Part shown: positions 1 to 64,000 of the stretch, piece after piece | Layout of the letters: every line of letters starts with the position of its first letter | Numbering within the stretch: position 1 is the stretch's first letter | Source of the DNA: Heliocybe sulcata | Lineage: Eukaryota > Basidiomycota > Agaricomycetes > Gloeophyllales > Gloeophyllaceae | Direction of reading: 5' to 3' | Length of the DNA: 64,000 bases | NCBI GenBank assembly: GCA_004369045.1 | Contig: ML213517.1 | Span: forward strand, 254,757-318,756 | Notes under the pieces: model-generated | What the model was told of the DNA's origin: nothing | Database searches by the model: none | What the model saw: only the letters and a program-made list of their open reading frames with translations | Program-made: the position numbers and the translations under genes

Positions 1-465
1 GTCGGCACAGGAACGAAAATGGTATCGAGTGTTGTCGCAGAGAAACCGAGGATAGTATGTCGGAGAGTGTGAGGAGAGGATGATATAGACCCAAGAAAGA
101 GTAAGAGAGAGCAAGGTGAGCATCAGAGTAGTCGGAAGTGACGAGGAGCAGAACGACGAATGTGAACGTGAATGCGAAGGTGAAGCGGCGGACAACACGG
201 CCAAAACCCGGATCGAATGGTCACTACGTTGCATGCTTTTCTGCGCATTTCGAGGCCAGCCTTGTGTGCCATCTTGCCGGGAAACACTGTGACAGGTCAA
301 GACTTCTGGCCTTCGATAACCCCATATACCTTCATTTCATCTCCCCGTATCCGCTCCCCATGCCCACGGACCGGCCTAGCACCGCGACCACCACCTCGGA
401 GTGCCCGCCTCAAACCGGCGCGGTGACCGTGAAGATAAAAGCTAAAAGCCAAAAGGAACCCAATA

Positions 466-978
466 CTAACTCCCGTCGATAAGCCGGTTATTATACTGTT
501 GGTACGCCTTGCTCGCGTCGCCCCTGCGCTGGAATTGGACGGCCGCGACGCCCTTGGAGCGCCCAGCGGCATCATAGTGCAGCGTCACCTCTCTGCACGG
601 GCCGACGGTTTGATGAAATAATTCCTATCAATCCAACCCATTTCATATCAGTCTACAGCTCCTTCTAGAATTAGAACGTGAAAGACAACGGACCTTGATT
701 TGCGTCTCGTTGACGTCAAGAGGCAAGTTCGACACCATAATTTTGTCCGCGGGAGGAGCACCAGAAGCAGGCGCAGCTCCAGCATATCGTGCCCTGGGCG
801 GGCTGGTCGCTCCCGCCCCGATGATCTGGGCGCGGCCTCCTGTACCGCGTCTGGTTGAACTGCGACGCATGCCGCCGCGCGGGCGGGTTGCGATGATCTG
901 GGCCACGTCGACGATGAGGAAGGGATTTCAGTATGACCGGAGATAAAGAGAGCAGACCTCGTCGAGGGATTTGTCCAT
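466..978 (-). CDS. mlo3: mRNA export adaptor, Mlo3/Yra1/ALY-type RRM protein
   Basis: Couples splicing and transcription to nuclear mRNA export by binding RNA and handing it to the export receptor. Three exons can be read: 978-958 (MDKSLDE), 897-694 (Arg/Gly-rich N-terminal tail, then the RRM start with RNP2-like KIMVSNLPLDVNE) and 624-466 (ELFHQTVG, then VTLHYDAAGRSKGVAAVQF containing RNP1, then QQYNNRLIDG). The N-terminal MDKSLDE block and the RRM are the family hallmarks. Read straight through, exon 3 stops just after LIDG, giving about 127 residues. Family members usually continue with a KRPMKIE-like strand and a C-terminal Arg/Gly tail. A GT donor lies exactly at that point (470-469), so one or more further exons towards position 300 are possible; I could not recognise them. 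The gene is divergent from RPC31 with 173 bp between start codons. Confidence 0.85.
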
Positions 979-1151
979 TGTATTAGAGGGCGAAAAGAGT
1001 GTCTTGACGAGGACGCGTTCAAGTTGAAGTTGAACGTTGAAGGTCAAGGTGGCGAAAGCTCTGCGGAGTTGCAATATCGTTTTGCAGTGCCGCGGCTATT
1101 TATAGATCTCGTCCTCTAACTCATTTCTCCAATTTCCTCTCATCCTGCACA
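979..1151. promoter_or_regulatory. Shared divergent promoter, mlo3 / RPC31
   Basis: Only 173 bp separate the two start codons, so both core promoters must lie here. An AT-rich TATTTATA stretch is visible near 1096-1103. The pairing of an mRNA export factor with a Pol III subunit suggests constitutive growth-linked expression; that part is inference. Confidence 0.6.
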
Positions 1152-2115
1152 ATGTCTCGAGGCGGCCGCGGCGGGCGGGGAGGAGGTCGTGGTGGCGGGC
1201 GAGGAGGAATGTTTGGTGGAGGAAATGCGCCTCCACTGGGCCTGAGTTTTGCGGATATTCAGTCTCTCTCGAGGGAGGGGACTGCTCTGTACCCTGTACG
1301 CACTCCACCATGTTATTCGAGAAAGGAATCTAAGATATACCACCCATTATTGTTGCTTGTGATTGTATTTTGATTGATACTGGAAGCCAATGGACCCTCT
1401 CCCACAACTTGCAGAGTACAGCACAGAAGAGGCTGAGATCTGCAAGCTCCAGCTCGGCTTCGCAGACCGCCTGCGGAGGTCAGCATACTACATCACAGAG
1501 TCTTCAAAGTCCACCGGTGAGTCACCTGCCTGAATAAACGTTCTACCGATATAGTCCATTAATTGACGTATTTCTAACCATCTCCCGCATGCTCTACAGA
1601 ACTCCCCAAATACTCAGACAAATATCGTCCCTCCGCATCCTCTCAGCCGACACTAAAGCGTAAAGACCTCCACGCGCCCTTCTTCCCGCCCGAGATACTC
1701 GAAGACTACTTTAACCCCAAGCGGCGTAAGAAGAGTACGTCCTTCGTGTCTCCTCCTGTTATCCCTTTCCCACAAACATCATTAATCCTTATTGTGTATA
1801 CAGCCACCAAGAAATCCACCTCCAAGAAAGTCAATCTGGACGAAGTGGCCGACGCGGACGGAGACGAGGATGAGGAGAACGCCTCCGCCCGTTCCTCCCC
1901 GGCTCTCACCGATGAAGACTACGATGTCGACGAGGAGTACGACAACGACTATGCCGATAATTACTTTGACAATGGTGAAAATGACGATATGGACGATCTC
2001 GGCGGCGGCGGGGCGGGCGATGAAGGCGGTGGAGGCGAGTTCTCTTTTTCTAACATACTGTGTGGGAGCGACGTGGCTTACATATTGGTTATGCCTAGGG
2101 TATGATTACGACTAA
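1152..2115 (+). CDS. RPC31: DNA-directed RNA polymerase III subunit RPC31/RPC7
   Basis: Subunit of the Pol III-specific RPC82-RPC34-RPC31 heterotrimer, which acts in initiation at tRNA and 5S genes in the nucleus. Five exons: 1152-1295, 1387-1516, 1601-1735, 1804-2028 and 2099-2115. The protein starts with a Gly/Arg-rich segment (MSRGGRGGRGGG), then GLSFADIQ, then PMDPLPQLAEYS, a helical region with LRRSAYYITES, and ELPKYSDKY, then a basic FFPPEIL...KRRKK patch. It ends with a long Asp/Glu-rich acidic tail, the classic layout of the family at about 215 residues. The last exon is tiny and adds only YDYD. A branch-point-like CTAAC lies in the last intron, and without that splice a less typical tail would be read. 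The window also shows a TATTTATA element between the gene and its divergent neighbour mlo3. Confidence 0.9.
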
Positions 2116-2239
2116 GCCAATCAGCTTGCTGTAAGTGTATGTTGTCTATTCGCCGCCTTCCCGCTGTCTCACTGCGCTCTCAAGATTGTACTTCTAGTAT
2201 TCTATTATGGCCGCCCTGGTCTTCCCCGTTAACGTTCCC

Positions 2240-2610
2240 AGAAAAACCTTCTCAAGAACATGGCGGACGCGCTAGAACCGAAGGATCTCCGTGCGGATGA
2301 GAGAGGAGGGCAATTGCTACTCCAGCGATTCGACGATGCGGTCCTTGATAGGGAAGATCAGATAATTGGCGACCATGTGCGTAATTGCGCTCAAGGACGG
2401 TGAAACGGCGTCTGCAACCTCAGTCGAGCGATTGAACTGCCTGTTAGAACTGTACGAGGCGATGGCAGACCGAAGTACATGGAGTTATAACCAGGTCATA
2501 ATAGCTTCCAGTTTTCGTGCGGTATCCTGTAGATGGACCACCGGTGCGCCTTCGTATGTCTCCTGGTCCGAAGGGGATTCAGTATCTCCACCATGTCTTC
2601 AGGACCGACG
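2240..2610 (-). pseudogene. Decayed BTB/POZ-domain gene
   Basis: On the minus strand, out-of-frame pieces match the BTB proteins at 52-55 kb in this window. One piece reads TYEGAPVVHLQDTA followed by LEAIMTW, where the intact copy has TYEGAPLVHLPDTA and a similar helix. A second reads NYLIFPIKDRIVESLE, where the intact copies have KYIISSIRARIVASLE and KYMISVIRDRIVENLE. The pieces lie in the right order but are separated by frame changes and stops, including a stop just after VESLE. The N-terminal BTB strand and the C-terminal half are not visible. This is a strongly decayed relic, older than the frameshifted copy at 54 kb. It explains most of the gap between RPC31 and the next gene. Confidence 0.7.
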
Positions 2611-2893
2611 AGTGCATGGAGAATAACATAGTATGACTTTCTCGTTCTCGATGTGGACCGTACCTAAAACATTAAGCTACCCTCTTCGAAAGTACACGGG
2701 ATGCTTTGACGTTCTCCATGCATATAATCATGGCCGATGTATAGATGGAAGCAAGAGTGCAAGTCCCACCTTATTTGTGGCAACAAGCTTTCAATCACTT
2801 TCTCACAGTAATTAAGGCGCGCTTGTCGATTACCGTGCTGCTTCCCTCCCAGCAGAGCTTATACCCGACTATGCTCACGGTCTGACGACAATA

Positions 2894-3620
2894 ATGTCGA
2901 CTCAGAGTCCAAGCTCAACCCTCCCTGCTAACGCTTCTAGTACCTCATCAAGCACCCAGAACAATGGCTTCCTCGGCGGGCCCGCTTCTCCGCCTCTGAT
3001 TCTCGCTCTCCTGGCGGTGGGCGTATTCGGGATAGGCGTCGCATCCATGTTGGGATGGCGGAGGGCGCGCGCAGGGAGGTCGATGGTTCTGGGACCCTTC
3101 GGAGTAGAGACGCTTGGCATAGACCGGAACGAAGCGCGGCGGCAAATCCGACAGGACGCGAAAGCTGTCGGAGAGAAGCCGTTATTATGGGACCTCTCCA
3201 GTCTTCCCTTCACGCCGCGCGATGGGCATACACAATTGGGGGACTTCTTGGTACTTCAGTGCACTGCTTACTCCAGGAGATGCAGGATTCCTGATTTGTT
3301 TTTTTGCATAGCCTATCTCGACGTATGTCGCCAGGGATACCAGCGTGCCTGCTTTCCTGGGTCTGCTCTCCCTGTCACCCTCTGGGAGAGTGCAGACTGG
3401 GCGGCATGATGAGCTGCCGCATGGCCGAACCTACTCAGCTCGTGCAGATCGTAGCGGTCTACTTCACGCAGCCTTCGCAATAAGGATGCCGTCCGCGATT
3501 GGTCCCTTTCGGAACAATTGCGATGATGTATGTGGTAAAGAATCTTCTCGCTCCTCCGGTAGCTCTTTTGAGTATACCTTCGGTATACTTCGGTCCAAAG
3601 TATGTGGAGGTGATGGTTGA
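2894..3620 (+). CDS. Small single-pass membrane protein, uncharacterised
   Basis: Two exons fit: 2894-3250 and 3312-3620, joined in phase by a GT...AG intron, for about 221 residues. The N-terminus is Ser/Thr-rich and probably extracytoplasmic. One clear membrane span follows at about residues 32-53 (PPLILALLAVGVFGIGVASM), followed directly by an Arg-rich WRRARAGR segment that would face the cytosol. Distal landmarks are KPLLWDL, LPISTYVARD, LHAAFAIRMPS and FEYTFGIL near the C-terminus. This layout (Ser/Thr stretch, one span, WRR, then a soluble tail with an Ala/Met-Pro strand) recalls a group of uncharacterised Agaricomycete proteins, from memory only. No enzymatic motif is visible. The second exon is less certain than the first. 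Confidence 0.6.
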
Positions 3621-4318
3621 TCCGACGACTTTCTACTGAGTGCATGATCGGACATTGTATGAACCATTTTGAGCAGGGAGTGTCAGTGTACGAGCTCTGG
3701 TGTACAGATAGTTAACTAACATACAGCTTGTAGGGACATAGAATTAATGTATGTGTCTTCCGTATTCCAACCACTTGTATGCTGCGCGCCGCCGGGAGGC
3801 ATATAGCGCTATTACTGCTGAAGGCCACCGGAGTCCAGGAAGTCAGCGAGGGCGACCGAGTGTCCCTGGCATGGCCCAAGTGGAGGAAGCGTCCCAAGAG
3901 CTCGAGAGGCCTGCAAATCTCGTGTTATGTTGTGCGTAGGCAGTCTGGCCGCTTCATAGCTCGGGGCGGGGTGACTGCGCCGCCGCTCCTCGAATGCTCG
4001 TAAAGACTCTCCGGCTGCTTGTACGTGTCAAGAGGTCAGGACGTGATGTCTAAAACAGAAAGCTGGCGAAGAAGTCGACATATGAGTATACGGCAAGAGC
4101 AATCGACAGTTCAGGGAGATCTTGAAGGTGTCCGATGAGATGTCAAGATGATAATAGCAGCAAACCATAATCACAACGCGGAGAAGTAATGCTCTGAAAA
4201 TCGGCCATGACACATTAGAAGTACAGCGGAACAGAAAATGTATGCAGTAGACAAGACGGAGAATAGCAGCATCCAAGATTACCAGGTCATGTCTATATTG
4301 CCAAACGGATAAGAATCA
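3621..4318. other. Intergenic, no gene recognised
   Basis: Between the small membrane protein and the primase gene. A short open stretch at 3779-4003 (plus) has no recognisable domain. An extra 3' exon of the primase could lie at the right end of this interval, but none is convincing. Confidence 0.4.
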
Positions 4319-5793
4319 GGCGATCCGCACATCGAGAAGTCTCCACATACCGGCATCTCTCTTGATCCGCCGAACTTCATCCATTAACGCCATAGCATGC
4401 CTGTCTAACATCTCGATATAGGGCTTCAATGACGTCCTGTCCGAATCTGTGGCTTGAGCGTCAGCATCGCGAACCCGAGAGGAAACAAAGCAGTGACAGC
4501 GCGACGGACCAGAATGATGCTCCTCGCCCTCGGGACTGTCCTGAGCCATCGTTTCGTCCAATTCCTTGAGCAGCTGGCCCACGGTAGGGACCTCCTCGGG
4601 GTCGAAATCGTCGACCTGGTCTGGATCTACCGGTACACAAATTCTACCTGTCTTTGGATGAACACAGAAGGGCGCTTTCAGCAAGTGATTTCGGTGCTTC
4701 GAGACTTCAGCATCGAGTCGCGGATAGGTGTATTGCAGGATTATATCCTCCATAGCTGCTTGCAAAGCTGGCTGATTTCACTTATCAGTTCGCCATAAGC
4801 AGTAAGACTAGGTTGACGCACACGCTGTGAACTGCCCTTGACTTCTCTTTTGAAATCTTGCCATTTCTGCGCCGAGGAGCGTCCCGAGTCGGAGGACCAC
4901 TTATCTTGTAACTTTTGCACTACGGACTGGTCAGGTATCAGATGTAAGAGCGCCTGCCAGCCTTCTTCGGAAGCGAAACAGTCTTGGTCGGTCAGGATTA
5001 GGTCCCCAAAATAATGGGCCAAAGGTTCCAGCGCCGTCCTATGAACACTGAGCATCGGGGAGCATTCTAGTACTAGGGAAACACTCACTTTAACGAGGGA
5101 GGCAGAGGTCGGGAGCCCAGTCTGGCATTGACTTTCTTATGCGAGTCCTTCCCACCAGTGACAACGGCTATCCACGACACGATGGCCTTCCGTTGTTCAT
5201 CGGTCAGCTCCATTGCCTCCTTGTCCGATATCCACAAGTGAATACCACGTCGCCCGGAGTACACCCACAGCAGGTGTTGGTAGCCAAATTGGTCACGAAT
5301 AGAGCTGTCCATGACCTTAACTGCTGCCGCAATGAATGCCCAGCACCGCTTGCAGATTCCAGCATCCGAGCAGCAGGTACGGATTGAATCGTAGTCCGTC
5401 ATATCGATATCGAACACCAGTTCGCGTAGTAATGGCATGAATCCGCCTGGTCTGATAGTCTTCTTGTCTCGTGGCTATTACGACAAAATAAGGACGCAGT
5501 TAGGGAGATGTGAAGGCGCCACTCACTCTAGCGCTGTAGACAGGTCCGATTTCAAATCTTGTAGGGTTGAGCGTGCAAACTTGCTTCTTGAAGTCTTCGA
5601 CCGTGTTGAAAGAGTTGTACCGCAGATACACGTCTCCTTGCAAAGTAAAAGCAAATTCACGGTGGGTGTACAACTTCGTCGGTACGTGTTCATGATTGAG
5701 CCAGTTCATTATCGACTTGAATGGGTAAAGGCGCCTGTAGAACGCGAGCATGAGCTCTGGAGACGGGGCCTCTTGGTCCTTCGCGATAGCCAT
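4319..5793 (-). CDS. PRI1: DNA primase small (catalytic) subunit
   Basis: Catalytic subunit of the Pol alpha-primase complex; makes the RNA primers for replication in the nucleus. Exons run from 5793-5527 (SPELMLAFYRRLYPF), through 5474-5089 and from 5047 onwards, to the 3' end. Visible hallmarks are the catalytic Asp motif VFDIDMTD, a Cys cluster CCSDAGICKRCW that fits the structural zinc site, the conserved SGRRGIHLW nucleotide-binding motif, a downstream DQDCF block and IILQYTYPRLDAEVSKHRNHLLKAPF cores of the C-terminal half (given here in parts). An acidic linker containing EGEEHH probably spans one intron before SLKPYIEML. One intron (5088-5048) is only 41 bp. The last codons (RRIKRDAG and onward) may be spliced to a further short exon, so the 3' end is approximate. 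Confidence 0.92.
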
Positions 5794-6558
5794 TGTAGCG
5801 GATAGTTACTAGTTATGTCGGTCAAGGTCAAAGTCTGGAGCTACCGGAGGGGGTGAAACCGACTGGTGGGAGACACGCAAGAGACGCGTCCAATATTACA
5901 AACAACGCGCTGTGACTGTATGCAACGCAATGTGACCGCTCGCGCTTTGTCACGTCCGAGCACGTGCAGCATTTTGTGGCTTCATCCACGCGCGACGCGG
6001 CCGTTCTTGATAGTTACATACAGGTAGGTGCCCTATCTGACTTAAGTGCACATATACCCAGGATTCTGGCGCATATGCCTATAGTATTTTGCGCGTGAAA
6101 GTATTCAGCCAAGTCTGGTGCTCCTAATATGACTTCTCTATCACTATTTCCAGCCTATGTACGTTCAGGTCCGTCCTTTCTGCTGATTATCCGGCCTCTT
6201 GCAGCGGCTTCGGTGCGAGCACCCGAAAGTGCTGGCTTCTTGAAGCTTTTTTGCCTAAGTAAGGCTGTCTGAGGAGCGCGAACAACCACGATTGGAGGTT
6301 CTGAGTGTTCTGTAGGCCTCTTCTCCTATCATGGCAACTGGCTGCCAATCGTCGAGGGAGGTAATTCGTTCTGCTACGAGTCATTCACCCCTTTCCTTAT
6401 CGGTCACAACCACATGGCTCTGGTCCAAAAATATCCAATGCTTATCGGTGACTTGCTCGCCCGTCGGTGCCGCTCCCGATGCGGACAGCAGCCATACAGA
6501 GAATATTTATTGCTTGAGCGTTGGGCGTCGTTTTCTTGTCAGTCCTCTCATCCGGACG
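5794..6558. other. Divergent intergenic region, primase / ABC transporter
   Basis: About 765 bp between start codons. It holds the MluI box near the primase, a CACGTG near 5960 and a TATA-like area further right. The transporter frame stays open upstream of 6559 but looks like untranslated leader. Confidence 0.4.
5884..5894. promoter_or_regulatory. MluI cell-cycle box next to a CCAAT box, primase promoter
   Basis: ACGCGT at 5884-5889 followed immediately by CCAAT at 5890-5894, about 91 bp upstream of the primase start codon. ACGCGT is the binding site of MBF, which drives G1/S genes including primase subunits in yeasts. Function here is inferred from that precedent and from the position. Confidence 0.55.
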
Positions 6559-9500
6559 ATGTTGCGTTTCCAGCTCCAGGTAGCTGTCTCTCTGGCAGTC
6601 GCCACGGTTGGTAGTCTAGGCTTCCTCTGGTACTATGGCACTGGCGACTACGAGGAAGGCAAGGTCCGTTTACCGGTGTACTCTGATGGAGAGGAGGAGC
6701 TCCAGTCCGACCCGTTCAACATTACGAAGCCAGAGGATCTCATAGACGGGTACCCGGTCGATGAGCAAGGCTTTTGGAATAAGGTGCGTGTAGCAACGTA
6801 TACTTTTAGTGCAATACTCAGAATGCACTAGATGAGGCTCAGGAAGCTCCTGCTGTCTATCTCGCTTGCCATCGTTCTTGCCATCGAGACTATCGGACTT
6901 GGTTTCGCGGCGACGGCAGGAGAGACTCAAGATACCATCGTATCCTCACTTCGCGTTGTCTTCGCTCTTTACTGCTGTGTCCTGGCTGTCTGCTCCGTTA
7001 ACCGGGACAATATCCCTTCGCACTCGCGGTTCATACTGCACCTGTCAATCTTGACTACTCTGGCGACGGCGTTCCTCGGTGCGACTGCCATTCTACCCTC
7101 GTCTTCCCCACCTGTAGCAACGTCCTCCATCTCTGAGAACGCTGGACTGGGTCTTTGGTATACTGCTCTAGCTTTCTACCTCGCTTCTTGCGTCAACTCT
7201 GCCACTACCCCATGGGGCCCTCCATTGCACTATCCACCGGAATACATCTACTCTCAGAAGGTCGTCGAAGCGATCACGTCGCGCTATGACGATAACGTGT
7301 GCGGTGTAGTTGGTGCGTGCTGAATGACCGTTCTCCCACCTCTTCTCGTCCTGACCCGTGCTTAGGCGCGTCCGTCTGGGACACCCTCCTGTTCTCTTAC
7401 ACCACCAAGGTCGTCATGCTTGGGAACATTGCTGAGAGTCTCGACATCGGCGACTTGCCGATCGTGCCTGCGAACATGCGTGCCACAACCTTGTTCGCGA
7501 CGATGCGGCGCACAGTGCGCACAGTGAAACTGCGTGTCGGCAGCTGGACCCCGAAGCCAGGATCTGGGTTGGAGCTTGCTTGGCGCCTGGTGCGCGTCAA
7601 CGCGTCGACGCTCGCGCTGCAGATCACCCTTGCTGCGATCGCAGCTTGCTTGTTCTATGCGCCGGCCTTCTTCTTGAGGAGGCTAGTCAATTACATGGAG
7701 GTGGACCCAGAGAGGAAGAACAGGTCTTGGGGCTTTGCGTACTGCGCTGGTCTATTCTTCGCGAACTGCGTCACCTATTTACGTATGTATTGTCAGCTGA
7801 GTGTGGATGATTTCTTTGTGCTGAAATATTCATTTGGAAAGTCACGGGTCAACTCTGGTCAATTTCGACGACTACGATGCAGGTGCGGCTGAGGATTCAG
7901 TTGAACTCTATCTTGTTCGCGAAGACGCTGGTGAGGAAAGATGTTGTGTCGTCTTCTGGATCGGCTCCAGGCGGCGATGACAAGAAGCCCGACGCAGCCC
8001 GAGAAAACGGAGATACTGAAGGTGCCAAGAGCAAAGATGAAGACGAGGCCGAATTTTCTAGCAAGGCCCAGATTATGACGCTTATGACTACGGATGTGGA
8101 CCGTGTCAGCGAGTTCGCGTGGCATTTGTTCACTCTGATAGGTGAGGTATCCCGGCACTCGGGCTGTGCGTCCAAGCTGAGATGTCCTTCTTGAGACTCC
8201 CCGATTGAGATTGTCATTGGGTCGATGTTCCTGTACAGTCTTTTGGGCGTATCTTGTTTCGTCGGTCTCGCAGTCACTTGCTTGTTCCTCCCGATGAATC
8301 ACTTTGCCGGCAAAGTTGTTGTGCATGCACAGGATAACCTGATGAAGGCCCGGGACGAACGTGTCGCACTCATGAATGAGGTGCGTATGCACCGGTTTCT
8401 TCAGAGGAACTAGGGTGGAAATCAAGTGGCGCGACACTGTAGATTCTGGGCGCTATCCGGATGCTGAAGTTCATGGCTTGGGAACGAAGCTTCGAGGATC
8501 GCGTTATGAAGATCCGCGCGAAGGAGCTGAAGTATCAGAAGCTGAACTATACAATTGAGGTAAGGGCGGTAAAGTCTGTAATCGCCGCTTTGTCCTTACT
8601 AGTTCTCTCCATAGACACTCTTCAACGCAATCTGGTAAGGAATCCGGATTGACGCGGAGTTCACAGAATACCTAGCTGATGGCTTTAAGGAATGGCTCCC
8701 CGATTCTGGTGACATTGGTCTCCTTCTGGCACTTTGCTGTGATCCGCGGACAGACGCTGACGCCGTCCATTGCTTTCACATCGGTACGTGACCTTGGGAG
8801 TCTTGCGGCACTATCATTTTTGTTGATGACTATTCGCAGATCACCAGTAAGTCCTACGATCTCTGGTACAAGGCAGCTCCCAACCCAGTGCCTAGTCTTC
8901 ACTGAGATGAAATTTGCCCTCAACGCATTGCCCGAGACCTTGATTAACATGCTGCAGGTAAGCGACAAGCATCTCACTATTGTAAGATGATAGTCAGAGC
9001 CTTATTTTCCTTTGTAGAGCGCTGTGTCTCTTCGCCGTATTGAAAAGTATCTCAACGGTGCCGAGGTTTCACCCGTCCCTCTTATGGAAAGCGAGAGCTA
9101 CACTATCGCGTTGCAGTCCGCCACCATCACCTGGCCGCAGGATCGCTCGAGGGCCAGTCGCCCTCCGTCCATTGCTGCTACGCCGAAGCAGAAATTCATT
9201 CTCGCTGACTTGAGTCTCAACTTCCCGATTGGCGAGCTGTCGCTGATCTGTGGTAAGCTGGGCTCTGGCAAGACGTTGCTGCTGCTTGGTAGGTAATTGA
9301 GTTCGTTGCTTGTATGACTGTCTCAACGTTTTATGTGCAGCGCTGCTCGGCGAGGCCGATATCTTAACCGGTCAACTAGTCAGTCCGCGGTCCCGACCGG
9401 ATGCCATTGCTTCCTTTACCGGTGTTGTTCCTAAAGAGGATGAGTGGGTCGTTCCGGGCGTTTGTGCATACGTGCCCCAGGTGAGCCTCACCACCCGGAG

Positions 9501-12500
9501 CTGTACTCTAAGAGAAGATGCTCACGAACGCAGTCTGCCTGGCTTCGGAACGCGTCGATCAAAGGTATGGTGGATCGTCGAACGGTATAATTCACTGGTA
9601 TAACACTGAGTTTAGAGAACATTCTCTTCAATCTTCCGTATGTCGAAGAACGGTATCAGAAGACTCTTGAGGTATGTCATGTGATATACGTTTTATTCTG
9701 GCAGAATCCGATTTTGTCTCGCGATCAGGTTTGTGCCCTCGTCAGCGACTTGAAAATTCTTGAAGACGGTGATGATTCTGAAATTGGAGAGCGCGGAGTG
9801 AGTTGAGTGGCACGGTTGTGGAGATCGCTATTCTGAGTGACTTCTAGGTCAATTTGTCGGGTGGACAAAAGGCTCGAGGTGAGAGTAACTTTTATGCGAT
9901 GTCTTTAACTCAACCACAACTGCGCTGCAGTATCGCTTGCTCGAGCGGTTTATTCCCGCGCCTCCATCCTTCTGTTGGATGACGTTCTCTCTGCTGGTAT
10001 GTTCGCTCATAGCTTTTAGTTGTCGTATAACTCATTCTGCTATAGTCGATGCACACACCGCGCACCACCTGTATCACGAATGCTTAAAGGGAGACCTCAT
10101 GCGGGGAAGGACTGTTATTCTCGTATCGCACCACGTGCAACTTTGCGCTCCCGGTGCAAGCTACATCGTCGCTTTAGACAACGGCCGTGTCCAATACCAA
10201 GGGGACCACGACAGTTTCAGGACTTCCGGTGTACTCAATACTCTGATCCAGTCTAACACTGCAGACTCATCCGACGAAAAAGATGAGGGGCCAGCTGCCA
10301 CCGTTGAAGAGGAGGTGGAGGAGTTACAGCCCCAATCTAGCTCTGCGACCGAGTTGAATTCCGAAGCGAGCTCTACCGACGCTACTAATGTTGACTCAGA
10401 AATCAAGCCAGAGAAGAAGAAGAGTCCCAGAAAGCTTGTCGAAGAGGAGAAAAGAGCCGTCGGTCAGTGATATCCTTATCTGGCATTTGAATGCTGCTCA
10501 CGATATCGACGTAGGGAGAATTGGCAGGGACATTTGGCTGACATACGTGAAGGCTTGCGGGGACCAGTGGTACTGGTTATTGTTTGGCTTTGCTTTGCTT
10601 CTGGCTACGCTCAGTCCAGTGTTCGAGAATGGCTGGCTAAAGTATGTGTGTTCCTATCCAGCCCAACACAGTCTAAATGCCTCTTGCAGGATCTGGTCCG
10701 GCGAGTCCCAGACGGGACAGGCAACTCGCAGCCCTGTCTTCTATATCAGCGTGTACGCCGCGGTACGTGACGAGCTCTGAGAAGGTTATCTGCATTGTCT
10801 GAACAGCTCCGCAGATAACAGCAGCCGGTAAGGACTGAGTGATACACCCGTGACTGCATCACTGTCTGAATTCCACATGCAGGTCTAGTTTTGACCACCG
10901 TGAGATGGTTTGTGCTATGTGCGTGTCTCATTCCGGCCATCTTTCGAATATTGCTCATGCCCATCTAGATCACGGATCCATCCACGCGTCTACTGTGCTG
11001 TATAAAAGTATGTTGAAAGAGAACCAAGATGCACACTGGCCACTGAGCTTGATGCTGCGCAGGATTATTGGAAGCAGTTCTTTTCGCTCAGATCCGTTTC
11101 CATGATACCGTTTCTCGCGGTCGCCTCCTCAATCGTTTTGGGAAAGACTTTGAAGGTAAGCGCAATGCCGCGTATCATCTTACAATACTAATCCATAGAT
11201 TGTTCAGGCATCGACAGCAGTTTGTCTGATAACTTCGGACGTAGCATCATGTACGGTTTGAATGTGATCACAACCTTGATCACTGTCAGCGTTGTTGGTG
11301 GTGTGCCTTTCCTGCTCAGCGCTGTTGCCCTCGGATTCGTGTACTTCAGTGGTAAGTACAGCTCTTGCATATATTCTACTGATATAGCTGATTCATTTGC
11401 TTCTGCAGTGGCAAAGGTCTGTTTCGCGACGGTGAATCCTTCTCTCTTCTCAATCAGGTGTTTCAGGTATACGGACAGACATCCCGTGACATGCGTCGGT
11501 TAGGTGCGTTCTGCTCTTCGTAGCGTTTTGCCAGTGACCTAAGTAAAGCGCGTTCAGATTCCGTGACACGTTCTCCATTGTACTCAATTTATGGAGAGAC
11601 CATCGCTGGTGTTGCGATCATCCGAGCTTTCGGTGCTTCCTCCAAGTTCCTTAGGGACATGCTGCGCTGCGTGGATACCGTGGGTTCCAAATGATCATAC
11701 TGACCGCGTGTAACTGAAGTATCCCAGAACACCAACCCATATTATTGGATGTGGGGAGGTAAGGCGATTGCTCCTCGACTAGCAGAATCTGGCTGAAAAT
11801 TTCCCTCTAGTAAATCGGTGGCTATCAGCCCGATATAACCTTCTCTCCGGTGCTGTCGTCGGAATCACGGGGCTTATCGCCATCCTCAACCCCCGTATCG
11901 ACGCATCCCTCGCAGGATTTGCACTCGCCTTTTCATCCACTGTGTTGAATGACGTATGTGTGTTTGTCGTTGCGTCCGCCAGCCCCTGACGACGTTCCCT
12001 TCAGCTCCTGTTCTTGGTAATTGCATGCTGCAATAATGTGACTGGTTTTCGTTTGACGGCCTCCATTTAGGTGAGACGTTTCGTGGGTCTAGAGCAGTCG
12101 ATGGTAAGTTACAGGTGTCTCTACTGTTTCCTCGATCTAATGTATTTCTTTATAGGTTGCCCTGGAGCGTGTCAAGGAATACTCGGAGTTACAACGGGAG
12201 CCTCCGGAGTTTATTGAGCCTCGTCCTCCGCAATCTTGGCCGTCGTCTGGAGCGATCAAAGTCGAGAATCTCGTCATCCGTTATGCGGTCAGTATATCTA
12301 TCTTGGAATGCTTAACAATGCCTAATGTCACCGTAGCCTGAGCTACCCAACGTCTTGCACAGTCTCGATTTTGAGATACGGCCTGGTGAAAAGGTAAGAT
12401 CAGCAGAAAGCTTCGATAACCATCAATGGCTCAAAAGACATTTTTAGGTTGGAGTGTTGGGTCGAACAGGGTCGGGCAAGAGTACACTAGCCTTGTCGTT

Positions 12501-13502
12501 CTTCCGCTTCGTCGAAGCTACGGAAGGAAGAATCCTCATCGATGATATGGACATTTCTCAGATAGGCCTAAGTGACTTACGGAGCAGATTGACGATCATT
12601 CCTCGTGAGTGTTATTTTCCTCCCTAAGTAGCGTGATTCTCAGACATTTGCGCAGAGGATCCCACCATCCTTAGTGGAACTGTGAGATCAACGCTTGATG
12701 TTTTCGGCGAATACGACGACGCGCAGATTGTGAGTAAACGTTGCAGTGGTGCTTGCGCGGTGCCTGACTTCCTTCAGTATGAGGCTTTGCGGCGTGTACA
12801 TCTAATTCCCTCTGGAGACTCCACTGAGGTAGAAACTGAGAATGCAAATGTCTTCCGCGATCTCGAGTCATCCGTCTCCGAGGGCGGAGAAAATTTCTCG
12901 ACTGGGTATGTCTCTCCTTTTCACTGCCACGATCGACCGTCAATCATCGTGATGTATAAACAGAGAGAAACAACTTCTGTGCATGGCGCGTGCTATCTTG
13001 AAGCGTTCGAAGGTGCTAGTAATGGATGAGGTATGCATTGCGAGTTACTCTACAACGCGGCTATGCTGATGATTATGTACAGGCCACTGCGAGGTTTGTA
13101 TGACCTCAGAAGCTCCTGTATCGTGCTGATCGTTCTTTGCAGTGTCGATTATGCCACCGACGAACTGATCAGCAAGACAATACGACAGTAGGAATTGTTC
13201 ATAATAACCGAGACTCTTCGCATACTAAATTCCTTTGCAGCGAGTTTGCGGATAGTACTATACTTACCATTGCCCATAGACTCCGAACAGTTATCGATTA
13301 CGACAGGGTAAGTGATCCAAATTGCCCTGCTACTGTCAGTATTGAAGAGAATGGTCAGGTCATGTTGCTTGAGCAAGGTCGTATCGTGGAGTTCGACGCG
13401 CCTGCCATATTGCTATCCGACTCATCATCCAGATTCCATGCGCTTTGCAAGGCGACCGGGAAGGATGAGTTCGCGATGCTCAAAAAGCTTGCTGGTTTGT
13501 GA
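6559..13502 (+). CDS. ABC transporter, ABCC (MRP/Ybt1-like) full-length
   Basis: ATP-driven exporter or vacuolar importer of organic anions or glutathione conjugates, split over more than twenty short introns. Order: N-terminal membrane domain (from [17 protein letters not shown] onward), the linker [15 protein letters not shown], first ABC membrane domain, then NBD1 with Walker A GKLGSGKT, signature LSGGQKAR, Walker [13 protein letters not shown] and H-loop VSHH. An acidic and Lys-rich linker follows (about 10260-10460), then the second membrane domain and NBD2 with Walker [10 protein letters not shown], Walker B VLVMDEATAS and H-loop TIAHRL. NBD2 carries FSTGEKQLL in place of a canonical LSGGQ. 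Insertions inside NBD1 before the Q-loop and an N-terminal extra membrane domain suit fungal Ybt1-type ABCC proteins. The start at 6559 was chosen because the upstream frame does not look coding. The reading frame appears intact across all exons examined. Confidence 0.9.
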
Positions 13503-13769
13503 GCGTGGTTCAAAATTGGATATGTACTGTCCTATGGGATGTCTAGACGCACGACACGTTGTATGCACATGCAATAGAGCCTATTCAGCGCCTGCCTGTG
13601 TTTGCATGCGCTATAAAGAAATGCCTTCATTAGTAGGAGCAATAAATACACATATATTAATCCGGCCAGATACCCGACGACGAGAGAAAGAAAAGTCTAA
13701 GTATAAAAGATCCACAGGCACCGCAGGAATTTGAAGGGACTAAGCCATCTAATAGATACTGGCAACTGC

Positions 13770-15985
13770 TCACGGAATCCACATCCTGCTCTTGACGAAG
13801 TCGCTGAGTTGGGCATCGTTCATGCGGCGAAGGTCCTGATTGCGATCGACACCCTGCAGGGTCCAGAACTTTCAGTAAACTACCGTATAGCACACTGGAG
13901 CCAACCTACCGCTTTCTGCGCTGCCCGGATAACAGCACACGCAATATGGTTGCTGATGTCCCGGATGCGTTCGACGCGAGGATAGATCATGTCCAGCTCA
14001 CGCTCTTCCGGGGTAAGCGAGTCCGCGAGACCCAGAGAAGACGCTTCAACCATGATATCTGTAACCGTGGACGCTCGTGATAGGATGGCGGCTAAGCCCA
14101 GTCCTGTTATCGAGCATAGTTAGTACCGGCACGAGCGGGAATCAGAGCGCAAGATCCGTAGCACGTTATCGATCATAGGCTATAGAAAGAGGTACTGACC
14201 CGGGAAGATATACATGTTGTTGCCTTGCCCTGGGTAGTACGTGCGGCCTTGGTATTCCTGGACGGGGAAAGGTGAGCCAGAAGCAAAGATGACCTGGCCC
14301 TTTGACCATGTCACAGCTTCATGGAATTCACACTCTGAGAGTCGGACAGGATTAGACAGGGGGAAGATGATGGGACGAGGGTTCAGCTCCGCCATAGCTT
14401 CGATAACCTGCTGGTTGAACGCGCTCTGCGTTTGCGGCCATGTTTAGTACGCGACGCCCCGAGAGAGAGAGACTGTAGAGCGACAGACCTTGATCGTGGA
14501 AAGACCGAGGAGGGCCGTCGGCTTCACGTGCTCGATGATATCGATGAGATTGGTCAGAGGAGGGCCGGCATAATCCCGGCGCGAGAAAACTAGGGAGAGA
14601 CAGCACACGTAAGAAAGCGCTCGCATTGAATGGCGCAGGGAGATCACGGGTGCTCACACTTCTTGTGCTCCGCCATGGGTCCGCGAGCGTTGTATATCAG
14701 GCCCTGGGAGTCGACGAGAGAGATCCGGTCCCGGGCCTCTTCTTCGGATAGGCCCTGGAGCTTGAAGAAGCTCATGAGTTGCATCGCGACACCGACACCC
14801 GCAGAACCTGAGCCCAGGAAAAGGATGCGGTGCGAGGATAAGGGCCGGCCGGACGCAGCAGAAGAGAGTTTCGCGGCATTGAGGAAACCGGACAGCACGA
14901 CAGCACCCGTGCCTTGGATGTCGTCGTTGAAAACGGGGTACTTGTTGCGGAAACGCTCTAAATACGAGAATGCGTGGTCGGTTGAGAAATCCTAAGGCAC
15001 GCCAATTCAAGCGTTCGGTTCAATGAAATCTCTATTGATAAGGCGCGCTTACCTCGAACTGAACCAGGAGTTTAGGGAAGGCGGTGGACATCTCGTGCAT
15101 GAATTCATCCATGAAAGCGTTCATTTCTTCATCGGAAATACGTTTCTGACGCAGACCCAAATAAAGAGGATCGTCCAGGAATGCCTGGTTATTGGTCCCC
15201 AAATCCAGGACGATGGGAACGGTGGAATCTGGTCGGATACTAGGACACGCCGTTAGGCCAAATGGATGAACAACTCTAACACAGGCAACTCACCCAGCAC
15301 CAGCGACGTATAAAGACAGTTTCCCGATAGCAATGGGCATGCCATTGATACCGAGATCACCAAGACCCAGAATCCGCGATCCTGTACGTTTAACAGTTAT
15401 AGGGTCGCCATATACTGAGAACGAGGGCAGCGTACCATCGGTGACTACAGAAATACGTGCGTCGTTGAGGCGTGGCCAGTTGCGTATAATCTTGCCAAGG
15501 TTGCCTTTGTCCTTGTATGACAGGTACTACGTTATATGCCATTAGCGCAGGTCTTGGCACGAAGCAAGCTGGATATTAACTCACCAAACCCTCGGGCTTC
15601 CGGTAAATATGCGAGTATTGAATGCACGCGTCTCCGACGGTAGGTGTATAGATTAAGGGTGTTATTTCCTGGGGACCAACCACCGCGTATCAAATACTAA
15701 GAAACTCTCGGCAAAGTGACGTCAACCACGCACTGGCATATTGTGCAAACACAACTTGTAGAACATATGGTGGTCGTGTTCCTTCAGCTGGCTCAGGTAT
15801 ATGTACTTTTCGAGCGGCTTGTCTTTCGACCGCAACTGCGCGAGACATCTCGCATAGTGGGTTTCGTCGTCCAGAACGGTAGGGGTGAGCCCTTTGGGCA
15901 GTTTCGGAGGGGCTAATGTGCCAAGCGTGCGATGGAAGTTGGAAGCGCGCCGAGAGAAGGAAAGAGTGTGCTTACGCTGCAACAT
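13770..15985 (-). CDS. NAD-dependent malic enzyme, mitochondrial
   Basis: Oxidatively decarboxylates L-malate to pyruvate, probably in the mitochondrial matrix. The N-terminus ([20 protein letters not shown]) is rich in Arg and Ser without acids, as expected of a targeting peptide. Then come [10 protein letters not shown], the family signature [30 protein letters not shown], a segment with [11 protein letters not shown], the NAD-binding [12 protein letters not shown] loop, [11 protein letters not shown], the PIIFPLSNP core, and [14 protein letters not shown]. The C-terminus ends VKSRMWIP. The gene has many short introns and runs convergently with the ABC transporter (267 bp between stop codons). 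The longer N-terminal reading frame up to about 16039 is possible but would bury the targeting sequence. Confidence 0.9.
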
Positions 15986-16034
15986 CGCCCTCAGCTTCTG
16001 GACACCATTCGACCAATACGGCGTTAGCACGACC

Positions 16035-16320
16035 GTCATCTTGAACTTGCAGTAGGTTGTCTCGAGCGGTGTCCAGCAGCTGTTTCGCGATGTCCTTGGG
16101 GCTCGTCCAGCGGTCTCAGGCGCTCTAAATAGTCGTCGGGCTGGAAAGTCAGCGGATGTGGGTTCAGATGTTGCCGCACTGAGTCAACGTGAGATGGGTC
16201 TAAAGTTAATTGTATGACCGGCCTCGCTCGGAAATTGCTTTTTACCTGTCCCTGTCCCTATATTTATGAAGGCTATGCCGTGCGGTCGATATACCAACGG
16301 GTCGTAGTCGACGGTCATGA
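16035..16320 (-). other. Coding-like fragment upstream of malic enzyme
   Basis: On the minus strand a start near 16320 reads MTVDYDPLVYRPHGIAFINIG up to a GT donor. After an intron-like gap comes VDSVRQHLNPHPLTFQPDDYLERL. A second coding-like piece in another frame reads RWTSPKDIAKQLLDTARDNLL and runs almost into the malic enzyme start. The pieces look protein-coding in composition but do not join in one frame with the splice sites I can see. It could be a small real gene with an unrecognised intron or a decaying one. I do not recognise the family. Confidence 0.35.
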
Positions 16321-16329
16321 TTGGAGGCT

Positions 16330-18769
16330 GTCAGGAGAGTCGATGCCCCTTCCGTCGATGTGGCATACAGCGGTCGCGTGGATACGGAGCGAAAATCCCT
16401 GCTGGATCAACCAAGGATCAACCCGTAAAACAGTCCTGCTAGCTCCCAGCCACCATCAAGTCCGTCCGCCATAGGAACGGAACGGGAGTCGGGCGTCCGT
16501 CCTAATGTCTCTGTCAGCCCCGCTCTGCGTATCAACGGTCTTGCTACTGACCTGGGATAGATGGGCTATAACTGTCAGCGGCTTGCACGGCTTTCGGATT
16601 TCTGGACACAGCCGAGATGATTGGCCGACGCGCGGACGGGACGGCGCTCTCGTGGATACAGCGCGCTATGTCCTTGTATTTGATCCAGAGTGGGTGGCCG
16701 ATTTCCCTCAGAACATCAACAGGCAAGCGCGAGGACTTCATCTTCGTACAAACCCGGGATGCTCTCATTTTACTGTGTCCGATTGCTTCCTCGGCTCATC
16801 TCGTGCAATTGCCTCGCCTTGGATCGATGGCCTTCACTGCTACACTTGTCCTGAAGCCTCACTGAGTCAGCAGTCCTCTCTGTTGGAAGTACAGCGTAGG
16901 CATACGGCTTGCGGTCGCAAGGAGCTTTCGGAGATCACCCCAACAATGACGATCCCAAACGTCGTGCCCGTCTCTTTCAGTAATCAAGCGTGGCGATCTG
17001 CTAAGTTCTATACACGTGTCTAATACGATCTGGCTTGACATTTAGAAGTGTCTCTTCGTCCGTCACCTAATCAGCAATGCTCTCTGTTGGAGGTGGCATA
17101 TGGCTTGCGGTCGCAGGGAGCTTTCGGAAACCATCCCAAAAACAGCATGTCCGTCTCTGTCAGTAATCAAGCGTGGCGATATGCTCTAAGTTATCTACAC
17201 GTGTCTAATACTACCTGGCCCGACATTCAGGATTATTTCTTGGCTCCCGGCTTCCCATCGGTAAGCTTTCGCTCTTCGGGATGCTGGTGCATCTCTTCCA
17301 GTATTGTCGATCTTCCTCGGCCCGCTCGCAAGGACAGTTGGATGTCCAAAAGCTACGCCCACACTCACATACTGGCTCCTACGCTTGGTTGGATACTTTG
17401 CGAATTGCCTTAGATGTGAAGATGGAGAGGCTCCCTTAGCTTCATGCTGGGAGACACACCGATGACCATACTCCGCCATACAGATGCGGGGACACGCTGC
17501 TCTTGTGTCCTGACCTTTGCAGGGACTTCACACACTATCGACTGGGAAACAACGAATGACTCATATCCCATAGGCCGGGCTTATCTTGACTTGCCGTTCG
17601 ACGCGTCTTACCCACCCAGCTCCGTTAAACGCAGACAGCCCTTCCTATACTCTCAGCCTCAATTTGTCAAGTTCTATTACAATTATCTCTGGGTATTTCA
17701 GTCCCTTCCCAGGTTTCCTCGTAGCTCCTTCCGTCGGGTTCAATCCATGCCCGCTCTTCGCAAGCCTGACCGAGAATGATCCGAGGTCAGTATCCTCGCA
17801 TTCTGCGGTTTATATGGAGACGGGAGGTGCTGGCTTTGTCCTAGGGCATTGTGATTGGGGGAAAGAAGAATTGCGTACTACTAGGGATAGGTGAATGCCC
17901 GCGCGTGTGCCTTCTGATGATGTTTTCGAACAGGATGAGGGCAACGACTGCTTCCTGTGAGGTCCGTCTATATCACTTCCGTCATACCATTGCGTAGGAG
18001 CAAGAGGTGCCCTTGCTTCGTACGTGTCGATCCATTCCCGCACAGCGCTGCTCACTAGCACTTCCAGATCCGATTGTTCTTTGCCCGCGATGCCACGGCT
18101 GCGCATGACGCTCGACAAATATCCACGAAATATCCGCTGCAGAATCACGTGGACGTCCCTTCGTTCCTTGGCACGAAATCAAATCCTCCCAGGTATGAAT
18201 TCCCGATGACGTCCCTTCGATGCCGCCATTTCGTCGAACCCCTGGATTCGAAGGCCTGATAGGTGCGATTGTCGTCGAATCGAACCCACAGGGCGGAACC
18301 TCGCCGCTCTTCCCGACTTCACCTTCCCCTCTCATCATGACGGCGTCAACCCGCGATACTTCTGAATAGGCTGAGGCGACGATCCCCATCAACGATATCG
18401 ATGTCTATTCCCTGTGGCTGTCGTTCACAAACTCGCCTGCGGTAAAAGCAATCATCCACCGTCGAAACTGCGTTTCCCCTTCTGACGGTTGCATCTCCCT
18501 TGATTCCTCCTGCCGCGTTAAAGTGTTGAGAATCTTAATACGGTACCTTAGGGTAATTGTATCTATACTGATTATTTCTCGCTCCGTTTGGCCTCTAGAA
18601 CGCGTTTTCCAGCAATTTAACAGGAAATAGCTATTTTTGGTAAAAATATGAGCAAATTACCCGACCACTCCCAAATCTGCGAAATCCCGATTTTCTATCT
18701 CTGCCAAGTTTTGAAGATATACGAAATCCGTTTTGGGGATCGACTCCCTTTCAATATTCTGCCAGGTTG
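16330..18769. other. Gene-poor region with a tandem duplication
   Basis: About 2.4 kb without a recognisable gene on either strand. It contains the direct duplication described separately at 16870-17230. A minus-strand stretch around 17980-18150 (SDLEVLVSSAVREWIDTYEA) has protein-like composition but no neighbours that extend it. The right end (18540-18720) is AT-rich. Confidence 0.4.
16870..17230. repeat. Tandem direct duplication, two copies of about 160-175 bp
   Basis: Copy A (16870-17044) and copy B (17073-17230) share, in the same order, CTCTCTGTTGGA, GGCTTGCGGTCGCA, GGAGCTTTCGGA, GTCTCTNTCAGTAATCAAGC and ACACGTGTCTAATAC. They differ by substitutions and small indels, so the duplication is not recent. 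No coding role is seen. Confidence 0.8.
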
Positions 18770-20125
18770 TCATCTCAGGACGGGAAGTTCACGGAAGACC
18801 GCCTCAAGCTGATGCACTCGAGCTTGGACCTTGAGCATACGCTGGGTAGCCTGTTCCTGCTCCGAGAGCACGTCATTGAGGTTATCAACCAGCTGCTCAA
18901 GGCTAGCCATTCTATACACCAGCGCCTTGCGATCTACGGGCAAAGGAGTAAGCTGAGGCATATTTTCACGTCCGCAACAACGTACGTTCTTGATTCAGGA
19001 CGGACCACACGTCCCCCGGACCCTGTGCAGGGCTAGCTCCTCCCCATGCCGCGGCCCCGGGGAACGGGGACGGGCCCGCATGAGATGCGAAATGAGGCGC
19101 TGGAATTTAAGTGTTGAGAGTCGATATTAAATACAGCGGGATGCTTACCTGGCTCCGAGAGAGATCTCGCCTTTCCCTTGTCTTTGCGGCGCTCATCGTC
19201 TCCAGGCGGCTTGGGCTCTATTTTGGAGGACCCTGGACTCGGAGCTTCATCAACCCTTCTCACCTTTGCCTTCTCATTGATCAGATCGTCCTCAGCCCGA
19301 CGCTTTGACGGCTCCTGGATGTCGATTACTATATACTGAGTTAGCTGTCGGTCCCGTGGAGACGCAGACAGCCCAAGCACTTACTCGTTTCCTGAACGGG
19401 CTTTGTGGTCGCAGCCGCTGTGGCTGCGTTGCCTCCCTTACGTCGACGACCTTTCTTCACCTGGGTCTCCGTAGGCAAGCAGTTACTCGTGTCCTGAACG
19501 GGCTCTGTGGTCGCAGCCGCTGTGGCTGCCTTGCCTCCCTTACGCCGACGACCTTTCTTCGCCTGAGTCTCCGTAGGCTTTGCAGGAGCCTATTTAGTCG
19601 GTTTCGGTGGAATATTCGGATATACGTACAGCGGTGGGTGCGCGGACGCTCTCTGAAGGTGCCTTTGAACGTCTTGGCCTCCGGATCCGCCCAGCTTGAG
19701 AGGCTGCCGGCAACGGCGGTGGCGACGGCTCGACCTGGGCGGCATGATCGCGAGGAGAAGCAGGGGGAGGAGAATCAAGCCGGTTGCTCTGGGCGTCGGA
19801 AGGGAGAGTCGGGACCGTATCAGAACTACCAGGCGCGTTGTCCGACCATGGAAACGATTCTATTCCCGCCCTAGCTGCAATTTCACCCAGAACGTCGGCG
19901 TCGAATAGTGCTCGGCAATGCTGAACAAGATTGCGTTGGGCTTCGGGGTCTGTGAGTTTGGCTTGTCCCTGGGAGAATATCAGCAAAATCCAGCGGAGAC
20001 GGCCGACTTGAACTGACAATCTGGTCGACAAATAAGTCAAGGACCTGCTCGGTTGTGAGCAGCTCCTGCTGGAAATAGAAGGCAAGTTCCTTCGCAAAGC
20101 TGAGCAGCTCACTGTTAAGAGCCAT
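18770..20125 (-). CDS. Unknown protein with duplicated basic module and C-terminal coiled coil
   Basis: I do not recognise the family. Exons join cleanly through GT...AG introns from the start at 20125: an N-terminal helical region (MALNSELLSFAKELAFYF, ending DQI), then GQAKLTDPEAQRNL and a Pro/Ser-rich linker. Next come two consecutive copies of a 30-residue basic unit with the core PTETQ(A/V)KKGRRRKGG, encoded at about 19390-19590. Then follow a charged KRRAEDDLINEKAKVRR segment, a Gly/Pro/Ala-rich stretch ending DVWSVLNQE, and a final leucine-zipper-like helix (SLEQLVDNLNDVLSEQ onward) to a stop at 18770. About 390 residues in total. The GRRRKGG cores could bind nucleic acid; that is inference. 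A MITE-like element lies only about 117 bp upstream of the start codon. Confidence 0.65.
19388..19585 (-). repeat. In-frame tandem repeat of about 100 bp inside a coding exon
   Basis: Two head-to-tail copies, each encoding PTETQ-KKGRRRKGG-AATAATT-PVQ(D/E)TS. They are nearly identical in DNA sequence, which suggests recent slippage or unequal exchange within the gene at 18770-20125. Confidence 0.8.
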
Positions 20126-20240
20126 GGCGACAGAACCGAGTCGGAAGGAGGTGTGTGAGTATCAGAGCAGTTGGCCGCTACTCACGTGACGTTGATTACG
20201 AAATCTTGTACCACATGACCTGTACGTATCCTCAAGGCGC

Positions 20241-20928
20241 TACTATCATGTGTAGGGAGTTTGACAATCTCCTACTCTTAAGCCTACAACTCACCCGATT
20301 CTGCACCAATATGGGCGCTGCTTGGCTAGATAGATGCGATTTTATGTTGCACCATATGTTATCCAATAATAATAGCAAGACTCACCGGGGAAGGGTGCTT
20401 CGGCAGCCAAATACTGAGTTCGGCCAGAATTTGCTAACACTTGACAGGGGAGTTTGACGATTTGGTCACGCGATGTCACAGTGGCCATTTCGGACTCCGC
20501 CTTCTCATACGCGAGAAGCGTCTTGTTACATTTGAGCGGAGCTTAAAAATAGTCACGCTCTGGAATCCTTGCACTCTTCAGCAGCATCCTAAAACAGCTA
20601 CGTCCGAGCTTTCATCAATCGGGTTTGTGGGGTAGACTTTAATACTAGCCAATGTTTCTCCTTTGATTTATCTGCAAGAAAGAGCCCCATTTGCGAAGAA
20701 GATCTTCCAGTTACTTCTTTAGGATGGGTCGTGTATCAGCAACATACAGATGTTCACCGGTCAAGTCTGCGACAATAAATTATTCTGCCTTCATGAATGC
20801 ATGCTCTAGGGTGTACTTGATATTCATACAAAATCCTAAGACAAACGGTGCGGTGCGGAGAGCGCTACAGCACATTGTTTTTATTGTCAACCCCAATACA
20901 CTTGTCAAACTCCCCACACGTGATAGTA
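20241..20928. mobile_element. MITE-like non-autonomous DNA transposon with 27-bp inverted ends
   Basis: The left end (20241-20267) and the reverse complement of the right end (20902-20928) both read TACTATCAYGTGTRGGGAG followed by TTTGACAA, with two mismatches. If the first TA is the target duplication, the element starts CTATCA and uses a TA target site, as Tc1/mariner-like elements do. About 688 bp with no coding capacity. A third partial copy of the end core, GGGGAGTTTGACGAT, lies inside at 20447-20461, suggesting nested or rearranged ends. The class is inferred from ends and target site only. Confidence 0.65.
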
Positions 20929-21533
20929 AGCATTCCCCCGCGCGAGACTAACAAACGAAAACGATATTCAAGGACATACTTCGTCATCGTACCCATCCTT
21001 GGAGAACGCACATCCCGGACCGGTAGCTCCCTCTTTCTATTGGCCCTCCCCGTACCACTGCTGTTGTATGGCCGAATCTGAGATATAATTGCGCGGTGCG
21101 GGGGACGCTTGGAAATGCGGGGTGCAATCGTCGATCGATCTCAGGGTCCGGGCACTTACGCTCGAATCGGTTCCGAGGGCCGTATACGCCGGTGCGTGTG
21201 TGTCGACCCTCGCATAAGGCAATGAATTTGTAGATCTGCCGAACGCCCCTTACATGCTTTAGAAGAGGCGCACGAATAGAGGGCTGCATACGTTACGCGG
21301 GGCCTGGGCTCGAAAGCCTGCCTTGCCCCGGAACGTGTATTCCACCGCCGGCAGATCTTCCGGAATATCTTCCACTTTAAGCGGAGAATAACTCGGATCT
21401 GAGATGGCTGAGATATCGCAAGAGATTGCGTTGACGTATACGTGGTCTTCATGCCAGTACACATATATTCCTACACTGGTCACGCGGCCAGTCCACCCTT
21501 CCATTTGTTGATCAGAAACCACACGCCACTGGT
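20929..21533. other. Intergenic, no gene recognised
   Basis: Between the MITE-like element and the end of the dehydrogenase gene. The minus-strand frame downstream of the dehydrogenase's last exon stays open to about 21259 (landmark DIPEDLPAVEYTF) but the real last exon stops earlier, so this is treated as non-coding or relic sequence. Confidence 0.35.
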
Positions 21534-22999
21534 TTAGCGACCCATCCAACCCTGTCAGACGATAAGATACACCAATCAGGACGTCCATCACGTAGGGTAT
21601 CAGAAACGGAGAACAGCATTGCCAGCGGAATAGCAGCCCCCGAAATGAAATCAGGGAACAATAACCACCATACCACAGAATATAAAAAGCTGCAGCGACG
21701 ACAAAAGCGCGGGAAAAATGGCCACTTACCCCGTCTACGAGCAGGAGCTCTCCACAGACATACTGGCTAGCGGCGCTGGCAAGGAATACAGTCGGTCCGG
21801 CGAAATCCTTTGGGTCGCCCCAGCGGCCGGCCGGGATACGCTCCGAGATCTGACGCATACGGCCCGCGTCTGAGCGGAGACCTTCGTTCCTGGAAGAATT
21901 GAGAAGTGGTGCGTTAGAGTGCAAAGTTACGCCCACGGGAAAGCGAAGGGTTGGTGAAATAAGATAAGAGAAGGCGTCAGATAAGACAAGCTCACCCCGG
22001 ACCGCCGTGCCCGACCCCAGCTCGAAAATGAACTGGAGTACCGAGATGGGCAGGGACGGCACGGAGGGTTGGCGAGGGTAAAGTAAATGCGAGGCGAGGT
22101 TAGGAAGTACGTACATGTCGGTGGCAATGTACCCGGGACAGATCGCATTGACTTGCACGTTATGCTGGCTCCACTCGTTCGCGAGGGCTTTCGTGACCTG
22201 GCCCATCGCGCCCTTTGCAGCGGCATAGGCAGGCACATTCAGGCCTCCCTGAAATGTCATGAGCGACGCTATATTGATTATCTTGCCCCGGCGTTTCGAA
22301 ACCATGTGCCGGCCAGCAGCTTGTGAAAGTAGCCACACGGATTTCAAGTTCACATTGATCACCTGAAATGAATGGGTCGCATGACCAGAAGCGGTGGTCA
22401 GTACAAAGGTAACTTCAAACTGCCTTCAGAGCAGGACGGATAGAGACGAATGATCAGCGGTGATAAGCGTCTCACGTACATCGTCCCAGTCCTTCTCCGG
22501 GAAATCAACGCTCGGTGATCGCCGCTGAATTCCAGCGCAGTTGACGAGGATGTGTATTTCCCCGCCCATGGCTTCCAACGCCTGGGGGAAGACAGCCTTT
22601 ACCGAATCCATATCCGAAAGTTCAGCGTACACGATCTTGACTTTGACGCCCAGAGCAGAAATAGCATTGGCCGTGTCCGTGTTTGGCGATTGGCCTTCGA
22701 GCGGGGGCCTCTGCACGAGGCATATTGAAGCACCTGCCTCCGCCAAAGCTACAGCGCAGGCGGCACCAATACCTGCAGGTATTCGGAGGCGGATCCGAGC
22801 GTGGTGCAGTAATTGAAAAGCAAACACGTTCCAATCGTAAAAGCACCCAGCGTGTGTCATGCAGCGTTTTATCAGACAAGGAGGGCCTAGAATCAATTAA
22901 CAAGATAATTTACGTACCTCTGGTAGCGCCGGTGATGAGCGCAGTTTGGCCTGCTAAGGAGAAGAGGTTGAGCGAGGGCAGCGACGGAGTGGGATCCAT
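21534..22999 (-). CDS. Short-chain dehydrogenase/reductase (SDR), polyol or sugar-acid type
   Basis: NAD(P)-dependent oxidoreductase of the classical SDR fold. The start MDPTPSLPSLNLFSLAG was chosen because it places the cofactor loop at the usual distance; a longer frame reaches upstream. Motifs: TGATRGIG (cofactor, split by an intron after the first G of the last GlyIle), NCAGIQRR (equivalent of NAG), the Ser in INIASLMTF, and catalytic YAAAKGAMG. The tail ends DGGWMGR in a tiny last exon at about 21550-21534, reached by a long intron. The end WGDPKDFAGPTVFLASAAS...DGGWMGR resembles gluconate or 2-deoxygluconate dehydrogenases. It is divergent from the xylitol/sorbitol dehydrogenase at 23453, with which it probably shares regulation and a polyol or sugar pathway. 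Confidence 0.85.
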
Positions 23000-23452
23000 A
23001 GCAGAAACTGACAAACGGGTAATTCTTGCTGGACTGTTATATGGGAACCCGCACTGGGAGGAGGATGAACGCAACCCGCTCGGGCCTGGAAGCAACACGG
23101 ACGTAAGGCCACAGGAGTTCGGTCCTCGCACCGAGCATCCGGAGGAGGCGTGCAGAGGTCATTCGACCAAGTTGACCCTCCTTTCCATGATGGCCAGACG
23201 AGAGAGAGACAACATTCCACTGACGAATATGGAAGTCAATACCATATATGGATGGGTACGATCTCGGCTGGAGCCGTCAGTAAGTCGATCGACGAGATTC
23301 GGTCGCCGGCGTGTCGGACCGGGGGAGGGTTCCCCTGTCCCTCCGAACTTCCTAGCCAGAACACGTCCTCACGAGACTCCAACAATTTCTTTCCTTTAAA
23401 TACCGCCACAACATGCACCGTCAGCCCTCTCCATCCGCCTCCTCCTCCACCC
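23000..23452. promoter_or_regulatory. Shared divergent promoter of the SDR and polyol dehydrogenase genes
   Basis: About 450 bp between the two start codons. A CTTTAAATA-like TATA element and a pyrimidine-rich tract precede the plus-strand start. Joint control is inferred from layout and related function. Confidence 0.45.
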
Positions 23453-24742
23453 ATGTCTCCAGTCGCTTTCCCCACGCAAAACGCAGTCGTCCTCTACGGA
23501 CCGAAAGACCTTCGTCTCGAGGACCGTCCCCAGTGGCCGCCCCGCCAAAATGAAGCCCAGGTCGCCGTAATGGCGACAGGACTGTGTGGAAGTGACTGTA
23601 CGTTCAATTCAACTACTTTCAACGTGTACTGTCCGCTCACAATTATTCAGTGCACTATTACTTGCACGGGCGCAACGGCGACTTTGCTGTCCAAGCACCG
23701 ATGGTCCTCGGCCACGAGGCGGCTGGTGTCGTAACCGCCGTCGGTCCTGGCGTACGCCACCTCGTTCCAGGGCAGAGAGTGGCCATCGAAGCCGGCATCA
23801 TGTGCAATAACTGCAAGTACTGCTCCGACGGCCGGTACAACCTCTGCAAAGGCCTGCGCTTTTGCAGCAGCGCGAAAACGTTCCCTCATCTCGACGGGAC
23901 GCTGCAGACTCGCATCAATCACCCCGCGCACGTTTTACACCCGTAAGTTGATGCAAGATTTCTCTGGCTTGCTATGGCTGACCGCGTCCTAGGCTGCCCG
24001 ACAACGTATCCTTTGAGCAAGGCGCTCTCGCCGAGCCTCTCTCCGTCCTCCTGCACGCGTCCAAGCGAGCAGAGCTCAAAGCCGGCCAGACCGTCCTCGT
24101 CTTCGGCACCGGCGCCATCGGCCTGCTCGCCTGCGCCGTCGCAAAATCCCTGGGCGCCTCGCGCATCTGCGCCATCGACATCAACAAGAGCCGCCTCGAC
24201 TTTGCACTGGCGAACGGCTTTGCGCAGCAGACGCACCAGCTGCCCCTCACGGACAAGGCGAAGACGTCCGAGGACCAGCTGCGCCGCGCGCGCGAGAACG
24301 CCGGCATCGCGCTGTCCGAGTTCGACGTCCAGGACGGGTTCGACGTCGTCTTCGAGTGTACAGGCGCGGAGCCCTGCATCCAGATGTCTATCCACGTACG
24401 TACCCCCCCACCATCCACCCCGCTCTCACTAACCTCCCACCCTCGCAGTCTGCTATCACGGGAGGCAAAGTCATGCTCATCGGCATGGGCGCACGCAATG
24501 TGACCCTCCCGCTCTCCGCCGCAGCGACCCGCGAGGTCGACATCCTCGGCTCCTTCCGGTACGCCCACACGTACCCCAAGGCGCTGCAGCTCCTCTCCGC
24601 CGGGAAGCTCAAAAACGTCGACAAGCTCGTCACGCACCGCTTCGCGCTCGAGGACACTGCCAAGGCGTTCGACCTCGTCGCGCGCGGCTCCGATGCCGAC
24701 GGGAACATGGTGCTCAAGGTCGTCGTCGGCCGCCAGTCATGA
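23453..24742 (+). CDS. Zinc-dependent sorbitol/xylitol dehydrogenase (MDR family)
   Basis: Oxidises a polyol such as sorbitol or xylitol to the keto-sugar with NAD+ in the cytosol. Four exons: 23453-23597, 23651-23942, 23993-24395 and 24449-24742. Catalytic zinc ligands are seen in CGSDLHYY and GHEAAGVV. The structural zinc Cys cluster is CNNCKYCSDGRYNLC. The cofactor-binding loop is FGTGAIGLLA, followed by an acidic CAIDINKSRLDFA segment that favours NAD+. The C-terminal half has GGKVMLIGMG and KVVVGRQS at the end. Length of about 377 residues suits the family. Whether the true substrate is xylitol, sorbitol or L-arabitol cannot be told from the sequence. Confidence 0.92.
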
Positions 24743-25744
24743 TGGCCTTTCACGTAATTTATTTTCCCCTTCTACCTGGCGCTGTGGGTTGGCTGTACCG
24801 TACTAGAAAACGGACTTGTTAATGAGGTGTACTACGTACTTGATGTCGTCGGTCCGGCGGCTCTATTCCCCATACTTACATATTCCCCTGGCATTTGTAT
24901 TTTTAAGCAATCGCATCTCCATCCTCTCTTTGGATAGCATCGTTATGTCCATTGGCATTCTCAACTTCGGATATGTCCTGTATACTATATCATGGCGTCA
25001 ATGGAAGTCCACATATCTCCTGCGTTGGCATATCGTATGTGGAACTAGGAACAACTGTATCATGATTTGAAATATCCGTTTCTGTATCAAACATGTTCCT
25101 TTCTCGCTCGCTCCGGCAACGTTGTGGTTCATCTTACGGACGGCATTTCGCGCCGATGCGCCGGTGGAGGAGGCTCACACACCATGGCTGGTGGCTGAAA
25201 CCTCCAGCGGTAAGACATCGGCAGGTGCCCATACGGGCTTTCCTTTCCTCTTGGAAGTCCGGAAGATGATTCTCGCAACCTGTCGACATCAGTAGCGCAG
25301 CAGGTGACCTGCCAGAGGGAAATATCAGCTGGTCGGTGGGTCCCCCCCTTTCTCACAAGCACCATCGCGCCTTCGCAGCTATCCCTGTTCACGAAGACAT
25401 GCCCCACCGAGCTGAGGGAGACAGGGAGCTGAAGACGGACCGGTCCGCAGATCTGCGCGCAGCTAAAGGGAATTAGCGTACGCAGATGTGGACCGGCCCG
25501 TCACGTCGGCTAAGCATCGACAAAAGAAGAAGGATAGGGAAGAACCCATTGGCTGGCCACGGACGCGAAAGAATCGGACAAGCAGGGTCGTGATGTCGTC
25601 GCCGGCCCAGGCAACGTTGTACCCGGTCTCAGCTAAGAAAATAGATGACGCACGCGAGTGTCCTCCGTCCAATAAAGTGGGTCATAAGGGACGGCGAAAT
25701 TCAAGAGATCCGCGCCAGTACAAATTGCCCACGACTCTAGACCA
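24743..25744. other. Convergent 3' intergenic region
   Basis: Lies between two converging genes (polyol dehydrogenase and peptidase). It holds no recognisable gene; short open frames here lack domains. Confidence 0.45.
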
Positions 25745-28700
25745 TCATGACAGAACTTCGGTGACGACAGCCTCCCAGATGGCGACCGGATTATTGACGC
25801 TATACACATGTGTTATTTCCTCCAGGTCTTTGCCTTCTAAGCAAATTGTGCCACTCACGTAGTGTTAGTCAGCAGCAGGTTATAGTCGGCTGGATGACTC
25901 TGCCATTCTAGCGGGTCGACTTCAGCATCTGGAGAATAAGAACACAGGCAAACTTGGAAAGTACCTTCTGGCTCCTCAGTATCCCATATCCCGAATCCCA
26001 AGCGCCATGTAATGCCTTGGACACTATTCGTCAAGCTACATGAAAAGATAAGGGTAATCAGTTCTTTTTGCGGTTGAGCACAAGAGACGCAAGGATAAAT
26101 CAAGGGTGACGAGGGCGGTTCATTCAATAGAGGGTCTAGTCCCCGCTGAATGAATTATGCCTTCCGGTCCGAAGATACGGTGTGTCAGTGGAGACGAACA
26201 CGTACAAGTCCGGAGGCGCTAGCGAGTGGTTCTTCAGGCCTGCCGTCTGGGGCATTGTCAGCGCTCCACTCAAGGCCAAGCATCCAACAGCCAACCTTGA
26301 TCTCTGTGTCGATGTGCGAAAAACGGGTGCTCTGGCCACCTACTGTGCCGCAATATTGCTGCGGTACTTCTTTATTTCCACCCACGACGACGGTTTTGGC
26401 GCCGTCTTCTTTGGCCATCGTAATCTGATGTCGGACGTTCGGTCCATGCTCAGACGCAAAACTAGTGTGATGATCTGACGTACACTGAACAGGGAGCAAG
26501 AGCTACCGCATCTGCACCAGATAAGTCCGTCAGTACAGAGACTTTTCGGCGAGAGAAATACGATAGTACCTCCCGTTACTCACAATGGCCACTTTCTTGG
26601 GATTAAAGAGAGCCTCGGCTGGAGGTCGCATATCGAAAGGCTGACATTCCTGACCAAGTCTGCCACGCCTGCGTCAGCGACTGCAATATGGGCCATTTCC
26701 ATCAATGTGGAGTTACCTCTGACTGAAGGCATCCTCCCTGCTGTTGATGACGGTCCTCACCGGGGACGCCATCCAGTCGTACCCCTCCGACATGCGGCTA
26801 TGATTGGCAAAAGTCCACTGCGTAGGGTTATAGCTAGACGACGCGTTCACATCTGTGCCGGATACCACTTGCTTCACGATCAGTCGTGCAAGGGGTCCGG
26901 CTCGAGTAGTCGTATCTAAGCCAGCCTGAGGGACGGTACTTGACCTTGGGCCAGATATCTAAACACTTTAGGCTACTTCCATGCGTGCATAGGCATGGCG
27001 AAGACTTACAATACGGTGCAGCCACTGATGAGGGACAAGGTTAAGATGATAGTGATATGTAAATGCAAGACGCTGACTTACATGGGCGATACAGATGAAT
27101 CCTGCATCGTTATGTCGTTTTAATCATCACACGAGAGGATGCGCCACGACTTACCACCGCCGTTGTTAGTCTGTACCAACCCTTATTAAGCAATGGCAAC
27201 TTTCGAACGGCCATCACACTCACCACGTCGACCACGAGTTGCGTCGCACCCAAGCTCTTCAGTCCAGTCAAACCAACAATCAGCGATGTCTGCAGCTCAT
27301 CAAATGATTCTGCGGAGAAGCTGCCTAGCGCCAGCACGCCCGTAACACCATCATCGAGCATGTAGAACTGTGCCACACCCTGGCTACCGTTCAACGGCTT
27401 CTTACCGGGCTTCAACACTTCAGGAAGGTCGACGTCCGTTTGCGGCTGAACATCCATGTAGACATTGGTCCCGTGCTTTCGTGCGTCTCCAATAGAGATA
27501 CGCGGCTGCTGTTCAAACTTCCCGGCAACGGTGAATATCTCGGCTAAATCAGCTTCGTTAGAGACGTGAAGGTCCATGCCATTGGTACCGTTTGTTGCAC
27601 GACAGTTGTTCTCCAAGAGTGAAGCAGAATCAGTAAAGTTGAGAGATGTAGTGCCAAATCGAGCTCGATAGGGTAACTTTGCGTCAGCTGGGGTCAGCTT
27701 TCTTTTGAACCGGCAGTTGAGAAGCTAGGACGTACTGTGACAGTCATTATGTCACTGCTATTGACGGGCATGACGGTGAGATTGACAGAGTCGTACAGCG
27801 GCAGCGACTGTTGCGCGAAGTTGCCCATAACATAGTTCCAGCCTCCATCTGTTAATTGATAGCTGGAGAAAAAGCTTCGGGACAACATGTATAAGTATTT
27901 TGTTCCACAATATTCCAGCTGCAAGGCCACCTTGAGCTTACCTGTTCTGTCTCGTGCCATATCCAGTATAGCCTCCAGTGATAGCGGCGTTGGAATTGAC
28001 AGCATCGAACGGATAGGCTCCATTTATCATGAGCACCTTCGCCCCAGACAGCTGCAGCACCACGTGAGTCACTTCATGGAATGCAACACGGGATGATTGC
28101 TGACTGTGCTCAGGGTTAGGTGTTCCGGAAGGACATTCTCCCAATAGTCAATTTGGTCCGGAAACTCCTCGGACACGACAGTAAAGGCCTCTGGAGCAAT
28201 GTAGACGTCCTGCTGTCCGTTTTCATCACTCAGCAGAACTAGAGGCGTCGGGAGATATGATACAAATAGGGCTGGGACAGTGTATTAGTTCAGCATCAGC
28301 GGAGGCTTTGAAGAGACGGTGGTTACAGTCATAGCAGTAGTTGATGTAGACACAGTGTCCATCGTTGAGCCTCTTCAGCGTACGTGATAAGTCAAGGTGC
28401 AGATCAAAGTCGGAAGCGTATGCTTGCTTGCTGATTCTTGCCAAATCACCAATGACATCCTCATGCACGTCCGAGGAGAAGGGCTCCGGTGCTTTGACCT
28501 GATAATTCACTGAAGTATGAAACGCCAGGGTCTTGTTAACAACTTCTATGATCTGGGATACGCCATCAACAAACAGCCCATCTTAGAGATGGTACGGAAG
28601 CGGAAGAGCTCAATTGCGCTGCTGAACTTACGTTCGCTTTCACCTTTGGATCGACCGGAAAGGACTCAAAGCAGCGCCTAACATCTCCCGGTGATACCCA

Positions 28701-28829
28701 TTTCTTGCCTCCAATACCAGCACAGGGATCATCGACGCTAAGGATCTCCTGACTAATTCCGAATGAAGAGGCGAGACTGAAGCTGAAGCTTGCCACGACG
28801 AGCAGCAGTCTAGTCCAGATGGAAAGCAT
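25745..28829 (-). CDS. Secreted peptidase S41-family protein (fungal ustP-like)
   Basis: Probable secreted or vacuolar tail-specific-protease-fold protein. The N-terminus carries a signal peptide (LLLVVASFSFSLASSFG) and then CAGIGGKKWVSPGDVRRCF, a Cys-containing block typical of the family. Exons continue with LRRISK-like helices (DLARISKQAYASDFDLHLDL), HCVYINYCYD, FPDQIDYW, VVLQLSGAKVLMING and an S41 domain containing FYMLDDGVTGVLALGSF and GLTGLKSLGATQLVVDVVS. Later exons give ISGPKSSTVP-type linker, a MAKEDGAKTVVVGGNKEVPQ segment and SLVFTW-like tail pieces ending NNPVAIWEAVVTEVLS. Roughly 700 residues over many short introns. I could not assign the catalytic residues with certainty. Some ustP proteins lie in secondary-metabolite clusters, but no such cluster is evident here. 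Confidence 0.8.
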
Positions 28830-30760
28830 ATTGGATGTCTTCCGTTCCCAGCTGGATTCACAAGTATGCGCCGGGAGTTGTCCTTCAGCTCAAACCTCAC
28901 AAGTCCGTGGAAGGGACATGTCTTGGATGCGGCTGTAACCGGCTCCGGTCAACTTCAAGTGGCCGATGCTGTGCACCGGCGAACATCTGAGTGCCAAGTC
29001 AAAGTTCAACGTTCAACTGCGCAGTCGCTCTCTGTCTACCACTACCTGTAGCATCCTGACTCTAGACGGCAATGATCTGCCTCCTTGTTCTGCTGCTTCC
29101 ACCAATACTCTGAAGCTCTATATCGCATTGATGTAAAGTTAGGCTGGGCCCTGAGATGGCGTCAAGGACCCATGGCGCTTCTCATCCAATTACTTGAATA
29201 GCTGTAAGCTTGCAAGGTCTCTGCTGGAGCTACTCTTCTGTTGAATAAACATGTGACGCCCTTACAAGGCTATGAAGCTGCCCCATGTCTTGCCACGTAA
29301 AGAGGCGGTGAGGGCAGTATGATATCCGAAGAGCCACTTCATGCTTTGGTCTGCTGGACGACCTCGTGCCTCATAGATGGCCTCATTTTTACCACCGCTT
29401 TTCTGGATTGGAAGGCAACCTCATACCTTGCGGCAACAGACCTCCATCCCGAGACCACGGGCGGCTTATTGATGACCTGCTGTCATATCCGATAATTGAT
29501 ATGTTACACGAGCTCTGGGCGATCAGATCCTTGTGAAGTACTGTCCACGAATTCGGTTGTAGTTTGTGCAAGCAGCCGAAGAATCATAATGACCGGGCAG
29601 CACTCTCTGATCTTCTCTCTCCACCCCCATCTCACGATGTTTTCTGCCTCATTGCGCCGGATGAATTGACCGTTCTCAGGATGTCGGCGAACAGTCCGCA
29701 GCTGACGATGCACGCTATCCCCAAGTTGCTGCATCCTGACATGGTGCTGCCTCGCACATTCCCGGGATTGCTGCCTCGCTCTCCGGAATGGCTTCGTGAA
29801 TTAGTTGCTGGACCGGTCATTGACAGTATGCATGTTATGTCCTCACTATCCAAACATTAATGAACGTCGGTAATGAACCTGCGCAGAGACTTCTGCTCTT
29901 ATATTTCGTTCCTGCCCGGCGCCAGCAGCTCTCGCTTTCCCCCCTTTGTTGCATTATCTCAAAGCATTTCTATCCCGTCCTGGAGGCAGTGTTGATCGTC
30001 AGCGGGAACACTCAGGAGACAATATACTTGCACCCTGCTGTCTTGGTATTATGGTCGCGGCTCCTAGTACTTAGTACAAAATATTGCGGATTGTCTGTCT
30101 GGGGAAGTCCTTTATTCATCGACGTTAAGAGTAGAGGGACAGGTCAGGCTCCGATCCACGGCCATTCCAGATGCTGGGTATTACCTGCAGCTCGGTATTA
30201 TATGGCTGGCAGGGCGCTGTTCCTGCGCTTGATCTTTGTTCATAGTTTCATTCAAGACTCATCTAGCCTACAATATGTGACAAACTGACTCCTACCCAGC
30301 CATCCCGGACTTAAGATCTCAGAGCCCAGAATATAGATATCCGTTCAGGGCCTCCGCAGAGATCATACATATGTACTGCCCCCTACCTGCAGAGCTCGTG
30401 CGGGCGTTTACGCGTGGGTCAGTGAGTTCTCACGGTATCACTGTCAGTAGACGTCTAGGCGCCCAATCAATATCATTTTCAGCTCAAGTCCCGAATCTAC
30501 TTCCGTGCCAGGGCGGTAATTGGGAGCAGTGGATGCTTGGATCAAATGCTTTATATAGCGTGTTATGCTCTATGTCAAAATGCCCTCGGCCTTGCGGACT
30601 TCTATGAACTCCGCATAGTCAAATCGAGAAGCTGTGCGGCGCCTGGTTCCATGTTGCACAGCTCTTTGCCTTCTGAAAAGCTTTGCACAAACGGTGAATT
30701 TTGCTCCCTCAGTGGATTCCCCCGACTAACGAGAAGATCATCTCTAGGTCTCCTCGCTCA
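28830..30760. other. Intergenic, 1.9 kb, no gene recognised
   Basis: Between the divergent peptidase and WW-domain genes. Open frames at 29564-29860 and 29860-30288 show no domain, poor coding character and no splice-linked continuation. No repeats were evident by eye. Confidence 0.45.
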
Positions 30761-33700
30761 ATGCCACCATTCAGCTCGCGGTCGAGTGGGTGCAGCGGGG
30801 TGTTACCCTCCGACAAGAGCGGGTGGTCGTGCCTCATCAAGCTATTCAGGTTCATATTCCGGCTTCTGAAAGGACGTTTACTCCGGATGTTTGCCAGATG
30901 GAACACCCGAAAGCCTAAGTGCTCTTGGGATATCGAGCAATCTCAGCCGAGTCGAATATTTCCAGACGATTGCCACGCTGTCCTAGGTCCTCCTAAAACA
31001 AGCTACGTCTGTGCCAGCAGAGTACCCACTATAATGCCTCCGACTCCTCCAAACGACTCAACTGTGGCACCTCCTGAATATTCTGATCACGGTCTGCCCA
31101 CTGTACCTCTGTCCATAACTATTCCCGATGTGAATAGCGGTATGAGGGAGCGCACAAGTGGAGGGTCTACTCGATACTTGTCTCCTTCCTGGTCTTCGGC
31201 TCATAATGCTTCTCGGGCATCTTTTACAAGCGGGGGCGATAACGACAACGAACCAACTCTTGGATTGACGCTGCGACCGCGGTCGCCCTCGAGCCCCCTC
31301 AGCTCTCGATCCAGTCTACGACTCCCTCTTGATAGATCGTCCGGTAATAGCAACAGGTCATCCGGACTTTACTCCACCTCCACGTCCACGTTGGCTTTGT
31401 CAGAAGTTCTCCCCAGTCTACAGTCTTTCCATCACTCTGTGGCATCCCTGAGTTTCTCTCATGTTGCTGAACCTGGTGGAGGACTTCCCGACCAGCGCCT
31501 TGGCATAGCCCTGAAGCCTATAAGTGCGAAGAACGTCGCCCGGTATGATCGAGGTGTCATTGTGTAAGTCTCTAGATAGCCGGCCATGTCGCTCACCAAC
31601 AGTCTCCAGTGACAGGCGGAAATATGAAGGCAACTCTGATATTATGCAGATGACGCGGGAGTTTACTTTGTACGTACGTCTGACTCTCGGCTCTCTGATT
31701 CGATGTTGATAATTGCAATGGTTCAGTGATAGCCCGTTGCCTGACGGCTGGGAGGCATGCGTCCAACCCGAAGGTGCATTGTACTTTTATCACAGTGCCA
31801 AGGTACAGGTTGAGATTATATGATGTTAACCTTGCTGAGATTTTCCGTAGAGAGTCCTAACTGATGCCGTCATGACTGACCAGCATGTCTGCCGCATTAT
31901 ATTGGAGTGTATCACCTGCCTCGAAGATACCCTGGCAAGCAAGCAGATCGAAATGCCCGAAGACTGCGAGATTGCACTGGAGCTTCTCTCTTCGGAGGAA
32001 GCCAGTTGTCAATATGTATGCGGTTATTACTTCGTGGACAATGAATCGAGGTCGCTGTTCTGGTTTGACACGTACGACGCGATGTCATTACTGGAAGAAG
32101 TGGAAACCGAGATGTGCCTACGACACATGAGTAAGTCAGGGCAGGCGGTAATGTAACGAAGCGCTCACTATTCGTAGAACTCGAACTTGAATCCCAGTAC
32201 TGGTATGCAGCTCGTACCAAGGTAAGTCTTTTCGTTTTGAACTACCGTGCAATGCAGCTCATATAGCGCATCAGCTCCCCTTTCAGAAATTCATTGAAAA
32301 CCTATAGGTTCCATTGCGAGATGTTCCCAAATCATCGGGAAGTTGAACCTAAGCTGATCCAAGAAGTTCAGGGTCTTCTCATGCACGCAACAGTCGGTCA
32401 GTAGTCATTGCGTCCTGTGCGAAGTGGATCTAAATCGAATGTATCATGAAGACGCCATGACATCGTCACTGTCAACCACTCCGTATCGGTACGAGGTCAC
32501 GGAGAAGATGCTTGCGATCGTCTCTAAAGCGCAAGGTGAGCGGTGCCTACATCTCAGCAGAGGCGCGATATCTCAGACGGCTATCTACCTTCAGAGATAG
32601 GCAACATCAACGGCTACTCAGCGTGTGTAATAAGTGTGTTACGAGCAGTTATACGTCGGGATCCTGTAACTCACTGGCTTTAGGCAGACTGATGGGAACT
32701 TTCTGTTAGTGTGGACGACAAAAACGCCCTCCGCCGAACTAACTTAGCCTACCAATAGCTCATGCCCGCTTCCTCCATCACTATGGGCTGCCTGGCGCTC
32801 GTCTCTCTCGGGGACAGAGCATCTACGGCACCCCGCTGCACCAAAAATCATGGCTTATCAGCATTGTATCGCCTCTCCTCTTTAACTCACCTGAGCTCCA
32901 TCGCAAGTTGCTCGAAGAAATATGGGTAGACAGGCTGATCAACTACCAGGCCTGGGACTTCCTTCTCAGCAAATTGCAGGGAGAATGGGAGCACATATCC
33001 ATCACGGTGCGCCCTTATTCCGGCCTCCTGGAGGCGAACAACTGAAGTTCTCATATGTTTCGTATGAGACAGTCCACAGTCATGCTTACGGTGAACGTCG
33101 GCTTTCTCGCCATTCAGAGCGTCGACCGAGCAGTCGAAGTTCGCTCCGCAGCTCAATCTGCGAGCTATCTCGCGGCTGTCCTGAGCGTCGGCAGCATCGT
33201 CATGGGACTCATACTCGTGAAAGGCCACCGGACACTCTCGCGGGATGACGCCGACGCTGCTGTACGTCTTCACTCGTTATCTCATCAGTATGCAGACGGA
33301 CTGAGTTGGTGCATGCCACTCGTGTAGCAAGTGTACCTCTGGCACAAGTGGCATCCCACCTTGGGAATGGAGATACTCGCTATCATGTACGGGCTGCCGC
33401 ACGGGCTCCTCATGTGGGCGTACGTACATTTCTTTGTCGGGTCAGTTAGCCGTATCCTAAGCGTTCCTGACTTTCTTGTTCTGTAATTCCATTTAGGATG
33501 GCTGCATTCTTCACGGCGCTGTCCTTGCAATATTTCCAGCTGAACCCCGACATGTCAGCAACGAGCAATGGAATGCGAGTACCGTTCGGCCTAATCTGGC
33601 TCGTCATCCTTGCCTCGATCATATGGTTCCTGCTCTCGGACTGGTCAGGCAAGACCGAGCCCTTCTGGACGGGCATCTCCGCTGCTATGAGCAGGCCATG

Positions 33701-33824
33701 GAGCATACTGTCATGTGGCATGCGGCCCCTGCAAATGCCGGGTTTATTTTGTCGGAAGGCTCTTAGTGGAGACGGGGAACGGGACGAAGGAAAAGGGGAT
33801 GTACCTAATGACTCTGCTGCTTGA
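30761..33824 (+). CDS. WW-domain protein with C-terminal membrane spans
   Basis: Unnamed family seen in Agaricomycetes. The N-terminus has a hydrophobic-basic stretch (LIKLFRFIFRLLKGRLLRMF), then a Ser/Pro-rich disordered region containing MPPTPPNDSTVAPPEY. A WW domain follows at about 31730-31860 (LPDGWEACVQPEG, then ALYYHSAKRVLTDA). It has the first conserved Trp and the aromatic YYH, but lacks the usual second WxxP, so it is an atypical WW. Then comes a mostly helical region (VCRIILECITCLED onward, LEEVETEMCL, FHCEMFPNHREVE). The C-terminal half has several hydrophobic spans (SYLAAVLSVGSIVMGLIL, a span at MEILAIMYGLPHGLLMW, and FGLIWLVILASIIWFLL). Stop at 33824. The start is uncertain: 30761 or 30887. 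A role at an internal membrane is likely; function is unknown. Confidence 0.65.
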
Positions 33825-34248
33825 AAATCTCGATCTTGGGGCTTCGACAAACCATTGCTGACTTGTCCGAGGCCGCTGATGACCGTCACCTGTAGTAAAA
33901 ACCCACGATTACCCAGCTAATATGTGGATGCTAAGGGCGGATCCAGTCCGGAGTAAACTTCGTTTTAGTCTGAACTGAATATGGACGCAGGAGGATAGGG
34001 GATGCAAATGTCCGTAAGTCTTGCACCCGGAGAGCCGTCATGAAACCGTCCAGCTCAGAGAGTTATACCGATCTTACCGGATCTTACCCGGACTGAAACC
34101 CACGAGGACCTGTTCACGAGCGCACAACCCAAGCCCTCATCTCTACCCAATCCAACGAATAAATGCTTACAAAGATACAAAATAAGTCATATAGTGCACA
34201 ACCACGAAAACCAAGGACTGATGCGGTGCAGAACCGTCGAACGTCGCA
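33825..34248. other. Convergent 3' intergenic region
   Basis: Lies between the WW-domain gene and SPC2, which converge. No gene is seen. A short imperfect repeat of CCGGATCTTACC sits near 34068-34090. Confidence 0.45.
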
Positions 34249-35165
34249 TCACTGCGTTTTATCTTGCATAACCTTCTCGACAAGCTCGGTGACCCACGAC
34301 TCGAAGCGCTCCTGGTCCATCGTCCCGTTGACGTCGAAGAACTCGTTGTATCCACGGGAAGCCTGGGACTTGCCCTTACCTAGTAGGGACTTGCCTCCAC
34401 TGGCGGAGCGGACATACGTTGCGGAGAGGGAGTAGGACGGCGGCTTCGAGGGGGAGGAGGGGGTGGTGTTGGATGTCAGTGCTATTCGTTCTGTGACAAT
34501 CTACGGGAGAAGATATATGAGTTCTGAGGAACTTCTTTTCAAAGAACGGCAGGCACCCGTTTGTCAAATGTTTTCCGCTTTCCGACGAAGACTATGTCCT
34601 TCTCCACTAGGTACGCGTACAGCGTTTGCGTGATGGACAGGATAACGTATCTGGTACTCCCGGTCAGATTATCGGTACAAACTGCACAAGGGAATATACG
34701 GACACAATCATGCCTGTCCATACGACTGGTTTTGACGCCTCAAATTCGACTTTCCAGCCGTAGTATGCCGTCCCTGCCGCAACCAACACACTGGCCCAAC
34801 CAAGCGCTAGCCGTACATCCGTATGTGTGTTTATTTGCTTGAACAATTCCGGCCGCGATAGGAACTAGAAAGCGTATGAGGAAATGGCAAGGTAAGTATG
34901 TAAAGCCGGCAACGCTGTCCCGGAGTCGGCTTGTACCTCTCAGCGGCGAGAACGCGAATTCACGTACGCGTTTCAATATATCATCGCAAGCATTCTTCAA
35001 GTCCACCAAGTTCGCATTGTTGACCTTGATCACATCGCGCTGACTGGCAGGAATCACGACGTTCACAAGTCGCGTGGCCGGTCTCAGGGAGTCGCCAGAG
35101 TCGGGCTGCTGGCTCGAGCTGGGGTCGGCAGCGTCGCCATTTACTGCTTTCCGTGTCTTGGCCAT
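34249..35165 (-). CDS. SPC2: Signal peptidase complex subunit 2 (SPC25/Spc2)
   Basis: Non-catalytic ER membrane subunit of signal peptidase, near the translocon. Starts MAKTRKAVNG, then VNNANLVDLKNACDDILKR, a family-typical N-terminal helix. Two membrane spans follow: RLALGWASVLVAAGTAYYGW and, after the VEFEASKPVVWTG loop, VSVYSLVQ or the splice alternative leading into YVILSITQTLYAYLVEKD. The latter leads to FVGKRKTFDKR. The C-terminal cytosolic part has NTTPSSPSKPPSYSL, then SYVRS-like and SRGYNEFFDVNG, ending LVEKVMQDKTQ. About 210 residues over four or five exons, matching the family. Divergent from ERG2, another ER membrane protein. Confidence 0.88.
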
Positions 35166-35791
35166 AGGGATCGAGGGTCAATTTTCGTAGTACACGTTGT
35201 AGGGGAAGGAGGCTAACGAAGGAGGCACGCCGACGCAACATCGCGCCAGGCCACCGACGTGTTCTCGGACTACGTGGGAACAATCTTCCATTACGGTATA
35301 AGGCCACAATCGAATGTGGCTGAAGTGTGGCTCCCGCAGTGCGTACGTTGGGATGCGCTCCTGCATATTCGCGGTATAAAGAACGAGGTCTCTGAGGACT
35401 CCGGATCCTGTTTTTAAATTGCATGTAAATACCGGACGCTGTGCAGCGCACGAGACAGCTTCAGTAATTGATCTTATTTTGCCTTTTATTTCCGTTCCTA
35501 CAGACGCTACCTTTCTACCATATTGTCCCCGTATATTGATGCTCATGAGTCTGCTCCCTTGCGAGTGGACATGGTGGTTCAACTCAAGTGTTATCGCCAT
35601 GCATGAGTACTTGAGCGACGGCCCTGTTGTATTCGCAAGCCTCCGATTAGGCAGGAAGGTCGTGGGACTGCTATTTCGAGGGCGGACTCGTATCGAGGTC
35701 GTACGATTCGCCATTTTCTCGGCTTCTCATGTCAAGTTAAAAAGCCCCTCCATGTCTACGATGCTACAGCAGCTCCCTGGACTCGGTTGGA
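35166..35791. promoter_or_regulatory. Divergent intergenic region, SPC2 / ERG2
   Basis: 626 bp between two ER-protein genes transcribed away from each other. The minus-strand open frame inside it (35178-35714) lacks coding character and overlaps both promoters, so it is not called a gene. No sterol-response element was identified with confidence. Confidence 0.4.
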
Positions 35792-36627
35792 ATGGCTGCG
35801 TCGTCAATAACCAAGGCTAAGCTAGACAGGAACTGGGAACAGAAGAGCGACCCGCTCACAAAATGGGTCCTGCGGATTGCTGCAGTGTTCGTGTTCATTG
35901 TGACCTGTAGCTGGCTGGATACGATCAAGGTGAGCCTCGTCTTGGGCTCTCTGCGTGCATAATTAGCTCACATATAGGGTTTGCGTCTGTAGGACCGGTG
36001 GTATGTCTTCGACCCGACCTCTATGCATCAGCTGGCGCAAGCAGCCATCGCCACGAACCCCGGCAACACACGGGGTATGGTCGACTATATCGTCGCCAAC
36101 CTGACTCAGACGTACCCTTCCTCCCAAATTGCCATCAACACTGACAAGTCAGAGTGGGTGTTCAACAACGCGGGCGGCGCAATGGGAGCAATGTACATCA
36201 TCCATGCGAGCATTACCGAGTACCTCATCATCTTCGGGACGCCGCTGGGCACAGAGGGCCACACAGGACTGCATACCGCCGACGACTATTTCAATATCTT
36301 GCACGGAGAACAGTGGGCCTTCGCCCCGGGTGCACTTGAGATGGAGAGGTACACGCCGGGAATGGTGCATTACTTGCCGAGGGGGACTGCGAAGCAGTAC
36401 AAGATGCATGAAGGGTGCTTTGCGTTGGAGTATGCCCGAGGTAAGCCGTCAAGCCTGTACTTTCGAGACTTGATTTAATGACGGCGGTTGTAGGGTGGAT
36501 CCCTCTCATGCTGCCGTTCGGTTTCGCCGATACTTTGACATCGACTTTAGACATTCCCACCTTCTACCATACCGCTAGGATTACTGGCAGGGAGATAATC
36601 CGCAACTTGCTCACAGGCAAGATATAA
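35792..36627 (+). CDS. ERG2: C-8 sterol isomerase
   Basis: Converts fecosterol to episterol by moving the C8-C9 double bond to C7-C8 in ergosterol synthesis; ER membrane. Three exons: 35792-35929, 35993-36440 and 36494-36627, giving about 240 residues. An N-terminal membrane anchor ([17 protein letters not shown]) is followed by DRWYVFDP, the conserved [20 protein letters not shown] core, and [20 protein letters not shown] with the His and acidic residues of the active site. Next come [28 protein letters not shown] and [13 protein letters not shown]. The frame is complete and the length usual. The start used is the only one that includes the anchor. Confidence 0.95.
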
Positions 36628-36956
36628 AAGTAATACACCGTGCTTGGCATTCAGCGAGGATACCGACCCCGAACCCCGCAAAAGTGACCTCCACATAGTA
36701 TCAACGGCTACTCTGCGCAAAGCTATTGGTTGGCCTGACGCTGCCAACCGCTGAACATCTATCCCTTCTAATGTTCTGGTGCGGTCTATCGCCGGTCAAC
36801 GTGCGAGCTCTTTCTCCTCATGTTGGCTTGGGTTTGGAGCTTCCTAATCGGAGCCATGCAGCTAATGCGAACGCCGTCCCCATGCTACGAAAAGGGTGCA
36901 GTGTCATCATCTATCTACCAAAGAAGAGAGAGGTGGCGGAAAGTAGGGAACTGCGT
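36628..36956. other. 3' intergenic region after ERG2
   Basis: No gene recognised before the left end of the inverted duplication block. Confidence 0.4.
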
Positions 36957-38760
36957 CTTGCCTTGAAGCCTAGTCCTATGACACGCTACACGACGGTGTT
37001 GGTCAACAGCATGATGCGCACCTATGCAGGACTAGTATCACATTGCTGGGCCATAACGTCTGTACATACAAGTGAAGCAGCGTATCCAGCCGCCCAACAG
37101 ACCTATTCAGCTCCACCCACCATTTCCTTCAAGCCCCAAACAATCGTATCCACCTGGAACTCACTGAAGTGCTTTCTCTCCACCAGCTTTTCGAAAAACG
37201 GGTCGAGCCGTGAGGCAGGCCTTGCAGCCAATGCTTGGAGGCACCTGAAATGAAGACCCGCCATTATTGAACTGTTAGGGTGAGAGGAAGCGGACAGGGC
37301 TCACTCTGCGTCCGAGATCCCGAGCCGCTCAAAAATGGGCCATAAGTAAGGCATTGGCGGCGAAAGAGATGTGAGGAAGGCTATGACATAGTCGGACGGG
37401 TTGGCAGTAGAGGTGGAGGTGGATTGCATAGTTGAGGACTGAGAGGCCGTAGTGCCATGCGAGGCGAGAGGCGTTGAGGTGGACGCTTGCGAGCTGCTGG
37501 CCACGTTGTTTGAAACTGGAAAATTCAAAGACGTCTGCGTCGAACTTCGCGAGCTGGAGGGGCTAGCCTTGGGTGGCACTTGGACGTATACCTGAAGGCA
37601 GTCTCAGTAGTGCTCGCTACTCTGATAGCAATCGCTTACCTGACCCGACCTCGCAGATCGCAAGGTTCTTCTAGGCATGTAAGGAGACGTGGCCTACAGC
37701 CGCGCTCAGGTAAGTCTGCATACTCATTTTAGTTGGCGCTCACAATGTTGTCAGTCGTGTCTGTCGACTCTTGCTTGATGGCCTCGGAGCCCATAGACTG
37801 CTCGCTTGCCTCATGAAGAGCGACAAAAGTCGAGGCCGTCTTCGCATTTGGGGTCTCATTTTCCTTGCCACTCTGTTTGGTCTTCCACTGCTTCTTATTA
37901 TACTTGCGACTCAGAAGCCAATTCGTCACGTAGCTCCTCAGTGGCCACGAGTTAGGGAACCGTGCAAAGATAGGCAAGCGTGTCGTCGCCTGCATGCACC
38001 CGACTAGTATCAGTCCGCCAACGTGCCCTATGAAGGATACTTTGTACTCACCGTTTGGATGAAGCTGTTCCATTTTCCTGCTTCCTGTTCTCGTACTGAA
38101 CGATCCTTATCGAGGAGTTCATCTGCAAGATCGCGCACGGCTTCCTGCAGAGTCAACCAAGTCAGAGGTGTCGACTTGCGAAATAAGGAGGCAGAGATTA
38201 AACACCCAGAGCTTCGTAGCCTCTGCAGGAGGCAAGATTACATTGATAGCTTGGTAGTGCGTCTGTCGCATGAGCTTCTGCTGCCGACGCACGCTAGGAG
38301 TTGTTGCTCGTACTAATCCATGACGGCAACATCAATGGCACAGAAGCATGCAAGAGGGATCGTGCTCACCGATATTCATAACAGACTGTGACGCAACTTT
38401 AACACGAGGCATATCGAGAAGCTGAGGGCCGTTAGCTGTCGAAGAAAAGGATAAGAGAGGAAGGTGAGGTGGGCCGCTTTATAAGTGCTAAAGCTTGTTG
38501 ACGATCTTCTCCATCAAATTGACCCTTAGTACACGTAAAAGCAGCGTACAAGGCGCGACATGCGCCCCTCAAGGCAGGGCCGTCGCAGGACGGCAGTCCA
38601 GTTCATGTATACGGAGGGAACAATCGCACTTATATACAAGATTATCGGAGACCAGAGGAAATTAGTGATGAAGACTTTGGCGATCAATATTGGTCACAAT
38701 GAGCGTTACTCGTAGAACTCGTAGATCACATGATCGTGCCACTAAGCCTCTCAGCGTGAC
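36957..38760 (-). repeat. Inverted duplication block, left copy
   Basis: The reverse complement of this stretch aligns over its length with 44800-46600. The match includes the gene, its introns and promoter (for example GATCATGTGATCT in the upstream flank and CAATGTGATACTAGTCCTGC downstream). The two copies differ by many substitutions and short indels. Block ends are approximate and were placed by eye. Confidence 0.8.
37104..38412 (-). CDS. Unknown-family protein, copy 1 of a duplicated gene
   Basis: Function unknown. Exons join to MPRVKVASQSVMNIG, then an RRQQKLMRQTHYQAINVILPPAEATKLW helix region (given in parts: HYQAINVILPPAEATKLW), EAVRDLADELLDKDRS, EAGKWNSFIQT, ATTRLPIFARF-NSWPLRSYVTNWL, a basic RKYNKKQWKTKQS stretch, PRRTLRSARSGQ, and a Ser/Thr-rich linker. 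The end module SDYVIAFLTSLSPPMPYLWPIF continues ERLGISDAE, then a final helical exon with SRLD(R)FFEKLVERK. The pattern PI-x3-F-x4-W-x3-YV-x2-WL recalls a large Agaricomycete family of unnamed proteins with a YPIL...W...YL core; that is from memory. The frame looks open in every exon checked. Its paralogue is at 45161-46449. Confidence 0.65.
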
Positions 38761-38984
38761 AGCGGGCCACCCTGCCAGCAAGTATGTGAGGGACGAGAAA
38801 AAGTATAGGGAAGTGCGAGACATTGTATCAACTTTTAATGGCAGTGGATTGGGAAGGTAAATCGACGTTATCGAATCCCGGTAGTGCCCGTCCTTGCGTT
38901 GGCAAGGGTTAAGATGTCAAGTAGTTTAGAGGCCGTTCCCGTTTCACAGGCGACGTTCAACCAGTTGCTGAGGTGATTGCGACG

Positions 38985-39212
38985 GTCCTTGGATTATATC
39001 CCTCTGACTCTGGTGTCCGTTCTCCTCGAGGCAAGCATCAACGGCATCTCAGTCGGAAGGCTCGCAGAAACACCCATCATAATTCTTCGAAGATACCAGT
39101 ATATACTCCTCTCGGCAGTCCACAGCGAGACGAAACAGGTCGTACTGTACAAGATATTGCTCTCCCGGCATTCGGAAATCTTTGCAGATATGCTGACGAT
39201 GCCTCCTCCGGT
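38985..39212 (+). pseudogene. BTB/POZ gene fragment abutting the P450 stop
   Basis: The plus strand reads SAVHSETKQVVLYK, then LLSRHSEIFADMLTMPPP, nearly identical to the BTB proteins at 52 and 54 kb. Upstream, the ASQSEG...FFED start region is recognisable in another frame and carries a stop. After MPPP the similarity ends, and the P450 stop codon follows at 39216-39214 on the other strand. Only the first BTB exon is represented, without the second exon. It is a truncated, frameshifted copy. Confidence 0.75.
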
Positions 39213-39213
39213 A

Positions 39214-41453
39214 CTAGTCCCTTCTCTTGATGCCCACATTACACTCGACCGGCTTCCTCAAGAACCCTTCGCGAGTGTCGAACTGAGCAGTATCCAGGTC
39301 AGTCGATCGACAGTGATTATCCGAAGATACTGCATACCTTCTTCTCGGGCTCTTCCAGTAGGAAGTGGTAGCGCCGGAGGATGGAGGAAATGATAATGAG
39401 CAGCTCCATACTCGCCAAGTTACGACCGACACAGGCCCTGTGAACATAGTCAGACAGTGGCCATGTCTTAGTATTGTGAAACACCCACCTAGGACCGTAG
39501 GAGAACGGATTGAACGCCTTGTTAATGTCCGCCTGGTCAATCTCGAACCACCTCTCTGGCCTAAACACGTCGACATCCTCGCCCCAAACAGCCTTCTCCC
39601 TGTGGATCGTGTACGTGGGCACGCTGAGGACAGTGCCCTCCGGGAATGTCTTCCCGCACACCGTCATACCGCCCTCGGGGACGACGCGAGGCAGGCCGAT
39701 GCCGGAGGTCGAGTGGATGCGCAGGGCCTCGTTGATCACGGCCTCGAGGTACTTCAGCCGCTTGACCTGGTCGAATGTCGACACGGGGTCGTCGTTGCCC
39801 AGCGCCTCGTCGAGCTCGGCGTGGAGCTTCGCCTGGACATCCGGGTAGAGAGCGAGGTAGTACGTGATGGCGCAGGACGAGCTGGAGACGAAGTATTCAT
39901 CAGTGTGGTATCAAATCGAGGGCCAGGCGGTGCCTACTTGGACGTGGTGTCAGACCCCGCAATCAGCTGCGTCAACGCTTCAGCAGTCAACTCCTCCCTC
40001 CCCATGGGCTTGCCCTCGTCGTCCTTGCCCTCCTGCAGCTTGCTCAGCAAATCGACGCGGTCCGTCGGGCTCGTCATCCGCTTTGCGACGGCAGCCACCG
40101 CGAGTCCTGCGAGGTCTTTCACTGCCTTGCTGCCGTTGCGGTACCAGGGGTGCAGGTTCTTGACGAACGGCCGGAACCACACCGGGAGGACGCCCATAGA
40201 TGCGGAGTACTCGCCGCGATCGTTGAGTATCTGTACGGCGGGGAAATAGTTGACCTTGAGAGTGTCGGCTTTCCCGTAGGAGGCCATGGCGTCTTGGTGG
40301 GAGATGGCGACCGCAGCCGAGTCCTTGCATGCTGTGAGCATGCCGAAGGGTGAACCGAATGCGAGGTCGCCTGTTGCTTGGGTTCAGTAACGGTGATCCA
40401 CCTCGTTTGGACTTGCACGTACCAATGATGTCGAATGCCAAGTAGTTGTACCCTGTTTCTCGAATTAGCGAGCTGAAGCCATACGAGCGTGCCAGACATA
40501 CAAGGAAGCGAATCGAGCCAAAGACGGCCGTCTCTTCCCTTCCACCCGTTGCCCTCATCGCCCGACATGCCCTTCGCGGCCAAGTCGCACAAGCGGTCCC
40601 ACTGCTCGATGAGCTGGCGGACATAGAGCCGCACGTGGGGCTCGAACTCCAGCACGCTCTTCTGCGAGAAGATGTGCGAGACGATCTTGCGTTTGCGGGC
40701 GTGCTCGGCTCTGTCGCGGGTATTGAACAGGCCTCGCCGGATGGACACGAAGGCGTCGTAGAAGTCGGATTTGAGCGAACCATTGCCGTGGGCGTAGACG
40801 ACTTGCAGGGCATCCGGGTCCGCGATGGATAGGTGATTTGGGGCTATGCGAACGAATTTACCTGTATGTATTCAATGAAGGTGATTTTATTATTAGTCAT
40901 GCGGCGTGGACTCGGCACATAGAAATAGCCGATTGTGTGCCCCAGCAGCAGAAAGATGACCGAGTGGATACCAGTCGGGCAAATCAACAACATGAGGTTG
41001 TTTTATCCCGGTTGTAGTCAACCAGGATTAATACGTGCGCCATGTTTACAGACAGCCACAGACTGATACCACGACGTGTCTTAGGTTTCTTCCCGCCGCT
41101 AGCGTTCAGCAATGGATCACCCTCGCTAGTTCAGCCCAGTGCTCCTTCCGGTCTCTCAGGGCGATCTTACGAAGTATCCGAGGTGGCATACTTGGATTCC
41201 ATTCAGACTACGCACCGTGCTTTTTGTGCAGGTCATGCACAACTTCGGATCTGTGTCCTTGTGCAGTGACTCGGCCCAGCCAAGCATCCGAAACCTTTGC
41301 GAGGAAAGGACCTGGGATATTTTTCGCACCATGTGGGTCGACAAGGTAAGGCACGACGTGCCCCAAAGCGACGACTATAGCGAGAATTATGAGGACATTC
41401 GTGAAGTCGGCGTCCATAATAGACATGGCGGAAGGGGGATAAGCAGTGGGCAT
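39214..41453 (-). CDS. Cytochrome P450, CYP53 family (benzoate 4-hydroxylase type)
   Basis: Microsomal monooxygenase; CYP53 members para-hydroxylate benzoate and related aromatics, a detoxification and lignin-aromatic step. N-terminal membrane anchor (VLIILAIVVALGHVVPYLV), then NIPGPFLAKVSDAWLG and HRSEVVHDLHKKHG, diagnostic of CYP53. Further on: FVRIAPNHLSIADPDALQ, TRDRAEHARKRKIVSHIFS, an I-helix with LIAGSDTTS, the ExxR motif in EALRIHS, FRPERWFEI, and the haem loop FNPFSYGPRACVGRNLA with its Cys (split by an intron inside the Arg codon). The last exon is TREGFLRKPVECNVGIKRRD. About 520 residues, frame intact. Start at 41453 or 41426 (MSIMDADF). It sits alone between the two inverted duplication blocks. 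Confidence 0.92.
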
Positions 41454-43170
41454 GGTGGGATGGGCGTGTTACTTCGTTTATATACACTGCACGCATATAT
41501 GCATGGAGGTCATGAGGTCTTCGAAAGAATCATGATTCATTATGCCCGCCCGGCACTTCGTTCGGCAATAGATATATTGGTTTGGAAACCTGCCCAGGAC
41601 CCCGTGAAGATAGCAGTGCTTCGTTGATCCATGCCATTCCTGAATTCTCCTGTCAGACATGTACATTCTGAAAGTCAGCCATATCCTTCTCAAGTCAAAC
41701 GACTTTTTACCGCATATTCCCCAAATTGTGATCCGCAGGATGGGGATATCCTCTTCGGCACCTAGTCTTTGTCCACAGCCCTTCGCGCTCGAGCCAGTTA
41801 CGGGTGCTAGGCCTGTGCAAACGGGGCAATGGAGACTGCACAGATGACAAGTCTATAGTAAGTGCGTGACTCTGCCCGCGACGGCATAAGAGCCGAACAT
41901 TCAGGAGGCCCACCTTTCTGCACGCTCCGGATCTTGCAAGGTATTTAGATTCAGACAATTTGTTACTCTGCAAGGAGATGACTATACCGCAAGTTTGTAA
42001 GATAGCTGAGGCGCGGTCTTACTTAGAAACCCCAATACTTATCCCCTCTGCACTTCCGGGGTCTTGCGCGTGCATCGCGTGTGAGGAAACGGGGTTCTGC
42101 ACGGAGAATGCAGAACTCCTTCGATCCTCCGCCCGCAGTGGCTCAGACAACCAGCCAATTGGAGGGTTCGTCGACATCGCCGCCGAAGAGAAAATTGGAT
42201 GGGTATCGCGGCCACCATAGTTGCCCGTATAACTGCAGGTCCCTCAGTCAAGCTGGTCCAATAACTCTGCCGAGACAAATACTACATATCTTTGGCGGAT
42301 AACGTTGGTGCTCTCCAAAACGCACTTGGTCCTTGCGGGTTGGGATCCGGACGCGCTGTACCCTACAGCGGCAGCAAGGTATACGTATACGTGACATATA
42401 CCACGCACTCGAAGGACTGATTACCGGTGTTCAACAGATGGAGATGGCGGCCAGTAGACAACGGGTTTCGCGGCTATGTACCTTCCGCAGCGGAAGACTG
42501 CCGTATTTTGGTCCTCTAGTTAGGCGACACTTGAAGAACTGGCGCCTCTTCGAAAACTGGAGTTCCTGGTCATCAGCCACCGGGCGTCTTTGACGTTCCC
42601 ATGTATGACAATCGACGTCTGCGAAACACGGAGCATGTTGGTCTTCGTCTTCTTTGTGAACGAGGATACCGTAGTGCTTTCCCCTGCACAACATGTGTCA
42701 GTGGGGTCCTTTAAGAGGCCTTCCAAACCAAGAGTTCGGCATGAGCGAGGGCCATATTTCGAGCTAGAATCCAGCTGGTCACGCAGAACATAATGTCGCA
42801 GCCATAGCTAGCTGCAGCTAAGTCGCAATATTGCTGCACGTACGGACTATCTTACTAAGAATCGGCCCATGTCATCCTGTCCTTCGTCCCCACACTTTCA
42901 GCCATACCGGAAGTCCAAGGCTGTGATAGCGCGGCGTAGGGCTCGATAATGATAGAGTTGCAAGAAAAGAAAAATTAAAAGAAAAAAGAAAAAGAAAAAT
43001 CGCTACTGGCTCACAGAGCCATGTGGTCCGTACCAGATGTGGCTACAGCAGCTGCTACCTTGCATCATTGCGACGAGTCGTCGGAATTGAACCGATAGAG
43101 ATAGAATTTGACCCTATGCTATAGCATGTATCTTTTTCCTGCTTTTTATTACTACAATTCATAATTTTCT

Positions 43171-43189
43171 CTCCGGTCTTCGACCGGAG
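43171..43189. other. Perfect short hairpin, 8-bp stem
   Basis: CTCCGGTC, loop TTC, GACCGGAG in an AT-rich, gene-free region. No flanking gene makes it a terminator; the role is unknown. Confidence 0.6.
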
Positions 43190-43874
43190 GGTAGCATTTT
43201 CTAGTCAAGACTTCTGGGGAATCCTTGCAGGTATGGGTCGTGCCGGAGCTGGCCTACTGTAATAACATAGATTTCAATGTCACCCTTAATATTGGTGGAT
43301 CAATAAATCTTCATATACTTTCCGATCGAAGGGAATCCATCCACCGAGCGGGGCAAATGCAGATTTTAAACTCCGCTCTTCGGCCACAATAATGAATGAG
43401 GCTGGTAGCATTACTTAGATGATAAGATGAGGCCAAAGCTTCAAAACATGCTTATATATGTATTACTATCTTTTATTCTCAGGTACATTCTCTGTCGCAC
43501 AAGGCTAGTTGGTCCCGGTCGATACTGATCGGAGTGTGAATTGTCATCCCATATTGAGCGGGGCATCGGGAAACTGCCAAGATTCAGCGCACCATATGTA
43601 CGTGCACTTCAAAGTTTATAGTGCTAGGATATCTAGTGTAGATTTTAGTGCACTCATATTGATATGTAGGTATTTTGGATGTTTCGGGATGCAACCACTA
43701 TTGTGGTACATGGCCACAGCCGTCTGACACTTTATGTAGTACTGGTATCGGATACTGTTGAAACTGACAAGACATATGAGAAACCATATCTGTAGGCTTA
43801 GAGTACAAATACCTTCCAGATATTCCGGGCAGCTCAGAGCGCACAACCGCACAAAGTGACCAAAGAGCCACCAG

Positions 43875-43930
43875 CCACGTGTCTAATAACTACCACGTGT
43901 CTAATAACTCGCCACGTGTCTAATAACTCG
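43875..43930 (+). repeat. Three tandem copies of an 18-19-bp unit
   Basis: CCACGTGTCTAATAACTA followed by two copies of CCACGTGTCTAATAACTCG. The core CACGTGTCTAATA also occurs in both copies of the 16.9-17.2 kb duplication. Each unit holds a CACGTG palindrome. Confidence 0.85.
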
Positions 43931-44799
43931 TTATTTTGCAACTCCATCGGTAACCTCTCCGGCGTAGCGCCCAACGTATCGTACGCGTGTTCCGCAGTTT
44001 AACATTGCACCGCCTCCTGGCGATGCAGGTCACCTGGAGCTTCTGGGGGATTCTTCCATTTGCTTTCAACAGTGTCGAAGTCGGCTGTGCATGTTCTGTA
44101 TTTAAGACAAGCGTCGAGTGGATGATAACCATCAGTCGAGACTCACCGCATCACGTTCCCTCAGTGACAGCGTATACAGCACCTTGTCTAAGCATGCGGC
44201 ACGATAATCTATTAAACAGTACGTCAGTTACTTCTAACAATTCTCCTCTCATGACGTCCAATCATGATGCGCAGAGCTCTCCTCGGAATCAATGGAGCTA
44301 ATGCCAGAATATTCTTACGAGTCTGGCGATGCAGGAGAATGGTGAGTGTCTCTGCTGCTAGAAACGGCGCAAGCGCAGCTGATCATGATACACTCATTCC
44401 TTTCTATAGCATGGGAAACAGTGTTTGTGTCAACTTCATGGCTCCGATTAGGAAGCCAGTACCTGGTGGACATGTCAAGCCCAAGCCGAAATGATGGGAG
44501 AGAGATTACGCGTCGAACATCGATAGAGTGCACAAGGACATTGGAAGTAAAGGGTCTGGCAGCATCAGGCCAACCTTACGGTAGAGTTCCGCTCAGAGCA
44601 GCTGTTTGACGCTATGCAGAGGTCGCATTATGAGGATTTACCCGCTAATGCTAATGCCACAAATAGGACAGGACACCACGCCAAGGGGAGATAATCTCAG
44701 TACAATCAAAAGGAGGGCAGTTATTTAATGGTGAAACATCGCCTGTGAAAGGATGAACGGCCTTGAGAAGGAGCTACTTGACATCCTGTGCAGTGCAAG

Positions 44800-46600
44800 C
44801 CTCGCGAGTGAGGCCTGATGTCACAATCATGTGATCTGTGAGTAACGTTCAATGTGACCCATATTTGATCGCGCCACTTGGATACTAGTACGGATTTCAG
44901 TGCAGCTATGTCCTCTGGTAGGCGATGTGAGTCTTCCGTGATCTCGCCCATAAATGCGACTGTTCACTAGATGACCATATATTTCTACGACGGGCCTGCC
45001 TTGACGGGCGCATGTCGCGCTTTGTACGCTCGTTTTACGTGTATGAAGGGTCATTTTGATGGAGAAGATAGTCAACAAGCTTTAGTACTTATAAACACGT
45101 CCACCTCACCTTTTTCTCTTGTCCTTTCCTCAGACAGTTAACGGCCCTCACCTTCTCAATATGCCTCGCATAAAAGTTACCTCACAGTCTGCTGTAGATA
45201 CTGGTGAGCCTATCCCTCTCGCGTGCCTCTGTGCCATTGATGCCATTGTCATGGATTAGTACTAGAAAGGGGGCAACAGACGCCCTTACCAAGCTATCAG
45301 TGCGATCTTGCCTCCTGCGGAGGCCATGAAACTTTGGGTGTTTAGTCTCTGCGTACTTACTTCACACGTCGACACCTCTAACTCGGCTGACTCTGCAGGA
45401 AGCTGTGCGCGATCTGGCAGATGAACACCTCAATAAGGACCGTTTAGTCCGGGAGCAGGAAGCAGGAAAATGGAACCACTTCATCCAAACGGTGAGTACA
45501 AAGTATCCTTTGATAGGGCATGTCGACAGACCGATGCTCGGATGCACGCAGGCGACCGCGCACTTCCCCATTTTCGCACGGTTTTATAGCTCCTGGCCGG
45601 TGAGGGTCTACGTGACGAATTGGCTTGCGAAACGCAAGTACTGTAAGAAAACCCGGAAGACCAAACAGAGTGACAAGGAAAATATAATCGCAAATGCGGA
45701 GACGGCGTCGACTCCTGCAGTTCTTCATAAGGCAAGCAAGCAGTCCATGGGCTCCGAGGCTATCAAGCAAGAGTCAAGAGACACGACTGACAACATTGTG
45801 AGCGCCAACTAAAATGAGTATGCAGCCTTACCTGAGGGGTCCGGGACTGTAGGCCGAGTCTTTTGACAGGCCTAGAAAGACCTTGCGATCTACAAGGTCC
45901 GGTCAGGTAAGCGATTGCTATCAGAGTAGCGGGCAATACTGACGCTGTCTCCAGGTATACGTCCAAATGCCACCCAAGGCTACGCCCTCCAGCTCGCAAA
46001 GTTCGACGCAGAAGTTTTCAGGTTCTCCAGTTTCAACCGCCCCGAGCGTGGCCAGCAGCTCGCAAGCGTCCACCTCGACGCTTCTCTCCTCGCATGGCAC
46101 TACGGCCTCTCAGACCTCAACTACGCAATCCACCACCTCCTCTACTGACAACTCGTCCGACTATGTCATAGCCTTTCTGGCATCTCTCTCCCCACCAATG
46201 CCATATCTATGGCCCACGTTTGAGCGGCTCGGTATCTCGGACGCGGAGTGAGCGCTGTCCCTTTCCTCTCACCATAACAGTTTGATAATGGCGGATCTTC
46301 ATTTCAGGTGCCTCCACGCATTGGCTGCAAGGCCTGACTCACGGCTCGACCGATTTTTCGAAAAACTGGTGGAGAGAAAGCACCTGAGTGAGCTCCAGGT
46401 GGATACGATTGTTTGGGGCTTGAAGGAAATGGTGGGTGGAGCTGAATAGGTCTGTTGGGCGGCTGGATACGCCGCTTCACTTGTATGTACAACGTTATGG
46501 CCCAGCAATGTGATACTAGTCCTGCATAGGTGCGCATCATGCTGCCGACCAACACCGTTGTGTGGCGTTGCTCATAGGGTCTGATTCTATGGCAGCCCCG
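44800..46600 (+). repeat. Inverted duplication block, right copy
   Basis: Aligns to the reverse complement of 36957-38760 through promoter, exons, introns and 3' flank. Ends are approximate. Confidence 0.8.
45161..46449 (+). CDS. Unknown-family protein, copy 2 of a duplicated gene
   Basis: Paralogue of the gene at 37104-38412 with the same exon order: MPRIKVTSQSAVDTG, PYQAISAILPPAEAMKLW, EAVRDLADEHLNKDRL, EAGKWNHFIQT, ATAHFPIFARF-SSWPVRVYVTNWL, basic RKYCKKTRKTKQS, a Ser/Thr-rich linker, SDYVIAFLASLSPPMPYLWPTF and a last helical exon ending VWGLKEMVGGAE. Relative to copy 1 the second exon is shortened near its start, and the region encoding PRRTLRSARSGQ in copy 1 appears disturbed. This copy may therefore be less functional. 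The codons around the conserved PIFARF and SPPMPYLWP cores are kept. Function unknown. Confidence 0.6.
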
Positions 46601-47098
46601 CAGGCTGCCAAAGGTCCTCTACTCGAAGTGTGGCTCACCCTCCCGAAGTCAAGATACGAGTTATATATTGAGCGAGCCAACTATATGAAACTTTTAGCTT
46701 CGTATTATACTATCCTATCTACACCCAGCCTCCATGCACACTGGTCCAGTAATCGCAAAAGAACGGAATTGAGAATGCACGACAAGAAATGTGTAAATGC
46801 TGCTATCGATGTAGATATGGTACCAGTGGATGGAGGGTTCTAACAAATGTGTAGTGTAGACATGACGCGGACGAGCCTATGAGATAGTATGACGGACACA
46901 AGAAGATCGTGAAGAAGATGAGGAAACACACATGCAACCGAAACCTACAGACACCACAACCAGTCAATACCACTGCCAAAATGTCAAATGAAAATCTCCC
47001 GGCGCGAAAAGCAGACCGTCCGGTTCTACGAGAGGGGTAATATAAGGGGTATCATCCGACGTACCCATTCACCATATCCATATAATCCCAATCCACCC
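46601..47098. other. Intergenic, no gene recognised
   Basis: Sits between the duplicated gene and the 3' end of the RNA-binding protein gene, which converge. Confidence 0.4.
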
Positions 47099-49462
47099 TC
47101 ATGACACCCTCACCCCCTCGAATCCCAGCCCCGCTACCTCCCTATGCCTCTTCAACACCTCCTCGCTCTGTCCCTTCCTCTCCCCCGCCTGCCCACCCTG
47201 CTGGTGTTGCATCACCGGGTCCGAATCCGCCCTGCCCTGTCCATGCCCTTGGACAGGCCCTGGCGCCGGTCTTCTGGGGTGCTCCTCATTCATACTCGTC
47301 GTTCTCTGCTTCCCGCCTATCCCATCACCCAGACTCACCGCCCCCACACCATCCACTGCCGCGGCGACTTCCTCATCCCAGCTTGTCGCCACACTACTGC
47401 TTTCAAACCCCTCCGTATCCCCGCGGCTCGTCACCTCGCTGCCCCCACTCGCACTTCGGGTACTCTCCGCCTCCCTTCCCCTCTCCCTCTCCCTCTCCTC
47501 CCCACTACTACTATCCCCTCCACTCAACTCATTCCTCAGCCCACTCCCCGCCCCCTGCGCGCTCATCCCCGCCCCCCAAAAGTAATCCACCTGCCCACTC
47601 ACAGGCGGGAAATAACTCGCCGGCTCCCCCTGCTGTTGCTGCTGCTGCTCGCCACCGCTATGCACCGGCGCACCCACCGCTGCATTCATCGGCCTCCCCT
47701 GCGACCAAAACACCGGCGTCCCAGGGCTCATCGTCAACCCAGGACTAAACATCGGCGGGCTCAGCATGCTGCTCATCATATACGTGGGCGGCGGTGGCAA
47801 AGGGCTCCCGGGCGGCCGCTGAGCGTACGCAAAGTTGAACGACGGCATGCTAGGCGTAATGGGTGGAAGACCAGCAGGCGTCATCGCGACCATCCCGCCT
47901 GGCGTCATCGCCAGCTGCGTGTGCGGCGACATCGGGTGTGCCAGAGGCGACATATGGTGCGGGTGCACCGGGAGGGGGAGGGGTGGAGGTAAGGAGATGG
48001 GGCCGGGGTGCGCGGTCTTCATAGGCGATGTCGGAGTCGTCGTGTTCGCAGAGGAGGAGGGCCGATTCGACGGGGATGGCGAAGTCTCACTGTCCCTCTG
48101 CTGCTGCTGCGAGAGTTCCTGTTGCTGAAAGGAGGGAGACGGCTGCATGTGCATCATGTACATCCCCGGGTGGCCGAAGGGGCTTGACGGCGCGGACGAT
48201 GTAATAAATTCGAACTGATACCCAGGCGGGGGCAAAGGGATGGCCGTCGGCCGACCAAGCCCTTCTAGAGCCTGTTGATTACTCGTGCTCTCTCCGAAGC
48301 TGGACATCGAATCAGAACCAGGCCCCATGCCTTGCCCTGATACTTGCCGGTAGAGAGGGGAGGGTAGATGTTGTGCGCTCACATGCTGGAAAGAAGGATG
48401 CTGCGAGAGGGATGGAAGGGATAGGGGCGAGTGCACCTGACTGTGTGGGGAGTGGGGTAGAGACGCTTGTGTGTGTAAGAAGGGTAGCGGAGAGCTGGGG
48501 ACAAGGGGTTGTGCTGATGCGGCGGACTGCGAGTATCGATCATGATGCACTTTCAACTGTCGGCCATTGTATTCATAGCTACAGCGGGACGGTTATCAGT
48601 GCCCTAGACTATGAATAGCCTATTGATGTCGCCAAAGGATCAACTCACCCATTGAACATGCTCACAGCACGCTCTGCATCTGCCTCAGTGGCATAGCTGA
48701 CCGTTCCGAACCCTCGCGATCGGCCATCAGGCCCGAGGGCAACATCTGCCCGGAGAATTGTGCCCGCCTGACGGAACAGATCCTTCAAGTCTTGCCATTG
48801 GCAGTGGAAAGGAAGCTGTGGGGCGTAAGATTAAACTCGCGGGAGACAGCTGAGTGGCTTACGTTTCCAACGAATAGGCTCCGCGTGCCGCCGCTGCTCG
48901 AGGGCCGGTCAAGGAAGGCGTAGTCGTCCATGGCGGGTGCGAGGAACGGGCTGCTGAGTGTAGCATTTGGCGTCCCTGCACCCGTAGGCGGACCGAGCGT
49001 ATCCAAGTCGACAGGTAGCCTGTCTAACCGGACCTCCAGCACCCTCGTCTGCCAATTGTACCCGTTAAACATGTCAATGGCGCGCCCGGCATCCTCTGCA
49101 CTGGCTAATAGGACCGTGCCATAGCCCCTGCTCCTATTGTCGGGCCCTAAGGAGACATCTGCACGCAGGACTGTACCCGCTTTTCGGAACAAATCCTTGA
49201 GATCCTGCCAGCGGACGCGGTACGGTAGGTTGCCTACGAAGAGTTGGGTGCGAGTGTCCTTCTGCGGGAGAGGCGAGGAGGAAGAGGTTGCCAGCTGGAT
49301 GATGGCTTCAATGTCGTCGTTACTGGGCAATGCCGGCGCCGGCGATGGCGAGGTAGGGGATACTGTGCGCGATGGCGGATGCGAGATGTCCTGCTGCATT
49401 AACGGTGAGTGACTATGTCGCAGAGACATTGGGACTGAACCGACCGGACGGAGAGAACCCAT
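47099..49462 (-). CDS. RNA-binding protein with two RRM domains and a long disordered tail
   Basis: Probable mRNA-binding regulator. After a Ser/Pro-rich start (MGSLRPVGSVPMSL), RRM1 shows RNP2 QLFVGNLPY and RNP1 SRGYGTVLLA. RRM2, split by introns, shows RNP2 SLFVGNLPF and RNP1 SRGFGTVSYA. Both share the WQDLKDLFR(K/Q)AGT helix and LRADV(S/A)LGPD strand, so RRM2 is a close internal duplicate of RRM1. The pattern resembles Gbp2/Hrb1-type hnRNP proteins. The remaining 480 residues are low-complexity: Pro, Ser, Met, His and Gln-rich with QQQQQQ tracts, then an acidic and Arg/Glu patch, ending GFEGVRVS. Start at 49462 is the first ATG in frame; further 5' exons cannot be ruled out. The large tail exon is nearly intron-free. 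Confidence 0.85.
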
Positions 49463-50690
49463 AGCTGGGTGTAAAGGGGCCAAAGCAGTCGTGTATGTGT
49501 CGCTCGGCGTATGGAGAAACTAGCCCAATAACGACCGCTAGTCCCTCGGAAGAAAAGAGGAGTCCTGACGTATGTCCGCTACACCTGCTACTACGCCCGG
49601 TGGCGCAGTGGTCCAGCGAAGTCAAGGACCTTGAATACCCCAAGGTAGGCGAAACGGGCAGTGACTCCTGCCCCGAAACCCCCTTTGATTTCGGCGTATT
49701 TCTTGAGACAAATCCTGCCACTTAGTACGGAATCTATATGACACCGGAGATATAGATTTAACCAAGTGGGCGTACCGCTGAGACCACAACTAGCAATAAC
49801 TGTGAGGGTTTAATATGCGAACCCCCTGCTTTCCGTAAGTACGTAGTCCCAAGACACCGGATTATTTTCCCAAGGCTTACAGTCAAGGGTGCTTCCGCTA
49901 TTCCCTTGAGGAAAATTTAGAGGCAGGCAAACCGCGAAAAAATACCGACCCAGTTCAACGACATTCAATGTGTAGTAAGAAGGTTATTATACTCAAGCGC
50001 TGTCCTGAAACGTTAGCATGGGAGTCCGGAAACGAGGGAAGAGGGGGACTCAGAGGACACACGCAGCCAGAGGGAGGGAGAGAGGGAGAAGGAACAACTG
50101 CTTGCAAGCATAAGGATTTTCAGCTTATAAGTAATGACCATGACAGAGAACGAAAGTAAAACAGAAGCATTATTAATGTGAAGCGGCGTGTAAAATGGTA
50201 CTTAAAAAGGATGTTGCAACGCCATATTGGGCCAATGATCGTAGCAAGCGAAGTCTGTCCCGCCTACCATACCGAGGATGGAGAATTATAATTCTCATCT
50301 AGCTCATAGCAAATGTAGCACGCAAGATATTGTAGATGACTCCGATAGTGATTGATCTTGACAGACAATGGATATTAGACCAGTGATAGACGAGAATGAG
50401 ACAGGGAATATTGGCATCGGTCTGTAGACGAGTAGGAAAGATAATGGAGATTTTTTAGACTTCTGTCATATATATATTAGGAATAGTTGGAGAGCTGAAA
50501 AATAACACGTCAGCTTTCTATGGTGCGCAGGTCCTTAGAGAGTACCTAATAATATTGTGGCTTGCCAAGCCGCGCGGGGTATTCTGGGTCCTGGTCCCCT
50601 CGGTCTCAAAGACCGCTACGCGCTACCATGACGTCACTGCTAACCGCGCATATAAACAGCGATGGGATCACTTCTTTTGATCTGCGTCTT
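49463..50690. other. Intergenic 1.2 kb, AT-rich right half
   Basis: Upstream of the RNA-binding protein. 49740-50560 is AT-rich with no coding potential. A tRNA-like A-box occurs at 49601 but no cloverleaf forms (see rejected items). Confidence 0.4.
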
Positions 50691-52233
50691 GCACCGCCCG
50701 CTTGTTGGGACTCAGGCTTGTCATCAACGTCCCGGACGCACTTGTCGACGCCCTGACGACTCTTCGGCTTGAGCTCGGTGTGTCGTCGGCGCGCAAATTA
50801 GATGTTGGCGGTAGCGGCCTCCATCGTTTGCGGAGACGGAAGATATTCAGTCGTTACTCAGCTGCGCTCCGGGATGTTGATACTGGTGGAGCAGCTGTGA
50901 ATGTGCTTGGACCTTGGATCGCCTTGGTTGTGTCGCAGAGTCGTGAGTGAGCCCATATAGACATCCTGGCGAAAAGAGCAGTCGGATATGATGCGGGCCA
51001 GGACTTGCGAGGCAGTTATCTCTGTCTGATTGCTATGGCGCCGGTCGTTTCCCATATCTTCGTTCTTATGCGCCAACAAGGACACACCGCACTGCGCTAT
51101 TCGCCGTAATTCGATACCGAATGCCGTAACCCATCTGTTAAGTAGGATCCTGGCGAGGAACCACCGACGTCCCCAAGTGACCAAGTTGAAAGCGGGCCGC
51201 TGTCGGAACAAGCTGCAGCTTGTCAATAATTCTGTGCGGACTTCGTACAGTCAACTTTGTCACATCCCATATCTTCCCATAGCTCACAGACGCCCTGTAA
51301 AACATAATCGGCAGATCTCGGTGTATACGGATCAATCGTTAATTATGAGTGCACTGAGTCTGCCTTGCAATGTTTCGAATGCTTCGCAGCCCTAAATTAA
51401 ACGGCGAGCCACAAGCACCTCTGGCTTCTTTGATCGCCCCATCGACCTCGGTCCAGGACCGCTTCATTAAGATGAAACGCGCATCAGGTTGGTCATGTCC
51501 TCATATACGTGACCCTCGTAGCAGTTGACCTGCGAGATTCCAATAGACGACCGGGCGAGTGTACCATTCCTATCTCAAGCATCCTGGCTTCCACTTCCAC
51601 CTCCCTCTCGTCCACGACCTCATCCCTCTCCTCGACTCAGTACTATCCTCCGCCTCTTCCTATCTCACTGATGCATAAGCCCACTCTGCTCAGCAGGCAC
51701 TCCTTGAGACAGAAGAAGAGTGGCGATGATGAGAGGGCTTCATCGCCAAAGGAGAGACACGGCGGGGACTCGCCCACGAAACGAGGAAGTCGATTCCTCA
51801 AGTCTCTGGTGTCTCGAGGTCATGGCCGCGGCTCGTCCGCGGCCAGCTCCGGTCAGGCCTCCCCGACAGCAACTGTATCCGAGTTGAGCACTCAGACTAC
51901 TCAAGAGGACTTTACCGAGACACAGCTCGGTAGCAGTCTACCACCATCCGAGTCGTCCTGTTCCAGCGCCCACCGCTCTGAGGCAGCCAGCGATCCAGAT
52001 GTTGCGGATATTTCGCTTGAGATGGACGATGAGGCATCTGTTACTCATGTAGGTATACCATTGTATATAAGCATTCTCATTTCATGATGCTGAACCGCGC
52101 ATACATCAAGGACAAGGTAGCTGAACCTACGCGAGCGGCTTTTATCGCCGGGACATTGGATTCCCCTGCTCGCGAAAGCACCCAGTTGCCGCAAGAACCG
52201 AGCTTCGCGAGCGTGGACCGCTCTGATATTCAG
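50691..52233 (+). CDS. Serine-rich protein of unknown family, gene model uncertain
   Basis: Coding-like exons with consistent composition but unclear joins. At 50691-50948: LLGLRLVINVPDALVDALTT, LRLELG, LHRLRRRKIFSRYSAALRDV and WIALVVSQS, ending at a GT donor. At about 51520-52053: AVDLRDSNRRPGECTIPIS, then a Ser/Thr/Pro-rich stretch with SLRQKKSGDDERASS, KRGSRFLKSLVSRG and an acidic end. A GTAGGT donor and an AAG acceptor 60 bp later would add DKVAEPTRAAFIAG...LPQEPSFASVDRSDIQ, ending at 52233 with another donor. The ACTT region 50.95-51.5 kb is not explained. The last exon stays in frame with the BTB exon that follows, raising the possibility of a fusion. No known domain recognised. Confidence 0.4.
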
Positions 52234-52332
52234 GTAGGCCGCCTCTTGCATTTTACACTTTGGATTCTAGGGTATAACCGCATGACATATGTCAGGACTC
52301 CGTGGCTGAGTGCGTCCTAACGTCTCCTGGGA

Positions 52333-53474
52333 TGAAGCATGCTTCGTATTACTTCGCAGACGGGAGCATAGTGCTGTCCGCGGTCCATAGCGAGACGAAG
52401 CAAGTCGTGCTCTACCGCGTGCAAACGACCTTGCTCTCCCGTCACTCTGAAGTCTTTGCGGACATGCTGACGATGCCTTCTCCGCCCGAGGCGCCGACCT
52501 ACGAGGGGGCGCCGCTGGTCCACCTCCCCGACACCGCCGAGGAGATCGAGGCTATGGTGCACTGTTTTTACGATCCCGGGTAAGCCGCATATATCCGCGC
52601 CCTGGAAGGAGTTTCTGAGTTCTCATGTATGGTATCATCCAGTCGATTATATCACGAAGATGTCGACCCGGCGTCACCGTTCTGGAGAGACGCAATGCAC
52701 ATGGCAACGAAATACATCATCTCCTCCATCCGAGCGCGCATCGTCGCGAGCCTGGAGAAGCAGTGGCCCAGGACGCTGCAGGAATGGATCGCTCACGAAG
52801 CACGCAAGCGGTTCTTATACGAGGAATGGGTGCGGAGGGACGACGAGGGGCGGTTTTACGATGACCTAGTGCCCGAGCCGGCTTCAGCAATTCGCTTCGC
52901 GCGGGATTTTGACGTGCCGTCTATTCTTCCAGCTGCGTTCTATGATCTGTTGCTCATCGACCCAAAGAACGATTGGGATACTTGTCGACGTCGAGGGCCC
53001 GCCCAAGAGCCTAGCAGCCCATTAAAGGACGGCGATCGGACAGCCCGGTGGGATCTGTTGTCGGCGCTTGACTTTAGGGCGCTCATGGCTGGGAGAGAGA
53101 AGCTGTGGCAACGGTTCTTGGAGTTCGAGCATAGCACGGAGATGGACAGGCACTCGAAGTATGGGCAGGCGAAGTCGTGCCCTTGTGTCTATGCCACTAC
53201 TGCGACGAGACATGAGTGGGTGAGGACGTCCGGCGTGCTGCAGTATTTCGTGAGGGTGGCGGATACTGCGGCGGATGGGTCGGGGCCTGCCTATGATATT
53301 CAGGCGTGCAAACCCTGCTATAGGAGGATTGGGGAGAGGGCGAGGAGTATGAGGGAGAAGGTATGGGATGAGCTCGCCGCTATGTTTACGGTAGATGGAG
53401 ACGCGGCGAGCAGAGGATTCATTGATCCTGGCTCGTCAACTTTGCTCCCAGAAGTAGGTCTCTGTCTTCTATGA
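52333..53474 (+). CDS. BTB/POZ-domain protein (intact copy)
   Basis: Probable adaptor or protein-interaction protein; many Agaricomycetes carry large BTB families of unknown role. Two exons, ending 52579 and starting 52643. Exon 1 holds the BTB core: ASYYFADGSIVLSAVHSE, LYRVQTTLLSRHSEVFADML and LPDTAEEIEAMVHCFYDP. Exon 2 gives RLYHEDVDPASPFWRDAMHM, KYIISSIRARIVASLEKQWP, and FDVPSILPAAFYDLLLIDP. A C-terminal region follows with CPCVY and CKPCYRRIGER, a Cys pattern conserved in the sister copy. The usual start MA(S)..PE..EGW is not recognisable here; the first ATG is 52333, but the frame is open further left through a possible splice from the serine-rich gene. The 3' end may have one more intron. 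Confidence 0.8.
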
Positions 53475-54066
53475 TGAGCCTGTTGTTTGACACGATTTGT
53501 CTCATTTAGACTCCATCCAGCTAAGGTCTTGTCGCAGTAGTACGAGCGTCACTTACAGGGCTGCATGTAGCGCAGCTCATCGAGCATACTCATGTGTTTG
53601 CCAGGCATACCCCGCTTATTATGTTAAATGGAAGGTATTAATTTGTAGATCAGCAGTAATCTGTAGAAGTATGTCTCACGTTATAACTTATCTCTCCTAT
53701 ATGGCTCCAAGATCCGTATGTTCGGATGCTTGTGCTGCAATTAATTATACTTGACTTGTATATAGTTCGAAGGTTGAAATAACGACGTAGGACGGTCCAT
53801 GCAACCTATAATAAATGGAAGACCATATGCATGAAAGCAAGTGAGTCCAAAGTTAGGTGTCTCCGTCTCTCTCCGCTCCAGTACTCTAGAGCTACTATGT
53901 AGTCCAATCTGCATTGTGGCCATGGCTTTGTTGTGGCATGGACGCGTTGCGGAGCTTCTTGAATTTGAAATGCACGCCCAGCTTCCGGTCTCCTGGCTTG
54001 GTGATCATCATCTTCATACCGTTCTGCTACCACAAGCGGGCTACGAGAGTATCATTTCTGGCTTGA
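53475..54066. other. Intergenic between BTB copies
   Basis: About 590 bp with no gene. No strong similarity to the flank of the other BTB copies was noticed. Confidence 0.4.
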
Positions 54067-55167
54067 ATGGCTTCTCCAACTCCGGAATCCCAGTCGGAAG
54101 GCTGGCGGAAACACTCGTCCTATTACTTCGAAGATGGAAGTATAGTCCTTTCTGCGGTTGACAGCGAAACAAAGCAAGTGGTGCTCTATCGTGTACAGAA
54201 GACTTTGCTTTCCCGGCATTCCGAAATCTTTGCAAACATGCGACGATGCCTCCTCCTCCTGAGGCTCCGACATTCGAGGATGTGCCTCTGGTTCAGCTCC
54301 CCGACACCGCTGAGGAAGTCGAGGCTATGGTAAACTGTTTTTATGATCCCAGGCAAGTTACCTGCGGTACTGCAGGGTTGATTTGAAATTTTTAACGTGT
54401 CATTCAGTCGATTATATCACGAGGACGTTGTTCCTGTCTCCCCATTTTGGAGGGCCGCTATGCACATGGCCACCAAATACATGATCTCCGTCATCAGGGA
54501 CCGTATCGTCGAAAACCTGGAAAAGCAATGGCCAAGCACATTGCAGGCCTGGGTGGCTCTTAAAGCCAACAAGCGGTGTCTGGAAGAAGAATGGGAGCCT
54601 GAAGAGCTTGATGCCTACTACGACGATGTCGTACCAGAGCCAGCATCCGCGATTCGCTTTGCCAGAGACTTTGGCGTGCCATCTATCCTCCCAGCGGCCT
54701 TCTACGCACTCTCTCTTATCGATCCCAGAGATGACTGGGACACTTGCCGCGGACCTGGGCCGTACGATGCTGATACGTTACGGCAAGGCGGTCGTTCAGC
54801 CCGTTGGCATCTGCTTGGACCTTCTGACTATAGGGGTCTTCTGATAGGCATACCGGGCCTCTGGAATCAATTTATGGACTTCGCGACCTGGGCAGAACGC
54901 GACAAGTACTCAATCTATGGTCGATTTAAACACTGTCCCTGCGTCTATACCACGTCAAAAATGACACACTCTGACGTGAGACGACACGGTGTTCTGCTAT
55001 GTCTGGGCGAGGTGTCGGTCCTTGCACCGGATGCGATCCTCAAGGATATGTATCACGAGGATGTATGCGAGACCTGCCGTGAGCGAATTAGCAAGACAGC
55101 CACGGAACGGATGGAGGAGATATGGTCTAAGCTTGGTGCAATGTTCATGTTGGATCGAGCGAGTTAA
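54067..55167 (+). pseudogene. BTB/POZ gene with a single frameshift
   Basis: Sister of the 52-kb gene. Exon 1 (54067-54352) starts MASPTPESQSEGWRKHSSYYF and reads through the BTB core to SEIFANM. One base is missing near 54241 relative to the intact copy (ATGC-GACGATG against ATGCTGACGATG). The remainder of the exon (LVQLPDTAEEVEAMVNCFYDP) is then in another frame. The intron (54353-54407) begins with GCAAGT, a GC-AG donor, where the 52-kb copy has GTAAGC. Exon 2 (54408-55167) is fully open and conserved: RLYHEDVVPVSPFW, KYMISVIRDRIVENLEKQWP, FGVPSILPAAFYALSLIDP, CPCVY and CETCRERI. Everything else is intact, so it is either a very young pseudogene or an assembly or sequencing error. Confidence 0.8.
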
Positions 55168-55708
55168 GAGAACTACCCCTCCATCTCGGTGAGTCTAATG
55201 CTCGCTGAAGCAGATATGTAGGTTCTATGAATGATGAGCCTGGTCTTTGACAGATTCCTCTGTGGTAGATTTGATCCACCCAAGGCGTTACAGCATGTAA
55301 GGGCCCTGAGAACGTGACAATGGCGCATTGATGCACTGTATCAATAAGGTGTCCATTCCACCTTCTGAAGCCGTGCCGACCAGAAAGCGTGCATCATTGG
55401 TTGTGCCCGATCGCCGCGTTCGTATCCTTCGCTGCTTGAAGAACAGATGATGCAGTCATTACTACACCACATGTATCACCACATTCTAAGGGTCTATCAA
55501 GTTCCCTCACAGTCTATAGTCGACGTCGTGATTACACCCAGTTATGAGATACATACACAATTGACAGCAAACGAAGCGGCACATAGTCTATCATAGATTT
55601 ATGCCAATACACATCCAGTCCGTTCGACGCGCGATGCCTTACAACTTCATGCGGTTGCGCCATGCCTACACGATACACTCCTCAGCTTCCCCTACCTGAC
55701 GGCACAGC
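55168..55708. other. Convergent 3' intergenic region
   Basis: Lies between the frameshifted BTB gene and the sphingomyelinase, which converge. No gene seen. Confidence 0.4.
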
Positions 55709-58581
55709 TCATCCCGGAAGGCGACACTCTTTGTCTGCATACGGGGGATCCAATTTAACACCTTCACCAAACCAACTTGAAGGAAGGGAGACACTCACCT
55801 TGATCATGAATGCCTTCAAAATCTGCGCCAAGCCAGTAACCTCGCACTTCCCCCGATCCCTCTGGCGCCCCTCGGCATGCGGGATTAACCCCATATCGAA
55901 CACCGCCTGGTCCCGGCTCTGGAAGCCCGGCACGCCCGGTGTTACCGTATTCTGCGCGCCCAAGAAGACGTCAGTACCCTGTCAATGCAGATCCGGATCG
56001 CAGACGGGGCCCGAGGTAGACACTCACGCAATCATCCTCACTCCTCATACTCATCATCTGACAAATAGTATGTTCCTTACATTCGCCGCGACACTTCCTC
56101 CTCCTGACACCACCGTTCTTCCGATGTTGGTACTCGTCGAACAGCGTGTTGTTGTGGATCATCAGCTCCGTGATATTATGCCAGAACGCCGGAGAGAGGG
56201 AAGAAGTGGAGGAGAGGTTGAGGAGGGGGCCGTAGGAGGCGCGAGCCGAGTAGAAGAGGGACCATTTGGCTGTAAGGGAGAAGATGGGATCAATTAAGAG
56301 GGGAGGGAGGACAGAGGAGGGACATACGCCTGCGCCGGAACGAGGGATCAGTCATGTTCGCTGCGATGCCTTCGTTTAAAACGCGGCCGCGGAGCTATGC
56401 ACAAACTGAAGCTCACTGAAATATGACTTCGCGTCCATAATCTCGTAGGTATCCGGATCAACGTCGTATACCTTGAATGCAGGGTTACCGCCTACAACCA
56501 CCATGGCCGTCAGTCCGAATCCAATCCCTCTTAAGTACAGCCACACATACTGCGAGGCGTAAGCGCAGGCGCCACCAGCCCAAAGCTGACTGCATTTTCG
56601 GCGGTGCGACTCTTATAATCTGAGTACGCGATCTGGAGCTCATCCTACAGTGAATCCACCGTGAGCGTTCGCATCTATCACCCGCGTCTGTCAAATGGCA
56701 ACCACTCACTGAGTGCGTGTGCCCGAAGAACTGTCCCGCTATTGTGTTCTTATAGCGCTGGACGATTTGATCGTAATAATTGGACTTCACCAATGATGAT
56801 GAGTTACAAAGGTCGGAGCACAAGATGTGAGGACGAGGAGAGAAACTGACCTGGTCCCACATAATGTCGCCTTTCCCGACCGGCGAGTGCCCGATGAACC
56901 ATGCTCGCTGGCCCGCATCCTCGGCTGCTTGAAGTTCGGAAATGATAAAGGCGAGGATGCCGTTAGGATCGGCTCTAAAATATTACCCGTTATTGTTCGG
57001 ATTAGAGGATGCTATCAGCGAGAAGAAGTGACGCACTGCAGCTCATCGCTATCATACAGCCAGAAGCTGAAGATCAAGGGGAAGTCAGTGGCAGAATGAA
57101 GAAGGTGAAGGAGACATACTTCTGCTTATACCAGTAGTTCGTATTGATGGAGATGATCCTATCCGAGCATTTCATAAGCACGGCGTATCTTGAAGACGAA
57201 GACAATAGCTCACTTCAACTTGGTCCCCGGCACGACCGTCGAGTAGCTCCCGGAGGTGTGGACCATTTGGTAAGCGGAGGTCGAGTTGATCCATTTCTGT
57301 GGGTACAAAGGCAGCATCAAAATCTGGGTCCACGCCGTGAGAGGTAAGGAGAGTTGATGTACCCTCCAGCCTTGGCTCTGGACGTCAAACACCCATTGGA
57401 CGTCCGCAGACTCAGTTGTACTGCGCGGGAAGTTGTTGACGGGTGCAGAATCACTTGCAAAAGGTTACACAGCCGTTCATGACCGGGTGGAAAGACTCAC
57501 TGGTTTCCTGCGGTATTAATGAGCACAGCTTTGGCAGTGGAACGGCAGAGCAACAAACGCACCAAGGACACCGAAAACTGGGAAACTGAGACGTGTGGCC
57601 ATCTGGCGGTTGAACTCTTGCAGATCCTTCTTCACTTCACTGTAGAAGCCTTAGCATCACTCGCTAACACGCATGGCTTGTAACTCACGCCTTGTCTAGC
57701 AACCACACAGCAGCTTCAAGGGATATATTTCAGCTGGGCCAGTAGAGACATATGACGGCGCACCTTCGGCAACATCACCAGTGAAGAGTGAGAACATCGC
57801 ATCCGGCGCAGCGTTCTGCACTGCACTGAGCATCGAGTCTGCTAGGGATGCGGGAGAGTCGCAGTTTCTCTCGCCATGCCGGCGAGCATGAACTTTGACA
57901 CGGTGACCTTTCTTCTCTTCCTGGTCCTCGTAATGCCGGCAGCAGATGGGTTTCGTGCAGTTGACCTCTGCACCGACCTGTCGAATGTAGATGAACGTGC
58001 CGCATCCTGCGCGGAGGCCATTTAACCCACGGTATATTGCCGGTCAATATGGACGTCGCTGAAATGTGCGACCCTAAATGGCGCTCTGCCCGTAGACTCC
58101 CAAACGTGACGTGTTTCTGGAGCAGCCTTTGGGAACTTCATGGGCATATGGTTTACCGGAGGAGGTTGGCATAATCCAAAGACGGCGTCGCACATCTTAG
58201 TAGCGGTCTCTCCCCAGACATCGATCTGGCGGAGGTCATGAGCGAGGATGGGTGCTTGATCTTTAATTGCGCCTGCGCATACATCCGCATCCTCGATCTT
58301 ATGCGGTGGTCCACGGAGCTCAGCGTTTGGATAGGGAGTACAACATTCGACCTCACCTGAAAGATCGTACATATACTGGTTATGACCTTCACGAACGTCT
58401 CATCCCCCTTCCTCGCGTAAGCCTGCATCGGGGCCAAAGCCGCATGGCAAGACTCGCAATCCACAGCCTGCTGGATAGCTCGAATGAGGTCGAGAATTGA
58501 CTTCGGGTCAGGAAGAGCCGACCCAGAGACGGCTACCGCTGCTGCCGGGATCGCTAACGCGAGCGCTGCCAGTCTGACCAT
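55709..58581 (-). CDS. Secreted acid sphingomyelinase (saposin B + metallophosphatase)
   Basis: Hydrolyses sphingomyelin-like lipids to ceramide and a phospho-headgroup; secreted or vacuolar. Signal peptide LAALALAIPAAAVAVSG, then a saposin B domain with six Cys (DCESCHAALAPM, ICTIF and MCDAVFGLC). The metallophosphatase domain starts FRVAHFSDVHIDRQYTVG (metal ligands D and H), CRHYEDQEE, FSLFTGDV, GNH, AFIISELQAAEDAG, FIGHSPVGKGD and GQFFGHTH. These five metal-binding blocks are all present in order. The C-terminal part contains ENAVSFGLVAPALTP, NPAFKVYDVDPDTYEIMDAKSY, PAFWHNITELMIHN and CRGECK. The last exon (ending about 55709-55790) is uncertain; a terminal intron after ILKAFMIK is possible. 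Many short introns; about 650 residues. Confidence 0.88.
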
Positions 58582-58965
58582 TGTTGCACCAGCAGAGGGA
58601 GGATGAGAAAGAAAGTCGTACGCAGCATCAACGTCGACATGTTATTCCGGGACTTTACCCAAGGCGTCTATCTATGGATACCGGGGTAGCCGACGTGGGG
58701 TACGCGTTCCTTGACACGGCTAGCTTGAGCAGACGTTGATACGACAGAGACCAATTGGAAGCCACCGAGCACTTCGCTAAGAATCTCTCCCAGTGTCGTG
58801 CAGGATAATACCGAAGACGGATCAAAACGCTCTGGACCCTTCTTACGTATATCGCAGCATCATGATCACCTGGCACATGCAAAGAACTCTCTTCCTCTGA
58901 TCTTATAACTAGCACTAGCAAGTTGCTACGCGGACATTGCATCCGGGATCGCGGCTACAGGGCTT
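58582..58965. other. Intergenic, sphingomyelinase promoter side
   Basis: About 380 bp with no gene; lies between the sphingomyelinase start and the decayed BTB copy. Confidence 0.4.
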
Positions 58966-60058
58966 CTACAGCAGGCGCTTTGCAAGAGGCAATGGCAGCC
59001 GTCTCGAAGCAGCCTACCTATATTATCTCGACGATGGCAAGTCGTCCTTTTCGCTGCCCATAACCAAGAACGAGCAGACAGTGCTCTTCCGTGTACGGAA
59101 GACTGACATCAATGCACTCCGAAATCTCCGCCGATATAATGACAATGCTGTGTCCGTAATAGACTGAGACCTACGAGGGTGAGCCTTTGGTTCACGTCCC
59201 GGTCATCGCAGAGGAAGTGGAAGCTATAGTAGCGTGTCTTTACGATCCCAGGTGCGTGCTCTTGTGTAGCATCGATGGTTGCACATCGACTGATTAGTGT
59301 TCAGCCGTCTCTGCCAGGAAATCAACACTGCGTAGCCACTTTGGGGAACGGTCATGCGGATGGTCATCAAGCCTGGTGATCAGAAGAAGCCTCGTAGCTG
59401 CACTAGGGAAATATCGGTCAACTAACTCGGACGAATGGATAGCTCTGACGCTCGTAAAAGACGGTCCCTTTGTAATGGGCACGCTTCAGGGCCGATCTAT
59501 TGCATTGCCGGACAGCTTTTACGGGGAGCCTGCTTCAGCGAGTCGTTTCGCTAGACTTCGACGTTCCATCCATGCTGCCCGCCGCATTTTATGACCTAAG
59601 TCTCATGACCCCGAGGTCAACTGGGATATCTGCCGAAGCTGCGACGAGGAAGCTGCAGCTCGTTCAATCGAGGCTCAGCGCTCCGTTCGATGCTGTCTCC
59701 TTGATAATGGCCACTTCCATTCTCTTGTTTCTGGTCAGCGCTTTCTGGCGCCGTATGGTGACCGGTTTGAGAGAGCTCATCCAGGAAGGATCCGAAAGGA
59801 GCGGGCTCCCTGTCGTCCTGTCCTTGTCCCTTCTGAAACCCTTCGAACATCAGGAAACACGGCGTCTCGAGATTCCTCGGCATGACAGCCGTATCCAACT
59901 CAAAAGACATCGTCTTGTCCATTACGCAAAATATATGCGTCAAGGACTGCCATACCGGGATCATGGCCGCAGCCCTAGGAATAAGAAAGCAGGTATGGCA
60001 TTGCTCCCTCGGTTCTTTTTGCCCCCTCCTCATGCTACAACATCGTTGGAGTCATAGT
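58966..60058 (+). pseudogene. Heavily decayed BTB/POZ gene
   Basis: Pieces in the family's order but in several frames: AAYLYYLDDGKSSFSLPITK and LFRVRKT (BTB start), TYEGEPLVHVPVIAEEVEAI, ending CLYDPR at a splice-like site, then FDVPSMLPAAFYDLSLM. The helical RLYHEDV block and the Cys-rich tail are not recognisable, and stops separate the pieces, including one after the first BTB part. It is the most decayed of the 52-60 kb group but still shows the exon boundary after YDPR. Confidence 0.75.
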
Positions 60059-60580
60059 ATCTCAATCTTTGCTCGATAACGTAAGTTTCCGCTTCAGTTG
60101 TCTGCGGCTGAAGCTACTTGGTCTGTCGCAACTCACAATCCTCGAAGATCATCCACCTACAGTGCGTTGTGTCTTATGCTTAATATTGATCCAGGGGAGC
60201 TGGAGCCACGTCTTTGCGAGTATATAGAGTCACAGGATCTGCGCCACTGCCACTAATCCCAACGGCCGGATCCGAACCTTCGGCTCCGAGCAAGCTACTT
60301 GCCCATGCAAGAGTCTATCTACTCTCTTCGTGACCATGCTTGACTCGGACCGTCGCCTTCCTCTGAAAATCTCAAGGCCGACTGAGTACGCATAGGATTG
60401 TGGACGTGTTATCCCAGCCCAACACAGACGTTTTAGGGAAAAAGCATCTCAGAATAATCTCAGGAATCCCTTCTGCCTGCATCATCAAGCTTAGCTATGT
60501 AAGACGCTATTCCTTGATGCATCACCTCATCATTTTCACTCACTCAGGCACTGCTGAAGCTCCCTGTTCTCGTCGTCGAT
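60059..60580. other. Intergenic, no gene recognised
   Basis: Sits between the BTB relic and the acyltransferase. A tRNA B-box-like word on the minus strand at about 60262-60276 has no matching cloverleaf. Confidence 0.4.
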
Positions 60581-62137
60581 ATGTCCAGTCAATGTCCCTT
60601 AGGAGTGGTCCCAGTGTCACGAACTACCATATTTCCGTCGCAGAATGCATCGCGAAACCCGACCGGGACGCCGCTCTCCATCCTGGATTCCAGATCGTCC
60701 AACTGGGCTCCGACAGCGGCCTTCTGGGTTTACGATCGTCCAGATCAATTCGCTACCGATCTGTTCGTTGAGTCCCTCAGGCTAACTCTCGGCATGTATC
60801 CTCATTGGACCGGCGAAGTATGTTTCGTCGATCCCATCGACGTTAAAGATCACCGTTACCGCTTTCGTCGGTTACAGGTGAAGTATGGGTTTGCCACTGA
60901 CCCTGGGGTCGATGTGATCATAGCTGAATCTGATGCCTCCATCTTGCATCTTATACCTGGCTACGCTCTCCAAGACGCTTGGGATGCAAGCGCCTTGCCG
61001 TCCGCTGCCTTTATTCCTGATGATGCGTTGCCTCCCATGGCACCAGGGAAACCAGCCGCACTCGTACAATTTACGACTTTTGCCGATGCTTTCGCTATCG
61101 GCGTCAAGCTTGCCCATGGCCTTGCTGATGCGCATACACTGGTGCAGTTCATGCGCGACTGGATGAACATACATCGCCGCGTTCCTGTTACATCCGCTCC
61201 CTTATTCGACCCTACTCTCCTTGATAGGGCAGCTGCGGGAGATATTGACTCGGAAGGCCCTGATAAGTCTCTTCTGCGCCAGTCGTTGGCTTTGCCCATC
61301 CTTCGATACGACTATTGGGCATCGGCAAGTGGTGCACATCCCTTCATGGCTGAAACCATTCGCGTTCCAGACCAGCTTGATAAAGAGAAGATCAGGCCCT
61401 TCGGCACACCTCTGCCATGGCACGAATGGGATGTGGATGCACCAGTCGCTCAATATGTGATATGTTTCACTAGTGATGAAGTGCACAAAATGTGGCTCGA
61501 CGCGGTTGCTGGGCTTTCCCATGCTGAGCGTAGCGCCAGCATCAGCCACTTGGATGCCCTTCTGGCGTTCGTATGGATGCTCATCAACAGAGCAAGGGGA
61601 CTCGCAGGTGATGAACAGCCAGTCCACCTCTCTACAATCCTCGGGTTGAGGAATCGCCTGGTACCCGCCAACTTTATCGGATCGCCAGTCATCCATGTTG
61701 GTGTCACTTGTAGCGGACGGGAAGCAGCTTCAGCAAACAACCTTCGCTCTATTGCCTGGTCAATCCGCACGGTCATCAACAGTTTTACATCGGACTCTCT
61801 CGGTGCTTTGCTACACGACATGGCATACGAAGATACCCCGCATCGCGAATGGAACGGGTTCTTCGGACGGCACCATGTCATATTCACATCTTGGTTGCGG
61901 TTGGGCCTCTACGAGATGGAGTTCGTAGAAGGCGTGAAACCCAGGTTTGCATCTTCGGTGATGCCGGCCGTGGACGGAGTTATTTCTATGACAGAAGGAC
62001 TCCCTGCGCGCCAGGATGAGAGCACGGATAGTGCTGAATGGTGGAAGAATGGTATAGACGTGTCTCTGCAGCTGACCGAAAAAGCAATGGACGGTCTACT
62101 GGCGGATCCCCTGTTGAGGAGTTACAGAAGTGAGTAA
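60581..62137 (+). CDS. BAHD-like acyltransferase (PF02458 type), intronless
   Basis: Probable acyl-CoA-dependent O- or N-acyltransferase in secondary metabolism or detoxification; substrate unknown. One exon of 518 residues. The catalytic HxxxD motif is HGLAD in VKLAHGLADAHTLVQF at about residues 175-190. The DFGWG-like region near the C-terminus is altered to WLRLGLYEMEFVEGVKP, keeping the Trp and the following EF. Other landmarks are LRLTLGMYPHWTGE in the N-terminal lobe, ISHLDALLAFVWMLINRAR in the second lobe, and HLSTILGLRNRL. Length and layout match trichothecene-acetyltransferase-like fungal members. It is unusual here in having no intron. A GTGAGT overlaps the last codons (at about 62130), so a short additional exon cannot be excluded. 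Confidence 0.85.
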   Translation: MSSQCPLGVVPVSRTTIFPSQNASRNPTGTPLSILDSRSSNWAPTAAFWVYDRPDQFATDLFVESLRLTLGMYPHWTGEVCFVDPIDVKDHRYRFRRLQVKYGFATDPGVDVIIAESDASILHLIPGYALQDAWDASALPSAAFIPDDALPPMAPGKPAALVQFTTFADAFAIGVKLAHGLADAHTLVQFMRDWMNIHRRVPVTSAPLFDPTLLDRAAAGDIDSEGPDKSLLRQSLALPILRYDYWASASGAHPFMAETIRVPDQLDKEKIRPFGTPLPWHEWDVDAPVAQYVICFTSDEVHKMWLDAVAGLSHAERSASISHLDALLAFVWMLINRARGLAGDEQPVHLSTILGLRNRLVPANFIGSPVIHVGVTCSGREAASANNLRSIAWSIRTVINSFTSDSLGALLHDMAYEDTPHREWNGFFGRHHVIFTSWLRLGLYEMEFVEGVKPRFASSVMPAVDGVISMTEGLPARQDESTDSAEWWKNGIDVSLQLTEKAMDGLLADPLLRSYRSE

Positions 62138-62494
62138 CACTAGTTCGTTCATCTTCCTTGCCTTAACTTCCACTATATTATCTCCCCTCACAAGGCCGGA
62201 ACCACCATGAGTGACGAACTAGCTCATGTCATTGCCGTTCCAGGCTTATTTCTGTATGATGGCAATACTTGGGTCAACGAGTAACATTTTGCAACGTCGT
62301 GATAGGAACAAAAGAGTGACAAGTCAGTGCAGCGACCAATACAACACTACTATTAAAACGCAGATACAACAAACGATAATGTCCGGAAAGCATCCATGAT
62401 AGCGATGTCATCAAACCAAAAGGTATCGTGAAGTAGATCGTCCATTCGAAAAACTCAAGCTTGCGAGATGCGGAAAATGCCCTTCAAACGACCT
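62138..62494. other. Convergent 3' intergenic region
   Basis: Lies between the acyltransferase and the glycoprotein gene. No gene seen. Confidence 0.4.
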
Positions 62495-64000
62495 TTACAG
62501 AACCATGACGGCACCAAAGATCGAGCCAACAATGCCCAAACCAAGGGTCATCACGGTCTGCTCCCAGCCAAAGCTGGTGGTTTGGTAGCCCGCGGAGGCG
62601 CTGTTGGTGGCAGAGCCAGTGGCGCTTCCCGAGACGCCGCTTGCGCCCTGTGTGAACGAAGAAGAAAGTGAGCCAGAGGAAACGGAACGCGATACGCTCG
62701 ATCCAGTGGAAGAAGGGGAAGAGGACGAAGAGGTTATACCCACACTCGAACGCGAGGCGGACGTGAGCGTTGCGGATGCTCCCGAGCTTGTGGCCGAGGA
62801 CAAGATGCTGGAGCCGGACACTGCGAGTCCGTTGCCGACGGAGCTTAACGTCGTGCACGACGAGGTCGCGGGCGCCGCGTGTGCGGACGGCGTGCTGGGC
62901 TGGCCCTGGTAGAAGGTCGAGGTGCCGTAGACACCCATGGGCTGGAGTGGTTCGAGTTAGACCGACAGGCTGTGGGATGATGCATGAGATGGTACCTCGC
63001 CACTGTCACCCTGGCACTGCTCAAACCCGCCAGGCGAGTAGTTCGCTGGCATGTTCCACATACAGCCCATCTCGTCGTAAATATGTTGGCACAGAGTGGG
63101 CGCGTCGGGACCATCCTTGCAGGCGCGGAAGCAGAATTCTGTGGCAGAGACGTAGTTCTGGGGAGCATGAACGGTAAGTCATCCATCACGGCACTTTTCT
63201 ACTAATGGCGTACCGTCCACTCGTGCATCTGAGCCAAGGAACCGAATGCACTCGAGAAAACGAGACCGCCGATGGGGTTACCGTTGCCATCCGCGCCGTG
63301 CGGGTCGAGCTCGCCTCCGGCATCCCCAGCAGGAATATTGACCTTGGTCAAGTCGCCGACACCTAATCAACCCTATCAGTCAAGTCTCCCCAACTTTATG
63401 GAATGGTTGGTACAGACCGGTGATCTGTACGTAGTCAGGAGTCTGCACAAAGTACACGCCACTGACGGTTCCGTCTGGGATCACGCGCGTGCCATAGCCG
63501 GACTTGAATTCACCAGCTTAGTACCGATAGGTATCCTTCAATCAGACGGGCTACTTACCTTCAAGCACCACGCAACTTCGATACGCTACACGTATGGTCA
63601 GCTCGAGGATAACCTCGCTGTCTATGTCTGAACTAGCATACCTCCGTGTTGCCAATAACCGAGTCCGGTCCTGGCTCAGGAGGCGCGAAGATGCACCAAT
63701 CGTCAACCGAGTTGACTATAGAAGTGGTCAGCAATCAAGTCCACGGATCATTGATTTCCCCCTTCCTCTCGCAGATATGGCAAACGGCCCTCCTTATGCT
63801 TACGAGCGATCTGTCCCAGAATACCTACAAGAAGCCCCCGGGATCGACGACTATGCGATCCACAGGGACCATCACCATCGACCGGTACAGATCTCGAATT
63901 CGTGCTTCGCCGTGATTCGTAGGAGAAAGTACGATCAACTCACTGTAGGCATTCTGGCATTCGGAGGTCTGATTGGCACCGCTACCGCACTGATTGGTGC
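62495..64000 (-). CDS. GPI-anchored glycoprotein, macrofage-activating-glycoprotein-like (5' end outside window)
   Basis: Cell-surface protein typical of basidiomycetes; precise role unknown. The gene enters from the right edge, so the signal peptide and first exons lie beyond 64000. Visible exons read CGSGANQTSECQNAY, VDDWCIFAPPEPGPDSVIGNTE, YGTRVIPDGTVSGVYFVQTP, a Gly/Asp stretch with GELDPHGADGNGNPIGGL, then NYVSATEFCFRACKDG, PTLCQHIYDEMGCMWNMPAN and FEQCQGDSGE. The last exon starts MGVYGTSTFYQGQPS and becomes a long Ser/Thr-rich stalk (potential O-glycosylation). It ends in a hydrophobic tail (TVMTLGLGIVGSIFGAVMVL) suited to GPI attachment. Stop at 62495. Cys residues are conserved in the family and suggest disulphides. 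Confidence 0.85.

Follow-up and report, generated by a model that had tools for sequence, protein, structure and literature searches.

An old local array of BTB-family genes in Heliocybe sulcata, probably decayed to a single open copy

When several copies of one gene lie close together in different states of decay, is the family still being renewed at that place, or is an old array dying out? The question is raised by a stretch of 64,000 bases of the Heliocybe sulcata genome, hereafter the window (bases 254757-318756 of contig 15, ML213517.1; assembly of 31.6 Mb in 51 contigs). An initial annotation of this DNA described five members of one BTB/POZ family there and read them as active birth and death. 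Fungal BTB families of this kind have expanded in mushrooms. A literature search on BTB turnover in fungi gave little. In the parts of the sources that were available, plant BTB genes are said to undergo “rapid birth-and-death evolution” (PMC10509276) and BTB/POZ genes are counted among the ubiquitination genes in orthogroups specific to complex multicellularity (PMC8893723); the available text of PMC5041008 concerns F-box genes in nematodes, and no mention of BTB was found in it. The window is otherwise ordinary, with short introns and genes for a DNA primase small subunit, malic enzyme, ERG2, a P450, an RNA-binding protein and a transferase. A Pfam match was absent in 7 of the 10 window frames of one query set. 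Two tandem repeats also occur, at 16859-17241 and 19374-19578 (74.5% and 93% alike).

The protein of the open copy, here copy C, was compared with the window by tblastn, and five places were returned: C itself, D, E, B and A. The next match lay at E 0.45. The copies and the gene adjoining one of them are as follows.

2299-2706, minus strand: copy A, a relic spanning exon 1 and the beginning of exon 2, interrupted by stops and frame breaks (tblastn 63.2 bits, 2706-2299)
39042-39231, plus strand: copy B, a truncated fragment of exon 1 (DNA match; tblastn 63.2 bits, 39103-39231)
39214-40871, minus strand: P450 gene, extent taken from open reading frames, its 3' end adjoining copy B
52332-53474, plus strand: copy C, an open gene with exon 1 at 52332-52579, an intron, and exon 2 to the stop at 53474 (sequence and open reading frames; tblastn 52332-53471)
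52580-52642, plus strand: intron of copy C, GT-AG, 63 bases (sequence and tblastn)
54068-55167, plus strand: copy D, with one base lost from exon 1 near 54241 and a frame that is otherwise open over one intron, stop at 55165-55167 (tblastn 318 bits, 54109-55155)
54353-54407, plus strand: intron of copy D, starting with GC instead of GT (sequence and alignment with copy C)
59021-59855, plus strand: copy E, a relic that takes in exon 1 and most of exon 2, interrupted by stops and frame breaks (tblastn 80.5 bits, 59103-59855; DNA 66-70%)

Relic scores of 63.2-80.5 bits stand well clear of the controls, which peaked at 23.1 bits in the reversed window and at 25.8 bits across 30 codon-block shuffles. 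DNA-level comparisons are consistent with the same places and show the copies to be about 64 to 76% alike. The description of five pieces of one family is thus borne out, as is the division into one open copy, one with a single missing base and three relics. Some positions needed adjustment: copy A was placed at 2.24-2.6 kb but lies at about 2299-2706, and the DNA match of copy B spans 39042-39210. Copy E had been given an end near 60.1 kb; BLAST homology stops at 59855, and weak homology in a looser alignment may run on to about 60022, so the earlier end may be right.

Copy C is open across an intron whose position equals the matching end of exon 1 in its kin on contigs 33, 11 and 22, and by eye a short third exon is possible after about 53452. 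Its N-terminus is shorter than that of its kin, so that “intact” here denotes an open frame and not a proven working gene. Directly upstream lies a Ser/Thr-rich open frame (51476-52087, plus strand), which may be a gene in its own right or an earlier exon and for which a Pfam search returned no match above the cut-off. An upstream exon common to B and C, first suggested by a short look-alike seen by eye, was dropped: on the B side the look-alike sits in the antisense 3' end of the P450 frame, and DNA comparisons give no match between the two places. The relics differ in what is left of them. In the matched stretches A and E each hold four in-frame stops, one per relic in or at the intron as read from the tblastn alignments, and both carry frame breaks besides. 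The DNA of A matches in two patches (2308-2421 and 2486-2560), and the exon-intron boundary of E is still recognisable at 59252/59253. Copy B, 76% alike to copy D at the DNA level over 39042-39209, is cut off beside the 3' end of the P450 gene, whose other genome matches at E <=1e-10 are 33 to 45% identical.

Are these five copies each other's closest relatives? A genome-wide protein search with copy C found at least 32 matches and one with copy D at least 38, both counts being lower bounds; each had nine on contig 15, all of them inside the window. Among the matches listed for copy C, those outside the window were at most 42% identical, and the search with copy D gave one 28-residue stretch on contig 11 at 61% identity (E 0.06). 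At the DNA level all three genome matches fell in the window. In a tree built from 19 rows (16 genes plus three relics, the relics placed by projection on the codons of copy C; C22_503 and C22_513 of the 18 members of alignment A1 left out) the five copies formed one clade, supported at 100/100, whose stem measures 1.07 changes per column. The sister group (96/91) consists of four genes on contigs 33, 11 and 22. With relic A removed the cluster branch keeps its 100/100 over the four remaining rows, and support for the sister group is 94/87. The likeness therefore goes beyond the generic BTB fold, which had been named as a possible limit of the similarity. The initial annotation also gave all copies a shared insert, called unusual, and an LPDTAEE block. 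The insert does occur in all five, as SAVHSETKQ in C and B, as SAVDSETKQ in D and in altered form in A and E; the block can be read clearly in C and D, is altered in A and E, and is missing from B. “Unusual” was too strong, since the sister group has an insert of similar length and an exon 1 that ends at the matching place, which makes the insert a trait of the wider group and not one special to the five.

Membership in the BTB family follows from these relatives. Pfam BTB is matched by 13 of the 19 rows of alignment A1 (best E 4.6e-11), and the kin of copy C from the genome search coincide with the Pfam BTB matches, which establishes homology to the family; copy C itself matches no Pfam model even at E values up to 1, so that its own membership rests on its kin. 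Judged from sequence, the five copies are divergent members of the genome-wide BTB family. When the A1 profile was compared with PDB sequences, 59 of the best 60 of 78 matches were BTB proteins (best E 0.0007). The predicted model of copy C (mean pLDDT 79) has the mixed strand and helix core of a BTB fold, and its 50 listed structural matches comprise 47 BTB proteins and three of the SKP1 family, with moderate scores; identity to the BTB structures among the matches listed is 10 to 19%, and this search says little about the C-terminal half, which was barely compared with known folds. That half carries a CxxC and W pattern common to the kin.

How old are the copies? Over 333 codons C and D differ with dN 0.28 to 0.29 and dS 1.5 to 2.4 by three methods, and in exon 1 with dN 0.088 and dS 1.50 (NG86). 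A low dN/dS combined with so large a dS indicates that selection acted on both lines through most of a long history. At third positions the relic pairs differ by 39 to 50%, about as much as C and D (46 to 49%), and no recent duplicate of this BTB gene was found. These values bear directly on the reading of active birth and death, in which new copies continually arise and die at the locus. In its favour are the local clade and the graded decay, and in the sister group two of the four genes are broken as well, both on contig 22, one by an in-frame stop and one by frame breaks. The copies do derive from duplication and some have been lost to pseudogenes. However, continuing or recent births are not seen: there is no young pair, C and D having dS of at least 1.5, and a truly young pair in the window belongs to a different gene, with dS of about 0.2. 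Active renewal is thus distinctly improbable, and of the original claim the local clade and the graded decay stand while the active births do not. Births are old and deaths are spread over time, which is ordinary gene-family turnover. Across the joint clade six of nine genes are broken (A, B, D, E and the two on contig 22), and the other three, C and those on contigs 33 and 11, are open exon by exon. Further broken BTB kin were noted on contig 22 at about 497-503 kb (L021 and L033 with an in-frame stop, L013 with frame breaks).

The order of the losses can be approached through codon positions. Differences at positions 1+2 against position 3 number 14:38 for C-D in exon 1, 9:18 for B-D, 37:31 for E-D in exon 1 and 67:55 for A-D, counts to be read with the caution that exon 2 of C-D itself gives 121:121, that the figure for A mixes both exons and that the A and E alignments are rich in gaps. 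E and A depart from the C-D exon 1 pattern (p 0.003 and p 0.0008), and B does not differ from it (p 0.61 against D, 0.47 against C). These patterns suggest late deaths for B and D and early ones for E and A.

Is copy D dead at all? The missing base could be an assembly error, or a shorter protein could be made from a later methionine: but for the deletion its frame runs open across the intron, its dN against C is low, and an in-frame ATG lies just downstream. Yet the deletion is not located in a homopolymer, a protein begun later would be missing the opening strands and helices of the BTB part, and D has changed faster than C, with 17 unique sites to 6 (p 0.035 with the majority outgroup, p 0.05 to 0.49 with single outgroups). 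A working D is rather unlikely, and would be compatible with the main explanation for the other copies.

Could the relics owe their state to a mutational process acting on repeats (RIP-like, or CpG deamination) and not to ordinary drift? Directional change is present in the short relic B (GC to AT 15/82 against the reverse 3/65; C>T or G>A 11 against A>G or T>C 2) and weak in A (69/203 against 44/162), but is not seen in E, where C>T or G>A changes (71) and A>G or T>C changes (65) are balanced. None of the relics has an excess at CpG: such sites change less than other C/G sites in A (2/33 against 41/170) and E (6/55 against 65/324), and about equally in B (2/14 against 9/68). A likeness of only about 64 to 76% between copies would also be low for pairing-based mutation as found in other fungi, and the whole proposal is extremely unlikely.

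Copy B is flanked on both sides by an inverted duplicate, found by DNA self-comparison.

36975-38588, minus strand, and 44985-46578, plus strand: the two copies of an unnamed gene

This inverted repeat prompted the idea of a transposon origin for the BTB copies. It was rejected, as a genome search with the repeat gave five matches, two of them full copies and three weaker pieces on contigs 42 and 50, where a protein search also places weaker kin; the ends of copy B do not coincide with the edges of the repeat. The repeat looks like a duplicated gene and no obvious transposon; one of its frames was searched against Pfam, with no match. With dN 0.125 and dS 0.236 (NG86, 223 codons) the pair is young and its constraint weak, in contrast to the old BTB copies of the same window.

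The most likely reading of the locus is thus an array of BTB adaptor genes, local and old, that has decayed to one open gene. Its founder would have been one member of the genome-wide BTB-domain family, copied locally at a time that synonymous sites near saturation would place long ago. The copies would have been kept under purifying selection for long and then lost one by one, perhaps A and E early, B later and D last through its one lost base, with C remaining; the losses may have been neutral or due to redundancy. Copy C is presumably expressed and would act as adaptor between a cullin-3 ubiquitin ligase and a substrate, its BTB part binding the cullin and its helical C-terminal part the target; cullin genes, not sorted into types, lie on contigs 7, 19 and 20. 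That the cluster encodes fast-evolving target receptors for self-recognition or defence, discarded as their targets change, with C the last working receptor, is very unlikely.

Duplicated adaptor genes usually end in this way, and the locus holds nothing new on BTB proteins or on gene turnover. What it offers is a neat set of neighbouring copies of one gene caught at different points of decay, which could help to date pseudogenes after a comparison with sister species. The closest known systems are proteins that combine BTB/POZ with BACK-like helices, such as SPOP, KEAP1, KBTBD2 and NPR1; unlike these, copy C has no kelch, MATH or ankyrin match in Pfam. The genome's larger BTB family (contigs 4, 7, 8, 11, 14, 22, 24 and 33) has the same layout, a BTB part, helices with an LPAAFYxL block, and CxxC and W, and the contig 15 cluster differs from it by its long stem. 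Plant BTB families, according to the available part of the account cited above, also include local copies, as here, but their tandem arrays reach up to 22 genes on one chromosome (PMC10509276), whereas this array consists of five old copies, four of them broken.
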